A stretch of DNA of 64,000 nucleotides, taken from positions 61,804,012 through 61,868,011 of the forward strand of contig OY997590.1 of assembly GCA_963921825.1 (NCBI GenBank), in the 5' to 3' direction. The stretch comes from Erodium maritimum (Eukaryota; Streptophyta; Magnoliopsida; Geraniales; Geraniaceae). This document shows positions 1 to 64,000 of this stretch, piece after piece; within the stretch, counting starts at the first letter, position 1, and each line of letters starts with the position of its first letter. The position numbers were made by a program, and so were the translations under genes. The notes beneath the pieces are model-generated. The model made no database searches. It was not told the origin of the DNA and saw only the letters and a list, made by a program, of their open reading frames with translations.

Positions 1-143
1 TTGTCAAGGACATATTCTCTGCGTTCAGACTTGAGGACTATCCTCAAAATTCTGTACCAGTCCAAATAGTTTGTCCCATTTAGCTTGATCCTGTCAAGAA
101 TGGTTTTTAATGACAAACTATTAATGTTCGCTGAATTTGCCAT
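1..143 (-). pseudogene. copia gag start of the second internal copy (cut by the window edge)
   Basis: Matches 6756-6898 throughout. It is the beginning of a second gag that continues to the left of the window. Confidence 0.85.
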
Positions 144-1684
144 TTGATCTACAACAGATAAAATTCAATCCGTAAACTGAATAAATTTTATGAAGATCAA
201 GCTTTAACACCAACAATCGATTCTAAACCTTTAGAATCTGAAACCAAGATCCTTGATTCACTCGATTAAGCTGAACTAATGCTCACCACTTAATCGAGCT
301 ATGTAGGTAGGAGTCCATCCAATCACATCCAATGTGACTCTTGGCTAGGGTATGTACTTAAGTACACGGCTTACCCTATTTGTTACCCTAGCTCAACCTC
401 AGGCTGAGAATTGTAGTCGGGTCCACCAATTCTCAACTATGGCTCGTCACTATGTAGGTGCTCCGCTATTGCGCACGACACCTACATATGTTGTCCAAAC
501 CTACTACCCCGCTTTCCCATGGATGCTCCGCTAATGCGCACGACACCCATAGGACGGGGAGGTAGTAAGGTGTTGATAATTGGGAGGTATCGGACATGGC
601 CCGTTTTTACTTGTCCGGTTGTGTTTAAAACTTTGACACATCCTAGATGCGATGAGCACATCAACTACATTCCAAATGCAATGATGCCTAAAATTACATC
701 CAATGTAATTCTTCCTTCGAACCCGTCAACTACACCAATGTAATGACGATTCTAAGAGCTCACACACAAGGATTAAAATTCCAATTTTATTTTTGCATGT
801 GAGGTGATATGCTCGGTAAATAAAGTTAAGCATGCAATTCTAAAACACATAGAATTAATCATGCATAAACTAAACCAAGCATAAAGCGATAAATGTGCAC
901 ATAATAGCCCCCTAAACTAACTCCCACTAGCTTCTTGAGCTCCACAGACTCCAAGCCGATGCCAACACCCGAAAAGCCACCAAATGACCTTTTCGCCTTT
1001 TCTTCGTCTTGAGTAAAATATTACAATTTAATACACGACTCGCAGGTCGGGAATAAATAAATATTACAAACAAGTGGTTCGACGACCACACCTTGAAAGA
1101 ATAATTACACGCTAACTCTAACGGCTCGCGGGCCGTGAAAAGCGATAAATAATTAAATCGAGCTCGGGGCTATTGTGTACACCATGCCAACATCACATCA
1201 CACATCGTGTTATCAAACAATCATGTTATCAAACATCATGTGATTTTCCAGTTTTATTTAATAGCCAAGTTTCGAAAAACTTTGATGCTCGGTTTATCGA
1301 AACCGTTCAAAAATGAAACTTTTGAACATTTGATCTTCGAGTTCGTCATGACGGTTCCAAACTCGTCATAAATAACAAAACGGTTTAGCCTTAGCATATC
1401 AACCATCCAATGGTCATGCTTGGCCTATCTTCGTCCAACGGAGCCCCGTTCGGTCCCGGTTTCGGCTCCCCGAGAGTCCCGCTCCCGAGACCCGAAAAAT
1501 CAAACTTTTTTCAAAATTTCAAGATTTGAAATAATTTTAAAAAATTCATTTTACATGCATTAAATCCATAAACAATAATTTAAAAAACGTTATCAAACAA
1601 TTTAGCAAAACAACATGCCAAAAACAAAACTTTCAAGCAAAACTGAAACTTTGAACACCGTCTTGTGAATCCGAAAGGTAGCAC

Positions 1685-1697
1685 GGATCTGATACCA
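1685..1697 (-). other. copia primer-binding site, second copy
   Basis: Identical to the site at 8440-8452. It shows that the left internal region is a second internal segment primed next to the shared LTR. Confidence 0.85.
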
Positions 1698-1698
1698 C

Positions 1699-3385
1699 TG
1701 TTGGGTCTCGAGGTATGGTTGGAGATGAACCAACTCGCAGCGGAAAATCAATGAAAACCAAGAAACGATTAAACCATGAAACAACTAACAAAGAATGGAT
1801 TCACAAGAGAAAAATTCAGCACTATTTCTTACCAAAACAAGAACACCGGTTAACGAATGATTGGCTTGAGTCTCCAAGACGCCTACGTATCCACATGGGA
1901 ATCAAAGCCACGTAGTTCTTCTCTTTGAGGACTCAAGAACACAAAAATGGAGGTGGGAACTTGCCAAACCCGAAATTGCAAGGGAAGGGGGAGAGAAGCT
2001 GTGTTTCCTATTCTTGTCTTGTGTTTGTTATGTTGAAGAAAGATGACTTAAACATAACAAAACCCATACTTGTCCAACTAAAGGCATGGGACAAGTATGG
2101 TGTCAAGTAAGGTGTAAATAGTACAAAGTATGGCTAGACAAGATTGGGTTAGGTGGTGAATCACCAACACCTTAATCCTTGTCTTCCTTACTTAGTACTA
2201 ATTAATCAAGACTTGATTAATTAGTTCCATGGACCTTGGTTGCATGGGCCTTTCATGGGCCTCTTGAAACATGGCCCGTGGCCATTTCCAACGAGGTCTC
2301 GTGATTCGCTCATCGCCTCCAAGCCTTCCATACCGGAATTGTCCAACATTGTCCGACGCGATCAATCCCAAGACTCCAAGCCTTGTCTTGATCCGTAAAG
2401 TCCTATTCACTTACGGGCACATGACTCAAAACCCAGTTTTGATCATGTCCCGAGACAACTCCCTTTTGGCCATTCTCCATAAATGTGTCAATGAGTTTCA
2501 TCCTCCGGTGTGACCCTTAGGTTTATGCATGTAAATAGATCAACGTAAAATCTCATTTTACTTGATCCTATTTAAGTGGAAACTAACGAGACTTTAGTAT
2601 TGCCTGACACTGCATAACGAATCGACCCCGTCGATTCTAACCTTTCCGTCATCCCTGTCATTATCCTTTTATCTCCGATATCCTGATTGAGATAAGGCAT
2701 AGAGCCGTCATCCTTAGTATTCTCAATCACCGTTCCTTGATATGTGAGATGACTGAAGATATGATACCCTGTATCATGTGCATGGCCATGCTATTCTTTC
2801 AGTCACTCTCGATCAAGCGGCCGAGAACCGATATCTTTCCCATACCTCAGTATGAGGGATAAATACCTTAGCCGCCTTTCGTGTCACTCATGCAACCCGT
2901 CCCCAAGCCAATCATGGCCGTTATGGAAGCCCTGTTACGGAAAACATTAGGCTCAGGTCAAACTCAGTTGTTGACTACATAGCGATCACAAAGACTCCTT
3001 GGTCTAAGGATACATGACAAGCTACGACACTGAATATGTTCATGACTTAATCTATGGCACATATTCAGGGTGGGTCGTCCAATATCATGTCCCACATGAT
3101 GTCTATGATCAGACTCCGGAATCTCATTCCAATGACTAACATAACGTAAGCCATAAAGAGCCATCTTTCATACTAGTCGCTTCTAGTGAAGCTTTGTTGA
3201 CTAGGGACCCATCTAGTGTGATCTATCTTGATCTACGGTTCTATTCGCATGGTGGGCATAGATCAGAGCACACATCGATATATTACTCCAACACATAAGT
3301 AATATAAAGCCGCTTTAATTTTATTGCTAACGATAATATATACATTTGGACATTTAGGATTGAACTACGGGCACTAAGACTAACA
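1699..3385 (-). repeat. copia shared middle LTR (1687 bp)
   Basis: This serves as 3' LTR of the complete copy on its right and 5' LTR of the partial copy on its left. A polypurine tract lies on one side and a primer-binding site on the other. It matches the LTR at 8454-10140 with no difference that I could find, except for nine substitutions packed into its last ~245 bp (about 3142-3385). Confidence 0.9.
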
Positions 3386-3400
3386 ATCTCCCACTTGCCC
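3386..3400 (-). other. copia polypurine tract
   Basis: The minus strand reads GGGCAAGTGGGAGAT directly before the LTR. AAGTGGGAGAT is typical of plant Ty1/copia plus-strand priming tracts. Confidence 0.85.
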
Positions 3401-3536
3401 TAGTTCCAATCTAAACTCCAATATGTCCCCATCGACTTTACATGTCTAACATGTTCAGGCAGTGACACTGCCTTAGTCAAAGGGTTGGCTATGTTATCAT
3501 TTGTTGCAATATATGTTATCTTCACTTCACCGCAAT

Positions 3537-6500
3537 TCAGTATTTCTCTGATGAGGTGGATACGCCGCAGTACATGTTTGGATTTGTTATGCGATCTGTG
3601 CTTTTAGCTTGCGCAATGGCCCTTGTGTTGTCGCAAAATGGATTCACCAGGCTGGATGGGTTTTTAATTACACCTAGCCTTTTCATGAATTTCCAAATCC
3701 ACATAGCCTCCTTAGCTGCCTCTGCAGCATCCATGTACTTGGCCTCTGTCGTAGATTCGGCAACGGTATCTTGCTTTACGCTCTCCCAGCTAAAGCTCTA
3801 CCATTCAGCGTAAACACATATCCTGACTGACTTCTAAAGTCATCTGGATTTGTCTTGGAAAATTAGCGTCTACTCATCCTTCGACGACTAGTTCAGCATC
3901 ATCTTTCCCCCGGGTTAAAATGATGTCTACTGGTACAACATAAGGCTTACGAGACGTCCGGTCTCGTACATGTCATGGCATATATGATCGATCCTTCCCC
4001 CAGGCGCATAGGATTCTCATCATCATTTTCAGCTCATCAGTTGTCTTAGGACACCGAGTCTTGCTCAGATAAATGCCATGAATAGTGGGTAAGAGTACTT
4101 TCTTTGAATTGAGCATTAAGAACCTACTCAATGCCTTGTTCACATAGGTTCCCTGACTTAAATCCAAGACCCTCTTGGTGCGATCTCTACATATCTTAAT
4201 CCCTAAGATATAAGAAGCATCGCCTAAGTCATTTATTGAAAAACACTTCCTCAACCAAGCTTAAGTCTCGTGCAAGGTTGGGATGTCATTTTCAATGAGA
4301 ACCAGAAAGGTAATCTTGCTCCCACTAGCCTTCTTATAAACGCAAGATTCATCCTCGTTCTTCATTAAGCCAAATCCAATTACAGCTTCATCAAAACGAA
4401 GGATCCAATTCCGAGAAGTTCGTTTCAATCCATAAATGGATTTCAACAACTTATAAATCTTTCCCTTATTCTTCGGATCATCAAAACCTTTGGGCCGAGA
4501 CATACAAACGTACTCAGTCAAATTTCCATTTAGGAAAGCGGTTTTGACATCCACTTGCCATATCTCGTACTTATGTCAAGAAGAATTTGGATCGATTTGG
4601 ACCATAGCCACTAGGGAGAAGGTTTCCTCATAGTCAATCCATTGGATCTGCCTATAACCTTTCGCCATCAGTTGAGCTTTGTAGGTCAGAGGGTTGTCAT
4701 CCATGTCCATCTTCACCTTGAAGATCCATTTGCATCCGATGGTCCTCACACCATTGATGGGATCAACCGGTTCCCAGACTCGGTTGTCCGACATGGATTG
4801 TATTTCCTCCCTCATGTCTCCCAGCCATAACTTGGAGTCGGGCATTCACGACTTCTTGAAAGGTGGCTGGATCATCGTGATCCACCATGACTTCATTGTC
4901 ACCTCCGGATACCATATCTTGGAGGTGGAAGATTGATCCTTTCAAATCGCCTTGGACCTTCCGGAATTGTAACAGGAATTGGTTCTCACTCTATGACAAT
5001 CTCTGGCTCCTTTCTACTGGGTTGTCAATTGGTTTAGACAGATCTGTATCATCCTGAATTTCTTCAAGATGCACAGTCCTTCTAATGACGTCTTTGGAAA
5101 CAAAACTTCTTTTCCATAAAGACCCCACCCCAATCGACGAACACCATGTTCTCACTGGGATTGTAGAAATAGTATCCCCTTGTTGCTTTGGGACACCACA
5201 CGAAGGGGCATATCTCAGATCTTGGTTCGAGATTAGTCGACACCAAATGTTTCACATAAGCCTCGCAACCACAAATCTTTAGGAAGGACAAAGCGGGCAT
5301 CATCCCGTACCATTTTAAAATGGTGTCCCTTCCACACCCTTCGTCGAAGCCCGATTCACTATGAATGCAGTCGTCTCTAGAGCATAACCCCAGAAAGAGA
5401 TTGGGAGATCAGTCCAACTAATCATGGAACGGACCATTGTCTAACAATGTCTGATTTCTCCGTTTGGCTACACATTTCGACTACAGTGTCCCAGGAGGAG
5501 TCCATTCCAAAAGGATCCCATTCTCTTTTAGATGATCTAATAGCTCTGTGTTCAAGTATTTTCCACCTCGATCCAATCGAAGTGCATTAATACCTTTGTC
5601 GAGCTGGTTTTCTACTTTAGTCTTAAACTCTTTGAATTTATCAAAAACTTCAGACTTATGTCTCAGCAAATAGACATAACCATATTTACTGTAATCATAA
5701 GTAAATGTGATAAAGTAGCTAAAACCCCTCCTGGCAAGTGAAGTTATTGGTCTACACACATTCGAGTGTATCAGCCCCAATAATTCACCCGCCCTTTCAT
5801 CGCGATCGATAAAGGGCACTTTAGTCATTTTGCCCATCAAACAAACCTTGCACCTATCGATCAAATGGAATTCGAATGAACCTGAAAGCCCGCACTTCTG
5901 AAGTGCCGATAGGCGCTTCTTGTTTATGCGACCCAAATGACGGTGCCATAACAGAGTTAGGTTTAAATCGTTGGATTTAGACCTCTTGGTATTAACGTAA
6001 TATATAGAACTTGAGGCATTGTTACCCATGTCTAATATGCACAATCCTTCAACCAAGTCAGTACTCGTATAAAACATATCATTGCATAGAACATTGAAAA
6101 CTCCATTTCCAATATTAACATTATATCCTTCATTGTCAAACACGGATACAGATGTAATATTCCTACTAAAAGTAGGTATGCAATATACATTATACAATAC
6201 TAAGACAAGGCCATTTGGCAAAGCAAGACTCATGGATCCTACAGCAGTTGCCACAACTCTGAGGTCCACTTCGTGCTTTCCAAACCTCTCCTACTTTCAC
6301 CCACCATATATTAGTGCATGTGTGAGATTCAGTCCTGGTATCTAATACCCATGAATCTTTGGAAGTAGAGAGATGTAGCTCTATAGAGTTAATACCGGAT
6401 GAAGGCACGGTCCCACCGCCCTTCCTTAGATCATCCAGGTTTCCTGATGAAGGCGCAGCCCTACTGCCTTTCTTCAGATCATCCAGGCTATTAGATGAAG

Positions 6501-6898
6501 GCGCAGTCCCACTGCCCTTCTTCAGATCAGCAGTGAACTTCCTGTAATCCCGGTTCCACTGACCAGGCTGTTGGCAGTAGAAGCAGACATTCTCAGGTGT
6601 CTCATCTTTCCTGCCAAGTGCGCATGGACCCCGCCCTTGCCACTTCTAATTCCCTTGTTGACCATCAGAATATCCTTGGATCCCAGATCCCTGATATATT
6701 CTTCTCAGCAGTTATTGACACTTCATGTAACTCTAATATGGTCTTAGAGACAGACTTGTCAAGGACATATTCTCTGCGTTCAGACTTGAGGACTATCCTC
6801 AAAATTCTGTACCAGTCCAAATAGTTTGTCCCATTTAGCTTGATCCTGTCAAGAATGGTTTTTAATGACAAACTATTAATGTTCGCTGAATTTGCCAT
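3537..6898 (-). pseudogene. copia gag-pol remnant (gag, protease, integrase, RT, RNase H)
   Basis: In minus-strand order: a gag N-terminus (6898-6665, with LNGTNYLDWYR typical of copia gag); a cysteine-knuckle region near 6600-6560; a linker of three imperfect ~60 bp repeats (about 6400-6530); and a protease-like WVLDT segment near 6350. Next come the GAG-pre-integrase zinc region (WHRHLG, about 5990-5820) and the integrase core (about 5800-5480), then more integrase near 5300-5080. Reverse transcriptase lies at about 4845-3973 (MDVKTAFLNG and the YGLK motif), and RNase H at about 3730-3537. The whole is interrupted several times and reads as a fossil. The host role is none beyond past transposition. 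Confidence 0.9.
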
Positions 6899-8439
6899 TT
6901 GATCTACAACAGATAAAATTCAATCCGTAAACTGAATAAATTTTATGAAGATCAAGCTTTAACACCAACAATCGATTCTAAACCTTTAGAATCTGAAACC
7001 AAGATCCTTGATTCACTCGATTAAGCTGAACTAATGCTCACCACTTAATCGAGCTATGTAGGTAGGAGTCCATCCAATCACATCCAATGTGACTCTTGGC
7101 TAGGGTATGTACTTAAGTACACGGCTTACCCTATTTGTTACCCTAGCTCAACCTCAGGCTGAGAATTGTAGTCGGGTCCACCAATTCTCAACTATGGCTC
7201 GTCACTATGTAGGTGCTCCGCTATTGCGCACGACACCTACATATGTTGTCCAAACCTACTACCCCGCTTTCCCATGGATGCTCCGCTAATGCGCACGACA
7301 CCCATAGGACGGGGAGGTAGTAAGGTGTTGATAATTGGGAGGTATCGGACATGGCCCGTTTTTACTTGTCCGGTTGTGTTTAAAACTTTGACACATCCTA
7401 GATGCGATGAGCACATCAACTACATTCCAAATGCAATGATGCCTAAAATTACATCCAATGTAATTCTTCCTTCGAACCCGTCAACTACACCAATGTAATG
7501 ACGATTCTAAGAGCTCACACACAAGGATTAAAATTCCAATTTTATTTTTGCATGTGAGGTGATATGCTCGGTAAATAAAGTTAAGCATGCAATTCTAAAA
7601 CACATAGAATTAATCATGCATAAACTAAACCAAGCATAAAGCGATAAATGTGCACATAATAGCCCCCTAAACTAACTCCCACTAGCTTCTTGAGCTCCAC
7701 AGACTCCAAGCCGATGCCAACACCCGAAAAGCCACCAAATGACCTTTTCGCCTTTTCTTCGTCTTGAGTAAAATATTACAATTTAATACACGACTCGCAG
7801 GTCGGGAATAAATAAATATTACAAACAAGTGGTTCGACGACCACACCTTGAAAGAATAATTACACGCTAACTCTAACGGCTCGCGGGCCGTGAAAAGCGA
7901 TAAATAATTAAATCGAGCTCGGGGCTATTGTGTACACCATGCCAACATCACATCACACATCGTGTTATCAAACAATCATGTTATCAAACATCATGTGATT
8001 TTCCAGTTTTATTTAATAGCCAAGTTTCGAAAAACTTTGATGCTCGGTTTATCGAAACCGTTCAAAAATGAAACTTTTGAACATTTGATCTTCGAGTTCG
8101 TCATGACGGTTCCAAACTCGTCATAAATAACAAAACGGTTTAGCCTTAGCATATCAACCATCCAATGGTCATGCTTGGCCTATCTTCGTCCAACGGAGCC
8201 CCGTTCGGTCCCGGTTTCGGCTCCCCGAGAGTCCCGCTCCCGAGACCCGAAAAATCAAACTTTTTTCAAAATTTCAAGATTTGAAATAATTTTAAAAAAT
8301 TCATTTTACATGCATTAAATCCATAAACAATAATTTAAAAAACGTTATCAAACAATTTAGCAAAACAACATGCCAAAAACAAAACTTTCAAGCAAAACTG
8401 AAACTTTGAACACCGTCTTGTGAATCCGAAAGGTAGCAC
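6899..8439 (-). other. copia untranslated leader
   Basis: Non-coding stretch between the primer-binding site and the gag start. The same leader recurs at 144-1684 in the partial left copy. No long reading frame or conserved domain is seen. Confidence 0.6.
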
Positions 8440-8452
8440 GGATCTGATACCA
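8440..8452 (-). other. copia primer-binding site (initiator tRNA-Met type)
   Basis: The minus strand reads TGGTATCAGATCC one base inside the LTR, complementary to the 3' end of plant initiator tRNA-Met. The same site recurs at 1685-1697 beside the other LTR. Confidence 0.85.
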
Positions 8453-8453
8453 C

Positions 8454-10140
8454 TGTTGGGTCTCGAGGTATGGTTGGAGATGAACCAACTCGCAGCGGAA
8501 AATCAATGAAAACCAAGAAACGATTAAACCATGAAACAACTAACAAAGAATGGATTCACAAGAGAAAAATTCAGCACTATTTCTTACCAAAACAAGAACA
8601 CCGGTTAACGAATGATTGGCTTGAGTCTCCAAGACGCCTACGTATCCACATGGGAATCAAAGCCACGTAGTTCTTCTCTTTGAGGACTCAAGAACACAAA
8701 AATGGAGGTGGGAACTTGCCAAACCCGAAATTGCAAGGGAAGGGGGAGAGAAGCTGTGTTTCCTATTCTTGTCTTGTGTTTGTTATGTTGAAGAAAGATG
8801 ACTTAAACATAACAAAACCCATACTTGTCCAACTAAAGGCATGGGACAAGTATGGTGTCAAGTAAGGTGTAAATAGTACAAAGTATGGCTAGACAAGATT
8901 GGGTTAGGTGGTGAATCACCAACACCTTAATCCTTGTCTTCCTTACTTAGTACTAATTAATCAAGACTTGATTAATTAGTTCCATGGACCTTGGTTGCAT
9001 GGGCCTTTCATGGGCCTCTTGAAACATGGCCCGTGGCCATTTCCAACGAGGTCTCGTGATTCGCTCATCGCCTCCAAGCCTTCCATACCGGAATTGTCCA
9101 ACATTGTCCGACGCGATCAATCCCAAGACTCCAAGCCTTGTCTTGATCCGTAAAGTCCTATTCACTTACGGGCACATGACTCAAAACCCAGTTTTGATCA
9201 TGTCCCGAGACAACTCCCTTTTGGCCATTCTCCATAAATGTGTCAATGAGTTTCATCCTCCGGTGTGACCCTTAGGTTTATGCATGTAAATAGATCAACG
9301 TAAAATCTCATTTTACTTGATCCTATTTAAGTGGAAACTAACGAGACTTTAGTATTGCCTGACACTGCATAACGAATCGACCCCGTCGATTCTAACCTTT
9401 CCGTCATCCCTGTCATTATCCTTTTATCTCCGATATCCTGATTGAGATAAGGCATAGAGCCGTCATCCTTAGTATTCTCAATCACCGTTCCTTGATATGT
9501 GAGATGACTGAAGATATGATACCCTGTATCATGTGCATGGCCATGCTATTCTTTCAGTCACTCTCGATCAAGCGGCCGAGAACCGATATCTTTCCCATAC
9601 CTCAGTATGAGGGATAAATACCTTAGCCGCCTTTCGTGTCACTCATGCAACCCGTCCCCAAGCCAATCATGGCCGTTATGGAAGCCCTGTTACGGAAAAC
9701 ATTAGGCTCAGGTCAAACTCAGTTGTTGACTACATAGCGATCACAAAGACTCCTTGGTCTAAGGATACATGACAAGCTACGACACTGAATATGTTCATGA
9801 CTTAATCTATGGCACATATTCAGGGTGGGTCGTCCAATATCATGTCCCACATGATGTCTATGATCAGACTCCGGAATCTCATTCCAATGACTAACAGAAC
9901 GTAAGCCATAAAGAGCCATCTTTCATACTAGTCGCTTCTAGTGAAGCTTTGTTGACTAGGAACCCATCTAGTGTGATCTATCTCGATCTATGGTTCTATT
10001 CGCATGGTGGGCATAGATCAGAGCACACGTTGATATATTAATCCAACACATAAGTAATATAAAGCCGCTTTAATTTTATTGCTAACGATGATATATACAT
10101 TTAGACATTTAGGATTGAACTACGGGCACTAAGACTAACA
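8454..10140 (-). repeat. copia 5' LTR (1687 bp)
   Basis: On the minus strand it starts TGTTAGTC and ends CCCAACA, the usual TG...CA ends. It is the same length as the LTR at 1699-3385. It is followed on the minus strand by one base and then the primer-binding site. Its outer edge abuts LINE-like sequence at 10141. Confidence 0.92.
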
Positions 10141-12541
10141 GAGCTCTCCCCAAAAACCTATGTCGCCGTGCCTATAGCCAGCAAGAGGCCGGTAATGCAT
10201 GTCGTTTTTCCTACCGGTGGTTCTCTTTTCCCCCTCCCGTGCCCCTACCAACCCGCCGTTGCTGCGAAATTTGGGAAGGTGGAGCATCGCCGATGGAAGC
10301 CAAAGCCGACCCTCCAAGCTACAATCTCTCCGCCTCTGGGACAGATCTCAGAGGAGGTCTCCTCCGCCGTGGGGTCAGCATCTCATATCCGGACGGCTAA
10401 ACCGAAACGGGGGAGGACTCAACGTCGACCAACGATGCCTTCTTCTCCAAGTAAGGGCCTTCTTGTCCTACTGCCTCTAAACCCTAGCATGCCGCCTTGC
10501 TCGGCAAGCCGTGATCTTGCTTTGGTTCCCTTGATCCCAAGAGGGGTGCCTTGCCCTGCAAGTCATGCTACCGCTCCGACTATCACGAACCCTAACAAGC
10601 CGGCTTGCCATGTAAGCCGTGATCCCACTCTGGTTCCCTTGAACCCTAGAGTGTTGGCGTGCCTTGCGAGTACCATTACGCTGGACTCCTCAATCCCTAG
10701 CATCCCGCTCCTCCTTGTGTGCCATGACCTTGCTCGGGCACCGCTGCCTGGCAGCGGGGCTCCTAGGGTTTCAGCGTCGACTGATGTTACCTCAACTCTT
10801 CTTAGGGTTGAAGGTCCTCTTGGTCGTGCACACGTTCCTAAGATAACTTGGGACTAGGTTCGCATCCCCACGGATGAGGCTCCAGGTGCTAACCCTAGTG
10901 CGCTTCCCCCGCTGCAGAGGGATCTGGTGAAAGGGAAGGCCCCTATGGAGGAGCTACCAAGGATGACATTATTGGCCTTAGGATTAGGGCGCTTCCTCCC
11001 TAATCAAATCTCGACACCAACTATCCCTGCGGCCCTAACTACCCCACCGGGTATGATGCGGGGTAGGTCTCGACACCTGGCTACGACTGAGTTTCCCTCA
11101 TCCTCGACTAACAGGATGACAGACCTTCAATCATCCTTGGAAGGTCTGCAGGATGAGTTAACATCTTGTTCCTTGGAGGAAGAGGAAGCAATCGAGGTCA
11201 TGGTCCCAACGTCTCGGGCGACGGCATCGGCGACCCTTGCTCGCCAACAATGGGGTCTGCTGGGACGTCTTTGGGCCCATAAGCCTCCATGGAAGCCTCC
11301 ATGGAAAGACATGCTCCTGCAGATCATCACAAATGCATGGGGAAAGTCTGCAGAAGGCTTGATGGTTAAAGATCTAGGGCCGGGCTTGTTCGGCTTCTAT
11401 TTCCAGTCCTTTGAGTCTTGGTCATGGGTTCGAAGCAATGAACCCTGGTGCTTTGATGGAAAGGTCTTATTGTTAGGAGATTTAGACCCGTGTGCTCGAG
11501 AGCTGCCTCTTTTGGACCGGGTGCAGCTTTAGGTACATGCTAGAGGCTGCCACCTCTGGTTCAGAAAAGGGAGATAGGTATCTCCATTGGCAACACATTG
11601 GGAATGTGCGTGAATCTCCCATGTGACCAATGGGGGATGTGCCGGGGAGGAACTGTCAAAATCCGCTTCTAGCACCTCCTTGGAAAGCCACTATGGAAAG
11701 GACTAGTGCTTAGGATCCTAGAGTTTCCGAACCCAATCCATGTGGAACTCACGTATACGAAGCTTCAAACCTTATATTATAATTGTGGTCGTCTCAGCGA
11801 TATTTTGAAGGATTGTACGTTGGCGGTTAGGCCCCTCGAGGTTCGAGGAATTCATGCTGGAGTACCACCGAGAGAAGACAGTCAAGGCGTATGCCACAGA
11901 TTGGGGAGAACTGGTCTGTCTGCCTTGCCCGTCAGGTTTTGGCCCTCAGGGTCCTTTGGACCTGGATAAGGGACCTCGGCCCCTTATGCCCCCTCGTTCA
12001 AGACATCAGGGCTCGGCCAGTGGGGCGCTGCTTCGACCTTCTGCCCCTCCGGCATTGGAGGATCCATTACTACGCCTGGACCATCTGGTTGGGAGGGCTC
12101 GGGCGGGTTTGGGAGCTCAGGAGGATGGTGTCCCTGGAGAAGCTGGTGTTGGGGACAACCAGAACACACTGAAACGGTCAGCAGCTAGGGTCCTTAGGGA
12201 GGAATAGTTCAGGGCGGGAAAACAACCCCACCAAGAGGAATGAGTGGTACGCCGTGCATCAGGGACTGGACCTGGGAGAGGTCCCTGTACGATATGCTGC
12301 CTCCCCCTTCACTATTACCGTTGAGGTCCCTCAGGATCTCCGGTCTCCAATTCCTCCTCTCCGTCTTCTGTCATGGCCTATGATTCATCAAAATACCGCT
12401 TACGTCAGTTCTAATATAAAAACGTCTAGAGAACCGTTTTTCAACTATTTTGACCTTTCTCTCGTGGTCGGGGAAAATATTCCTCGGTGCGCACCTATGT
12501 AATCTCTTGAAATCAATAATATTGCACCCTTCGTTAAAAAA
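10141..12541 (+). mobile_element. LINE-type unit carrying ORF1 only
   Basis: Starts directly at the copia LTR edge, so its true 5' end may be missing. It holds an interrupted ORF1 with a DUF4283-type core and ends in a LINE-like 3' terminus, AATAATATTGCACCC followed by TTCGTTAAAAAAAA, at about 12508-12541. No reverse transcriptase or endonuclease sequence lies between the ORF1 and the tail. It is tail-to-tail with the minus-strand unit beginning near 12650. A target-site duplication was not found. Confidence 0.65.
10168..12207 (+). pseudogene. LINE ORF1-like protein (DUF4283 with degenerate zinc knuckle)
   Basis: One frame runs from 10168 to 11532 with a single in-frame stop at 10855-10857. 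The first part is Pro/Ser-rich with repeated short blocks containing LVPLNPR. The core at about 11365-11520 has GLFGFYF, WVRSNEPWCF and LLLGDLD, the DUF4283 pattern of plant L1 ORF1. Beyond 11532 the frame shifts, and a degenerate knuckle (YYNCGRLSDILKDC) follows near 11785-11820. The minus-strand relative at 13281-14045 has the same core and an intact CCHC, which supports the assignment. ORF1 proteins of this type bind the element's RNA. This copy is not functional. Confidence 0.7.
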
Positions 12542-12649
12542 AACAAGTTTAATCTTGTGTCGCTGAATTCAACCAAATAAATGTATCTCAATTTAATTAA
12601 TTAAAAATTATCAAAACATCCAAACTGATTGATTTTAAAAAAAAATAAG

Positions 12650-14690
12650 TTGTAGCTTTCATTAATATAAACTGAAACTCACTACAGTAGCCATGTTACT
12701 CAAGAGGGAGAGGATCCAATAAGTCTCAAAGACAAATTAATCCAAAATAGACTCAATTATGACAAACATTATAGTGCAGGGAAAGTAACTAAAATAAGAA
12801 ATAAAACCAATACTAAAGAAGAAAAGCAAATCCAAAGGTGTCCATTGCTCGGAACAGCTCAAGGTGGGGTGGAAACGCTGTTTGATCCCTACTTTCCAAG
12901 GACTCGTCTCGTCGACCCAACGACCGATTGAACCACCGAACTTGAACCAAGTAATAAGGCGGCAAGGAACAACTCTCCCCAGGGACCCCTCCCGGAGTCG
13001 GTCCCTAGAGCCATGAGTTCTTCTCATTTCTCCTGGCGAGGCTGTTTTCAAGCCCTCGACTGATCTTCTAGTGGCTCCCCCGTTGTGTCCCTCTTCTGGC
13101 TACTCGGCCCCTACTGCAAACACCCAGGACAGCCTGACGTAGACGATTGGCCGACGACCCAGGTGGATGGCTCCTTTCCTAATCGAAACTGAGCTCGTAA
13201 ACCCGGATAAAGTATCGGGTCAACGATCGTATGGGGTGTCTTCTCCCGTGCCAATCCGGTTCTTGGTATTGGATCCAGGGTCAGCGAGGCAAACCTGGTG
13301 GTGGTGGTAGTGGACGCATCTCTTTTCCCCAATCGGTCTCGTAGGGTCGATCTACTTTGGCGGTCTTGAATTCCAAAAGGGAGTCCCCGTAACGAGGAAC
13401 TCTCGGGATCTCCCACTCGCAATCGCTAACCATGTGGCCAATTCTGGCACAATTGAAACAGAAAGTAGGGAGCTTAGCATACGTGAGGGTGACACGTACA
13501 GGCTCCGGGTAGTCTCGGAAGCTCATAGTCATTGTACGGTGGAGTGGTATCTTCACGTCAATCCAGAACCGAACTTTCACAGTTCTGCCCCACTGATCAC
13601 ACGGGGTATCTACATGTTCTCCTAGGGCTACTCCGATCGCCTCCCTGGTGGCCTTTGTACGGACAAGAGGTGGGATACCCCGAGCAAAGACCCTTAGCTG
13701 GTACTTGTCCAACCGAGGGAGGTTCCTAGACATGGGATCCAAGATCTCCCCGAGAAGCAGCAGATGGCCATGGAAGCACCATGGTTCACTCTGGCGGACC
13801 CAAGTCCTATCCGCCGATGAACGAAAGTAAAAAAACAGAGTGTCCGGTTCGAGATCCTTGACGACCCCCCTGTCGTAGCGCAACCTCAAGCCCGAGTGAT
13901 GACCTCCAACATAAGTTCCTTCCGCATTAGAGTCGGAGCGGCTAGACGGCCTACCAAGCCAAATTGAAGGTGAGCTAGGGTTTGTGGATCCGATGGGTTG
14001 TAGGGCACCACCACCACGACCGCGTCCTCCTATGTAATCCAGCACGCCGAGAACCCCTCCTGAAGATCCCCTATAATGGAGGGGTGAGTAGGATGGGTTG
14101 AGAACCCTTCATGCATGGTAGATGGGTTGGAAGCTAGGACCTGTCTCAGATCAGTCCCTGTGGCGCCTGAAGCCGGAGGAGACGAGGCCCGCGTAGGGAA
14201 GGATTGTGGCGCTCCAGCAGGAAGTTAAGATATTGAGGGCTCAACCTTACCCGTTGCACTCCTGGCAGGAGAAACTTTGGGAAGGGTAGCTTCGGGATCG
14301 CCAAGAACAGACCAGAGGGAGGCTGCGCCTTGGTTGGCCTTCCTCGCTTCGGCCTAGGGTTTCTTAGAAGCGATGTCGTGGCTCCAGGCTCGAACACCAC
14401 CAGTGATTTCTCCTCGAGGCGGGGGGGGGGGGGATACGACTTCTGGAACAGAAGAGGACGATGGTGACGAGGTTTCTTCTTTTTCTTTTCCCGGATAGGC
14501 TTGACAAAACCATTAGGGGGCTGGGGCATAACAAGAGGAGAGGGAGGAGGATCACTTAGGGATGGTGACCCCTCAACAACAGGCGAGACTGACAGCAAAG
14601 CCGTCATGATCGCAAAAAGTACAAGCATCATAAAAAATCTTGGACAGAAAGACAAATTTCTCAGTAAGTTTTTTTCCAAACTATTTTTTT
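12650..14690 (-). mobile_element. LINE-type unit carrying ORF1 only, minus strand
   Basis: On the minus strand a proline-rich N-terminal frame (14679-14146) leads into a DUF4283/CCHC frame (14045-13281), then ~600 bp of non-coding sequence ending near ATTAATGAAAGCTACAAC at about 12650-12670. No reverse transcriptase is present. Boundaries are approximate and no target-site duplication was seen. A 14-base G run at 14420-14433 is a likely sequencing weak spot. Confidence 0.6.
13281..14679 (-). pseudogene. LINE ORF1-like protein (DUF4283 plus CCHC zinc knuckle)
   Basis: The N-terminal frame (177 residues) is Pro-rich with a basic KKKKKPRHHR stretch. The C-terminal frame (254 residues) lies in a different phase, so at least one frameshift separates them. 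The C-terminal part has DTLFFYFRSS, WVRQSEPWCFHGHLLLL and WIDVKIPL, followed by an intact CCHC knuckle CFNCARIGHMVSDC. These are the DUF4283 and zf-CCHC_4 modules of plant L1 ORF1. It is closely related in design to the + strand unit at 10168-12207 but clearly diverged from it, so they are separate insertions rather than one recent inverted duplication. Confidence 0.72.
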
Positions 14691-14699
14691 TTGAGGTAA

Positions 14700-15195
14700 C
14701 TAATTTATTAATATATGATCTACATTCTAAAACTTGAATTTAATTAAGCGTGTTCACATTTTATTTATTATTTTAACATATAAAAACCCATTTGAAAGTT
14801 TTCTATAATGAACATTGATTGATGACAAGCATGTTCATAAAATTATACTTGTTAGGAACCTTCTTACACTATGAACTTAGTGTTAAGAAAATTATCCCAA
14901 ATGATAATGTACTAATTTTCTAACTTCTTTTTCTTATCTAATAACTTCCACTAAACTGGATAATGGATCATAGTTGGCCCAATGAATAACCAATCTAAAA
15001 TTCGACCGGCCAAAAAAAAAGTGTGCGGCTATTTCACCAATAAACGAACATAGCAACACTCACTATGGCTGACTTAATCATATTATTAATCATCCCAACT
15101 TTATGATAATTCCCAATTTATCCCACTTGGATAAATGATATTTCTGTCTATCACATTAATCAACACTTTGTTTAATCGGGGAGGGAATCTAGAAT
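14700..15195. other. AT-rich intergenic upstream of polygalacturonase
   Basis: No reading frame, repeat or RNA gene is recognised. It presumably contains the distal promoter of the polygalacturonase gene. Confidence 0.4.
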
Positions 15196-15203
15196 TATAA
15201 AAA
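15196..15203 (+). promoter_or_regulatory. TATA box of the polygalacturonase gene
   Basis: TATAAAAA lies 163 bp upstream of the start codon, a plausible distance for a TATA box plus a ~130 nt leader. No other TATA-like motif is nearer. Confidence 0.5.
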
Positions 15204-15365
15204 AGGCGAAAAAGGAAAAAGGGTACGCATTCGCAATTTGAGCCCAAAAGCAAGGGCAGTTTCGGAACACGAAGCCATATATTAAACTGTCTATAACTAC
15301 CTGAGAGTCATTCCCCTGTTCCAAAACAGAGTGCCGTCTTATTTCTTCTCCAAAAAAGTTTAGAA

Positions 15366-17778
15366 ATGAACAGAGGCAAGAACTCGTCTGTTCTTCTTTC
15401 TCTGGTGCTTCTTGTTTCAGTGGTCGTCGCGTTTTCAACGATCTCTGTGGAAGCTAGAAAGCACCATGGCCACGCCAAGAAGCACAGACCTAGCAAGCAC
15501 CAGAAAGGAGCTTCTGGCAATGGCGATTCTCGGGACCCACCTGTCCCCGTCCCCGACCCTTCACCCACCAGTTCCGGGGTTTTCAATGTCATGTCCTTCG
15601 GAGCTAAAGGAGACGGAGTTTCCGACGATTCAAAGGTGAAGTGAACTCATGAAAAGACCCAAAACTTGTTTAGAGACTGAGTGTGGCATTTTATACTTAA
15701 TGTGTTTTTATGTAATGACCGAAGCAGGCGCTGGTGGCAGCTTGGCAAGCTGCTTGTAGAGTGGCGTCTGCAACTGTGGAGGTCCCAGCTGGCTTCACCT
15801 TCCTCATCGCTCCTCTAACTCTCCAAGGTCCTTGCATGCCTCACCTTGCTCTTCAGGTTTGTCTTTTTCTTCTTTGGCCTCTTTCTTGATCTCACCATCT
15901 TCCAAATTTATTGGTTTTGGTTTTATTATAACATGATCTATTTTGTCTCAACAGATAGATGGGACATTGCTGGCCCCTGGAAATGTAGGTGCTTGGCCGA
16001 AAGCTAGCTTGTTTCAGTGGATAAATTTGAAATGGGTCCGTGAGTTTACCATCAAAGGCTCTGGTTCTGTTGATGGCCAAGGCTCTAATTGGTGGACCCC
16101 TTCACACATCTCTTATATTCAGGTAATCAATTACCATTATCTATCGGAAAAAATGTGGACTTCATTATATTTTGAGCTCACAACTTATCTATTTGCATTT
16201 TTAATGGATTGATTATTTGACACGTTACCAAACTTTCATCAGTGCATTGTGGATACTTTCAATATGCACGAGTCTAAACTTAATTTTGTAATGTGTGGTT
16301 TTGCAGAAAAAATCCAATCACATTCCTAGCATGAAACCAACGGTAACATTTATTACCATTTTCTCACTTTTCCTCTTCCTTATTGTGTTTACTTGGCATG
16401 AACAACCTAAGTTCAAACCCTCTTCTCTGTTTCATTATATGTTTCATTATAGGCAATAAGATTTTATGCAAGCTATAATGTGACCGTCCAAGACATCAAG
16501 ATCTTAAACAGCCCTCTGTGCCATCTGAAATTCGACAGCTCCGGCGGGGTTAAGGTCAACAACATCACAATCTCTTCGCCGGAGGACAGCCCTAACACCG
16601 ACGGGATTCACCTGCAGAACACCCAGGATGTGGAGATTCACCATTCCAATATTGCATGTGGTTCGTTGCAGGAACCTTTTCTAATCCATTTTTGTTTTTG
16701 TTTATCCACTTGGTCTATACAAAATTAGCCTATAAGGCCCCACCTAGCATAGTGCTTGGCACATTACAAAAATTATATCGCGGAGCACAAAGTTATAGTA
16801 TGTGTTTTAGGAAATATTATTGGTCCATAGAGCTACTTTAAACGGTTTAACGGTCACAAAACTAACTTTTGTACAAGCATGAACAAAAAGCACACAACCT
16901 TGTAGGCAGTGACACCAAATTCCACAATCTATACACTTTGGGTTTGTTATAAATAAATAAATATAGGGGATTGGAACCAAACCATCTTGTATTTATTCTT
17001 TGAAATATTTGTTAATGTAGTGTGTTAATTTTGTGTTCTAATACTAGAATTTGTGTTACTGTCAGGGGATGATTGTGTTTCCATACAAACGGGTTGTTCC
17101 AATGTACATGTTCATCATATTAATTGTGGACCGGGACACGGTATAAGGTACATTCTATTATAAACCTAAGATTTGAACTCAAAATGGTAGCTTAATTAAT
17201 GACAACAACAATAGCATAAATGTGTTAACAAAATTGGTTATGATTATTAATGTTGTTACAGCATAGGAGGACTAGGGAAAGACAAGAGCGTTGCATGTGT
17301 ATCGGACATAGTAGTTGATCAAGTAACAATCCAGAACACAATGTCGGGAGTGAGGATCAAAACATGGCAAGGAGGCATGGGACAGGTGAAGAACGTAACG
17401 TTTTCGAACATCGAGGTCGTGGACGTTAAGGTTCCGATAATCATAGACCAATACTACTGCGACAAGAAAGCGTGCAGGAACCAGAGCGGAGCGGTGGCTG
17501 TGTCGGGCGTCCGATACGACCAGATAACAGGGACGTACTCGGCTCAGCCGATCCGCCTTGCCTGCAGCAACGCCGTGCCGTGCATCGGCGTTGATTTGAT
17601 CGACATTCAGCTGAAGCCGTCCCCGAATTTCCGAAGCTTCAGGCAAGCTCTGTGCTGGAACTCGTACGGGAAATCTCAAGCCCCGTTGATTCCGTCGAGC
17701 ATAGACTATTGCTTGAGAAGGGGTGGAGGTTTGGTGAAGGGACTTGCAACCTCTCACGATCAAACCCATATGTGTTAG
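15366..17778 (+). CDS. polygalacturonase (glycoside hydrolase family 28), seven exons, 469 aa
   Basis: Exons: 15366-15635, 15728-15856, 15955-16122, 16307-16342, 16453-16660, 17066-17147, 17262-17778. All introns are GT/AG, with phases 0,0,0,0,1,2, and the total of 1410 nt is an exact multiple of three. The start is the first ATG after the TATA. Residues 1-30 form a signal peptide ([14 protein letters not shown]). A His/Lys/Pro-rich linker follows (about 31-70), then the GH28 beta-helix from about residue 73 ([19 protein letters not shown]). The catalytic signatures are intact: NTD (249-251), GDDC (271-274), GHG (294-296) and RIK (329-331). Family knowledge: it hydrolyses homogalacturonan in the cell wall during expansion or separation. 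The His/Lys/Pro-rich linker recalls the Arabidopsis At1g48100 group (PGX3-like); this is from memory. Endo or exo action cannot be told from sequence alone. Confidence 0.95.
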
Positions 17779-17818
17779 TACTAAATCGCAGCAGCTCTCC
17801 GTGAGTATCGACGGTGAG

Positions 17819-17835
17819 CATTGTGGATGCTCTTA
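17819..17835 (+). repeat. Harbinger TIR-like 17-mer in the polygalacturonase 3' UTR
   Basis: CATTGTGGATGCTCTTA is the exact inverse of the Harbinger terminus TAGAGCATCCACAATG seen at 35509, including the TTA target edge. No matching partner was found nearby, so it may be a transposon remnant contributing to the 3' UTR, or chance. Confidence 0.35.
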
Positions 17836-18009
17836 TGCTTCCCTTCTGCAAAAATATTTCATTGTTAGAGGGTGATGGCCTTTCTCTTATGCCTTATCAT
17901 AGATCAATGTTCACTCATTCCTATCCAAATATGTTCTTCAACCTCACTGTAAGTCATATCAAACTAAATTAAGTTTTTCAAATCTATCTTTTCTCTTCTT
18001 TTGTCTCCA

Positions 18010-18015
18010 AATAAA
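18010..18015 (+). terminator. candidate poly(A) signal of the polygalacturonase gene
   Basis: AATAAA lies 232 bp after the stop codon in T-rich sequence. It is a canonical signal at a normal 3' UTR distance. Confidence 0.4.
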
Positions 18016-18098
18016 GGTTGTACAGGCTAACGAGGATGGTTTGGAAATGATTATGTAATCTAAAATTTGTCATTTCATACACTTTCAGAAACTAATTA

Positions 18099-18123
18099 AT
18101 ATATATATATATATATATATATA
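18099..18123. repeat. (AT)n microsatellite
   Basis: About twelve AT units directly downstream of the polygalacturonase 3' region. Confidence 0.95.
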
Positions 18124-18407
18124 GTAGGAATTGGGTCAATGAAAGTGGTATTATATAATTGTGGTAAATCAGGTGTCAGTGTTGTTGGTGTTGTTGTGGG
18201 AGTGAGGGAGAGAGAGGGACAGTTATGAATATTCTCTTTTCTTTCCTTGGAAGAGCAAAATAATGCAGAAAACAGCAAGAGAAAGGATAGTGGGTTGGAT
18301 GATGGGAGCCACACAAGCTTGGGCTTTGGGGATTATATATTCTCCCTCCATAGCAGAAAGTTGTCTGTAAATCTATAAAGGGAAGGGAGAGGTCAGGTCA
18401 TATGTGG

Positions 18408-18692
18408 TCAAGGAATGAATGAATTGGAATTGGAATTGGAAGTGCACTGAATATGAGAGATGGAGCTGCATTGGGGACCACCCCTAAATAAGGGTACCTC
18501 CCATCCCATCACAACCCTAACCTTTTCCATATGGGTTGCCCTAAAAACAATAGATTCTTCTAGCATCTTCTTAGGGGTGTGGAACCAACCACTGTGACTT
18601 GGCATGCTGGTTTGAGTTTGCTCTTCCATCATGATGTTGAGATATGCATCATCATGAAAGTCAGAAACAAATTTCACTTGAGAGGAGCCCAT
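18408..18692 (-). CDS. unrecognised small open frame, 94 codons (doubtful)
   Basis: The frame begins MGSSQVKFVSDFHDDAYLN on the minus strand between the polygalacturonase 3' end and the Harbinger edge at 18837. It resembles no family I know. The surrounding 18124-18830 is moderately GC-balanced compared with the flanks and is not obviously transposon-derived, so it might be an exon or a non-coding transcript. The C-terminus is low-complexity (SNSNSNS). Existence as a gene is uncertain. Confidence 0.2.
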   Translation of the reverse strand: MGSSQVKFVSDFHDDAYLNIMMEEQTQTSMPSHSGWFHTPKKMLEESIVFRATHMEKVRVVMGWEVPLFRGGPQCSSISHIQCTSNSNSNSFIP

Positions 18693-18836
18693 TATATCAT
18701 GCTACCAAAGCAAAGCCCACTATGTCACTCACAAGACCCTACTGATATCAATTCATATCCGCACACAAAAAAGACTACCTCCTTTTGCCAAAAGAGCCTA
18801 AGAGACTCATTTGAGTGTGTCGTAAAAGGTTTATTA

Positions 18837-18853
18837 GAGTATCTATAGTGGCG
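18837..18853 (+). repeat. Harbinger A left terminal inverted repeat
   Basis: GAGTATCTATAGTGGCG, preceded by TTA. It matches the end of element B (GAGCATCCACAATGGTG) at 12 of 17 positions. Confidence 0.65.
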
Positions 18854-18995
18854 ATGAGATTGAGTCGGTTCGTACAGTCGAATCAATATTTTTGACAAAA
18901 AAATTGTTTCGAATGCGCGTTTGACAGTCGCATTTAAGTCGAATGTCTAAAGCGTGTTTTCGACATCGAAGATTCTGCAGACCCCGACCTCGGTG

Positions 18996-19346
18996 TGTCA
19001 TGATACGGGCCTTTAAGGCCTTTGGCAAGAATGATTGGGCTTTGAGGCCTTTGCAAGCAAGCCCAAACCAGACAAAAACGGCACCGTTCCATCACTTCAG
19101 CGTCTTCCCCAAATCCCTTTTCGGATAAGAAGGTTGTGCAGCAATGGAGAGGCATGGAATATCAGTTTTGGCATTTTATCCTTTAATTATTTAACTTTCA
19201 ATTTCTAGTTGTTTTTCAATTTCTATAGAGTAGAAGAAGCCCTTAAAAGCTTGATTGTAGACTGTAAGCAGTATTTCCAGAAATCAAGTGAGAATTCTTC
19301 TCCACTTTCATTACCATTTGAGTTCCAATATATCTATATCGTTACA
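18996..19346 (+). repeat. left LTR of the non-autonomous element
   Basis: 351 bp with TG...CA ends, followed two bases later by the primer-binding site. Confidence 0.93.
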
Positions 19347-20347
19347 AGTGGTATCAGATGCCTACGATTCCGCGACGAACACTGGCAGAAATCGCACCTG
19401 ACGGAGAGGCTGAGCTCCGAGAAGAGCTTTCAGATTTGAGGTCGGGCTATAGTCGAATCCAGATGGATACTGCAGTCCTCTGGGTTCAGCTCGAAGAAAT
19501 GCGCCGTGGGATGTCGATCTTGATGCAGGAGAGCTCCCAGTTCCTCGAAGCTTCGAGCTCCCAGCTTCCACAACCAATCGGAGTCAACGGTTGCAAACCG
19601 GACAGACGTCCACCGGAGCTGATATTGAGGGATGAGCTCCATATTGAAAAAATGATCCAAAATCGGTTGATAACTGAACGAGAAGTTTGGGCACACCAAC
19701 AAGTCTCCATTGAGGAACAGATTCAGGAGAAATTGGCTGACTGTGAGAGACTGAAGATAGAATAGAACAAAATTTCTGGTGCAACCAAGATGCTCGATGA
19801 AATGCCAAGGAGAATTTGGCTGCCAAAGTTCAAGGTAAATATATTCCCAAAGGGGTTATGTTCTTACTCTTTGACTATGCAAGCTTGTGTGCCTATGATT
19901 TGGTCAACTGAAATTGGTTCTAGCCCATGGATTTGTGAGTTGAACATTATGATGCGAGTTATCGTTGGGGAATTGATGAACTTTGGGGTCAATATGAACC
20001 TAGTAACCGAGTTCTTGAGTAGTTTGATCCCTGCAAATGTTGGAGCTGATTCAATTAAGTTATTTGGAGTTAATTTTTCTACACATGAAAATAAACTCTT
20101 GAGACAACAAAATGGGTTTTCAATCATGGGGGTTAGGTCTGCTAAGCCATGTTGCAAGGTGATGGTTTCTCTACATATGGTGCATCTCAGCAAAGGTTAT
20201 CAAGAAGGGGGTGTATTTATTTGAATGGAGATTGGTCCAAATAAACAAGTTGTTCAGGGTGTGCAGAACTTTAGAAAATTTGCAGCTGGAGATTATATTA
20301 GTAAGAAATGGAAAGGAGAATAGGGCACCATATTCTATGCGCCCAAA

Positions 20348-21292
20348 GTGTTCGATGAAAGGCCTAGGAGAACTTTGTGGGACAAAATTCAGGTACATTC
20401 ATCTTTACCTGAACTTTGTTCACCTATCCTATTTATTCACTACAATGGGACTGCTGAACTGCGGACTGGTATAGGCACTGTGAAATTTTTATATGAACAC
20501 TTACAATGTTCAATATTATGTATGGGGATAATGACAGACAAGTATCAAGCTAAGGAATTGAGAAATGTTAGAGTTTTTTATGTACTGTTGGAGGGGATAT
20601 TGAGCAATGGTAGGATGATCAAAAAAGTGTGTTGTGCAAATGTAGTGTGTTTAATTTATCCAATGGTTGGTAAAGTGGCAGAGATGATTGTTAAGGGGGG
20701 TTTTAGAACTGAATTGGAGGCATGGTATTTTCTAGTTAAACCCATCAACAGTGTGGACCATGAGATTGTGACAGATGGGTTCTTCAATGGGCAATGTCTT
20801 CTTCCTTCGAAGGAGCTAAGGGCGAGAATAAACTACAGAATGAGGGTATTCGATCAGGAGAGTGATACTGGGTTCGGAGTTGTTGGGGATTGGCTTGGTA
20901 TAAGTATGTTTTGGAAGAACCTATTTTGGCTTTTCATTTTTCCAACGAAGTGGGTTACTAATGTTATTATATGGGAAAGAAAAGGTTTTTTCTTTATAGC
21001 TCAAGACACTTTGGGAAGTATACAAGAGCCATGGATTGTGCTTTCAAAGGCATTTCAACACACTGCATTAAATGGATGCTTGAGGTATGATATGCTCCAT
21101 TTTAATTCCAAGTCATGCTTTGCTCAGTTATTTTGTTACCAGTGGATGTGTGAGTTATACAGAGAGGATCTATCAAAAAGTTCAGAATGTGTGGATTTTA
21201 TTTTTGGTGATCAACTTCAATACAAAAACTTGAGGACAAGCTTTTTTTATGGGAGGTGGAGTACTATGGGGTTAAGTGGGGATGTTGTATAG
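20348..21292 (+). CDS. unrecognised 314-codon frame inside the non-autonomous LTR element
   Basis: This is the longest open frame in the element. It begins MFDERPRRTLWDKIQ and is rich in Trp, Phe and Cys. A similar start, MLDEMPRRIW, occurs upstream at 19790, suggesting an internal duplication of the coding module. No gag, capsid, zinc-knuckle or enzyme motif was recognised. It may be a captured host fragment or a highly diverged structural frame; the function is unknown. Confidence 0.35.
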   Translation: MFDERPRRTLWDKIQVHSSLPELCSPILFIHYNGTAELRTGIGTVKFLYEHLQCSILCMGIMTDKYQAKELRNVRVFYVLLEGILSNGRMIKKVCCANVVCLIYPMVGKVAEMIVKGGFRTELEAWYFLVKPINSVDHEIVTDGFFNGQCLLPSKELRARINYRMRVFDQESDTGFGVVGDWLGISMFWKNLFWLFIFPTKWVTNVIIWERKGFFFIAQDTLGSIQEPWIVLSKAFQHTALNGCLRYDMLHFNSKSCFAQLFCYQWMCELYREDLSKSSECVDFIFGDQLQYKNLRTSFFYGRWSTMGLSGDVV

Positions 21293-21593
21293 AGAAGGAA
21301 TGGTGAGGAGGGGGCTATAGTGGTAAATTATACTAGCAAAATTAAATTGCTGCAATTTTTGGCTCGGGGAACTTATTGGGAGTGCTTAAAATTTTCAAAT
21401 ATCATTAGAGGATATACTACATGTGCTGATTGGGTTCTTGTGGTTTTGAGAATTCACGATTGGACTGATAGAACTACCTGGTGGAAGAACATGTACTGGA
21501 TTTTCAAAGTGCCAGTGAAGAGGGTGAATTGGGATTATTATTTTTTTTCAACAAACAAGCTTGAGGGCAAGCTTGTCTTGAGGAGAATGTATT

Positions 21594-21944
21594 TGTCATG
21601 ATACGGGCCTTTAAGGCCTTTGGCAAGAATGATTGGGCTTTGAGGCCTTTGCAAGCAAGCCCAAACCAGACAAAAACGGCACCGTTCCATCACTTTAGCG
21701 TCTTCCCCAAATCCCTTTTCGGATAAGAAGGTTGCGCAGCAATGGAGAGGCATGGAATATCAGTTTTGGCATTTTATCCTTTAATTATTTAACTTTCAAT
21801 TTCTAGTTGTTTTTCAATTTTTATAGAGTAGAAGAAGCCCTTAAAAGCTTGATTGTAGACTGTAAGCAGTATTTCCAGAAATCAAGTGAAAATTCTTCTC
21901 CACTTTCATTACCATTTGAGCTCCAATATATCTATATCGTTACA
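21594..21944 (+). repeat. right LTR of the non-autonomous element
   Basis: 351 bp, 98.6% identical to the left LTR by eye. It is followed by the CGGTG duplication and the resumed Harbinger sequence. Confidence 0.93.
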
Positions 21945-22187
21945 CGGTGCATTCGAAAAATTCGGACCAGCTGAATCACTTACCAGCGAATCGGAAGGCG
22001 ACACGTGGCAGAGAGTATTAAAAGCCGAAAGTTGATTTCGGCTTTAAATAAACGATCAAACTCCTTCTTCACGACACCAACGATTCTACTAAAAATTCTC
22101 TGCCGTTTCTTCGATCATCCTCGATGTAGAAGCTCTCAGACCGTTTCTCCACCTACAACATGGCCGAGTCCAACCGCAGCAAGTACT

Positions 22188-24960
22188 TGTAAGAACCGCC
22201 CCCGGTCGAACCGGTGATTTTTGGCGAAAGTTTACTTTCCGCCGAAAAAGTCAACCAATGACTCCGGGAGCCATTCAGGACCTTTCCGGGACCCAAAAAG
22301 CCTAGTCGTCATTACGATTATCTTAGTTGGGTCGTTTCCTTTCAAATGGCTGTCGTTGCGAAAAAGTCAAACTCGGGTCAAATTAAGAGTAATTAACGAC
22401 TAAACCCAATTAAATTAATAGTGTTGGAAATCATTAAGCACAAGGTGGTCCCCACATGGACACTTGTCCATGGTGGGTTAGAGGAGAAGAAATGGGTGTA
22501 CAATGACCCATTTGCCCCCATAAGTGCCGAAATAGAAGAAAGAGGAAGGGAGGGCCTTTTGGTCAATTCAACCTTAGGTTTAAGACCATTTTTAGAGAGC
22601 AATTCAGCCCTTTTACACCACTGTAGTCGAAATTCCACAAAGAGAGAGAGAGAGAGAGAGGAAAAGCTTCTTAGCTTGAAGAAGAAGAAAGGGAGGAAAA
22701 GAGGAAGGTTGGAGCAAGTTCTTCACCAAATCTTCTCAAAAACCTCACAATCTTCATCATCTCTTCATCCCCAAGGTAAGTAAGCTCTAACAATCTACTT
22801 TCAATTAAGTCGGGATTATGGGTTTCCATAGAACTTGCATGAACTAGGTGGGTTTTGGTGTATTTGTTGTTAGATGGTTGTTTTGATGAAGATTAGTGAA
22901 TGTTTTGGTTAGAATTCATTTGATTGTTGATGTTTGGAGGAAACCCATTATGGGTATTGAAGTTTGAGAGTTTTGGTGACTGATTTTGGGGTTTGATGAT
23001 GTTAGAAATGGATTTTTTGAAGTAGATTTTCGTGGAAACGAAATTGGGGAAGAAGGAGTTTGGGTCTGCCCAGATTTTGCACGAAAAGGGCCTCTGACCG
23101 GCCCTCTGATTGGCGCGGTCCGGGTCCCAGACCGGCCCTCTGAGGGGCACGGAACAGGCCTGGTGCCGGGCCTCTAAGGGGCACCGTCCGGGCAGGGTGC
23201 TGGATTTGTGGGCTGCCCGAATTGGGCCTTGTTCGGGCCCAATTTACCTTTTGGCCCAAGTTTTATTATTAGGGGTAATTTATGTATTTCTCTTTAAAAC
23301 CGACCTTGATTGTTTATTAATTCGAGTATTAATTTATGATCCTAGACTTTATTCTCGAGCTCGGAGGAGGAGACTACTAAACGTTCGCGTGACTAAGCGT
23401 TTGGAAAGCACTTGAGGTAGGGAAGAGTAGTAATTATCGCTTTTAATTAAAGAATGTTAATAGTATGCATATAGGATGTTAATAACCGGTAAAGTCTTAG
23501 TTTGCATATAGGATGTGATTAACTAGAATAACCGCTTTCAATTATGGGAATTGACGTGATGTAGGATCACATGTGGCCATGTCGGGCCTTAGGATTGTGT
23601 GTTGGTTGTGTTTGATTGTGGTTAATCGTCCTAAAATGTCGATGTATAGTATACTCTTTGGTTAATTTAAGAATCATATTATGCTATATGAATTGTGATG
23701 AATGTGATATGAATGTTTGTTTCCTGACATGATTGGTTGAATGAATGTAATGAATGTGATATGAATGTTATCTTGTGATATGATCAGGTGAATGATACAC
23801 TGATACGTTGTTCTTGGTAAGGTGTGACGATAGGCTTCGTTGGTATGATAAGTTCGGTGTAGTGTGGTATTGTGTGGTGTGACTTGTACCCCGAGAGACG
23901 GGAAGATACCTGACCGAGGTGTGTGCCGATCCGATATGTGTGCGATGAGATTTACCCCGATGTGCGTTCCGGGAAGACATCTAGGGCACCGATGTGTGTT
24001 TCCGGTATGATGTATTGTTTGCTTACCCCGATGCTGTGTGTCTGGGAAGACATCTAGACCGATGGGTATTCCGGTATGATGTATTGTTTGCTTACCCCGA
24101 TGATGTGTGTCCGGGAAGACATCTAGACCGATGGGTATTCCGGTATGATGTGTTGTTTCACCCCGATGCTGTGTGTCCGGGAGGACATCTAGACCGATGG
24201 GTATTCCGAAATGATGTGTGTTTCACCCTGATGTTGTGTGTCCGGGAAGACATCTAGACCGATGGTTTATTCCGGTATGATGTATTGCTTCACCCCGATG
24301 CTGTGTGTCTGGGAAGACATCTAGACCGAGGGTGTATTCCGATATGATGTATTTGTTGAGTTGTGCGTGGTGATCGGAGTATCACAGTGTACGTGTCTTA
24401 TGTCTGCATGATATCTGGTTTGAGTGACGTTCGTAGTGGTCTTAATATTATAATGTTCTGTTATTCGAATGGTTCTTTAGCTTGGCCCTATTATCGATCA
24501 TGTTGTGTTCCTGTTGGTTTCGGTTTGTGTTGTCAATCATTGGTAAGAGTTATTGAGATCGGGTATTTTGGTAATGGAGTGGAAGTCCATTTTCTTTACT
24601 ACTTTTTCCTACTGAGCGAAAGCTCACCCCCTCTGTTTTTACTGTTTCACAGAATTCGCTGGTGAGTCGGTTTAAAGGATGTCTCAGAGCTCGGGAGCTC
24701 ATCGAGAATCCGGGGGTTTATCTTTGAGTAGAGACGTACTTTCTGTTATGAACTAAATAGTGTTTTTACTTATTTGTATTTGAGCGTGTGACTCAGGTTT
24801 ATCAGAGTATTTTATTTTGGAATCGAAATCCGAGTTTATGTTGTTTAAATCTACTAATATCTCGTTTAACTTACTTTTACTTTTAAACTTATTATTGTTT
24901 CTTTTACTTTACTTTAGTTCACGTCTCGAGTCCTGTCAACACCGGATTTGGGGCGTGACA
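22188..24960 (+). repeat. gypsy left LTR (2773 bp)
   Basis: It contains a (GA)n tract near 22637-22660, a strong donor-like CAAG|GTAAGT at 22775, degenerate ~58 bp tandem repeats at about 23985-24350, and the palindrome GAGCGAAAGCTC at 24614-24625 ahead of a pyrimidine tract and AG (24651-24652). Confidence 0.92.
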
Positions 24961-24963
24961 ATT

Positions 24964-24975
24964 TGGTATCAGAGC
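24964..24975 (+). other. gypsy primer-binding site (initiator tRNA-Met)
   Basis: TGGTATCAGAGC three bases after the left LTR, the standard initiator tRNA-Met site. Confidence 0.92.
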
Positions 24976-26271
24976 CTGGTTTTTCAAAACTTCGTACTGT
25001 ACGTCAATTAGGTGGGTAGACTTAAGTCGTTAGGGTTCTAGTGTTTGGTTACGCAACTCGGAAACGTCCTACGCGTAGATCCGAGACGACGAGAGTCTCG
25101 GTAGTGAACTACTTGTTTGTGTTTTGCTTGGTCTTTTGTTGTGCTGTGTGCTTCGGTGGAGCTGTTGTGCCAATCGATTGAGATCGAGGTTGACTTATTG
25201 GTGTGCTGTGTGCCTTAGTTGAATTGGTATGACGATCGATTGAGATCGAGGTTGACTTAGCGAGTGATGCTCGAGCTATTCTCTGACTTGTTTGTCTTGG
25301 TTGAGTGATCGTTTATTGGGTTGCCGCCTTGGTCGGCTGTTGACTTGATTGGGTGGTACTCGTGTGAATTACCAGGACCCGAGGTATAAAGCTGGGATGT
25401 TTTCCTGTGTGCTATGTTGTGCTGAATGCTTTGTGCAAAATGTGAATTGAATGTCCAGCGTAAGCGGATGGTTAGTGGAATTTTCAAACGGGTCATGCCC
25501 AAATTTCTGCAAAACTGAAGTGTTTGTACTATCACGGGTTGACTCAGGGGCGCCACTGTAGTCGAACGTGATAGGGGGAAGTCAAGTGGTTAAAACGTAA
25601 TTCGACGACGCCTGAACTGGGTTGTAACGACACGATATCGACATGAATGTTATGTTAGAAAGAGAAAGTGTTAAGAACCTTGGTACCAAGTTGATGGTTG
25701 TACTTGTGGAGTTAAGTTGACGTTGAGACTTCTGTGGAATGATTGTGACGTGAGTTGTGAACTGTGTGACACCTGTGTGGAATTGTTGAACAGTGTGATT
25801 GATTTTGTGGGACGCACCAGTGTGCGGGTTTCTCTGGTTGTGTGAAATAGTGATGACTATGCTAAAAGCAGACCTGTTGTGGTCCAAGTATGACCTTTAT
25901 GAAACGTGTGTGAACCCTAGTGTTTTAAGCGAACCACTTTGTAGGAAATTAAGAAACTGAACGTATGCGTTATCCGTGCGGCGGATAAAGACGACATGAG
26001 GCATGTGTGTGTACTACGAGGCACTAGGATCCGGCCAGCTGAGGACCGAGGGTAGCCACCTGCCACTGATCCGGCAGGGGCAGCGAGTGCCAGGGTGCTT
26101 CCACTGAGGAGCACGTGAGGTGATGACGTCGGACTATCAAGGCTTCCGCCCAGAGTCCCGCCGGCCGTAGAGCTGACCCAGGCGACCACTCTAGAGGAGT
26201 TGGTTCGCACAGTTCAGAGTCTAGCAGCGATCATCGCCCAGAGGGAGGCTACGGCCCCGCACTAGAGGTTG

Positions 26272-27161
26272 TGCCTACTGCCACTACAGCCGCCACCGTG
26301 AGACCTAGCCAGGTTGACAGCTACACAGCTCAGGCGCTGAGAGACTTTCGCAGGATGGGCACACCTGTCTTTTCCGGGGAGCCAGACCCCGAGGCAGCCT
26401 AGAGATGGCTGGAGCGGATTACCCGCAACTTGGATACGTCGGGGATCCTGGACCGCCACTTGAGGGTATCCTTTGCAGCATTCCTGCTAGAGGGCGATGC
26501 ATACCGTTGGTGGCATCGCAAGGAGGTTCGAGTTGGAAATGATTTTCAGCTGTTCAGGGAGCGGTTCCTGGAGCAGTATTTTCCGCGGTCAGCCTGGGAG
26601 GACAGGCATCAGCAGTTCCTGGAACTGCGACAAGAGGGGATGACAGTCTCGGAGTACGAGGCGAGATTCACCTCCTTGTCCCGCTTTGCACCGGAGATGG
26701 TGCCGACCGAGTCTCACCGCTGTAAACGGTTCGAGGGAGGGCTTCACCCCACGATTGTGGATCGGGTCACAGCACTGAGGACCCAGGTGCATTTGGAACT
26801 AGTGGATCAGGCACTGGCCGTGAAGCGACACTTTCGAGAGACAGCCAGGGTTCGAGAGAGCAGGCCGAGACCGAGTGGCTTCCTGAGGCTGTCTGAGGGC
26901 CGCGATCCGAGGAGGCAGAGGACCTCAGGATCGTTCCGGCCACATGCCCAGTCTAGTGGGATGCGACAGGTCGGAGTAGTGGCGTCCGTTGGACCTGTCC
27001 CGCTAGAGCGGTTTTGCCCCCTGTGTAGGCAGTTGGGCCATCTGGCCCGATATTGTCTGAGGAGCGGTGGACCTGCAGCTCGCCCAGCGGGTCGTCTAGC
27101 GAGGTTCACGGAGAGGCCGCGTGACGATGAGAGGACATGCTACCAGTGCGGTCGACTTTAA
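26272..27161 (+). pseudogene. gypsy gag remnant (Retrotrans_gag plus zinc knuckle)
   Basis: The longest open part runs 26430-27161 (243 residues). It has the Retrotrans_gag pattern: AYRWWHRKE, FLEQYFP, LRQEGMTVSEYEARFTSLS and RFEGGL. A CCHC knuckle CPLCRQLGHLARYC follows, then the start of a second cysteine box at 27138 (CYQCGRL). Gag forms the particle that packages element RNA. Upstream sequence from about 26272 continues the same protein. It is a fossil. Confidence 0.88.
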
Positions 27162-28049
27162 CACATCTCTACTGTGTGTCCCGATCGGGTTGTAGGGGTG
27201 TCAGCGTCGCGACCATAGCAGAAGCAGCCCAGACAGTCACCTTCGTTCCGCCCGCGTCAGGCTCAGGCACCGAGAGTCCCACATCAGACAGCGAGTGCGC
27301 CAGTGCCGAGACATCAGCAGAGGATTCCACAACAGATGACCCTTCCATCACCCCCGAGATGAGGACCCTAGGCACCGCAGGGTCGAGTGTACACGATTGC
27401 GGGTTCCCGAGTGAGGGACATGATTCCGATCATGAGATCGCTCATGGTACATGCTTACCATTTAAATGTTGAGTGTCGTTTTATTTGATATGGGAGTACC
27501 CCGCTTGTTTACTTCTTAGTAGTTGCTGAAACGTTGAGGACTAAAATTAGAACCGTTGAACTCACCCCGTGCCTTGGCGGTGCCTTGGCACGCCGGTCGG
27601 GAGTGTTATGGTGACGATTAGCGTCAATCGTAAGTGTGAAAGTAGAGTAACAGACCGTCCTTTTCTTAATGACCTTTTCGTACTGGATTTTTCCTTCTTC
27701 GAGTATGATGAGAGAGTTATGAAAACCGAAGTGTGAAATATAAAGCGTTCATCGATTGTTATCAGCGACGAGTGCCCGAGCGGCGGAGGACCGCAAAAAT
27801 ACCAGTACGCAGTCAGAACGGTCAGAGGAGGTGGCCGAGGGGCGATGAGAATCAGAGTGGCGCAACGAAAGCGTGGTGGGTCCATGACCCACAGGCGTCG
27901 CACTTTTCCGTTTTCTTCTACCTTGCTGAGAAGTCAGGCCTAAGAGTAGAGCCATTGAGGCGACCGTTGTGTCTTGACCCCACAGTTACGGTTGATGAGG
28001 TTTGACGAGTGTGTGTCGTGCGTGTGAGATTAGAGTAGTTGATCGTCTG

Positions 28050-29180
28050 TTCTTGGGGATCTTCCAGTGTTGAACTTTACGGCTTTCGATGTCATCCTGG
28101 GGATGGACTGACTCTCGAGACACGAAGCGTCAATTATTTGTTACCGACGACCGGTGTTGGTGCGACCGGGCACCACGACCGTCACGTACGTGCTAAGCAG
28201 TAGGAGCAGAGTTCCGCTGTCAACGTTGTCCGTAGAGGAGGAGGTGGCGGTCGTGCCGAGCCGGCAGTTGCCCCGAGTAGTGTATGTTTTCCCTAAAGGT
28301 CTCTCATGAGGAGTTGATTGGATTGCCGCCAGTTCGAGTTCGGAACTAACCTGAGACCAGAGACGACGCCGACATCCATGACGTGCAGATTCGCGCCAGC
28401 AGAGTTGATCGAACTGAAGCGTCAGTTCGAAGAACCCACGAGAAGGGATTACGTGTCCGAGCACATCGTCGTGGAGAACACATCACTCTTCGTGGAGAGG
28501 AAGAGTGGAGCGCTGAGGAGGTGTATAGGCCACCGGGAGCTGGACCGGGTCACGATGAAGAACCAATACTCAATGCCGATACGATATAGTTCTAGAAGAA
28601 AATTGTCAGCGGTGACGACGTCGAAGGCCGTGAGTATGTAGCAGATCGAGGAAGGTTGTTCGTGCCGCGTAGCGGTAGAGACAACGTGTTGCGAGAGTCA
28701 CACCATTCGCGCCTTACGATGCAGACGGGTAGCACTGAGAGGTATCGCGACATCAGGCGACATTCCCAGTGGAGCAGGATGCGGAGAGCGGGTGTAGAGT
28801 TCGTATCGAGGCGTATCATTGTCAACAAGTGAAGGCCAAACGCCAGCGTCCCACGGGGACTAGTACAACCGCTACGATTGCATAGTAGAAGTGAGAGCAT
28901 CTCACGATGGAGTCCGGAAACAGTTAGCCGAGGGCGACTACCACAAAGCTTTTATGCCAATAACAAAATGGCACCGTACGAAGCATTGTATGGTAGGTCG
29001 GGTCAATTGCCCATGCGGGGCGCAGGTGAGGGTTAATAGTTGACTCTCGTTGGTCCTGAGTTGTTCGAGAGACGATTGAGGCGTCGCACGGATTGTGAGC
29101 GGTTAGGGATCGTGCAGGGTCGATGTGGAAGCACGAGGATGAGGTGCGCGCGAAGTACCCAAAATCGTTCAATCCTTGAG
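28050..29180 (+). pseudogene. gypsy pol fragments (protease end, RT, integrase, chromodomain-like end)
   Basis: Recognisable pieces in order: an aspartic-protease tail (FDVILGMD, about 28085-28110); the RT N-terminal part (RFAPAELIELKRQFEE and RKSGALRRCIGHRELDRVTMKNQYSMPI, about 28380-28590); integrase zinc/core pieces (YRDIRRH, about 28740); MAPYEALYGR at about 28968-28998; and a KHEDEVRAKYP stretch near 29130-29160 like the end of chromovirus integrases. Much of RT, RNase H and integrase is absent. It is a broken fossil. Confidence 0.75.
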
Positions 29181-30013
29181 AAGACGGTGAATGTAATGTC
29201 CTCATTAATGTGGGATATGGATGAATCACTTAAAAATTGGTTCGATTGGTGGTATGTGAGCAAGTCTTGTCGGAAGTGCGATATCAATGGTTGGGTAACC
29301 TTTTGATGATCGATCTTGGTTGTGTTACCTCTTGTTGAGTGTGGTCATGGTAACGTCTGACTTGTTGTGTGTTTCGAGGTGCGCCTATCTCCCGACTAGG
29401 TGTCGGTAAGATGTGCTATCGTTCCTTGTTAAGGTACGCCGGCCATCCGACTGGATGTCGGTAAAATGTGTTGTTGTTTCAGACCGTTCAGTAAGTACGA
29501 GATCCACTGTCATAATGGATGCATTGTGTGTTACTTCCTTGTATTATTGTGTGTGGTTGGTCGTGACATAACCGTGTTTGAGTTCCAGTATGAATTGTCC
29601 GAGTAACAATTACTAAGTGTATAGTTGAGGAGAAGTGTTTGTGTGATGGTTTCGGATTAGGTTCGATTTGAGGTTTATTCCAGTATGATACCTATACCAA
29701 CGGAGGATTCCAATATAGGATGTCTAGATCGATGTTGTGTGTGCCAGTGCGATATCTATACCGACGGAGGATTCCGGTATAGAATATCTAGACCGACACT
29801 GTGTGTTCCAATGTGTATTGGTAATGATGTACAATATGTATTTACTCGGACTCCTTGAAATAAGGCTTGGGTGTAAACATTGAGAAATTGTAAATTATTG
29901 GGCACGACTGTTTTCACACGCTACGTGTGGCGCTTGGGCAAGTAGTGTGATCAAATGAGGTAAGGTTATGTGAGTTACGTCCTTTTTTAAAATTTTGAAG
30001 ACAAAATTCTTTT

Positions 30014-30025
30014 AAGGGGGGTAGA
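30014..30025 (+). other. gypsy polypurine tract
   Basis: AAGGGGGGTAGA directly before the right LTR. Confidence 0.85.
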
Positions 30026-30026
30026 T

Positions 30027-32766
30027 TGTAAGAACCGCCCTCGTTCGATCCCGGTCGAACCGGTGATTTTTGGCGAAAGTTTACTTTCCACCGGAAAAGT
30101 CAACCGATGACTCTAGGAGCCATTCGAGACCTTTCCGATACCCAAAAATCTAGCCGTCGTTATGGTTAGCTTAGTTGGGTCGTTTCCTTTCAAGTGATTG
30201 TCTTTGCGATAAAGTCAAACTCGGGTCAAACTAAGAGTAATTAACGACTAAACCCAATTAAATTAATAGTGCTGGAAATCATTAAGGACAAGCTGGTCCC
30301 CACATGGACACTTGTCCATGGTGGGTTGGAGTAAAAGAAATGGGTCTACAATGACTCATTTGCCCCCATAAGTGCCAAAATAGAAGAAAGAGCAAGGGAG
30401 GACCTTTTGGTCAATTCAACCTTAGGCTTAAGACCACTTTTTGAGAGCAATTCAGCCCTTTTACATCATTGCAGCCGAAATTCCACAAAGGGAGAGAGAG
30501 AGGAAAAGCTTTTAGCTTGAGGAAGAAGAAAGGGAGGAAAAGAGGAAGCTTGGAGCAAGTTCTTCACCAAATCTTCGCAAAAACCTCACAATCTTCATCA
30601 TTTCTTCATCCCTAAGGTAAGTAAGCTCTAACAATCTACTTTCAATTCAGCTGGGATTATGAGTTTCCATAGAAGTTGCATGAACTAGGTGGGTTTGGTG
30701 TATTTGTTGTTAGATGGTTGTTTTGATGAAGATTAGTGAATGTTTTGGTTAGAATTCATTTGATTGTTGATATTTAGGGGAAACCCATTATGGGTATTGA
30801 AGTTTGAGAGTTTTGGTGACTGATATTGGGGTTTGATGATGTTAGATATGGAGTTTTTGAAGTAGATTTTCGTGAAAACGAAGTTGGGGAAGAAGGAGTT
30901 TGGGTTTGCCAAGATTTGGCACGGAAAGGGCCTCTGACCGGCCCTCTGAGTGGTGCGGTCCGGGTCCCAGACCGGCCCTCTGAGGGGCATGGTCCGGGCC
31001 GGGTGCTGGATTTGTGGGCTGCCCGAATTGGGCCTTGTTCGGGCCCAATTTACCTTTTGGCCCAAGTTTTATCGTTAGGGGTAATTTAGGTATATCTCTT
31101 TAAAACCGACCTTGATTGTTTATTAATTCGAGTATTAATTTATGATCCTAGACTTTATTCTCGAGCTCGGAGGAGGAGACTACTAAACGTTCGTGTGACT
31201 AAGCGTTTGGAAAGCACTTGAGGTAGGGAAGAGTATTAATTACCGCTTTTAATTAAAGAATGTTAACAGTATGCATATAGGACGTTAATAACCGGTAAAG
31301 TCTTAGTTTTCATATAGGATGTGATTAACTAGAATACCAGCTTTCAATTATGGGAATTTTCGTGTTGTAGGATCACATGTGGCCATGTCGGGCCTTAGGA
31401 TTGTGTGTTGGTTGTGTTTGATTGTGGTTAATCGTCCTAAAATGTCGATGTATAGTATATTCATTGGTTAATTTAAGAATCATATTATACTATATGAATT
31501 ATGATGAATGTGACATGAATCTTTGTTTCGTGACATGATTGGTTGAATGAATGTGATATGAATGTTATCTTGTGATATGATCGGGTGAATGATAGACCGA
31601 TACGGTGTTTTTGGTAAGTTGTGACGATAGGCTTCGTTGGTATGATAAGTTTGGTGTAGTGTTTTTTGTGTGGTATTGTGTGGTGTGACTTGTACGCCGA
31701 GCGACGGGAAGATACCCGACCGAGGTGTGTGCCGGTCCGGTATGTGTGCGATGAGATTTACCCCAATGTGCGTTCCGGGAAGACATCTAGGGCGCCGATG
31801 TGTGTTTACGGTATGATGTATTGTTTGCTTACCCCGATGTTATGTGTCCGGGAAGACATCTAGACCGATGGGTATTCCGGTATGATGTATTGTTTGCTTA
31901 CCCCGATGCTGTGTGTCTGAGAAGACATCTAGACCGATGGGTATTCCGGTATGATGTGTTGTTTCATCCCGATGATGTGTGTCTGGGAGGACATCTAGAC
32001 CGATGGGTATTCCGATATGATGTGTGTTTCACCCTGATGTTGTGTGTTCGTGAAGACATCTAGACCGATGGTGTATTCCGGTATGATGTATTGCTTCACC
32101 CCGAGCTGTGTGTCCGGGAAGACATCTAGATCGAGGGTGTATTCCGGTATGATGTATTTGTTGAGTTGTGCATGGTGATCGGAGTATCACGGTGTACGTG
32201 TCTTATGTCTGCATGATATCTAGTTTGAGTGACGTTCGTAGTGGTCTTAATATTATAATGTTCTGTTATTCGAATGGTTCTTTAGCTTGGCCCTATTATC
32301 GATCATGTTGTGTTCCTGTTGGTTTCGGTTTGTGTTGTCAATCATTGGTAAGAGTTATTGAGATCGGGTATTTTGGTAATGGAGTGGAAGTCCATTTTCT
32401 TTACTACTTTTTCCTACTGAGCGAAAGCTCACCCTCTCTGTTTTTACTGTTTCACAGGTTTCGCTGGTTAGTCAGTTTAAAGGACGTCTCAGAGCTCAGG
32501 AGCTCATCGAGAGTCTGGGGGTTTATCTTTGAGTAGAGACGTACTTTCTGTTATGAACTAAACTGTGTTTTTTACTTATTTGTATTTGAGCGTGTGACTC
32601 AGGTTTATCAGAGTATTTTATTTTGGAATCGAATTCGAAGTTTCTGTTGGTTAAATCTACTTTTATCTCGTTTAACTAACTTTTACTTTTAAATTTATTA
32701 TTGTTTCTTTTACTTTACTTTAGTTCACGTCTCGAGTCCGGTCAACTCCGGATTTGGGGCGTGACA
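30027..32766 (+). repeat. gypsy right LTR (2740 bp)
   Basis: Same architecture as the left LTR: donor-like TAAG|GTAAGT at 30616, tandem repeats at about 31790-32155, palindrome at 32419-32430, acceptor-like AG at 32456-32457. It is preceded by the polypurine tract. Confidence 0.92.
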
Positions 32767-32875
32767 GTACTTGTCGGGTTTCACAATCTCTGGTTTTGTT
32801 TCTCCACCTACAACCATGGTCGATGATATCAACAAAAACTTTCCTTGAGGCGGATGCTACAAATGGGACTATGTT

Positions 32876-34181
32876 CCCGATTCATAGCACTACTCCAACG
32901 AAGCGGAGGAGCGATTTTGGGGCCATCCGGAGGAGTACGTCCCATCGTCGTTGGAGCAAGAGACGGTTCCCCTTGTGTATAATTGCTCCAACATGTACTC
33001 GGGTTCAGCTTCTCCAGTCCTTAGTGGGACATCGTACGGTGGCACAACGAGTTGGGCTTCCGGCTCAGGCTATAGGTGATGCCCGTACCTGGAGAGCAGC
33101 GTCAACGACCAGTGATACATACTTGTGTCCCACCACCTCCGTTAGTGGATCCGCCAAGGGAGACACAAGCCGACCAATCCGGTCGTAACCCGATTCATAG
33201 CAGTACTCCAACGAAACATAGGATCGATTTTGGGTCCATCCATAGGAGTACATCCCATCGTCGCTGGAGCAAGAGACGGTTCCCCCTGTGTATAATTGCT
33301 CCAACGGGTACTCGGGTTCAGCTTCTCCATTCCTTAGTGGGACGACGTATAGTGGCACAACGAGTTGGGCTTCCAGCTCAGGCTATAGAGGATGCTCGTA
33401 GCCGGAGTACAACGTCAACGACCAGTGATACACATCCGTGTACCACCTAGGGATGACAATGGGGCGGGGTTGGGGTGGGGACCCCATTCCCCATCCCCGT
33501 CCCACGTCCCCGCCACTCGCCCCGTCCTCGCCCCATCCCTGTGTTGACCCCGCCCTGTGGGGACCCCGCGGGGACGGGTCTTTGAACGGGGATTTTATTC
33601 CCCGTCCCACTCTAGTCCCGCGAAGGATTTTATTCCTTACCCCATTTTCGCCACCCGAAATAATGCACATTTGAAATGACAATTATCAATCCATAATTTT
33701 AAAAGACATGCATAGTCAACATATAATTTTAAAACAATATACATATAAAATAAACATCACATAACATTGATATTCATGTCTCATAATAGTTTATCCATAA
33801 TAGAAAGTGTCTTAATGAAAATGACACTACTTTATTTTTACAAACATGATCAGACAAAAAAGGTTTAAACATGAGAAAATGTTCTTCGACAAGTGTATTG
33901 TTATTGTTATGTATACATAAATTATAATATTTTATTATAAAATAATGGTGTGGAGTACGGGGCGGGGAGTGCTTGCCCCATCCCCGCCCCGCGCTCCGCC
34001 AAAATCCCCGTTTATTTCCCCGTACCCCGCCCCGCTTAAAAAATATTCGTCCCGAATCTGCCCCGCACGGGACGGGGATGGGGATCCCCATCGTGGACGG
34101 GGGATTTTGCCATCCCTAGTCCTACAACCTCCGTTAGTGGATCCGCCAAGAGAGACACAAGCTGACCAATCCGGTCGTAAC
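32876..34181 (+). repeat. 313 bp tandem duplication within Harbinger ORF1
   Basis: 32876-33188 recurs from 33189; the second copy is interrupted by the MITE at 33449-34122 and ends near 34181. Copies share the CCCGATTCATAGCA start and the GACCAATCCGGTCGTAAC end, with scattered substitutions. The duplication predates the MITE insertion because only one copy carries it. Confidence 0.85.
33449..34122 (+). mobile_element. hAT-like foldback MITE, 674 bp
   Basis: Left end AGGGATGACAATGGGG and right end CCCC..TTGCCATCCCT are inverted. The arms (about 150-200 bp) are G/C-rich runs of GGGGATGGGG type around an AT-rich centre. An 8 bp near-duplicate, TACCACCT (33441-33448) and TACAACCT (34123-34130), matches the hAT duplication length. 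Removing it restores the sequence of the first 313 bp repeat copy. No coding frame is present. Confidence 0.8.
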
Positions 34182-34985
34182 CGTCCCTATCGAAAATTGA
34201 CTCGGCTCGAGGAGACAGCGTTGGTGTATTCATGGCTAAACAACTGCGGTAACTCGGATCAAGGGGGTAACCAAACGGGCATTGCATTTTGGGACGCCAT
34301 TCGCTGTGATCTCGCCATCATAACCTTCCAAACACCTTCGTCGGAGCGGTCGACCAAGAACTAAAAGCAACATTGGAGTACAAATAACCGGAAGTTGAAG
34401 ATGTTCCAAGACTGTTGGTCAAAGTTCAAGCACATCTACAAATCCGGTAGATTTGATGACCAGATAATGGAGGATGCGATAAAAGAATAAATACGATAAC
34501 GTCTTCGCTTGGAAGCACTGATGGACCCTTGTACGAAACAAGTCTTGTTTGGTGCATTGTTTCGAGAACGAGTTCTCGACGAAAAATGGTGACATCATCG
34601 GGACTGATGGTCCTCGTACACCGAGAACTCTTGGGTTGACCAACCCATTCTCTCATATGGACATCTTAACAATCGCTGCTGAAGAGCCTGAGGGTACCCA
34701 CCCAAGACCAATGTGCGGGCGCCGCCCTAAGAGTCAGAAGGCCGTAAAGGCGAGGAGGACGAAGGCTAAGGCCAAGAACGATTGTCCTAGCGACGTCTCG
34801 TTGGCCAAGAGCTTGAGGGGCATCGAGAAGCATCGCGAGGCACAACTAGGGGCTTCAGAGTCACTGTTCCGGGAATTCCGCTTACTCTAGCAGATGGATA
34901 TCTCCCACATGGAGCCCGAGGATTTAGCAACCCATAGGCTCTTTCTCCAAGGCATACCCAAGAGGATTTTTGGGTTGGTGTGATA

Positions 34986-35506
34986 TGTTGTTCAATATTT
35001 TTTTACAATCCCGTTATGTTTGTAATCAGCCGTTACTATATTAATCTAGTTTATTTATGTTTCAAGATGTTGGATAAGTTTATCATTTTATCTCCCAATG
35101 CTAAAAACACTCCACTAGAGAATTACCGAAAACGTACAACAATCCACCACATACTTACCAACACATAACCACTACATTAGGCAAGAGAAAGAGGAATTAG
35201 TCGAACAATTATTGTTATTGTACCAGTCATTTGTAGTTTTAATTTGCATGTAACATGTAATTTTAAATGTAGTTATTTCAATAAAAAAACCAAAACCATT
35301 GACATGAAAAGACTTAGGATTTCAAAGAAATATTTTGCTTAAGTTTAGTTTGTCCCTTCTTGTCTCGAGAACTGAATGCAAACCAATTATGTAACCGAGA
35401 AGATGTAATTTCCAATATCGTTAATTTACAACAACAAAAAAAACTCTATATGCATCTAAATTGTGTTGATATGAGTTGTTACAAAAGGTAAATCTACGCT
35501 AAAACA
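34986..35506. other. AT-rich sequence between Harbinger A and B
   Basis: No gene, TIR or RNA recognised. It may be the 3' non-coding part of Harbinger A. Confidence 0.4.
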
Positions 35507-35509
35507 TTA

Positions 35510-37110
35510 GAGCATCCACAATGGTGCGCTGGGAGCTGGCGGGGAGGTGCTGGCGGGGAGTAGTCGGCGGCGGGGAGGTGGCGGGGTACTGGAAGGGAGG
35601 TCGCTGGAGGGGAGCAGTGCCTGGGAGTTCCACGCCGGCACTCAGCGCCGGCGCCAATGGCTAGAAATCCAATTGCCCTCTGACTTTTTCTTGACAAACT
35701 AGAAAGGATTTTGAAAATAACAAAAAAATCAATGCTATTATCTCTAATTATATTATAAATACATGTTTGATTCAAACCAAAATCACAAACGATCTTGTTC
35801 TCATAAACCATCTAATTCCCTTTTCGCATTCTTGTTCTCACAAATTTGTTCATCGAAATGGCCAATTACCTAGCCAACGATTTGGATATGAATGCCATTT
35901 TGGCCGAAGTACTCAAAGAATGTATGTCCACCAACTTCGGTGACGGGTTGTTTTGGTCGATTCTCCACCACGTAAGCGAAACTACGTTTCACGTGACCGG
36001 AAAGCCGCAAACGAACGTTTAATGAGCGACTACTTCAACACGAACCTTGTGTACACGGAGGTGCAGTTCTGTCACCGCTTTAGAATGTTGAAGGCTGTGT
36101 TCCTCTGAATTGTTCATGCATTGGAGAATCACGATGCGTATTTCACGATAAGGTTGGATGTTGTGGGTAAAGTTTCCTTTCTCCTTATCAAAAATGTACT
36201 GCGACCATTAGGCAGTTATGTTATGGAATTGCAGCTGATGGATTGGACGAGTACTTGAAGATAGGCGAAACCACGTCATTAGAGTGTTTGAGAAACTTTT
36301 GCAGTGAAATCAATAAAGTCTTCGGTCCTACGTACCGGCGTAAACCTACACGAACTGATATGGACCACATTTTGGCGGTTAATGAAGCGCGAGGGTTCCC
36401 GGGCATGCTTTGCAGTCTTGACTGCATGCACTGGGAGTGGAAGAATTGCCCAACAGCGCTGTGAGGCTCCCATTCGTGGAGGGACCAAGGGAATCGACCA
36501 ACCGTTGTTCTCGAGGCGGTTGCAACTCGTGACTTATGGATTTGGCACTCGTTCATTGGCATGGCGGGATCAAACAACAATTTAACAATGTTGAACCATT
36601 CCAAACTATTCGCGGGCGTTATCAATGGTTGGCAACCACCGGTTCACTATACGATATATGGTAACCAGTACACACTCCCATATTATCTTGCTGATGGCAT
36701 ATACCCTTCGTGGCCAGTTTTTCTAAAAACAATTCTATTAGCTCAACGACCGAAATAGAAGAAGTTTGCTAAAGTCCAAGAAGCGTGCAAGAATGATGTA
36801 GAACGAGCATTCGGTGCACTCCAAGCTCGGTTTCACATGATCACTCGACCGAGCCGCTTGTGGATGCTCCAAGACCTTGGCTTGGTGATGAATGCATGTG
36901 TTATCATGCACAATATGATAGTCGAGGCAGAACATCATATCTACGACGGCTACATTGAACAAATAAATGAGGGTGGGCCAAGTCAAAAAAATTTTGCACA
37001 AGGAGGCTTTGTCCCGTCCCAGTTCATACTTGGAAACACTGCGAGGATGCAAGAGAAACACATACATTACCAGTTAAAGGACGATCTCGTCTAACACATT
37101 TGGAATAAAT
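35510..37110 (+). mobile_element. PIF/Harbinger element B, transposase-bearing
   Basis: TTA at 35507-35509 is followed by GAGCATCCACAATGGTG, the classic Harbinger end, then a short G-rich repeated stretch (GCTGGCGGGGAG-type, about 35527-35600) and a broken transposase. The right end was not found; unrelated sequence follows after about 37110. Element A supplies ORF1 and B the transposase, so together they carry both parts of a normal Harbinger. Confidence 0.75.
35858..37094 (+). pseudogene. Harbinger transposase (Plant_tran / DDE_Tnp_4 type), broken
   Basis: The ATG at 35858 opens MANYLANDLD. Recognisable blocks in different phases are: RKAANERLMSDYFNTN and FCHRFRMLK (about 36000-36100); DEYLKIGETTSLECL (36243); the TRTDMDHILAVNEARGFPGM block and SLDCMHWEWKNCP (about 36350-36460); ATRDLWIWHSFIGMAGSNNN; the YYLADGIYPSWPVFLKT block (36675); and DVERAFGALQARFHMI (36795). 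The first Asp (LDCMHW), the ADG Asp and the final Glu (VERAFG) are kept. The position usually Asp in the GS-x-D block reads Asn (NNNLTML). At least three phase changes and several stops, including one after LAQRPK at 36758, disable it. A normal protein is about 400 aa. It cut and pasted Harbinger DNA at TTA sites. Confidence 0.88.
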
Positions 37111-38533
37111 TTTGAGACGCCTAACTTTTTCTACCGCTTCGTAGTTTAAATTTCGATCGGTCATCTTGTACTAGTCCTCGCTGGTAGAGGGCATCGATCC
37201 AATGCTTCGAGCTCTGTTCCACTGTCAGGTGGCTCCGGCGAGCTTTGTAATCAGATGTAGAGCCTGCAGGTACAACTAGAGTCATCAGAAAGGTGGGGGG
37301 GGGGGGGGTCCGGGGGGCAGACCAAAGTATTCCTTTGGTTCGATCGTTTCCATCTCTGTGCGTGCTAGACCAAATCGATGAGGACGCTTTTTCGGATTTG
37401 TTGAGTTCAACTCTCCAGATGCAGCCTTGCAGGTTATCCAAAGTTTAAATGGTTTTAAATTTAATGGATATGTGCTATATTGCCTTAGCACGCCCAACAA
37501 AAGTCAGAAACTCGACAAAGAAACTGAGCATCACAGCTTTAGCTGGGAAAGTGAAGGGTTCGGTTTCTCATGCTGTTGAGGAGAGTTCATCGACTGAGAT
37601 TCGTAAGTTCCCTGTCGTTTGGCTTCCGAATGCTGATCAGAACTGGGTGGAAAAGTCTCTGTCACCGGTTCAATCATCACCGGAGCTGGAGTTTATCAGT
37701 CCACCAGAGCTGGACATCGGGGGAGCATCGGTTCCGCAACTCGCACTAAATGAGATTCAAATTTCAGAGAATCATATTCCTGATTTGGAGGATTTTCTTG
37801 ATCAGTCTCGAGGTATCGTCAATCCCGTGATTTTGGCTCAGGAATTTCCAGCTGAAAATTTGGATCCTACGATTGTGTGTGATGAGTACAACAACGAGGT
37901 GAATCGCGTTGGGGAAGAAGTAATTGCACACGTTAGTGGGCCTGTGCAACATATTGGGCCGATGGTTGGGCTTGGACAACCTGTACTGTTTTTAAACCCA
38001 AACTCCAACACCACCCTTCTACATTAGTAGGCCTGGTCAAGTCAGCTTTGTCGATCAGCGTCAGGTTGCGGTTTCGAAGGAGGTGGGTAGCCCGTGGAAG
38101 GATATCCTTCTCAAAGCTCCGAAACGACAGAGCCGGCCTCCAAAATTTTTAGAGGATTATTATACTGATAAATCTAAGCCTCGAGCTCGTTCTTTGAGTC
38201 GTGAGAGACTTGTCGCTCCTGTTGTTGTTTGGAAGCAGGCTGCACAAGCTCGTAACACTCAATTAGCTCAATTTCACTAAGCAAAGGCTTTTGACGATCC
38301 GAATTTGACCTCGGAAGATGATGAGTGGGTCACTGACGAGGGTTGATCGGTTCGATCGTGTTTCTTTGTTTCGGTTTTGTTTAGTGGCCGGTTTGTTTTT
38401 TGTTATTTGGTTTGCTCTTTTCTCGGGGTTTGTTCCCACAGCTCCAGCTGAGAGTTCCTTTGTTATGGTTTCGTTCTGGATTGATCCTATTTGGATTTTC
38501 TTTTTCAATAAAATTTTATGAGCTTATCCAAAA
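37111..38533 (+). mobile_element. LINE-type unit with ORF1 C-terminus and 3' tail
   Basis: An open frame at 37449-38027 (192 residues, acidic, Pro/Ser-rich) continues in another phase to about 38280 (VGSPWKDILLKAP, then an Arg/Ser-rich end). It is followed by T-rich 3' sequence and a LINE terminus, CAATAAAATTTTATGAGC then TTATCCAAAAAAAA, at about 38506-38533. The acidic tail plus T-rich 3' UTR is what ends plant L1 ORF1-type units; no RT is present. The 5' limit is unclear, and 37120-37440 (with a 14-G run at 37295-37308) is unassigned. Confidence 0.5.
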
Positions 38534-38539
38534 AAAATA

Positions 38540-39550
38540 GAACACACCTAGTGCCTATTGGAGAGCAATCGTTAAGAGCTAATCAAGAGGCTAGAGCTTT
38601 TTGAGGACCAATCGGAGATTAAACAGAGATAAATCGAATTAATTGGTGATTAATCGGGCCGGTTAATAAAGAAATGGTGTCTAAACGAAACCTGATCTGA
38701 ATTTTTTAAAACACTGTTGGAGAGTCAAATGTTTGTGAGAGTAGAAGTGAGTTGGGTTTGTTGGGAATGGAATGGAATGGAAGGTAGGTAGGTGTTGATG
38801 AAACCGGTGGAGTAAATTTTGAAGTGTAAAGAGGGAGGATGCGTGCGCCGTCCAAGGAGGCTCCTCTCTTTCTGTCTCCCTCTGAGTGCACGCGCATGAC
38901 TCATGAACCATATATAGCATGGCATCAAAAGAAATATTAGTATATCTGGTTTGGGTCTCTCTCTTTGGATCAGTGACCTAAACTCTTTCTGTCTCGCTTT
39001 TCTGCAGCTTTTTCTCTCAAGCATGTTCCATTAATGACTGTTTAAGAAATTTGGCCATGACTCTTCTTTAGGACTTCACGTACTTGTTAGCAACTAGAAC
39101 TAGCTGTACTAATAAGAAATCATCAACTTGACTTAAGACTCACCACCCATTCCCACTGCTCAAAAAGTTGAGAACCTCAAGCTTTTTACTCCAACCATCC
39201 AAATAGAAGTGGGTCATTACAAGCAAGACGGCACATTAACTACTTACAAATCAATCGCCTCTAAATTTTACTATTCATCCTTTAAATCTTCATTGGAATT
39301 GTCTATCAACAGTATGGAAAACACTAATGGATCTATTAAGCTTTCAACTTGGAACTTATTCTCCCTGACATGGGTTGGGCTGACCCACTTATAACTATGC
39401 ATGTACAACTTACCTTTGGTCGGCCCATTTCCTTTCCTTTATTTTGAATTCAATTCAAAAAATAACTCCCAAACAGGGAAAGGAAAACAGAAACGAGGCT
39501 GAGGGAAATTGAGGACATGATTGTTATTAGTGGGCCTTCAACTTTAAGTT
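38540..39550. other. intergenic, nothing supported
   Basis: Scattered short frames only. There are pyrimidine/purine-biased patches but no domain, RNA or repeat that I can name. Confidence 0.4.
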
Positions 39551-39553
39551 CAG

Positions 39554-40550
39554 TTTTTTTTTAAACGAGTAATCGGGGAAGTGTATTAGTGCAAGAAATA
39601 AACCATGCAAGGTGGGGCGTGCAAGCCCTGAGTTCCAGATATGTGTCCTGGTCGTCTGTAGGCAACCCATCGATCATGGGCCCGTAGAAAAATACTGCTT
39701 CTGCTCGCAGATACTAACTTAGGACATCCCCTTACCGACATCTCAAAATTCCGAAACTGAAAAATAAACATCCAACATACTAACAAAGCAAAATAGTCCA
39801 AACTCGAAACATAAAACTCATAAAGTAGACAGGAGTAAAGTGCTCTGAATGCGGTTTTTCCGAGACCTCCCAGCACCGGTAGTCTCGGGTCTGTGGGTAT
39901 AGTCTGTGATCGGACCCTTCCACCCTTGCCGGGTCTCCTCATTCCTCCGAAGGAGGCTGTGACGCCTCCGTCTGTGCATCCTGGACCTCCTCCTCGTCCC
40001 TCAACTTATGGACTTGTAGGATAAGATCTGTACTCTCGACCTCGTCTTCCCAGTCTAGGACCAGCTGCTTTTCCCCTGTTGTTGTTCCGGACTGGGATGG
40101 AGACGCCCCTCGTGGATTTGCCACGGCCAGCTCCGAGCAGATCTACTGAATCTCCCACGTGCTAAGAGGACGCGAGGTTGTCCTTACCGACTCAACATGG
40201 GGCAGTCGTAGGGTCGGTCAGGCCAAGGATTGAGGTCGCTCATGCGGGAGAGGCTGCAGCTCGACTTGCATGTCTTCCGGTGAGATTACCCCCGACGTGG
40301 TGTGAGCGCGAGGGGTATTGGACGATGGAGTGGCCCCCGATATCGCTGGATCCGAGAGGAAAACCATCGGGGAAAAGTTCATGTCTGACAGGAATGTGGG
40401 GGAGGGTTAAAGCGGGGATGGAACAACAATATTTGGCGATAGGGTAGTCAGGATCCATGGCGGCGACGGAGAAAAAGGTAGAAGGAGAGCAGAGATGGAG
40501 GAACGGGACGACAGCTTTCTCAGCTCTAGAAAACTCGTGAGAGAGTACTT
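39554..40550 (-). mobile_element. short LINE-type retroposon, minus strand
   Basis: On the minus strand it ends TACACTTCCCCGATTACTCG then TTTAAAAAAAAA (39554-39570), a common plant L1 3' end with its poly(A) tail. It starts near 40550 with a leader, then a short frame (40458-40240, MDPDYPIAKYCCS) and a second (40124-39939, acidic, EEEVQDAQTEASQPPSEE) in other phases. The acidic segment resembles the ORF1 linker. No RT. It is only ~1 kb, so it is internally deleted or non-autonomous. Weak similarity of the flanks (AACTTAAAG-like) could be a degenerate target duplication. Confidence 0.55.
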
Positions 40551-40559
40551 TTTAAGTTT

Positions 40560-40950
40560 TTAATTGAGTTGGTCTTCCAATATATTATCAAAGATTAATA
40601 TTTCACATAAAAAGAGTTCGCACTCTATATAAAAATAACTAATTTTTCTCAATTTATCAAATTAGTCTCAAATGGACTTGTCCTTATCTCTTTTCTCACT
40701 GGACTATTTTTCTCTTCAATTAATTCAGCTCCAAACTAGTAAACAAGTTTTTTTCATGAAGATGCGTGTTAGAATATAATTATGAGTAGACCTTTAAACC
40801 TTTTAGTTGAGTTGTTCCGCTAGTAATGATCTAATTCTCCTGCACAACGAAGTATAATCTATTTATTTACCATCCGCAACATCTCTCTCAAGATTGGTGA
40901 CCCATTAATGTAGATCGGAGAGGACAAATTATTGTGGACATCATTGTGAC
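40560..40950. other. AT-rich intergenic, nothing supported
   Basis: No gene or repeat recognised. Confidence 0.4.
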
Positions 40951-40959
40951 CAATTTTTG

Positions 40960-43090
40960 GAATCATTGGCTTCAGGGTTTTGAAGATTAGCATCAGTTTG
41001 CTTCAGATTGTTTTGGCAAAACAATTTGCGTGGAATTGTAAGGTGTGCGTTCAGAACTGTTTTCCTAGATTTGTGTTTTGCTGTTTTCGTTCCTTGTTAG
41101 GCCAAATTCTCGTGGAATCGTGAAGAGGATCTTTACCAGTTTGCTACATGTGCACTCAGAAGCTTAGGATTGGTTTTTACTGGTCACCGGCTAGAAAACT
41201 CAAGAGCGACGGTTCCTTTTCAGGCGTTTTTGTGCTTGGGCAGCTTTGGCTTGAGTTTTTTGTTGTTCGTCCGTGCTCTAGAGGGTTGAGGTCTTTAATG
41301 ACTGCTTCTTCTTCATCGTTCGGTCCACTGCCTGGTTTCAAAGGAGTTAACCTATGTTTTCTACCGATCGATCCAATGAGAATTCTGAGCGTATCAAACT
41401 TTTTGTTTGTCATTTACCTTACCAATCAACGGTTGATTGGCTTTTCAACCTTTTCAATCTACATGGAAAGGTGTTTAAGGCGGATGCAATTCGAAAGCCT
41501 AACCGTGGAGGTCTCTACTTCATTTTTATATGGGTACGTGATGTTGATGTTGATGTCATGATATCAAATATCCATGGTAGCTCGGTTCAGGGTGTGTGTT
41601 GTTGGTTGATTGAGCTTGGGAGAGAGGCAAGTCTAGTACCTTCTCTGGCAAGGTGTGGAAGAGGAAATTGAACCATGCGTCGGATGCAGCTGTGTTCCCC
41701 CAGGAAACTCCCTTTAGGTTTAAAGGCTCAATTGTTCCTAAACGTTGCGATATGGTTTTGTCAGGGTGTTTAGTTGTATCTCGTTCTTCTCGTAGCTTGG
41801 AAGCGATTCAGGAAGAGATTGAGAGAGAAGGGGTTATGGATTTAAAGTTTCGTTCTTTTGGAAACAAGGTGTTTCTTATTACATGTTTAGACCCGGGCTT
41901 TGAAGCAACGATGAAGGAAACAAAGTGGCGTTGGCTGGAGAGGTGGTTCATGATATCAATCTGTTCAGGGGATCTGGTGCTTAGGAGTGACTTTTTTCAG
42001 TGGGTGGTTGTTGATGGTATTCCTTTCCATGGTTGGAGCATCGAGAATCTCTTATCCATTAGAAAGCTTTTCGGTCCAGTCCTTTCGATTCATGGAGAGG
42101 AACTTGGGGCTTCTTCTGGTCGAACCTTTGTCTTGGTTCAGAGTGATAAAGTTTTGAGGGGCGAGGTGGTAGAGTTGGTCCTTAGTGAAACTGTTTTCGA
42201 GTCTTTATTTGAGACATTGATGAGAGTAGGGTCCCTAATACTCTGAGATCGGAAGATTTGGTCGGTGATCTTGTCCACTCTGGCGTTGTTTTTGAGTTTG
42301 ATTCAGATGACGATGTTGCAGGATCGACCTCCTTTACTGGTGCAAGTTCTAGGGAAGGTGATGATCCGTCAAAAACATCACTGTCTACTCTTGAGTTTTT
42401 AGATTCCGTCGACCCTGACGAGTTCTCTGTCCCTCTGACAATTCATCAGTGTGTGACGGCACCGGGTGTAGTGGTATATGACCCTCGCCCCTCTCCCTCT
42501 ATTGGTAATACGTATATTGAGGATGATTTCTTTGTTGAGGTCGGGGTCAAAAGAAGAAGAGGAGACCTAGAGGTCAAGGGAAGAAGAAGGCCTCAGCAAA
42601 GGTTTTTTTTATTAAGTTTAGCATCAAGGATAGAAGCAGGGTGGTTTCGATCGTTTTGGAAGGTAAGGTGGTCCATCATCCTTGGACTCTTGCTCGGCCA
42701 TGGGGTTTTCTCCCATGAGCAAGTCTTTGAGTTCTGAGGTTGGGGTTCAAGCTGAAACCAGTTTACTTTGTGACGGTCCAGACTTGGTTTGATTGTTGAG
42801 GCTGGACTCGTTTTTTTAGTTTTTGCTTTTTGTGGTGGTCTGGGTTGTTTATCTTTGGTTTTGTAGGGTTGTTGTGTTGTTAGGGTCGTGCTTTTTTGTT
42901 TTTGATTTTTACGGTGTTTTCGTGTTTTTCTGTTTTGGTTGGTTCCTCCGTGTGGGAGGTGGTTGCTTTTGTGAGAGTTAGCTCTTTTGAGTTTTGATCT
43001 GGTATTGAGGATGAGACCCTTTATTGGGTGCCTCTCTTTGCCTCGTCATTCTATCTTTGAAGTACATGTGCTTGATAAAATTTCGCCTAT
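40960..43090 (+). mobile_element. LINE-type unit with RRM and DUF4283 ORF1, no RT
   Basis: A T/G-rich leader, a broken ORF1 (41354-42737), ~350 bp of T-rich 3' UTR and a typical plant L1 terminus (TGATAAAATTTCGCCTATC then AAAAAA, at about 43075-43098) in that order. ORF2 (endonuclease-RT) is absent although both ORF1 and the 3' end are present. A target duplication was not found. It ends about 360 bp from the NRT2.5 stop codon. Confidence 0.75.
41354..42737 (+). pseudogene. LINE ORF1: RRM followed by DUF4283
   Basis: The first frame (41354-41671) has an RRM: IKLFVCHLPYQSTVDWLFNLF (RNP2-like), FNLHGKVFKADAIRKPN, GLYFIFIWV (RNP1-like) and ISNIHGSSVQG. A phase change near 41650 leads into 41653-42246 with a DUF4283 core: LSGCLVVSRSSRSLEAIQEE, FGNKVFLITC and WVVVDGIPFHGWSIENLLSI. 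Another phase change near 42235 leads into an acidic tail (FEFDSDDDVAGSTSF, to 42737). RRM-DUF4283 is the standard ORF1 layout of one class of plant L1 elements, which bind element RNA. Two frameshifts disable it. Confidence 0.82.
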
Positions 43091-43459
43091 CAAAAAATAA
43101 ACTAATCCCAATTTTTAGGTTTAATAAACATCAAGCTTTGAAATTGTTTGAATCCACTTTGTTGCCTCTTTCGATAAGTGGGGGATTAGATTTCTAACAA
43201 AAATCAATGCTCTATAGAGCTCCATCATACGGATCTAATTTTAACACACTGTTACGGGTAATATGCCTTTTGAAACTTGAAAAAAAAAACAGTGGCATTC
43301 ATTTGAAGACTGTAGAGATGAAGTTGCTGTTATTACACAGAGAAGTTGAAATGTTGACAATCCACTACAGTACAGCTACAAAGATATAGAAAAGTAGCAA
43401 CTTTATCAACATGAAAATACAGACACACGATATTCTGCTTGCCAACTTGTGGTTTATGT

Positions 43460-45071
43460 TCAAACATGGTGTGTTTGTGGGGGGCTGTCGTCGGAGGGCA
43501 TTGTTCCGGCATCCCCTCTTCTGCCTCTTTCGCGTACGCTGTTGGAAGCGAATTTCAAACTTGCCTCATGGAACCCCTTTTCCTTCTCCTTAGAGCTCCA
43601 TTCTGACATGTAGTAGTCCTCTTCAGTTGAGGTCTTCCCTGACGATGGCCCCAAAAACATCCCTCCCCATTGAGGGAAGTGTATGAGACATATCGGGAGG
43701 GTGCAACAAATGATCATGATACCCATCAGTGTTATGCCCGTTTCTTTCGAGTACTTTGATCCTTTGAAAAATATCAGCTGTGTCACCACCGCACCCACAT
43801 TCCCTCCTCCTCCCGTCATGCCAGAGATTACTCCCAACGACCTTAAAAATAACACAAAATCAATCACAATGAACAAACGATTAAAAGCTCAAGCTGATAG
43901 TTAAAGTTCCAATTATAACTATATTCTAACAGTACCTTCTTGAGACGAAGGGAACGACCCCAAATGTGAGGCCGCACGCAGCTTGGACGAAGAAGGAGAA
44001 AGCGATCATGACTACAATAGATGCGCCTAAAGATCCGACCTGGCCGAGAACCACACATAGAACCCCTCCCAGGGTCTGCACCGCCCACAAGGTCCACAGC
44101 CTACCTCTCATCCCGAACCTCTTAGCCACAACATCCGAGATTATACCTCCCGCGGGCCGAGAAACCAAGTTGGCCAATCCAAAGCTCGCCGCTATGATCC
44201 CCGCAGTGTGGAGTTTGAGGTCGAATCTGTCGTAAAAGTACTCCGCAATGATGTTGTCTATCGTCAGCTCCACCCCGAAACAGTACCCGTAAGTCAACGC
44301 CAGGATCCACCCCCTGTAGTTGGTGACCCCGTGTTGGAAAACCCGCGAGAAACTATCTTTGGGCTTGTCCCCGGACTTGTGCAGGCCGTGGAAGTTGCCG
44401 TCGGGCATGTCTTGGCCGAAGATGAGGATGGCGAATGCAGATAGCATCTGGAACAGGGCGGGGATGAAGAATGCTATCCTCCACGCCGTGAACTTGACGG
44501 CGCCGACGTCACGGATGACGCCGAACACAAGTGGCATGATGAGTTGGGTCGCCCCGCCGCCTAGGTTCCCCCACCCGCCGGCGACGCCGTTGGCGGTCCC
44601 CACCACGGGGGCGGAGAACATGGAGCTCATCCAGAATTGGGTGGACACGAAAGTGGCCAGAGAGAAACCTGTGAAGAAGCGCACCAGGAGAAAGGAGATG
44701 GGCGAAGAAGCCATTGCGGTGAGGTAAACGGCGGGTGCGGTGACGAGGATGAGCAAGGCGGAGGCGAGGCGCGGCCCGAACAGGTCGCAGGCCGTGCCCA
44801 TGGCTACCCTGGCGAAGACGGCGCCGCACACCGACGCGACGCCGGCGTTGCCGATGTCCGTGGCCGTCAGGTTGAGGTTGTCTCGTATGATGGGAAGGAG
44901 CGGCGGCGCGGCGAAGGTGGACACGAAGCATGCAAAGAACGACACCCACGACAGATGAAACGACCGCATGTGAGGTGCCGCTGCTGAGAACAACCTGAAC
45001 TCGGTAGCTTTGTGCTCCGAATCCACCGGGAGAGCGAACTTCGGCGGCTCCGACTGACCTGACACCTCCAT
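43460..45071 (-). CDS. NRT2.5: high-affinity nitrate transporter NRT2.5-like, two exons, 505 aa
   Basis: Exon 1 is 45071-43936 and exon 2 is 43841-43460; the single intron is 94 bp, GT/AG, phase 2, joining FVSRR to [17 protein letters not shown]. The start MEVSGQ (45071) was preferred over an upstream in-frame ATG (45104) because the family begins here. It is an MFS protein of the nitrate/nitrite porter family. Segments seen include [20 protein letters not shown] (about 39-58) and [10 protein letters not shown] (95-104). The nitrate signatures are [13 protein letters not shown] (about 164-176) and [15 protein letters not shown] (about 385-399). SRRSLGV and [13 protein letters not shown] resemble Arabidopsis NRT2.5 (502 aa, from memory) more than NRT2.1. 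Family knowledge: a plasma-membrane proton/nitrate symporter that needs NAR2/NRT3 and is induced by nitrogen starvation. It appears intact; the inferred subtype is fairly secure. Confidence 0.95.
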
Positions 45072-45140
45072 ATCGATCTCTACTGTATGAAACTCTATCA
45101 ACACCGGAGCTTAATATAATTGTGATGAACTAGTGTGAGC

Positions 45141-45150
45141 TTATATATAT
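45141..45150 (-). promoter_or_regulatory. TATA box of the NRT2.5-like gene
   Basis: The minus strand reads ATATATATAA about 70-80 nt upstream of the start codon, giving a short leader of around 40 nt. Confidence 0.55.
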
Positions 45151-45151
45151 A

Positions 45152-45733
45152 GTGTATAGTGATGTGGTTATGCACAAGTGGTATTCATTTTGTATTGTGC
45201 CTTTCTTTTGGACACAAACTTACCAATTCTGCAAAAGTGGGAAGAATAAAAGGGCTTTGTGCATGTGTTGGGTAGTGGCAGGTGACTTAGTGAGGGTACA
45301 AAGTAGCTGTTCTTGGCTTCGCGAGTGCACTAGGAAGCTGTGACTCGGAGGATTGTGTTACTGACTCGTGGCCCTTTGCGGTTGAGAAGGCAAGTCGTAG
45401 GCCGCATAAGTCTTCGTTTCCGCCAAGTCTTGCTGCCGCGAGACATAAGAGAATCGACGGACTTTGAATTCTGAGGCGTGAAAGGGAGCTTTTGTCAAGG
45501 CTTGATTTTTAATGGCTGGTGGGATGAATCCTTGGGTTAAGGAAAGTGACCTTCAGATGCAACTTGCGTTCGGATACCACTCACGAAACTGAGGGAACAG
45601 CGTTGCAGTGCGACTTGGTAAGAGATTCTTTGAATATTCATTGTCTCATGAACTAAAAGTCTATTTTGCCACTTATCTCATTTTCACACTTATTACATGG
45701 GCGTTTATAAAGACAATAATAGTTCAGCCTATT
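45152..45733. promoter_or_regulatory. upstream region of the NRT2.5-like gene, no named element
   Basis: About 580 bp without a gene, bounded by the LINE insertion at 45750. It must hold the proximal promoter; no specific motif is claimed. Confidence 0.35.
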
Positions 45734-45749
45734 AAATGAGGTTGACATT
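45734..45749 (+). repeat. left target-site duplication of the LINE-type unit
   Basis: AAATGAGGTTGACATT. The first A residues could belong to the tail on the other side, so the sure core is TGAGGTTGACATT. Confidence 0.85.
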
Positions 45750-47370
45750 ATGTTATAATTTTTCGGACTCTCGCTTTCTCTCCCTAGTGGTGAGTTATTT
45801 AGGGTTCTGCGAGAAATTATGGTCATGGTCATTGTTATCGATGAAACATCCTCTTTTCCTTGCTCCTACTTCCTTCCTCAGTTTCGGTCGGACCCTTAAC
45901 ACGCAGAATCTTCATCTTATCCGCCTTTGTGGCCCATCACCCAAACGCCATCATCACTCCTTGGTCCCCGTCAGTCGTCGTAGTCAACATGCAATCGAAA
46001 AATATTCATTTCTAACACATGCAAATCAACATCCACGCTTTCAACGTGTCGGTGGATGCAAGAAAATGCTAGATCCAGGTACTACTGGGCAACACATTGG
46101 GTCTAGAGGTTACTACGGCCTCGTGCTCGCATCAAAGGGGATGGAAAAAATTCCTTTGTGTTAGGGTCCAACTATACATGGATCGGTCACTCAATCGTCA
46201 GGCTCGGTTGGCATTTCCACGTTATCTCAAGCCTGTTCGAATTCGCCTCCAATATGAGCGACTCTAGAAGTTCTGCGACTGGTGTGGTCATCTCACTCAA
46301 AGAACCCGGGATTTCCAAGCCTCGTTTTCGGGTGTCGAGAGGGAAGAGACCTGACTTGACACGTTGATGCAGAATCCAATGTGGTTGGATACGAAAGGTC
46401 TGTTATGGATGGACAGGGGTGCTTCCACGGAACATAGGAGGACGAGACATGATGAGATGCCATTGAGGATGGTGCAGACGGAGCCGAACCTACCGACCAT
46501 GCTGTAACGCTATCGTATCTCGTGTCCACCGTTGTGTTTCCCGGTTCGGGAGGTACTCAACAATGGTGATTGTTCGCCAAATATTTGTGATGTGGCTAAG
46601 GAGTTTATCGGGGAGAAGCCTCCAAGTGGGGGATGGGCGCACAAAGATTTATTACCTGACTAATATGGTATGGGAGGGTCAGTGGTCTGTGGAAGGGGGA
46701 CAACATCTGCCTTTTTCTTTGTATCCTACTATCTTGGTGAAGACTCGCATCTATCCTCCCGCTCTGCCACTCGCTCCGAAAGAAGTACAACGATCAAGAG
46801 TGAAGAAGGTTAGGATGCAAAAGGAACCTTAGACACATACCTCGGGGTTGGGATCTAATAAATTTAAGGGTTGGAAAGGTAGGGGCATGGAAAAGGTCCA
46901 TGCCCAGAAGAACTGTCTGAAGCGGGAATTGGAGTTGTCGGGATCACCTCTGACCCAAGTGACCCAAGAGAATATTGGAGGGTACCCCACCAGGCGAGAG
47001 CTGCCAAGTAGCCCTGCCAGGAGCCATGAGGCCTTAAATGGGAGGTGCGACAAGAGGATGGAGTACTGTCCCACATCATCTCGAGCCGACGACTCGGTCT
47101 CCCTCCATCAGGCGAATGGTTGGGTTTTTTGTTCTCTGATTACTGTTTTTGTTATGTTACCTACAATATATGTACAATACAAACTAGATTAGTTCAACGG
47201 GTTCAGAGCGTCGATAAGCCTGTTTCGTGTGTGTGTGTGTGGGGTGGGTGGGGGGTTTCGGACTTTAGTTTAGAACCCAAGGTTTTGGTCCTCCTCCTCC
47301 TCTACATGGATTGGTAATGACATTGTTTAGAATTCTATAACAAAATCTGAACCGCCGCGTTTCAAAAAGA
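45750..47370 (+). mobile_element. complete RT-less LINE-type insertion with 16 bp target duplication
   Basis: AAATGAGGTTGACATT occurs at 45734-45749 and again at 47371-47386, directly after the tail (ACCGCCGCGTTTCAAAAAGA, about 47351-47370). That makes this 1.6 kb unit a delimited target-primed insertion. Inside are diverged ORF1 pieces: KPVRIRLQYER then FCDWCGHLTQRTRDF, a degenerate zf-CCHC_4 knuckle (about 46215-46325), and a Gly/Lys-rich C-terminal stretch (about 46850-47110). No RT or endonuclease is present. It lies in the upstream region of the NRT2.5-like gene, about 600 bp from its TATA box. Confidence 0.8.
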
Positions 47371-47386
47371 AAATGAGGTTGACATT
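47371..47386 (+). repeat. right target-site duplication of the LINE-type unit
   Basis: Same 16 bp as at 45734-45749, exact. Confidence 0.85.
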
Positions 47387-47792
47387 TAATTGTGTAAATC
47401 AATTCGATATATAATGTCCGATTATATTTCTTATATGTTTTAGTTATTGTATAAAATTATTATATTATTGATGAGTAGGGATGACTATAGGTCAAATCCC
47501 TCTTTTACGTGCATCAATACACAACCACAAAACAATATAGTAGACGGTTACGTATCGATCGATCACAAAGGAGTAGAGGTATCATTAGTATATTCGCTAA
47601 AACCAGGGGACGTGGGCTGTCACTTCCACACCCTCGAAAGGGAAAAAAAGGCAAAAAAGTACAAGTTTGTTTTAAGTCTAGAAAAAAAGGAAAATATGTA
47701 CATGCTACTACCTAAGATGCATAGCTATTGATTTACAAAAAGAATTGGTCAAGGGTATAAGTAAACACGAAGTCCAATTAACGCATGCCATG
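47387..47792. other. intergenic, nothing supported
   Basis: AT-rich sequence without a gene or repeat that I recognise. It precedes the GTTAA duplication of the solo LTR. Confidence 0.4.
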
Positions 47793-48596
47793 GTTAATGT
47801 GAAGACCGCCTTGGTAAAAAGATTTAAAATTAAAATTAATCGTTTGGAACGTCGTGGTTGGAAAGCGGGTTAAAATTTTGGATCGACTGCAAAAAAAAAG
47901 AAAAAAAAAAGAGAAGAAAAAAAAAAATGGACTTTGTGCCAAGTCAGACTGTTGGGCCAACCAGTCAGCTCAAAGGCGAAGTGGGCCGGCCCAGCTAGCC
48001 AATCTAGCCCATTTCGGCTTACCCAACCTTAGACGCGACTGTTCATTCCTCATTTCAGTGCACAATTCCCGAGGTGTATCTCTCCCTTCTCTTTCTCGCG
48101 CTCACCCTTTCTCCCTCTCACACCCTCGACAGCTCCATCACCGGCGACCCTCGCCACTTCTCCTGGTCACGAAGTGAACCACGACGACACCAGAGGACGC
48201 TGAAGCCACCATCGCCGAGACGTGTCCGGATCTGAGCCACGTTGCCGGGCGTGTGACGCGAACCTAATCTGGTCGCCGCCGCCGCCGGAAGCTCGCGTAA
48301 GCTCTTCTCCTCTGGGCTCGAACCGCACCGCGCTGAAACCAAAGTGGTAAATCAAGGTGAGCGCTGCGTCGGCCATCCTTCCCCGACCTTCTCACCCCTT
48401 TTTCTGAGATTCCCGGTCATCGCCGCCCTCCTCCGAGCTCCCTGTCGCCGTCCACCGCGTGTCCAGACAAAACCTTCGCTGGAGCAAACCCTAGATCTCG
48501 CCCTCTTCCGTCTCCAGCTCGAACAGACCTAGACTTGCCTTGGGCCAGAACCGAACCAGCAAGACTCGGGCCTTGGGCCGGGCAGGTCCCGTTGTG

Positions 48597-51495
48597 TGTC
48601 ACGCCCCAATTTCAGAGAACCGAACTCGGGACGCGAACATTTTAAAACATAAACACTTGAACCTGTTTGAATAAAAGCTCTGACATTTCCATTTACTTCT
48701 CAAAATAATAATAGTATTTACAATACAAAAACGCCCCCAACAAATGGACAAGGTACAACATCCGTCACTAGACTCGACAGAAAGTAAAGACCAGACTCCA
48801 CTCCAAGCTCCATGAACTTCAAGAGCTAACCTAGTCCGTCCGGTGATCAGTACCTGTAGGAAAAGCAGCTAGGGGTGAGCGTTCGCTCACCTCCACGGAT
48901 AACAGACTGACTATGGCATAATTAGCAGAAAAAGCCAGTAACACTAAAACCAAACCCAACACCGGGACTACAGTCCCCAACTCAAGTACTCAACTGACCC
49001 ACACCCCGTCACCTTCCTCAACAGACTCGACACTCGATAAAAACAGTGTAGACCCGACACAACTATCGACGACCTCCTCAAGGACTCGAACGAAACGACA
49101 CAACACCAAACAAGATCACAAATGATCGCACACCAGCTGCTCAGTAACCAATCTCAATCAGGTCAGGGTTCGACCTATCGCAATTCCTCGACACGAAGTC
49201 GGATCAGGCTGTCGACCTTTCAAACTCGCAATTCCTCGACACTAAGTCGGATCAGGCTGTCGACCTTTAAAACTCGCAATTCATCGACACTAAGTCGGAT
49301 CAGGCTGTCGACCTTTAGAACTCGCAATTCATCGACACTAAGTCGGATCAGGCTGTCGACCTTTAGAACTCGCAATTCATCGACACTAAGTCGGATCAGG
49401 CTGTCGACCTTTAGAACTCACCACCCCAGGTAACCACAATCACAATCACAGGCAAGTTCAATCACACAGGCACTCAAGGCCACTCAAGACACCTCAACAG
49501 TCAAGACTCGGGTTCAACAACCCCACGGGCACTCGCTGCCACTCAAGACACCAAATTAAATACACGGCTCTCATGGCCACCCCGACTCAACAATTAAATA
49601 CGGGCTCTCAAGGCCACCCAAACTCAACAATTAACTACGGGCTCTCAAGGCCACCCAAACTCAACAATTAAATACGGGCTCTCAAGGCCACCCAAACTCA
49701 ACAATTAAATAAAACGCACGACAACCTCCGGCATACTCGATGCCTCCAACGGTCCTAAAATCACTAGTTTCACAAACAACCTCCGGGCATGGTCATATGC
49801 CTCCAGTAATTCAATTATCGCTAAGTTCTCTGTTCCTACGACACTACTAAGTGTCACATGCTTTTCTCTTAAACGCTACAATCCCGTATCATGCTTTTCT
49901 AATAATTAAATAAATCTACTCAACCCACGACACCCCGGTGTCACATGCAATTCTACTATTAACTTTCCCTAATCAGGGCCGAGATCCGGCTACTTTTCCC
50001 TACCTCGTAGATAAATCCAAAAGCGCTCCAACAACACCCGAAGTACACCCACTCACTCGCCGAGCTTCCCTTTGCCTCGGTCCGTGGCACGATCTAAAAG
50101 AACACAAATTCAAAGTACTTTTAAACTAGTACGAATAAACCGAAAATTAATAAACTTAACGCCCAAACGTAACCCCGACAATGCCGATCACTCCCAAACT
50201 TCCCAATTACTCGATAATGCCGATAAAGGACCCGTAAGGGCCAGATTCGCCCGTCATGGCGAATCTGCCCGGTTTTGGTTAATTGCCTTCCGGGGCTCCA
50301 AAAGCCCCCGTTTTCGATTCTACGGTCTTAGAATATTTCAAGGAACCCAACGCACTTGACGGAATTGAATTCCGACTTCTAAGTCAATTAATTAACGTTT
50401 AAAGTTTCCCAAAACCCGTTAATTACAACTTCTCCAAATTAATTCCAAATTTCGATTCGATTAGGAAAAAGTGGTCCGGGGAACGTTTTAAACTACCCGA
50501 GTAATTAAAACACGAACAACCGAGCACGTGGGCCCCACCCAAAGGGCTTGGCCGTGCCCTAGGGTTTGAGGGAGGGGCTCGGCCACCAAGTGGTGGCTGC
50601 TGCCACCTCCGGCCAGCCACCACATGGCCGGCCGGCCACCACCCACGGTGGCCGGAGCTCCTCCCGAGCCTCCGGTCACCGGAAAACGTGAAATTAAACC
50701 CCCAAACACCTCTAAAACGTCTCCAACACCTCCCCACACTCTACACAACCCTAAGCCTTAGTTTATAACCAAACCCTAGCTCTTGAAAATAATCAAAACG
50801 AGAATCGGTTCGGGTATTACCGTAGAGGAGAACGAGGGGAACGGGATTGCTCTTTGCTTTGACTCGATCCAAGGGCTCGATCACAAACCCTAGCTCAACC
50901 TCCCTTCTTCTCCTTCTCCTTCTCTCTCTAAAACCTCTCTTCTAATTTCTAATTTAATTAAACTAACAACAAAACTAATTTTCCTCCTTTAAAACCTCAT
51001 ACTCGGCCAACTATTCCCATCCACCCATTTTCCCTCCAAAAATTACACCACCATATAATTGACAAGTGTCAAGGTGGGTCCCCCACCTTTTGGAAAATAT
51101 CTACTTGATATTTTCCAATCAGATTCGCGAAAAACAGACGTTTCGGGCCCCGAACGGGCACTTTTCCCAAGAAATTTTTAAACTGGACGGGCTTCAAGGA
51201 AACGGCCCAACTAAGACCGCTACGATGACGGCTAAGCTTTTCGGGTCCAAAACGGTCCTCGAATGGACCAAAACGTCGCTCGGGTGACTTTTCCAACGAA
51301 GAATCAATTTTTCCCAAATTGACCAGAAAGTTGCCCTGAGTCCCCCGTAACTCATTTTAGTCGATAACGGGGTCAACTTAAGTCCGGCATGACCCTCGGG
51401 GTCAATTTAAGTTAAGTTAAGTGTCCGTCTTAAAATTTTTAAATTTTCCTGTTTTTCGCAGGTTTGACTGACGTTGACCAGAAGTGGTTATTACA
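48597..51495 (-). mobile_element. solo LTR of the gypsy family, minus strand, nested in another
   Basis: On the minus strand it starts TGTAATAACCACT at 51495 and ends GGGGCGTGACA at 48597. The 5 bp flanks are TTGTG and TTGGG, one mismatch from a perfect duplication. Its start aligns with the LTR at 58501 and its interior carries the same 48 bp repeats in reverse. The length is 2899 bp. It interrupts the + strand LTR after 48596. Confidence 0.85.
49163..49420 (-). repeat. 48 bp tandem repeats (about 5 units) in the nested LTR
   Basis: Units contain CGACACTAAGTCGGATCAGG and CTGTCGACCTTTAGAACTC. It is the reverse complement of the array at 60812-61145. The open frames across it are a by-product of a unit length divisible by three. 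Confidence 0.9.
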
Positions 51496-53317
51496 TTGGG
51501 CCTCGGACCAGGCCAAGCCTCGGGTCAGGCCCAGGTTCCTGGACCGGGTCTGGACTCGGGTCCGAACTTGGGTCGGAGCCGGGTCTGGGCCGGGTCTGGG
51601 TCGGGTTTGGGGCTGGGTTCGGGTCGGTCCTAGGTCAGGTTCGGGTCAGGTTCTGGACCGGGTTTGGTTCGCGGATCCGGGTCAGAGCAGTTTATTAAAG
51701 TATTTAATTAATTTAATTAATTTAAATTAAATGATTTAAAGGATTTAAAAAGGGAAAACTCATCGGACTTAATTGATATATTTTGAGGACTGTTACGAAC
51801 TGGACCGGGACTGATTACCGTCCCTTTTTGTTAAAACCAGGCTTTGACCTCGATCGTGGAGAAGACCGGAGGTAGGCCCGGACGTCAGCAGCTAGGAGAC
51901 GTAGCTGTTGGTTCTTCTTGAGGTAGGGAAAGTAGCGAATACCAGTCTAATTTCTGAAAGTTACTAGTATGCATGCTAGGTAATTATAAAAATGGAATGA
52001 TCGTTTATATTATATAATAACCGGACGAGTCTTAGTAACATGTAGGATGTGATTCACTAGAGTTAGCCGCTTTCAATATTCTAGGAAATTGCCGTGCTGG
52101 TAGAATGACTATGTCGAGCCTTAGGTTGTGTGCTGATTCAAATGCTTGATCTTGTTTGAGATGCATGTTGTGTTACTTAGTTTCGATAAGATTAAGAGTC
52201 AAAGTATATTGTATTCAGTGTAACATGTTGTTGCTACGTGTGGGCAAGTGTGTCGTGACTGTTATGATTTGAATCATTGACTGTGATATGGTCGGGTGAG
52301 TGATAGACCGACGTGTCGTGTGATTGTGGTAAGATTGTTGGGCTTGTTGAGCCGTGCTTGATCTGTGGCATTGCGATGCATGATATTATCTTGATGTGTG
52401 TTCCAAGAGGGTTGTATTCCGGTACGGTACCTACACCTAGGGGGTGTGCCGGTGTGGGGTCGTACCTAGGCCGACGATGTGTCCCACGTATGCGCGGTCC
52501 CCCGGTGTGTTATTCTGGTACGATGCCTACATCGAGGGGGTATGCCGGTATAGGACATCTAGGCCGACAGTTGTGATTGGGCCTACGGGTCGGGCCGCCT
52601 GGTCATATTTGGCCTACGGGTCGTGTTGGGCTTACGGGTCGTGTTGGGCTTACGGGTCGTGGTTGGGCCTACGGGTCGTGTTTCTACCCCGATGATCTAT
52701 GGTCCTTTGGGGACATTTCCGGGTCCTCCGATGAGATGCGTTCCTAGGGAACGTTTCCGATCGCCCCGACGCATGTGTCTCCTCTGGACCGAAGGGCTAT
52801 CCGAGATGATATGATGACTATCCGGTATGATATGATGGAGTTTGGGGACTGCGGTACGAGACGTGTGTTGGTTTCTTTTGTGTGTGATACGATTGTTGTT
52901 TGGTTAATGTTTTATTGTGCGTAAGTGGTCGTTTGAGTGTGTTATAAGTTTGGCTATGAACCCCGGTTTGACAGCTAGTTGTGATGTACTAGCATGCCCT
53001 AATTGGACGGTTACTCGTGGCGGTGAGCCGATGTTCACTACCTTAACTACTTTTCCTACTGAGCGAAAGCTCACCCCCTTACTTTGTTGTATTTCAGGTC
53101 TTGAGCGGGACATGTACTAGTTGGATGCTGACGCTTGGGAGCTAACGAGGGTCTTAGGCTAGTAGGTATATGTATCGGTTTTATTGAGTTGCTGACACTT
53201 CCGTTTGATTTATTATTATATTTTGGGTTTTACCTATTTTTAAATTGTCCTTTTATTTGTTTATTTTAAGTTCGCGTCTCGAGTCCGGTCCAAACGGATT
53301 TGGGGCGTGACAGTTAA

Positions 53318-56000
53318 CCATGTGTAAAGTCAATAAATGACTTCTTATGGTCATAGAACATTTAAGTTCCTATCCATGTAGTATCACGAAATCAACCACA
53401 TACTAGTCACGGGGAGAGGGCACAAGACCATTGCCCGGACCAATATGTGCACCACCAATCATCGGAAAAAATAATAATAATAGGGTGTAGTTCTATGATC
53501 TTGAGAAAATCCCGATCAACCCTCGAAGAAGAAATAACAACAAATAATGCATGTCATTCTCGCTACCAAATACAATAAGTAACTATAGCAATGAATCACG
53601 AGGCTATGGCCATTAACTTGACGTCCTGAGAATTAACTCACAAAAAGGGTGCAGAAAGCGCACCGGTCATCAAGTAGTATTTCGGTTAAAGTCCGAGTAT
53701 AGTACCTAAGGGATTTAAAATTCGTTACTTAAGCTGTTTCTGAAAAGATTTGGTTTTTCATTTTTGAAAAAATAAATAACAGTTTGAAAATGGAAGTAAG
53801 TTAAATCACGATCAAGTATGAAACAAAATATCCAAGTAGGTGTGAAATTCAGGGGAAAATTGATATAGGACATTAATATGGTCACGATATGATGATTATT
53901 TCGTAGTGATTCGTGTTTACATGTGCAAACAAGATTAACTTAATGGCAACATAAGTTCTCTCAACTAGTCCTAAACATCTCACGATCGAATTAAGACCCT
54001 ATTTTAATTAACCATCTAGTTATTCCTAATTTAGGTGAAGAGAGATATAAAGCATTAAGATTCGTGAACTTCTCTAGCTTTCGGGATTGTAATCCTATTT
54101 CTATCACAATTGTGTTAACATAATTTTATCGGAGATTAGATTTAAACCCGAGTTGCATAATCCTTAGTCGTTTTAGCAATTCTCATTTTAGAATTGTTGA
54201 ACGCTAAAACCTAATCATTTATCAAGTGATCAATTAGACAAAGCTTTAAGTGTAAATCATGCAAATATTAAGCTAAACACAAATTACAAAGAGTAAACAC
54301 AAACCCATTGAATTAAACTATCATATTGCTTCCCCTAGTCCTAGATCAATAGAATTTAGCTCATGGAGAAGAAAGAAGAACACAAAGATGAAGATGAACA
54401 AGAGACAAACATGATTTCAAAGTAAAAGTTGATACAAGTAGCGAATTGATGAAGAAATCACGAGTATCACTTCAATCCTATCTCTCATGCACTTCTCTAT
54501 CCCTAAATCTCCATCCCTAATTCTGACATAATCTAGTTTTGATCTCCGAACTCGTCTCCCCACACAGTAATGACTAATTTCTAATTTATATGGCTTGAAA
54601 AACGCATGTCTAGAACAGAGCTGACGCACGTGGCCTTGAGAGTGGCCCGGAACTGGTCTGATTACGACCCTCTAAGCGGCCCTCCAATGGTCTCAAAGTG
54701 GACATCCAAGGTTCCCAAAACAGCCCTCTGAGAGGCTATCCAAGTGTCTTAAAACAACCCTTTGAGCTTTGCACCAAGGGTCTCAAAACGGGACTTTTCC
54801 CTCCATGCTGCCCTTCCAAGGTCAAAAAGTGGGCCAAAACAGAGAGCCTCTAAATGTTCATTTTTTGCTCCGAATGTCTACAAACTCCCGAATCAAGGCC
54901 AACTGCACACAAGGAGAAAGAAATACATTAAAATATACTACCCTAGGACTGAAAAGCTCAATATGTGGGCTTCAAAACATCAAACATCGATGCATTTTGC
55001 GTCCACATCAATAATCCATAGGCATAAGTAAACTCTAAATTACTCGATGAATTTACTTAACTACACGTAGTTCAACATTCTTAAACCTGAGCACCTCCGA
55101 TCAAGATGATCATTGATATTGAAAGTGAACTACATAGAACATCGAATCATGATGTTCAGGTAATACATAAGCGTAAGTAAACTCTAATAAAAGTGAATCT
55201 CATCTCACACTAGATTGAATCATGAAATTTCTCCAATCATCAATCTACATCACACACAATAATTATGGAAATACTCCTAAATCGTTCGGTTGGCTTAAAA
55301 TACACAAGAGAATTGAGAAAACATAACGTAGCATATTTCTATCTCGTCAATATTGAATCAAGACAAGTAAATGTGAGAAATCCTATATAAGTTCACTAAA
55401 TGGCTATAGATTGTATTTTTACCAAACCTAATGTAGAACTTGATATACACCCAAGAGACAAAAAGCTAGCACATGAAATAGAGTTCAAAAACATGAAAAT
55501 TTCAACACAAAGTAAGAGAATCGTGCATAAATATCGAGTAGCTCAAATATAGATAAATACACATACAAGAAATTGGATGCCAATTAAGTTCAACAAACCC
55601 AAATCATGCAATTAACGATAACAACACCAAATTAACCCTAAATTCATGCATTAACATAAAGGAAATCAATATTTACACAATACCCATGCCAAAGATTCAA
55701 ACCCAGTGTCATGAATTCAAAGTCCTACACAAACATTCCAAAAAACCTAGCTTTACAACAAATCTAGAGAAATATATAGATTAAAAGCGGGATTGGGTTG
55801 AAAAACCTAATAAAAAACTCCTCTAGCTCGCAAACCCACCATCTCCAACTCTCCAAAGCTTGAAAATGGAGAATATGGAGATGGTGGGATTCTTCATGGA
55901 TGCTTGAATCCTCCTTAGATCGTTAAAATTATGTTCTTAGATGGTAGATCTTACTTCAATTTTGAAGATGAAGCAAAGAAAAGTAGAGAGAGAGAGAGAA
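53318..56000. other. AT-rich, probably repeat-derived, no gene supported
   Basis: No long frame or domain. Part of it (about 53900-54900) has the texture of degenerate LTR-retrotransposon non-coding sequence, but no matching ends were found, so no element is claimed. Confidence 0.35.
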
Positions 56001-57890
56001 AAAAAAATGTTGTTCTAAAAAATAAATTGTACAAAAAAATATGATGTATCAATTCCCCTAAGAAATCTGCTCTCCCTCTCTATATATCCCCACGTTTTTG
56101 TTAAAAAAAACTTTTGGTCTTATCAAGTAATGTGACGAGCTGAAGGATAATGAGGTGGCTGAGCTAAAGAGGGACATGATTGGGTGCGGACGACAACACA
56201 AAAGAAGCGGTGCATCCGACTATGAGGAACGTGGTTAAGTTAACTTGCAAAGTAATCCATCCAACGGCTGGAAACGGAAGATAAAAAATGGTTGATGTGC
56301 GATCAGAGTATCCGAGGGCTTGGGAGTGGGATTGAGCGGTGTTATCGTGTGCTGTCGTTGTAGAGGATCGAGCTGATAGATAAGTTCTCCATATGGCTTT
56401 ATCAGAACACACCATGTGGCCTACTCGAAAGGAGATTTTCCACTTTTCAACTTTATGTTTCTTTTGCTCATTCCTATTTTATTTGGCCTCCAATCGACCT
56501 CGTTCTTGCGCTAACATTTTTATTTCATCAAGGCCTAAAAAATAAGATCAATAATAAGTATTCTTGGAACATTCAGAAAATATATAAAATAAACGAGACT
56601 ACAAATCGTTAGTGATATTGGGATGTGAACCAAACACCGAATCTGAAAGAAAATATGTAGATAAGGTTGTACTCTTTCATGCATCATGGCACGTCATTAT
56701 AATTTGTAATAAATAAATTTTTGTGAGAATTATTATTTTAACATTATTTCTGTATTGTTAATTATTACACAAATTTTATTATGAGGAAACAAAAACAAAT
56801 TAATAGCCTTTCACTACTCAGGCGAACGATCCTAGTCCTCGTCTCCGACCATCAGACACTAGTCCGAGTCTAGATCCAATATGTGTGGCTCCTATAATTA
56901 TGCTTCCACTATAGATGCACAGGTCACCTGGCACTAGAATGCCCCAGGAGGGACCCTATTAATCCTAAGGTGATCCAGCACTTTGATCTGTCGTTTATAG
57001 CATCAGATGTCCCTAACCCGTGAACAAGGATCCGCAAGTATTGATCGGACCTCATTCCAACCAAGCTCTTCACTCGTCGCGGACCCCCGCCAGGGGTTGG
57101 AACCAACACTTGTGCACTACCGGCGTTAAGGTCCACCGTCTCGCCAGACTTCGCCCCGTTAGGACAACCAACTCGTACCTAGACACAAGATCTTTTACCC
57201 ATAACCCCAACACATAGCTGGAGCCAGAAGCAAGCGCCCTTCGCCCCGACCCTACACTCCTTACAACCATAGGAACAGGACCAAGAGAAGCAGGTGCGAC
57301 ACATGATCTCCTGCCCAAACATGAGGTAATCTTGTTTGGCGTAAGGAACTTCCAGGCCTTAGTGCCCTCATCCATTGCCTTGGCCGAGGGAAAGCCAAGG
57401 AGGGGTAAAATCAAGTTCTGCCTCCCAGATGCAAGGGTGACAACCCCCCTCCCACCCAAAAAGAAGAGGAGCTTGTACGTCCCCAACCTAGAAAAGGAAT
57501 ATGTTGCTCTAGAGCACACCAAGGTGAGGTCTTCGAAACTGTCTCGCTAGTGCTAATGAGTGTTCCCTCAAGCAACGAGGTGTGTGTGGGGACGCACACC
57601 TCGCCCTGCCAAGGTCGGAGTCACCTGATCTTCTGCTTCCCATGTTTGTTGGTGTTCTTCGTAGATACCCGTTATCTACTCAACCTCCCCCTATCAGATA
57701 CCATATATATTTTTAGGTCGAATTATGAAATGATCACTGTGAACTGCAGTCAAGCAATAACCATGCTTAAGAACTTCTTCCACTCTCTTCCTCTAAACTA
57801 ACCGGATACATTAGTCATAAAATTAGCGTGCCGAATTTGTCATTCCGATTTTTTTCTCCCCCTCTTATTTTCCCTCATATCTGAATTTTT
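56001..57890. other. intergenic with one unrecognised open stretch
   Basis: A + strand stretch at 57218-57550 is open for about 110 codons and ends PPKKKRSLYVPNLEKEYVALE. It is basic and has no recognised family. It could be a decayed retroposon or gene fragment. The rest shows only short frames. Confidence 0.25.
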
Positions 57891-60207
57891 ATTATCTGTT
57901 ATCGTGAGGAGAAATCTATTGAGAACCACTCTTAACATAGGAACTGTGAGAACCAATCCTAGCCACACACATTTAAGATCCAACTTTCACCATGATGCCA
58001 CATCATCATCTCAATTCTACCATAGTTCACGCCACTTTCATCTATTCTCACACAAGCAAAGGCATAATTGTAATAACATGGTGCCATGTGGACAATTGTC
58101 CATTTTTTTTTCACCAATTCACTAATTTAATGTTTCCTGATTCGTTTGAACTCCGATTAACTTCAAACTTGCGCCAATATTTTTCTTTTTTCAAGGGCTT
58201 TAAATCAAGATCAGTCATGAATATATTTTGAAGCACGAAAATAAAAATTTATATCAAGGTGATAAAAATAATGTTGAGCGTTGATAAATCTTCACTAATA
58301 AATGTTTTATATCGGAGTACCAAACTAGTGTTAAATGTTGATAAAAAAAACATGTAATGAGGTGATAAGAAACAAATAATGATGTGATAAAAACAATTTT
58401 CAATTTTGATAATAAGTGTGATACACTAGAGTTTAACGTTGATAAAAAAGAACTTGTGATGAGGTGATAAAAAACACGTAATTCAATGATAAATCTAGTG
58501 TGTAAGAACCACTCCCGGTCAACGCCGGTCAATCGGCGGAAAAACGGAAAAAAATTAAACTTGATTAAACGGGGTCGAATTATATCGAATTAATTATTTG
58601 GGCTGAGTTAATTTCGAGTGGAGATTGTTATTTTTCTTTGGGCTTTAAAGTCCATGTCCTTGGGCCCAACCAACTTAAGCCCACTAGTGTTTGCTTTGGC
58701 TCATTTAAGTGTTGAAGCAGTAGGGTTTTCATTAGATTGGGTGGTTGGCAGCTGAACCGAAAGAAATGGGGATCTGACTCTTGTGTGGGCGGCGGAAATT
58801 TCTTTTTGGCAAAAACTATGTTCTTGGGTGATGGTTCACAAGTGATCTATAGATCAAGCAAGCAAGTGGGGGATAGCATTATTGCGTGGTCAATGGAAGA
58901 CCAAGAGCAAAACATCTTTATTGTAAGACTTGTTTTACTATAGAACCCATGACCTCGGCGTGATTGAATCACTTACTGTCATATATGGTGTGATTTGTGT
59001 TCCCAAGCAAAGAACACTACACCTTGTTTATTTTGATGCTCACGGTCAAAACATCAATCAAGGTTAGTGATCTTTCTTTATTCTTGTCTCTCTTTTATGG
59101 ATTTGGTGGTTGTAATGGAAATTTTGAAGCATTAAATGTTAATCACTTTCCTTGGAGAAGACTACTCTGGTTTGGTAATTTTTATAGCTAAATGGCAGGA
59201 CTTTGTATAAGAAAAAGGGGTTTCTTTTTTGTTTATCGGTTATGAGTGTCAAAGTGGTTTTGTGGGGTTTTTATCTGATGAAAACTAACATTTATGAGTT
59301 GGGTTTGAGTCTGGAAATTTCAGCAAGCCAAAGGTTGGTTTAGGTGTCTAATTTTGTTTTAAGAATTAAGAAGTTAGGGTTTGTAATTCATAAGATTTCG
59401 GAAATTTTAATTAGAAACTTTAAACGCGAATTAAATCGCTCGGAAGTCGGAAATTGATTCTGTCAAGTACATTGGGACCCTTGAATTATTCTAAGACCGT
59501 AGAAACGAAAACGGGAATTTTCGGAGCCCCGGAAGGGCGTTTCCAAAACCCGGGCAGATTCTCCAAGTCGGGCGAATCCGGCTTTTCCGAGTCTTTTATC
59601 GACAATGTCGAGTAATCGGGAAGTTTGGGAGTGATCGAAATTGTCGGGGTTACGTTTGGGCATTAAGTTTATTGAATTTCAGTTTATTCCTGCGAGTTTA
59701 AAAGTGCCTTAAATTTGTGATCTTTTAGATCGTGCCGCGGACCAAGGCAAGGGAAAGCTAGGCGAGTGACTGAGATCACGCCGGAGCTTGTTGGTTAGCT
59801 TTTGGAGAACACGCACGAGGTAGGGAAAAGTAGCCGGATCTCGGCCCTGACTAGGGAAAGTTAACAGTAGAATTGCATGTGACACCGGGGTGTCGTGGGT
59901 TGAATAGGTTTATTTAAATATTAGAAAAGCATGATACGGGATTGTAGCGTTTATTAGAAAAGCATGTTACGGGAACTTAGTAATTATTGGAAAGGCATGT
60001 GACACTTAGTACTGTCGTAGGAATAGAGAACTTAGCGATAATTGTTTTACTGGAGGCATATGACCATGCCCGGAGGTTGATTGTGAACTTATCGATATTA
60101 GGAGTACTGGAGGCATATGACCATGCCCGGAGGTTGACTGTGAAACTGTTGATATTAGGACTATTGGAGGCTTGGGTTAAGCCGGAGGTTGATTGTTTAT
60201 TTTGGCG

Positions 60208-60745
60208 TCTTGGGTGGCCATGAGAGCCGTGCTATTTATTGTTGAGTTTGGGTGGCCATGAGAGCCGTGTTATTTATTGTTGAGTTTGGGTGGCCTTGAG
60301 AGCCCGTGTTATTTATTGTTGAGTTTGGGTGGCCTTGAGAGCCCGCGTTATTTATTGTTGAGTTTGGGTGGCCTTGAGAGCCCGTATATTTAAATTGGTG
60401 TCTTGGGTGGCCATGAGTGCTCGTGTCTTACTGTCAGTGTTTTGGGGTGGCCGTGAGTGCCGTGGGGTTGTTGAACCCGAGTCTTGACCGTTGGTGTGTC
60501 TTGAGTGGCAGTGAGTGCCCGTGGGGTTGTCGAACCCGAGTCTTGACCGTTGGTGTGTCTTGAGTGGCAGTGAGTGCCCGTGGGGTTGAACCCGAGTCTT
60601 GACCGTTGGTGTGTCTTGAGTGGTAGTGAGTGCCCGTGGGGTTGTTGAACCCGAGTCTTGACCGTTGGTGTGTCTTGAGTGGCAGTGAGTGCCCGTGGGG
60701 TTGTTGAACCCGAGTCTTGACTGTTGAGATGTCTTGAGTGACCTT
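60208..60745 (+). repeat. tandem repeats of ~47 bp and ~60 bp in the solo LTR
   Basis: First block: repeated GGGTGGCC(A/T)TGAGAGCC with TTATTTATTGTTGAGTTT. Second block (from about 60490): repeated TGTCTTGAGTGGCAGTGAGTG with GAACCCGAGTCTTGACCG. Reverse-complement relatives of the first block occur at about 49560-49710. Confidence 0.85.
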
Positions 60746-60811
60746 GAGTGCCTGTGTGATTGAACTTGCCTGTGATTGTGATTGTGGTTACCTGAAGTTG
60801 TGATTTCGAAA

Positions 60812-61145
60812 GGTCGACAGCCTGATCCGACTTAGTGTCGATGAATTGCGAGTTCTAAAGGTCGACAGCCTGATCCGACTTCGTGTCGATGAATTGCGAG
60901 GTCTAAAGGTCGACAGCCTGATCCGACTTAGTGTCGATGAATATCGAGTTCTAAAGGTCGACAGCCTGATCCGACTTAGTGTCGATGAATTGCGAGTTCT
61001 AAAGGTCGACAACCTGATCCGACTTAGTGTCGATGAATTGCGAGTTCTAAAGGTCGACAGCCTGATCCGACTTAGTGTCGATGAATTGCGAGTTCGAAAG
61101 GTCGACAGCCTGATCCGACTTCGTGTCGAGGAATTGCGATAGGTC
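60812..61145 (+). repeat. 48 bp tandem repeats (about 7 units) in the solo LTR
   Basis: The unit contains GGTCGACAGCCTGATCCGAC then TTAGTGTCGATGAATTGCGA. Seven units here versus about five in the LTR at 48597-51495. Confidence 0.9.
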
Positions 61146-62508
61146 GATCCCTGACCTGATTGAGATTGGTCACTGAGCAGCTGGTGTGCGATCCTTTGTG
61201 ATCTTGTTTGGCGTTGTGTAGTCTTTCTGTCGTGTCCTTGGAGGAGGTCGTCGATAGTTGTGTCGGGTCTACATTGTATTATCGAGTGTTGAGTCTGTTG
61301 AGGAAAGTAATGGGTTGTGGGTCAGTTGGTTACTTGAGTTGGGGATTGTAGTCCCGGTGTCGGGTTTGGTTTTAGTGTTACTGGCTTTTCTGCTAATTAT
61401 GTCGTAGTCAGTCTGTTATCCGTGGTGGTGAGCGAACGCTCACCCCTAGCTGCTTTTCTTACAGGTACTGTTCGTGGGACGGACTAGGTGAGCTCTCGAA
61501 GCTTGTGGAGCTAGGAGCGGAGTCCGGGTTTTGTCTTTTGAGTCTAGTGACGGATACCGTGTACTTTTGTCCACTTGTTGGGACGTGTTTTTAAACTGTA
61601 ATTATTATTTTGTTGAACTAAATTGGCATTTTAATTGATTTAATGAAAACAGGTTTCAAGTGTTTTTCATGTTTTTAAAACGTTCGCGTCCCGAGTTCGA
61701 TTTACTGAAATTGGGGTGTGACATAGTGTTTAGTGTTGATAAAACTGGTGTTCATAAAAAGCACGTGATGAGATGATACAAATCATGATCAGTTTTGGAG
61801 AATGGGGTGATAAAACAGTGTAAAGTGTTGATAAAAACAGGGTAAAGTGTTGATAAACCCAGAGCAAAGTGTTGATAAAAATTACCCATATATAATTCCT
61901 TTAAAAACTGGCCCCGAAATAATATTTTTTTTCGTGCTTCAAAAAAAAACATGTGATGGGGGTGATAAAACACACGTAATTTGAATGATAAACCTAGTGT
62001 TTAGTGTTGATAAAACTAGTGTTCATAAAAAGCACGCGATGAGGTGATAAAATCATGATCAGTTTTGGAAAATGAGGTGATAAAACCAGTGTAAAGTGTT
62101 GATAAAACCAGTGTAAAAATGTTGATAAATCCAGAGCAAAGTGTTGATAAAAATTACCCAGATTTTTTTTTAAAAAATTCTACCCCGAAATAATTTTTTT
62201 TTTTCGTGTTTCAAAATATATTAATGACTGATCTTGATTGAAAGCCCTTAAAAAAAACTAATTACGCAAGTTTGAAGCCAATCGGAGTTCAAACGAAGCG
62301 GGAAAAATTAAATTAGTGAATTGGTTAAAAAAATAATATGATAGTTTTACTAAAAAGCCCTTACCACTTACTAAAAAGTGCTGTTTTTTTACAGTCAACT
62401 ACTCAATTGAATCTCATCCATCCATTCCTAAAATGGATGACTTACATTGGTTCTCGCGGTTCCTACGTTAAAACATGGTTCTCACCAGATTTTTCCTCCT
62501 GTTATCGT

Positions 62509-63190
62509 TATCAATAAAGCTTCAACCCATATACTCGAAAAAACTAATAGCGTCTCTCGTTACCAAAATTAGCTGTCACCGTTCAAATCACATTGTGGCA
62601 TCTGTTCAAACCTAGGCCACTTGATGGTTGGCTAGGCGTTCAATTAGTCTGAATTCTAAAGGGTTATATAGTCATTGCAGGCTCTATAATTGATTAGGAA
62701 TATACTAAATTGTTATTATAATGCCTGAGGATATTCAACCTTACTTTTTGAATCATGTGGAAAACCAAGGGATATTCGGTTGATCATTTAATAAATTGTA
62801 TGACTTATTTCGATATATTCTGATTATGTTTGTGGCTTGCTTCATTATCAAATAAGTTGACTTTCTTCTTTCTCTTTTGTCTTCTTATGACAATCCAATC
62901 ATCACCGGAACAAAAAACAGCAAACATGCATTGAACATACCCTTGAAGTTTCACTCGATATAAACATGGCGTCTATAAGAGAAAAAAAATCTAACAGTTT
63001 GTTAAGAAAACTTAAGTACATCTCATGGTGAAATCTAAAACAGTATTCAAAATACTTATTTTTTAAGCAACAAATAATATTATTGATAAATAAAAGAAAC
63101 GATCACGAGGATTAAAGCGTGGAACTAAATAATTAAGACGAGATATAGTTTCGATAATGTTCGATACACTAATCCTATGACAATGGTATT
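62509..63190. other. AT-rich intergenic, nothing supported
   Basis: No gene, repeat or RNA recognised. Confidence 0.4.
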
Positions 63191-63199
63191 ATCAAGGAG

Positions 63200-63734
63200 A
63201 AACCTATCGTGGGAGGTGTTTCCGAGTTTGAATTCATTGTGCTTCTGGCCTTGTCACTCTTCGTCGTGGATTGTATGGTTCTTGTCTCTCCTTTGGCCTT
63301 TTCTGTAGCTTGTTGGATTTCTGCTCTTCCTTAGATATAGGCTCTTTTCGATTTCCTTTGTACCTCTGTCTTGCTTGCGGGGCCCGTCATTCTTTTGGTG
63401 TTGTCCTACGTCGTGTTGTACTGGGTCTTTAGGCCTTGGAAATCGAGTTGTCCTTCTTCTTTTGGGTTATGAGTTTCGGTGTTTTACACTGATTTATCTT
63501 TGCCGGTTTGCGATGTTGGTCGTCGGCGTGTCGGTGCTGATTGAGGTGCCGATGAGATACAGTTTCTCCTCTAGTTCAGGTTAGGTCTTTGGTGTTTACT
63601 TTGGAAGACGGCTAGCTTTCTCGAGCTTTATGGTTGACATATCTGGGTTTTAGACCCCTTTTTTAGTGCTTCATGGTGGCTATATTCGGGTGTGAGTCTC
63701 CTTTTTTAGCCGTCTTTTTGTGTTCGTTTCCTTT
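63200..63734 (+). other. T/G-rich LINE 3'-UTR-like sequence
   Basis: The composition (TTTTGG, CTTTGTTCT, repeated short TGG-rich frames) is like the T-rich 3' UTR of the LINE unit at 42746-43090. No ORF1 or tail is visible before the window ends, so this is weak. Confidence 0.3.
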
Positions 63735-64000
63735 TGGGTATGCGTACCCTTTCACTTCAGGGTCTGCGTACTCATTCAGTTCAGGGTCTGCGTACCCATT
63801 CACTTCAGGGTTTGTGTACCCCTTCACTTCAGGATCTGCGTACCCATTCACTTCAGGGTCTGCGTACTCATTCATTATTCAGGTCTTTATGGTTGTAAAA
63901 TCTAGGTTCTAGACCTTTTTATTGTATTATTTCAGGTACCCCGGTATGGGGCTTCAGGGTCTGCGTACCCATTCATTTTCAGGGTCTGCGTACCCATTCA
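63735..64000 (+). repeat. 24 bp minisatellite, continuing past the window
   Basis: Units of the form TTCAGGGTCTGCGTACCCAT plus TCAC run at about 63735-63870, are interrupted, and resume at about 63950 up to the window end. The unit is divisible by three, so frames stay open on both strands. Confidence 0.88.

Follow-up and report, generated by a model that had tools for sequence, protein, structure and literature searches.

At least units A, B, C and E, and probably also unit F, are likely plant half-LINEs for which complete L1s would supply ORF2; together with a sixth unit, D, they lie in the window, the 64,000-nt stretch of Erodium maritimum DNA analysed here. Judged from their sequences, such plant half-LINEs would be elements of ~1.4–2.5 kb in which an ORF1 for an RNA-binding protein of L1 type is followed by a short 3′UTR and poly(A), and which have no ORF2.

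All six units were present in the window at the coordinates claimed for them (Table 1). The initial annotation had described each as ORF1-type sequence without endonuclease-RT. The first half of this description held for A, B, C, E and F, that is, five of the six, and failed for D, which gave no ORF1 signal. The second half was borne out for all of them, as a Pfam profile search of each unit (three forward frames, stops as X, E ≤ 1) found neither endonuclease nor RT, and likewise no zf-RVT or RVT_3, so that none of the units carries inside the element the endonuclease and RT of an autonomous plant L1. The domains reported were DUF4283, zinc knuckle or RRM_1, and PF02994 was not among the Pfam matches. 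The ORF1s of the window copies themselves are broken. A single family comprising all six units was ruled out by unit-versus-unit BLASTN, in which one weak 77-nt match between A and B was the only hit.

Table 1. Positions of the units and their features in the window
Feature	Position	Strand	Basis and remarks
Unit A, likely half-LINE of an abundant family	10141..12541	+	Genome copies, majority frame, spacing
DUF4283 stretch, unit A ORF1	11320..11544	+	E=0.0037, below curated cut-off (decayed window copy)
Zinc-knuckle remnant, unit A ORF1, another frame	11742..11816	+	zf-CCHC_4 E=0.13
Unit B, likely half-LINE	12650..14690	-	Genome copies, majority frame; family start near 14666
Zinc knuckle, unit B ORF1	13416..13505	-	zf-CCHC_4 E=4.1e-6; 28.5 bits, cut-off 27
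DUF4283 stretch, unit B ORF1	13605..13862	-	E=4.4e-5; 26.0 bits, cut-off 27.2
Unit C, likely half-LINE with RRM-type ORF1	37111..38533	+	Pfam, genome copies
RRM_1 stretch, unit C ORF1	37331..37477	+	E=2.2e-8, 34.3 bits vs cut-off 20.7
Constant 3′ module, family C	38062..38533	+	C-terminal ~95 codons of ORF1 (stop near 38346) and 3′UTR
Unit D, member of a poly(A) retroposon family, ~1 kb	39554..40550	-	Genome copies; no ORF1 domain
Unit E, likely half-LINE	40960..43090	+	Genome copies; ~47 nt missing at this copy's 5′ end
RRM-like stretch, unit E	41390..41530	+	Resembles RRM of family C copy L074: 47%/47 aa, E=6.6e-9
Weak DUF4283 match, unit E	42001..42099	+	E=0.009; second scan 20.9 bits, E=3.1e-4, below cut-off
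5′ copy of exact 16-bp target duplication of F	45734..45749	.	AAATGAGGTTGACATT
Unit F, probable half-LINE with broken ORF1, low-copy family	45750..47370	+	Pfam, ORF1 similarity, genome relatives
Zinc knuckle, unit F	46238..46312	+	zf-CCHC_4 E=4.3e-4, 20.3 bits, below cut-off 27
3′ copy of exact 16-bp target duplication of F	47371..47386	.	AAATGAGGTTGACATT

Many copies of one layout, with ORF1 and without ORF2, were found for A, B and E when the genome (763 Mb) was searched with the units, and C showed this layout in a modular form. The search that had been proposed, for many copies with a common ORF1-to-3′-end junction, therefore succeeded for A, B and E (spacing was measured for A only) and, for C, in the modular form only. 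An ORF1 that stays coding despite the absence of ORF2 was observed in family A and in the module of C.

Elements of family A are ~2.45 kb long, with a 3′UTR of ~300 nt and poly(A). Among 40 candidates scored, 19 other genomic places cover at least 91% (at least 2,200 nt) of unit A in one collinear piece. Copy number rises from 5′ to 3′, as 24-mers searched with up to three mismatches occurred at 58 (5′), 156 (mid-ORF1) and 333 (3′) places, and the reversed control of each of the three probes occurred at none. Spacing was taken from all 58 5′ places, 100 listed of the 156 mid-ORF1 places and 100 listed of the 333 3′ places: the distance from mid-ORF1 to the 3′ end was within 10% of the expected 914 in 24 of 31 listed cases and compatible with an intervening ORF2 in none of these 31, and the 5′-to-3′ distance was within 10% of 2209 in 17 of 21. 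The window copy lacks the first ~50 nt of the family. The majority sequence, built from 19 of 30 loci and the window copy (L021, which is the window copy, L033 and L042–L050 being left out), has an ORF1 of 706 codons from stop to stop, or ~702 from its first in-frame ATG. In copy L034, Pfam reported DUF4283 at 45.5 bits (cut-off 27.2), zf-CCHC_4 at 24.9 bits (cut-off 27) and zf-CCHC at 22.4 bits (cut-off 20.8). Two subfamilies, A and A2, are both RT-less and have the same 3′ end; between them, dN/dS of ORF1 was 0.25 (0.16–0.37), or 0.18 (0.09–0.31) without the unlike 5′ part, and single A copies compared with their own majority gave 0.58. ORF1 of family A is under purifying selection between subfamilies.

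For B, 17 other places cover at least 93% (at least 1,900 of 2,041 nt) in one collinear piece, and for E, 17 cover at least 75% (at least 1,600 nt) in the same manner, with 40 candidates scored for each. The majority ORF1 of B consists of 292 and 197 codons in one frame, separated by a single in-frame stop, and that of E has 546 codons from stop to stop; the RRM-like stretch of E was not reported by Pfam. Family C, among half-LINEs with an RRM-type ORF1, has a ~470-bp 3′ module in common, with diverged ORF1 fronts. The fronts have a mean identity of 45%, compared with 36–37% for shuffled fronts, which refutes similarity at chance level. In the C-terminal module, dN/dS was 0.37, and dN was below dS in 27 of 28 pairs. 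Of the family C sequences, nine in all, six were scanned for RRM (L072, L075 and L076 lay outside the scan); L069, one of these six, gave no RRM match in Pfam.

Unit F resembles an L1 ORF1 with 25% identity over 100 aa (E=1e-5) and has just four long relatives genome-wide, at 66–68% DNA identity. RT sequence within the units, named beforehand as evidence against the half-LINE layout, did not appear: neither RT nor endonuclease was found downstream of these relatives (L002, L003, L004 and L005), just as none was found in the units. The perfect 16-bp target duplication reported around F proved exact, with AAATGAGGTTGACATT identical on both sides.

Insertion hallmarks accompany the dispersed copies. 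Poly(A) of at least five residues was found at 25 of 30 loci of A, 7 of 8 of B, 6 of 6 of E and 2 of 2 of D, that is, at 40 of 46 loci, one of which (L021) is the window copy. Copies were expected to have target duplications of their own, and 10 of 51 copies reached significance (P<0.02, with mismatched pairs as control; ~1 expected). The remaining 41 did not, and none of the five window copies of A–E has a significant duplication. The test used family-specific 5′ windows that were chosen after viewing the flanks, with identical windows in the control; they replaced a narrower 5′ window, which had overlooked cases in family A.

L1s with zf-RVT occur in this genome, and RVT_3 together with zf-RVT was found in all four that were scanned. 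From the better-scoring zf-RVT places among 150 listed of 12,901 first-look candidates, a biased sample, we took 18 L1 3′ ends, nine of which have an A run of at least six within 20 nt after ORF2. One ORF1 (L093) sits 4.7 kb upstream of a zf-RVT (L064) on the same strand, the two presumably forming one complete L1, and it matches B at 2e-19, A at 3e-17 and F at 8e-5. A search for a full L1 with the 3′ end of a unit had been proposed, and none was detected, as 0 of the 18 L1 3′ ends matched any unit by BLASTN. When terminal ~30-mers of the units were compared with 16 of the 18 L1 ends (in at least two of which, L055 and L063, the cut fell at an A run beyond the true end), shuffles were beaten for E only, for which 0 of 300 shuffles were as good; the corresponding counts were 16 for A, 13 for D, 67 for F, 155 for C and 254 for B. 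The "LINE 3′ end" attributed to the units thus stands as poly(A), and its likeness to real L1 3′ ends goes beyond shuffles for E alone.

For unit D alone, we lean slightly towards an element of another kind, a non-coding retroposon comparable to Sadhu, with no ORF1 carried. Sadhu elements of Arabidopsis are described as non-coding, with ~900 bp, poly(A), target duplications of 7–16 bp and LINE-compatible target sites (PMC2848041). D is near to them in size and form, with a length of about 1 kb, poly(A) in both fetched copies, a target duplication in copy L092 (P=0.01), with L091 likely to have one as well (P=0.03). No Pfam domain was found in any forward frame of D and no match to any ORF1 compared in this genome; outside its own copies, D matches only a stretch adjoining the F relative L005, which has no Pfam domain either. 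The longest forward frame in the majority of three copies is just 139 codons. Against this reading, the same majority has a 203-codon frame on the opposite strand, only three near-full-length copies were read, the likeness to Sadhu is known by description and not by sequence, and D may be a fast-evolving ORF1 tail without RNA-binding domains. In one copy (C2:7911437-7915400), the 5′ part (1–297) and the 3′ part (293–997) are separated by 2.98 kb, which could point to a parent longer than D or to another insertion nested in this copy. A simple internal deletion as the origin of D is weakened, since 12 of 17 other matches to the 5′ part continue unbroken across the 293–297 point.

The families could also be processed pseudogenes, derived from a host gene family that goes back to a captured L1 ORF1 and whose mRNAs were retroposed by L1, so that the copies would be dead and would not spread by themselves. 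We consider this improbable. Poly(A), some target duplications and the near-equal divergence of A copies from their majority (7–11%) agree with it, the purifying selection between A subfamilies would equally fit a gene family, and retroposition of poly(A) mRNAs is attributed to plant L1s (PMC3747384). However, the 3′ end of one family is common to hundreds of places and several families exist; full-length A copies begin jointly, only ~50 nt upstream of the majority's first in-frame ATG; and the split A matches among those listed break at differing points and not at shared intron positions, no split position being common to the scored places. Independent internal deletions, by which every unit would go back to its own L1 whose ORF2 was lost on insertion or later, are very improbable: the separated parts of the D copy would suit them, but A, B and E show one layout at many places, with junctions that recur and are not one-off, the 293–297 point of D is mostly crossed unbroken, and the unit 3′ ends are resembled by none of the sampled L1 ends in BLASTN.

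The half-LINE reading remains preferred for A, B, C, E and probably F. Points that speak against it are the 41 copies lacking a target duplication, the lack of a BLASTN match to the 18 sampled L1 3′ ends, the lack of an ORF1 signal in D, the few and distant relatives of F and the broken ORF1s in the window. Of the proposal that these are non-autonomous LINE families mobilised in trans, the missing ORF2, the dispersed copies and the insertion hallmarks are observed; from the missing ORF2 and the hallmarks we infer, rather than observe, that ORF2 is supplied in trans. In the proposed cycle, a half-LINE would be transcribed, and its ORF1 protein would coat mainly the element's own RNA in cis, as the purifying selection acting on this frame suggests. 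Complete poly(A)-ending L1s of this genome would then provide the endonuclease/RT, which would engage the half-LINE RNA at the poly(A) end, nick the target and copy the RNA in by target-primed reverse transcription; target duplications and frequent 5′ truncation would result.

The layout is, as had been noted, that of mammalian HAL1, with ORF1 present, ORF2 absent, poly(A) and some target duplications. The HAL1 lineage derives from a mammalian L1 with a coiled-coil/RRM/CTD ORF1 (Pfam PF02994). Unlike it, the units here have no PF02994-type ORF1 and carry plant ORF1 types (DUF4283 with zinc knuckle, or RRM_1), spread over several separate families; among these, one group has a common 3′ module. 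Plant L1-clade LINEs, which include the RRM-bearing BNR type, are alike in ORF1 domains and poly(A) end, and such L1s occur in this genome, whereas the units are without endonuclease, RT, zf-RVT and RVT_3. HAL1 elements are described as having ORF1 only, poly(A) and target duplications, as needing the RT/EN of complete LINEs and as having long kept ORF1 coding (PMC3627910, PMC5322556); the families here are alike in layout, poly(A), some target duplications and, for A and the module of C, an ORF1 that stayed coding, and for them the RT/EN dependence is inferred. Flowering-plant SINEs are described as non-autonomous, many with poly(A) and presumably moved by relaxed L1s (PMC3747384), whereas the families here encode a protein; Sadhu, likewise, is non-coding, whereas A, B, C and E encode ORF1.

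In mammals, half-LINEs whose ORF1 is still alive have been described. No description of a plant half-LINE was found in the open-licence literature searched, mostly at the level of listings. More tentatively, this plant may host a guild of coding LINE parasites, in which several ORF1-only lineages with two ORF1 types (RRM; DUF4283 and zinc knuckle) would have lost ORF2, with ORF1 kept by purifying selection for service to its own RNA in cis and constant 3′ modules joined to changing fronts, perhaps by template switching in the course of reverse transcription. If plants evolved half-LINEs several times, losing ORF2 while keeping ORF1 would be a recurrent way of life of L1s; recurrent half-LINEs would, if true, set apart what ORF1p does in cis from what ORF2p does in trans, and plant gene models with DUF4283 or zinc knuckle and no RT may partly be half-LINEs.

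The reading of the units as half-LINE families, advanced in the initial annotation, was upheld for units A, B, C and E. The whole genome (763,042,520 bases, 40 contigs) was searched with each unit and 40 candidates were scored per search (32 for F), so that place counts are lower bounds. Family A was found at no fewer than 19 places besides the window copy, each with a single collinear match over 2,200 or more of the 2,401 nt, at 78–85% identity; at least 17 places were obtained for family B (at least 1,900 of 2,041 nt covered, 79–86% identity) and at least 17 for family E (at least 1,600 of 2,131 nt, 72–84% identity). Among the 40 candidates scored for D, two places were near full length, seven began exactly at position 293 and others started from approximately 310–590. 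The 32 scored for F included four places of approximately 880–1,120 nt at 66–68% identity, the remaining matches being shorter, and no Pfam domain was detected downstream of these four long relatives. Unit F belongs to a scarce family and is a genuine insertion; its ORF1 is broken.

In Pfam scans of the six units, with three forward frames each and stops read as X, neither an endonuclease nor a reverse transcriptase was detected. In these read-through scans of the decayed window copies, DUF4283 or zinc-knuckle matches in A, B, E and F stayed below the cut-off, RRM_1 in C exceeded it, and unit D had no match in any of the three frames. Scanned without stop read-through, an ORF of unit B passed for zf-CCHC_4 (28.5 bits). 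Among sister copies, L034, a less decayed family A stretch, passed for DUF4283 at 45.5 bits and for zf-CCHC at 22.4 bits, and no domain was found in L089, the single family E stretch scanned. At the protein level, A and B share 48% identity over 187 aa, and the RRM-like segment of E matches family C. The description of all six units as ORF1-only and LINE-like holds for five; unit D, without a Pfam match, is a retroposon without a demonstrated ORF1.

Features of the window (C3:61804012-61868011), in window positions, and two arrangements elsewhere in the genome
Position	Strand	Feature	Remark
1-300 / 6756-7055		Identical 300-nt direct repeats	With the next feature, probably a young LTR element of copia type, truncated at the window edge
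5481-6269		gag_pre-integrs over cut-off, weak rve matches	
10141-12541	+	Unit A	
12650-14690	-	Unit B	
13281-14045		ORF of unit B	
22201-24960 / 30050-32766		Direct repeats spanning ~2.7 kb, mostly 90-98% alike, ~7.8 kb apart	With the next feature, probably a Ty3-type LTR element
26430-27161		Retrotrans_gag ORF accompanying these repeats	
37111-38533	+	Unit C	
39554-40550	-	Unit D	
40960-43090	+	Unit E	
43926-45104		MFS_1 transporter ORF, 392 aa, 82.3 bits, between units E and F	We take it to be perhaps a nitrate-transporter-like gene
45750-47370	+	Unit F	
48786-50408 / 59414-61532		Large inverted pair, 82-98% complementary	Tandem repeats, 37+48 bp in one arm and 48+59 bp in the other
C2:7911437-7915400		Two parts of unit D 2.98 kb apart, 5-nt overlap	Nested insertion (5-bp duplication) or, alternatively, a longer parent
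L005 (long F relative), ~376-1274 of reversed locus	-	D-like copy (72% over 447 nt, 3' part) directly upstream of the F relative	May be a chance neighbour or a D-F link

An alignment of 20 family A copies gave a majority sequence with a single open frame of 706 codons (positions 44–2161 of 2463), its first in-frame ATG lying at column 56, approximately 702 codons ahead of the stop; the copies diverged from it by 9% on average. Full-length copies have in common a start sequence that is missing from the window copy, their 5′ ends lying approximately 50 nt ahead of 10141. With up to three mismatches allowed, a pattern near the 5′ end matched 58 places, one in mid-ORF1 156 and one at the 3′ end 333; the reversed-pattern control of each matched none. 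These counts form a 5′-poor gradient, which is typical of LINE insertion. Among the matches listed, 24 of 31 mid-ORF1-to-3′ spacings were within 10% of 914 and seven departed further from it (649, 670, 744, 776, 2,516, 12,523 and 14,933); none of these 31 pairs showed an ORF2 of approximately 4 kb between the two marks. Likewise among the matches listed, 17 of 21 5′-to-3′ spacings were within 10% of 2,209; the others were 3,843, 5,754, 9,167 and 13,564, and in the last three the surplus length lay between the 5′ and mid marks, with none behind ORF1.

Target duplications were judged at P<0.02 against a control in which 5′ and 3′ flanks were taken from different copies. Such a direct repeat was found in 10 of 51 copies, about one being expected by chance: four of family A (L028, L035, L037 and L041), three of B (L077, L078 and L083, the A/T-rich L077 being doubtful), one each of E (L086) and D (L092), and the window copy of F. 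It was absent from the other 41, which fits, without being proof of, the approximately 9% decay of copies. A 3′-end run of at least five A was present at 25/30 A, 7/8 B, 6/6 E and 2/2 D loci.

In subfamily A2 (L042, L044, L046 and L049), the 5′ part is unlike that of A and the ORF1–3′UTR layout is the same. The dN/dS between A and A2 was 0.25 (bootstrap 0.16–0.37), or 0.18 (0.09–0.31) without the first 450 columns, and single copies compared with the A majority gave 0.58. Since A and A2 both lack ORF2 and share the same junction, the simplest reading of these sequences is that family A ORF1 was kept under selection once ORF2 was gone.

Among the 40 candidates scored for unit C, the matches at two places start at positions 524 and 536, another two places carry separate upstream matches in the RRM region (259–357), and most others match only the last ~470 nt. 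Mean identity among eight sequences was 86.5% over the last ~270 coding nt and 81% over the next 190 nt of 3′UTR, compared with 45% over the 860 nt ahead of this module (36–37% for shuffled fronts). Family C consists of distantly related fronts and a far more uniform 3′ module. By Pfam, RRM_1 was present in unit C and its relatives L070 (34.6 bits), L071 (45.5), L073 (45.6), these three passing the cut-off, and L074, and was not found in L069. In L073, the frame running from the RRM to the conserved C-terminus has 423 codons and is still open where the locus begins to be read; a stop, the 3′UTR and an A run follow its C-terminal end. The C-terminal ~85 residues of ORF1 (L069–L076) are strongly conserved behind the diverged fronts and gave no Pfam match over the cut-off in the sequences scanned; speculatively, they might be an ORF2p contact site. 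The C-terminal module had a dN/dS of 0.37, with dN < dS in 27 of 28 pairs. Such modularity could arise from strong constraint on the module, or from template switching or recombination; conservation of the UTR falls little short of that of the coding part, which leans towards exchange. Comparable 5′ boundaries occur in D (the seven matches from 293) and A2 (the unlike 5′ part).

Mammalian HAL1 elements, in the cited passages of PMC5322556, carry ORF1 alone and a poly(A) tail, lie between target duplications and rely on the RT/EN of LINEs, and guinea pig HAL1 kept a coding ORF1 for an estimated 29–44 Myr (PMC3627910, cited section). The plant elements are alike in layout but different in lineage: PF02994 is missing among their Pfam matches, which places them outside the mammalian HAL1 lineage. 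Sadhu, non-coding in the cited part of PMC2848041, resembles unit D alone among the six. Searches of an open-licence literature collection for half-LINEs and plant LINE ORF1 gave no plant half-LINE among the papers listed.

The LINE domains zf-RVT and DUF4283, from which a plant origin is deduced, are very abundant in the genome, with 12,901 and 12,439 first-look candidate places; the 150 scored of each were all above the cut-off. At 9 of 18 zf-RVT-bearing L1 places (L051–L068), an A run of at least six lay within 20 nt of the ORF2 end, leaving these L1s almost no 3′UTR; at the others, ORF2 was broken or no A run was directly next. RVT_3, the RNase H-like domain, accompanied zf-RVT at all four L1 places scanned. 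BLASTN of the 18 L1 ends against the units gave no match, and likeness beyond shuffles was confined to E, in its last ~25 nt. L093 holds an ORF1 homologous at the protein level to B, A and F. The zf-RVT near L064 follows it 4.7 kb downstream in the same orientation, and the two presumably belong to one complete L1. According to the cited passages of PMC3747384, flowering-plant L1s almost all end in poly(A), presumably with relaxed recognition of poly(A), so that movement in trans would need no common 3′ sequence. We infer that the half-LINEs moved in trans and that their ORF1 may have a role in cis.
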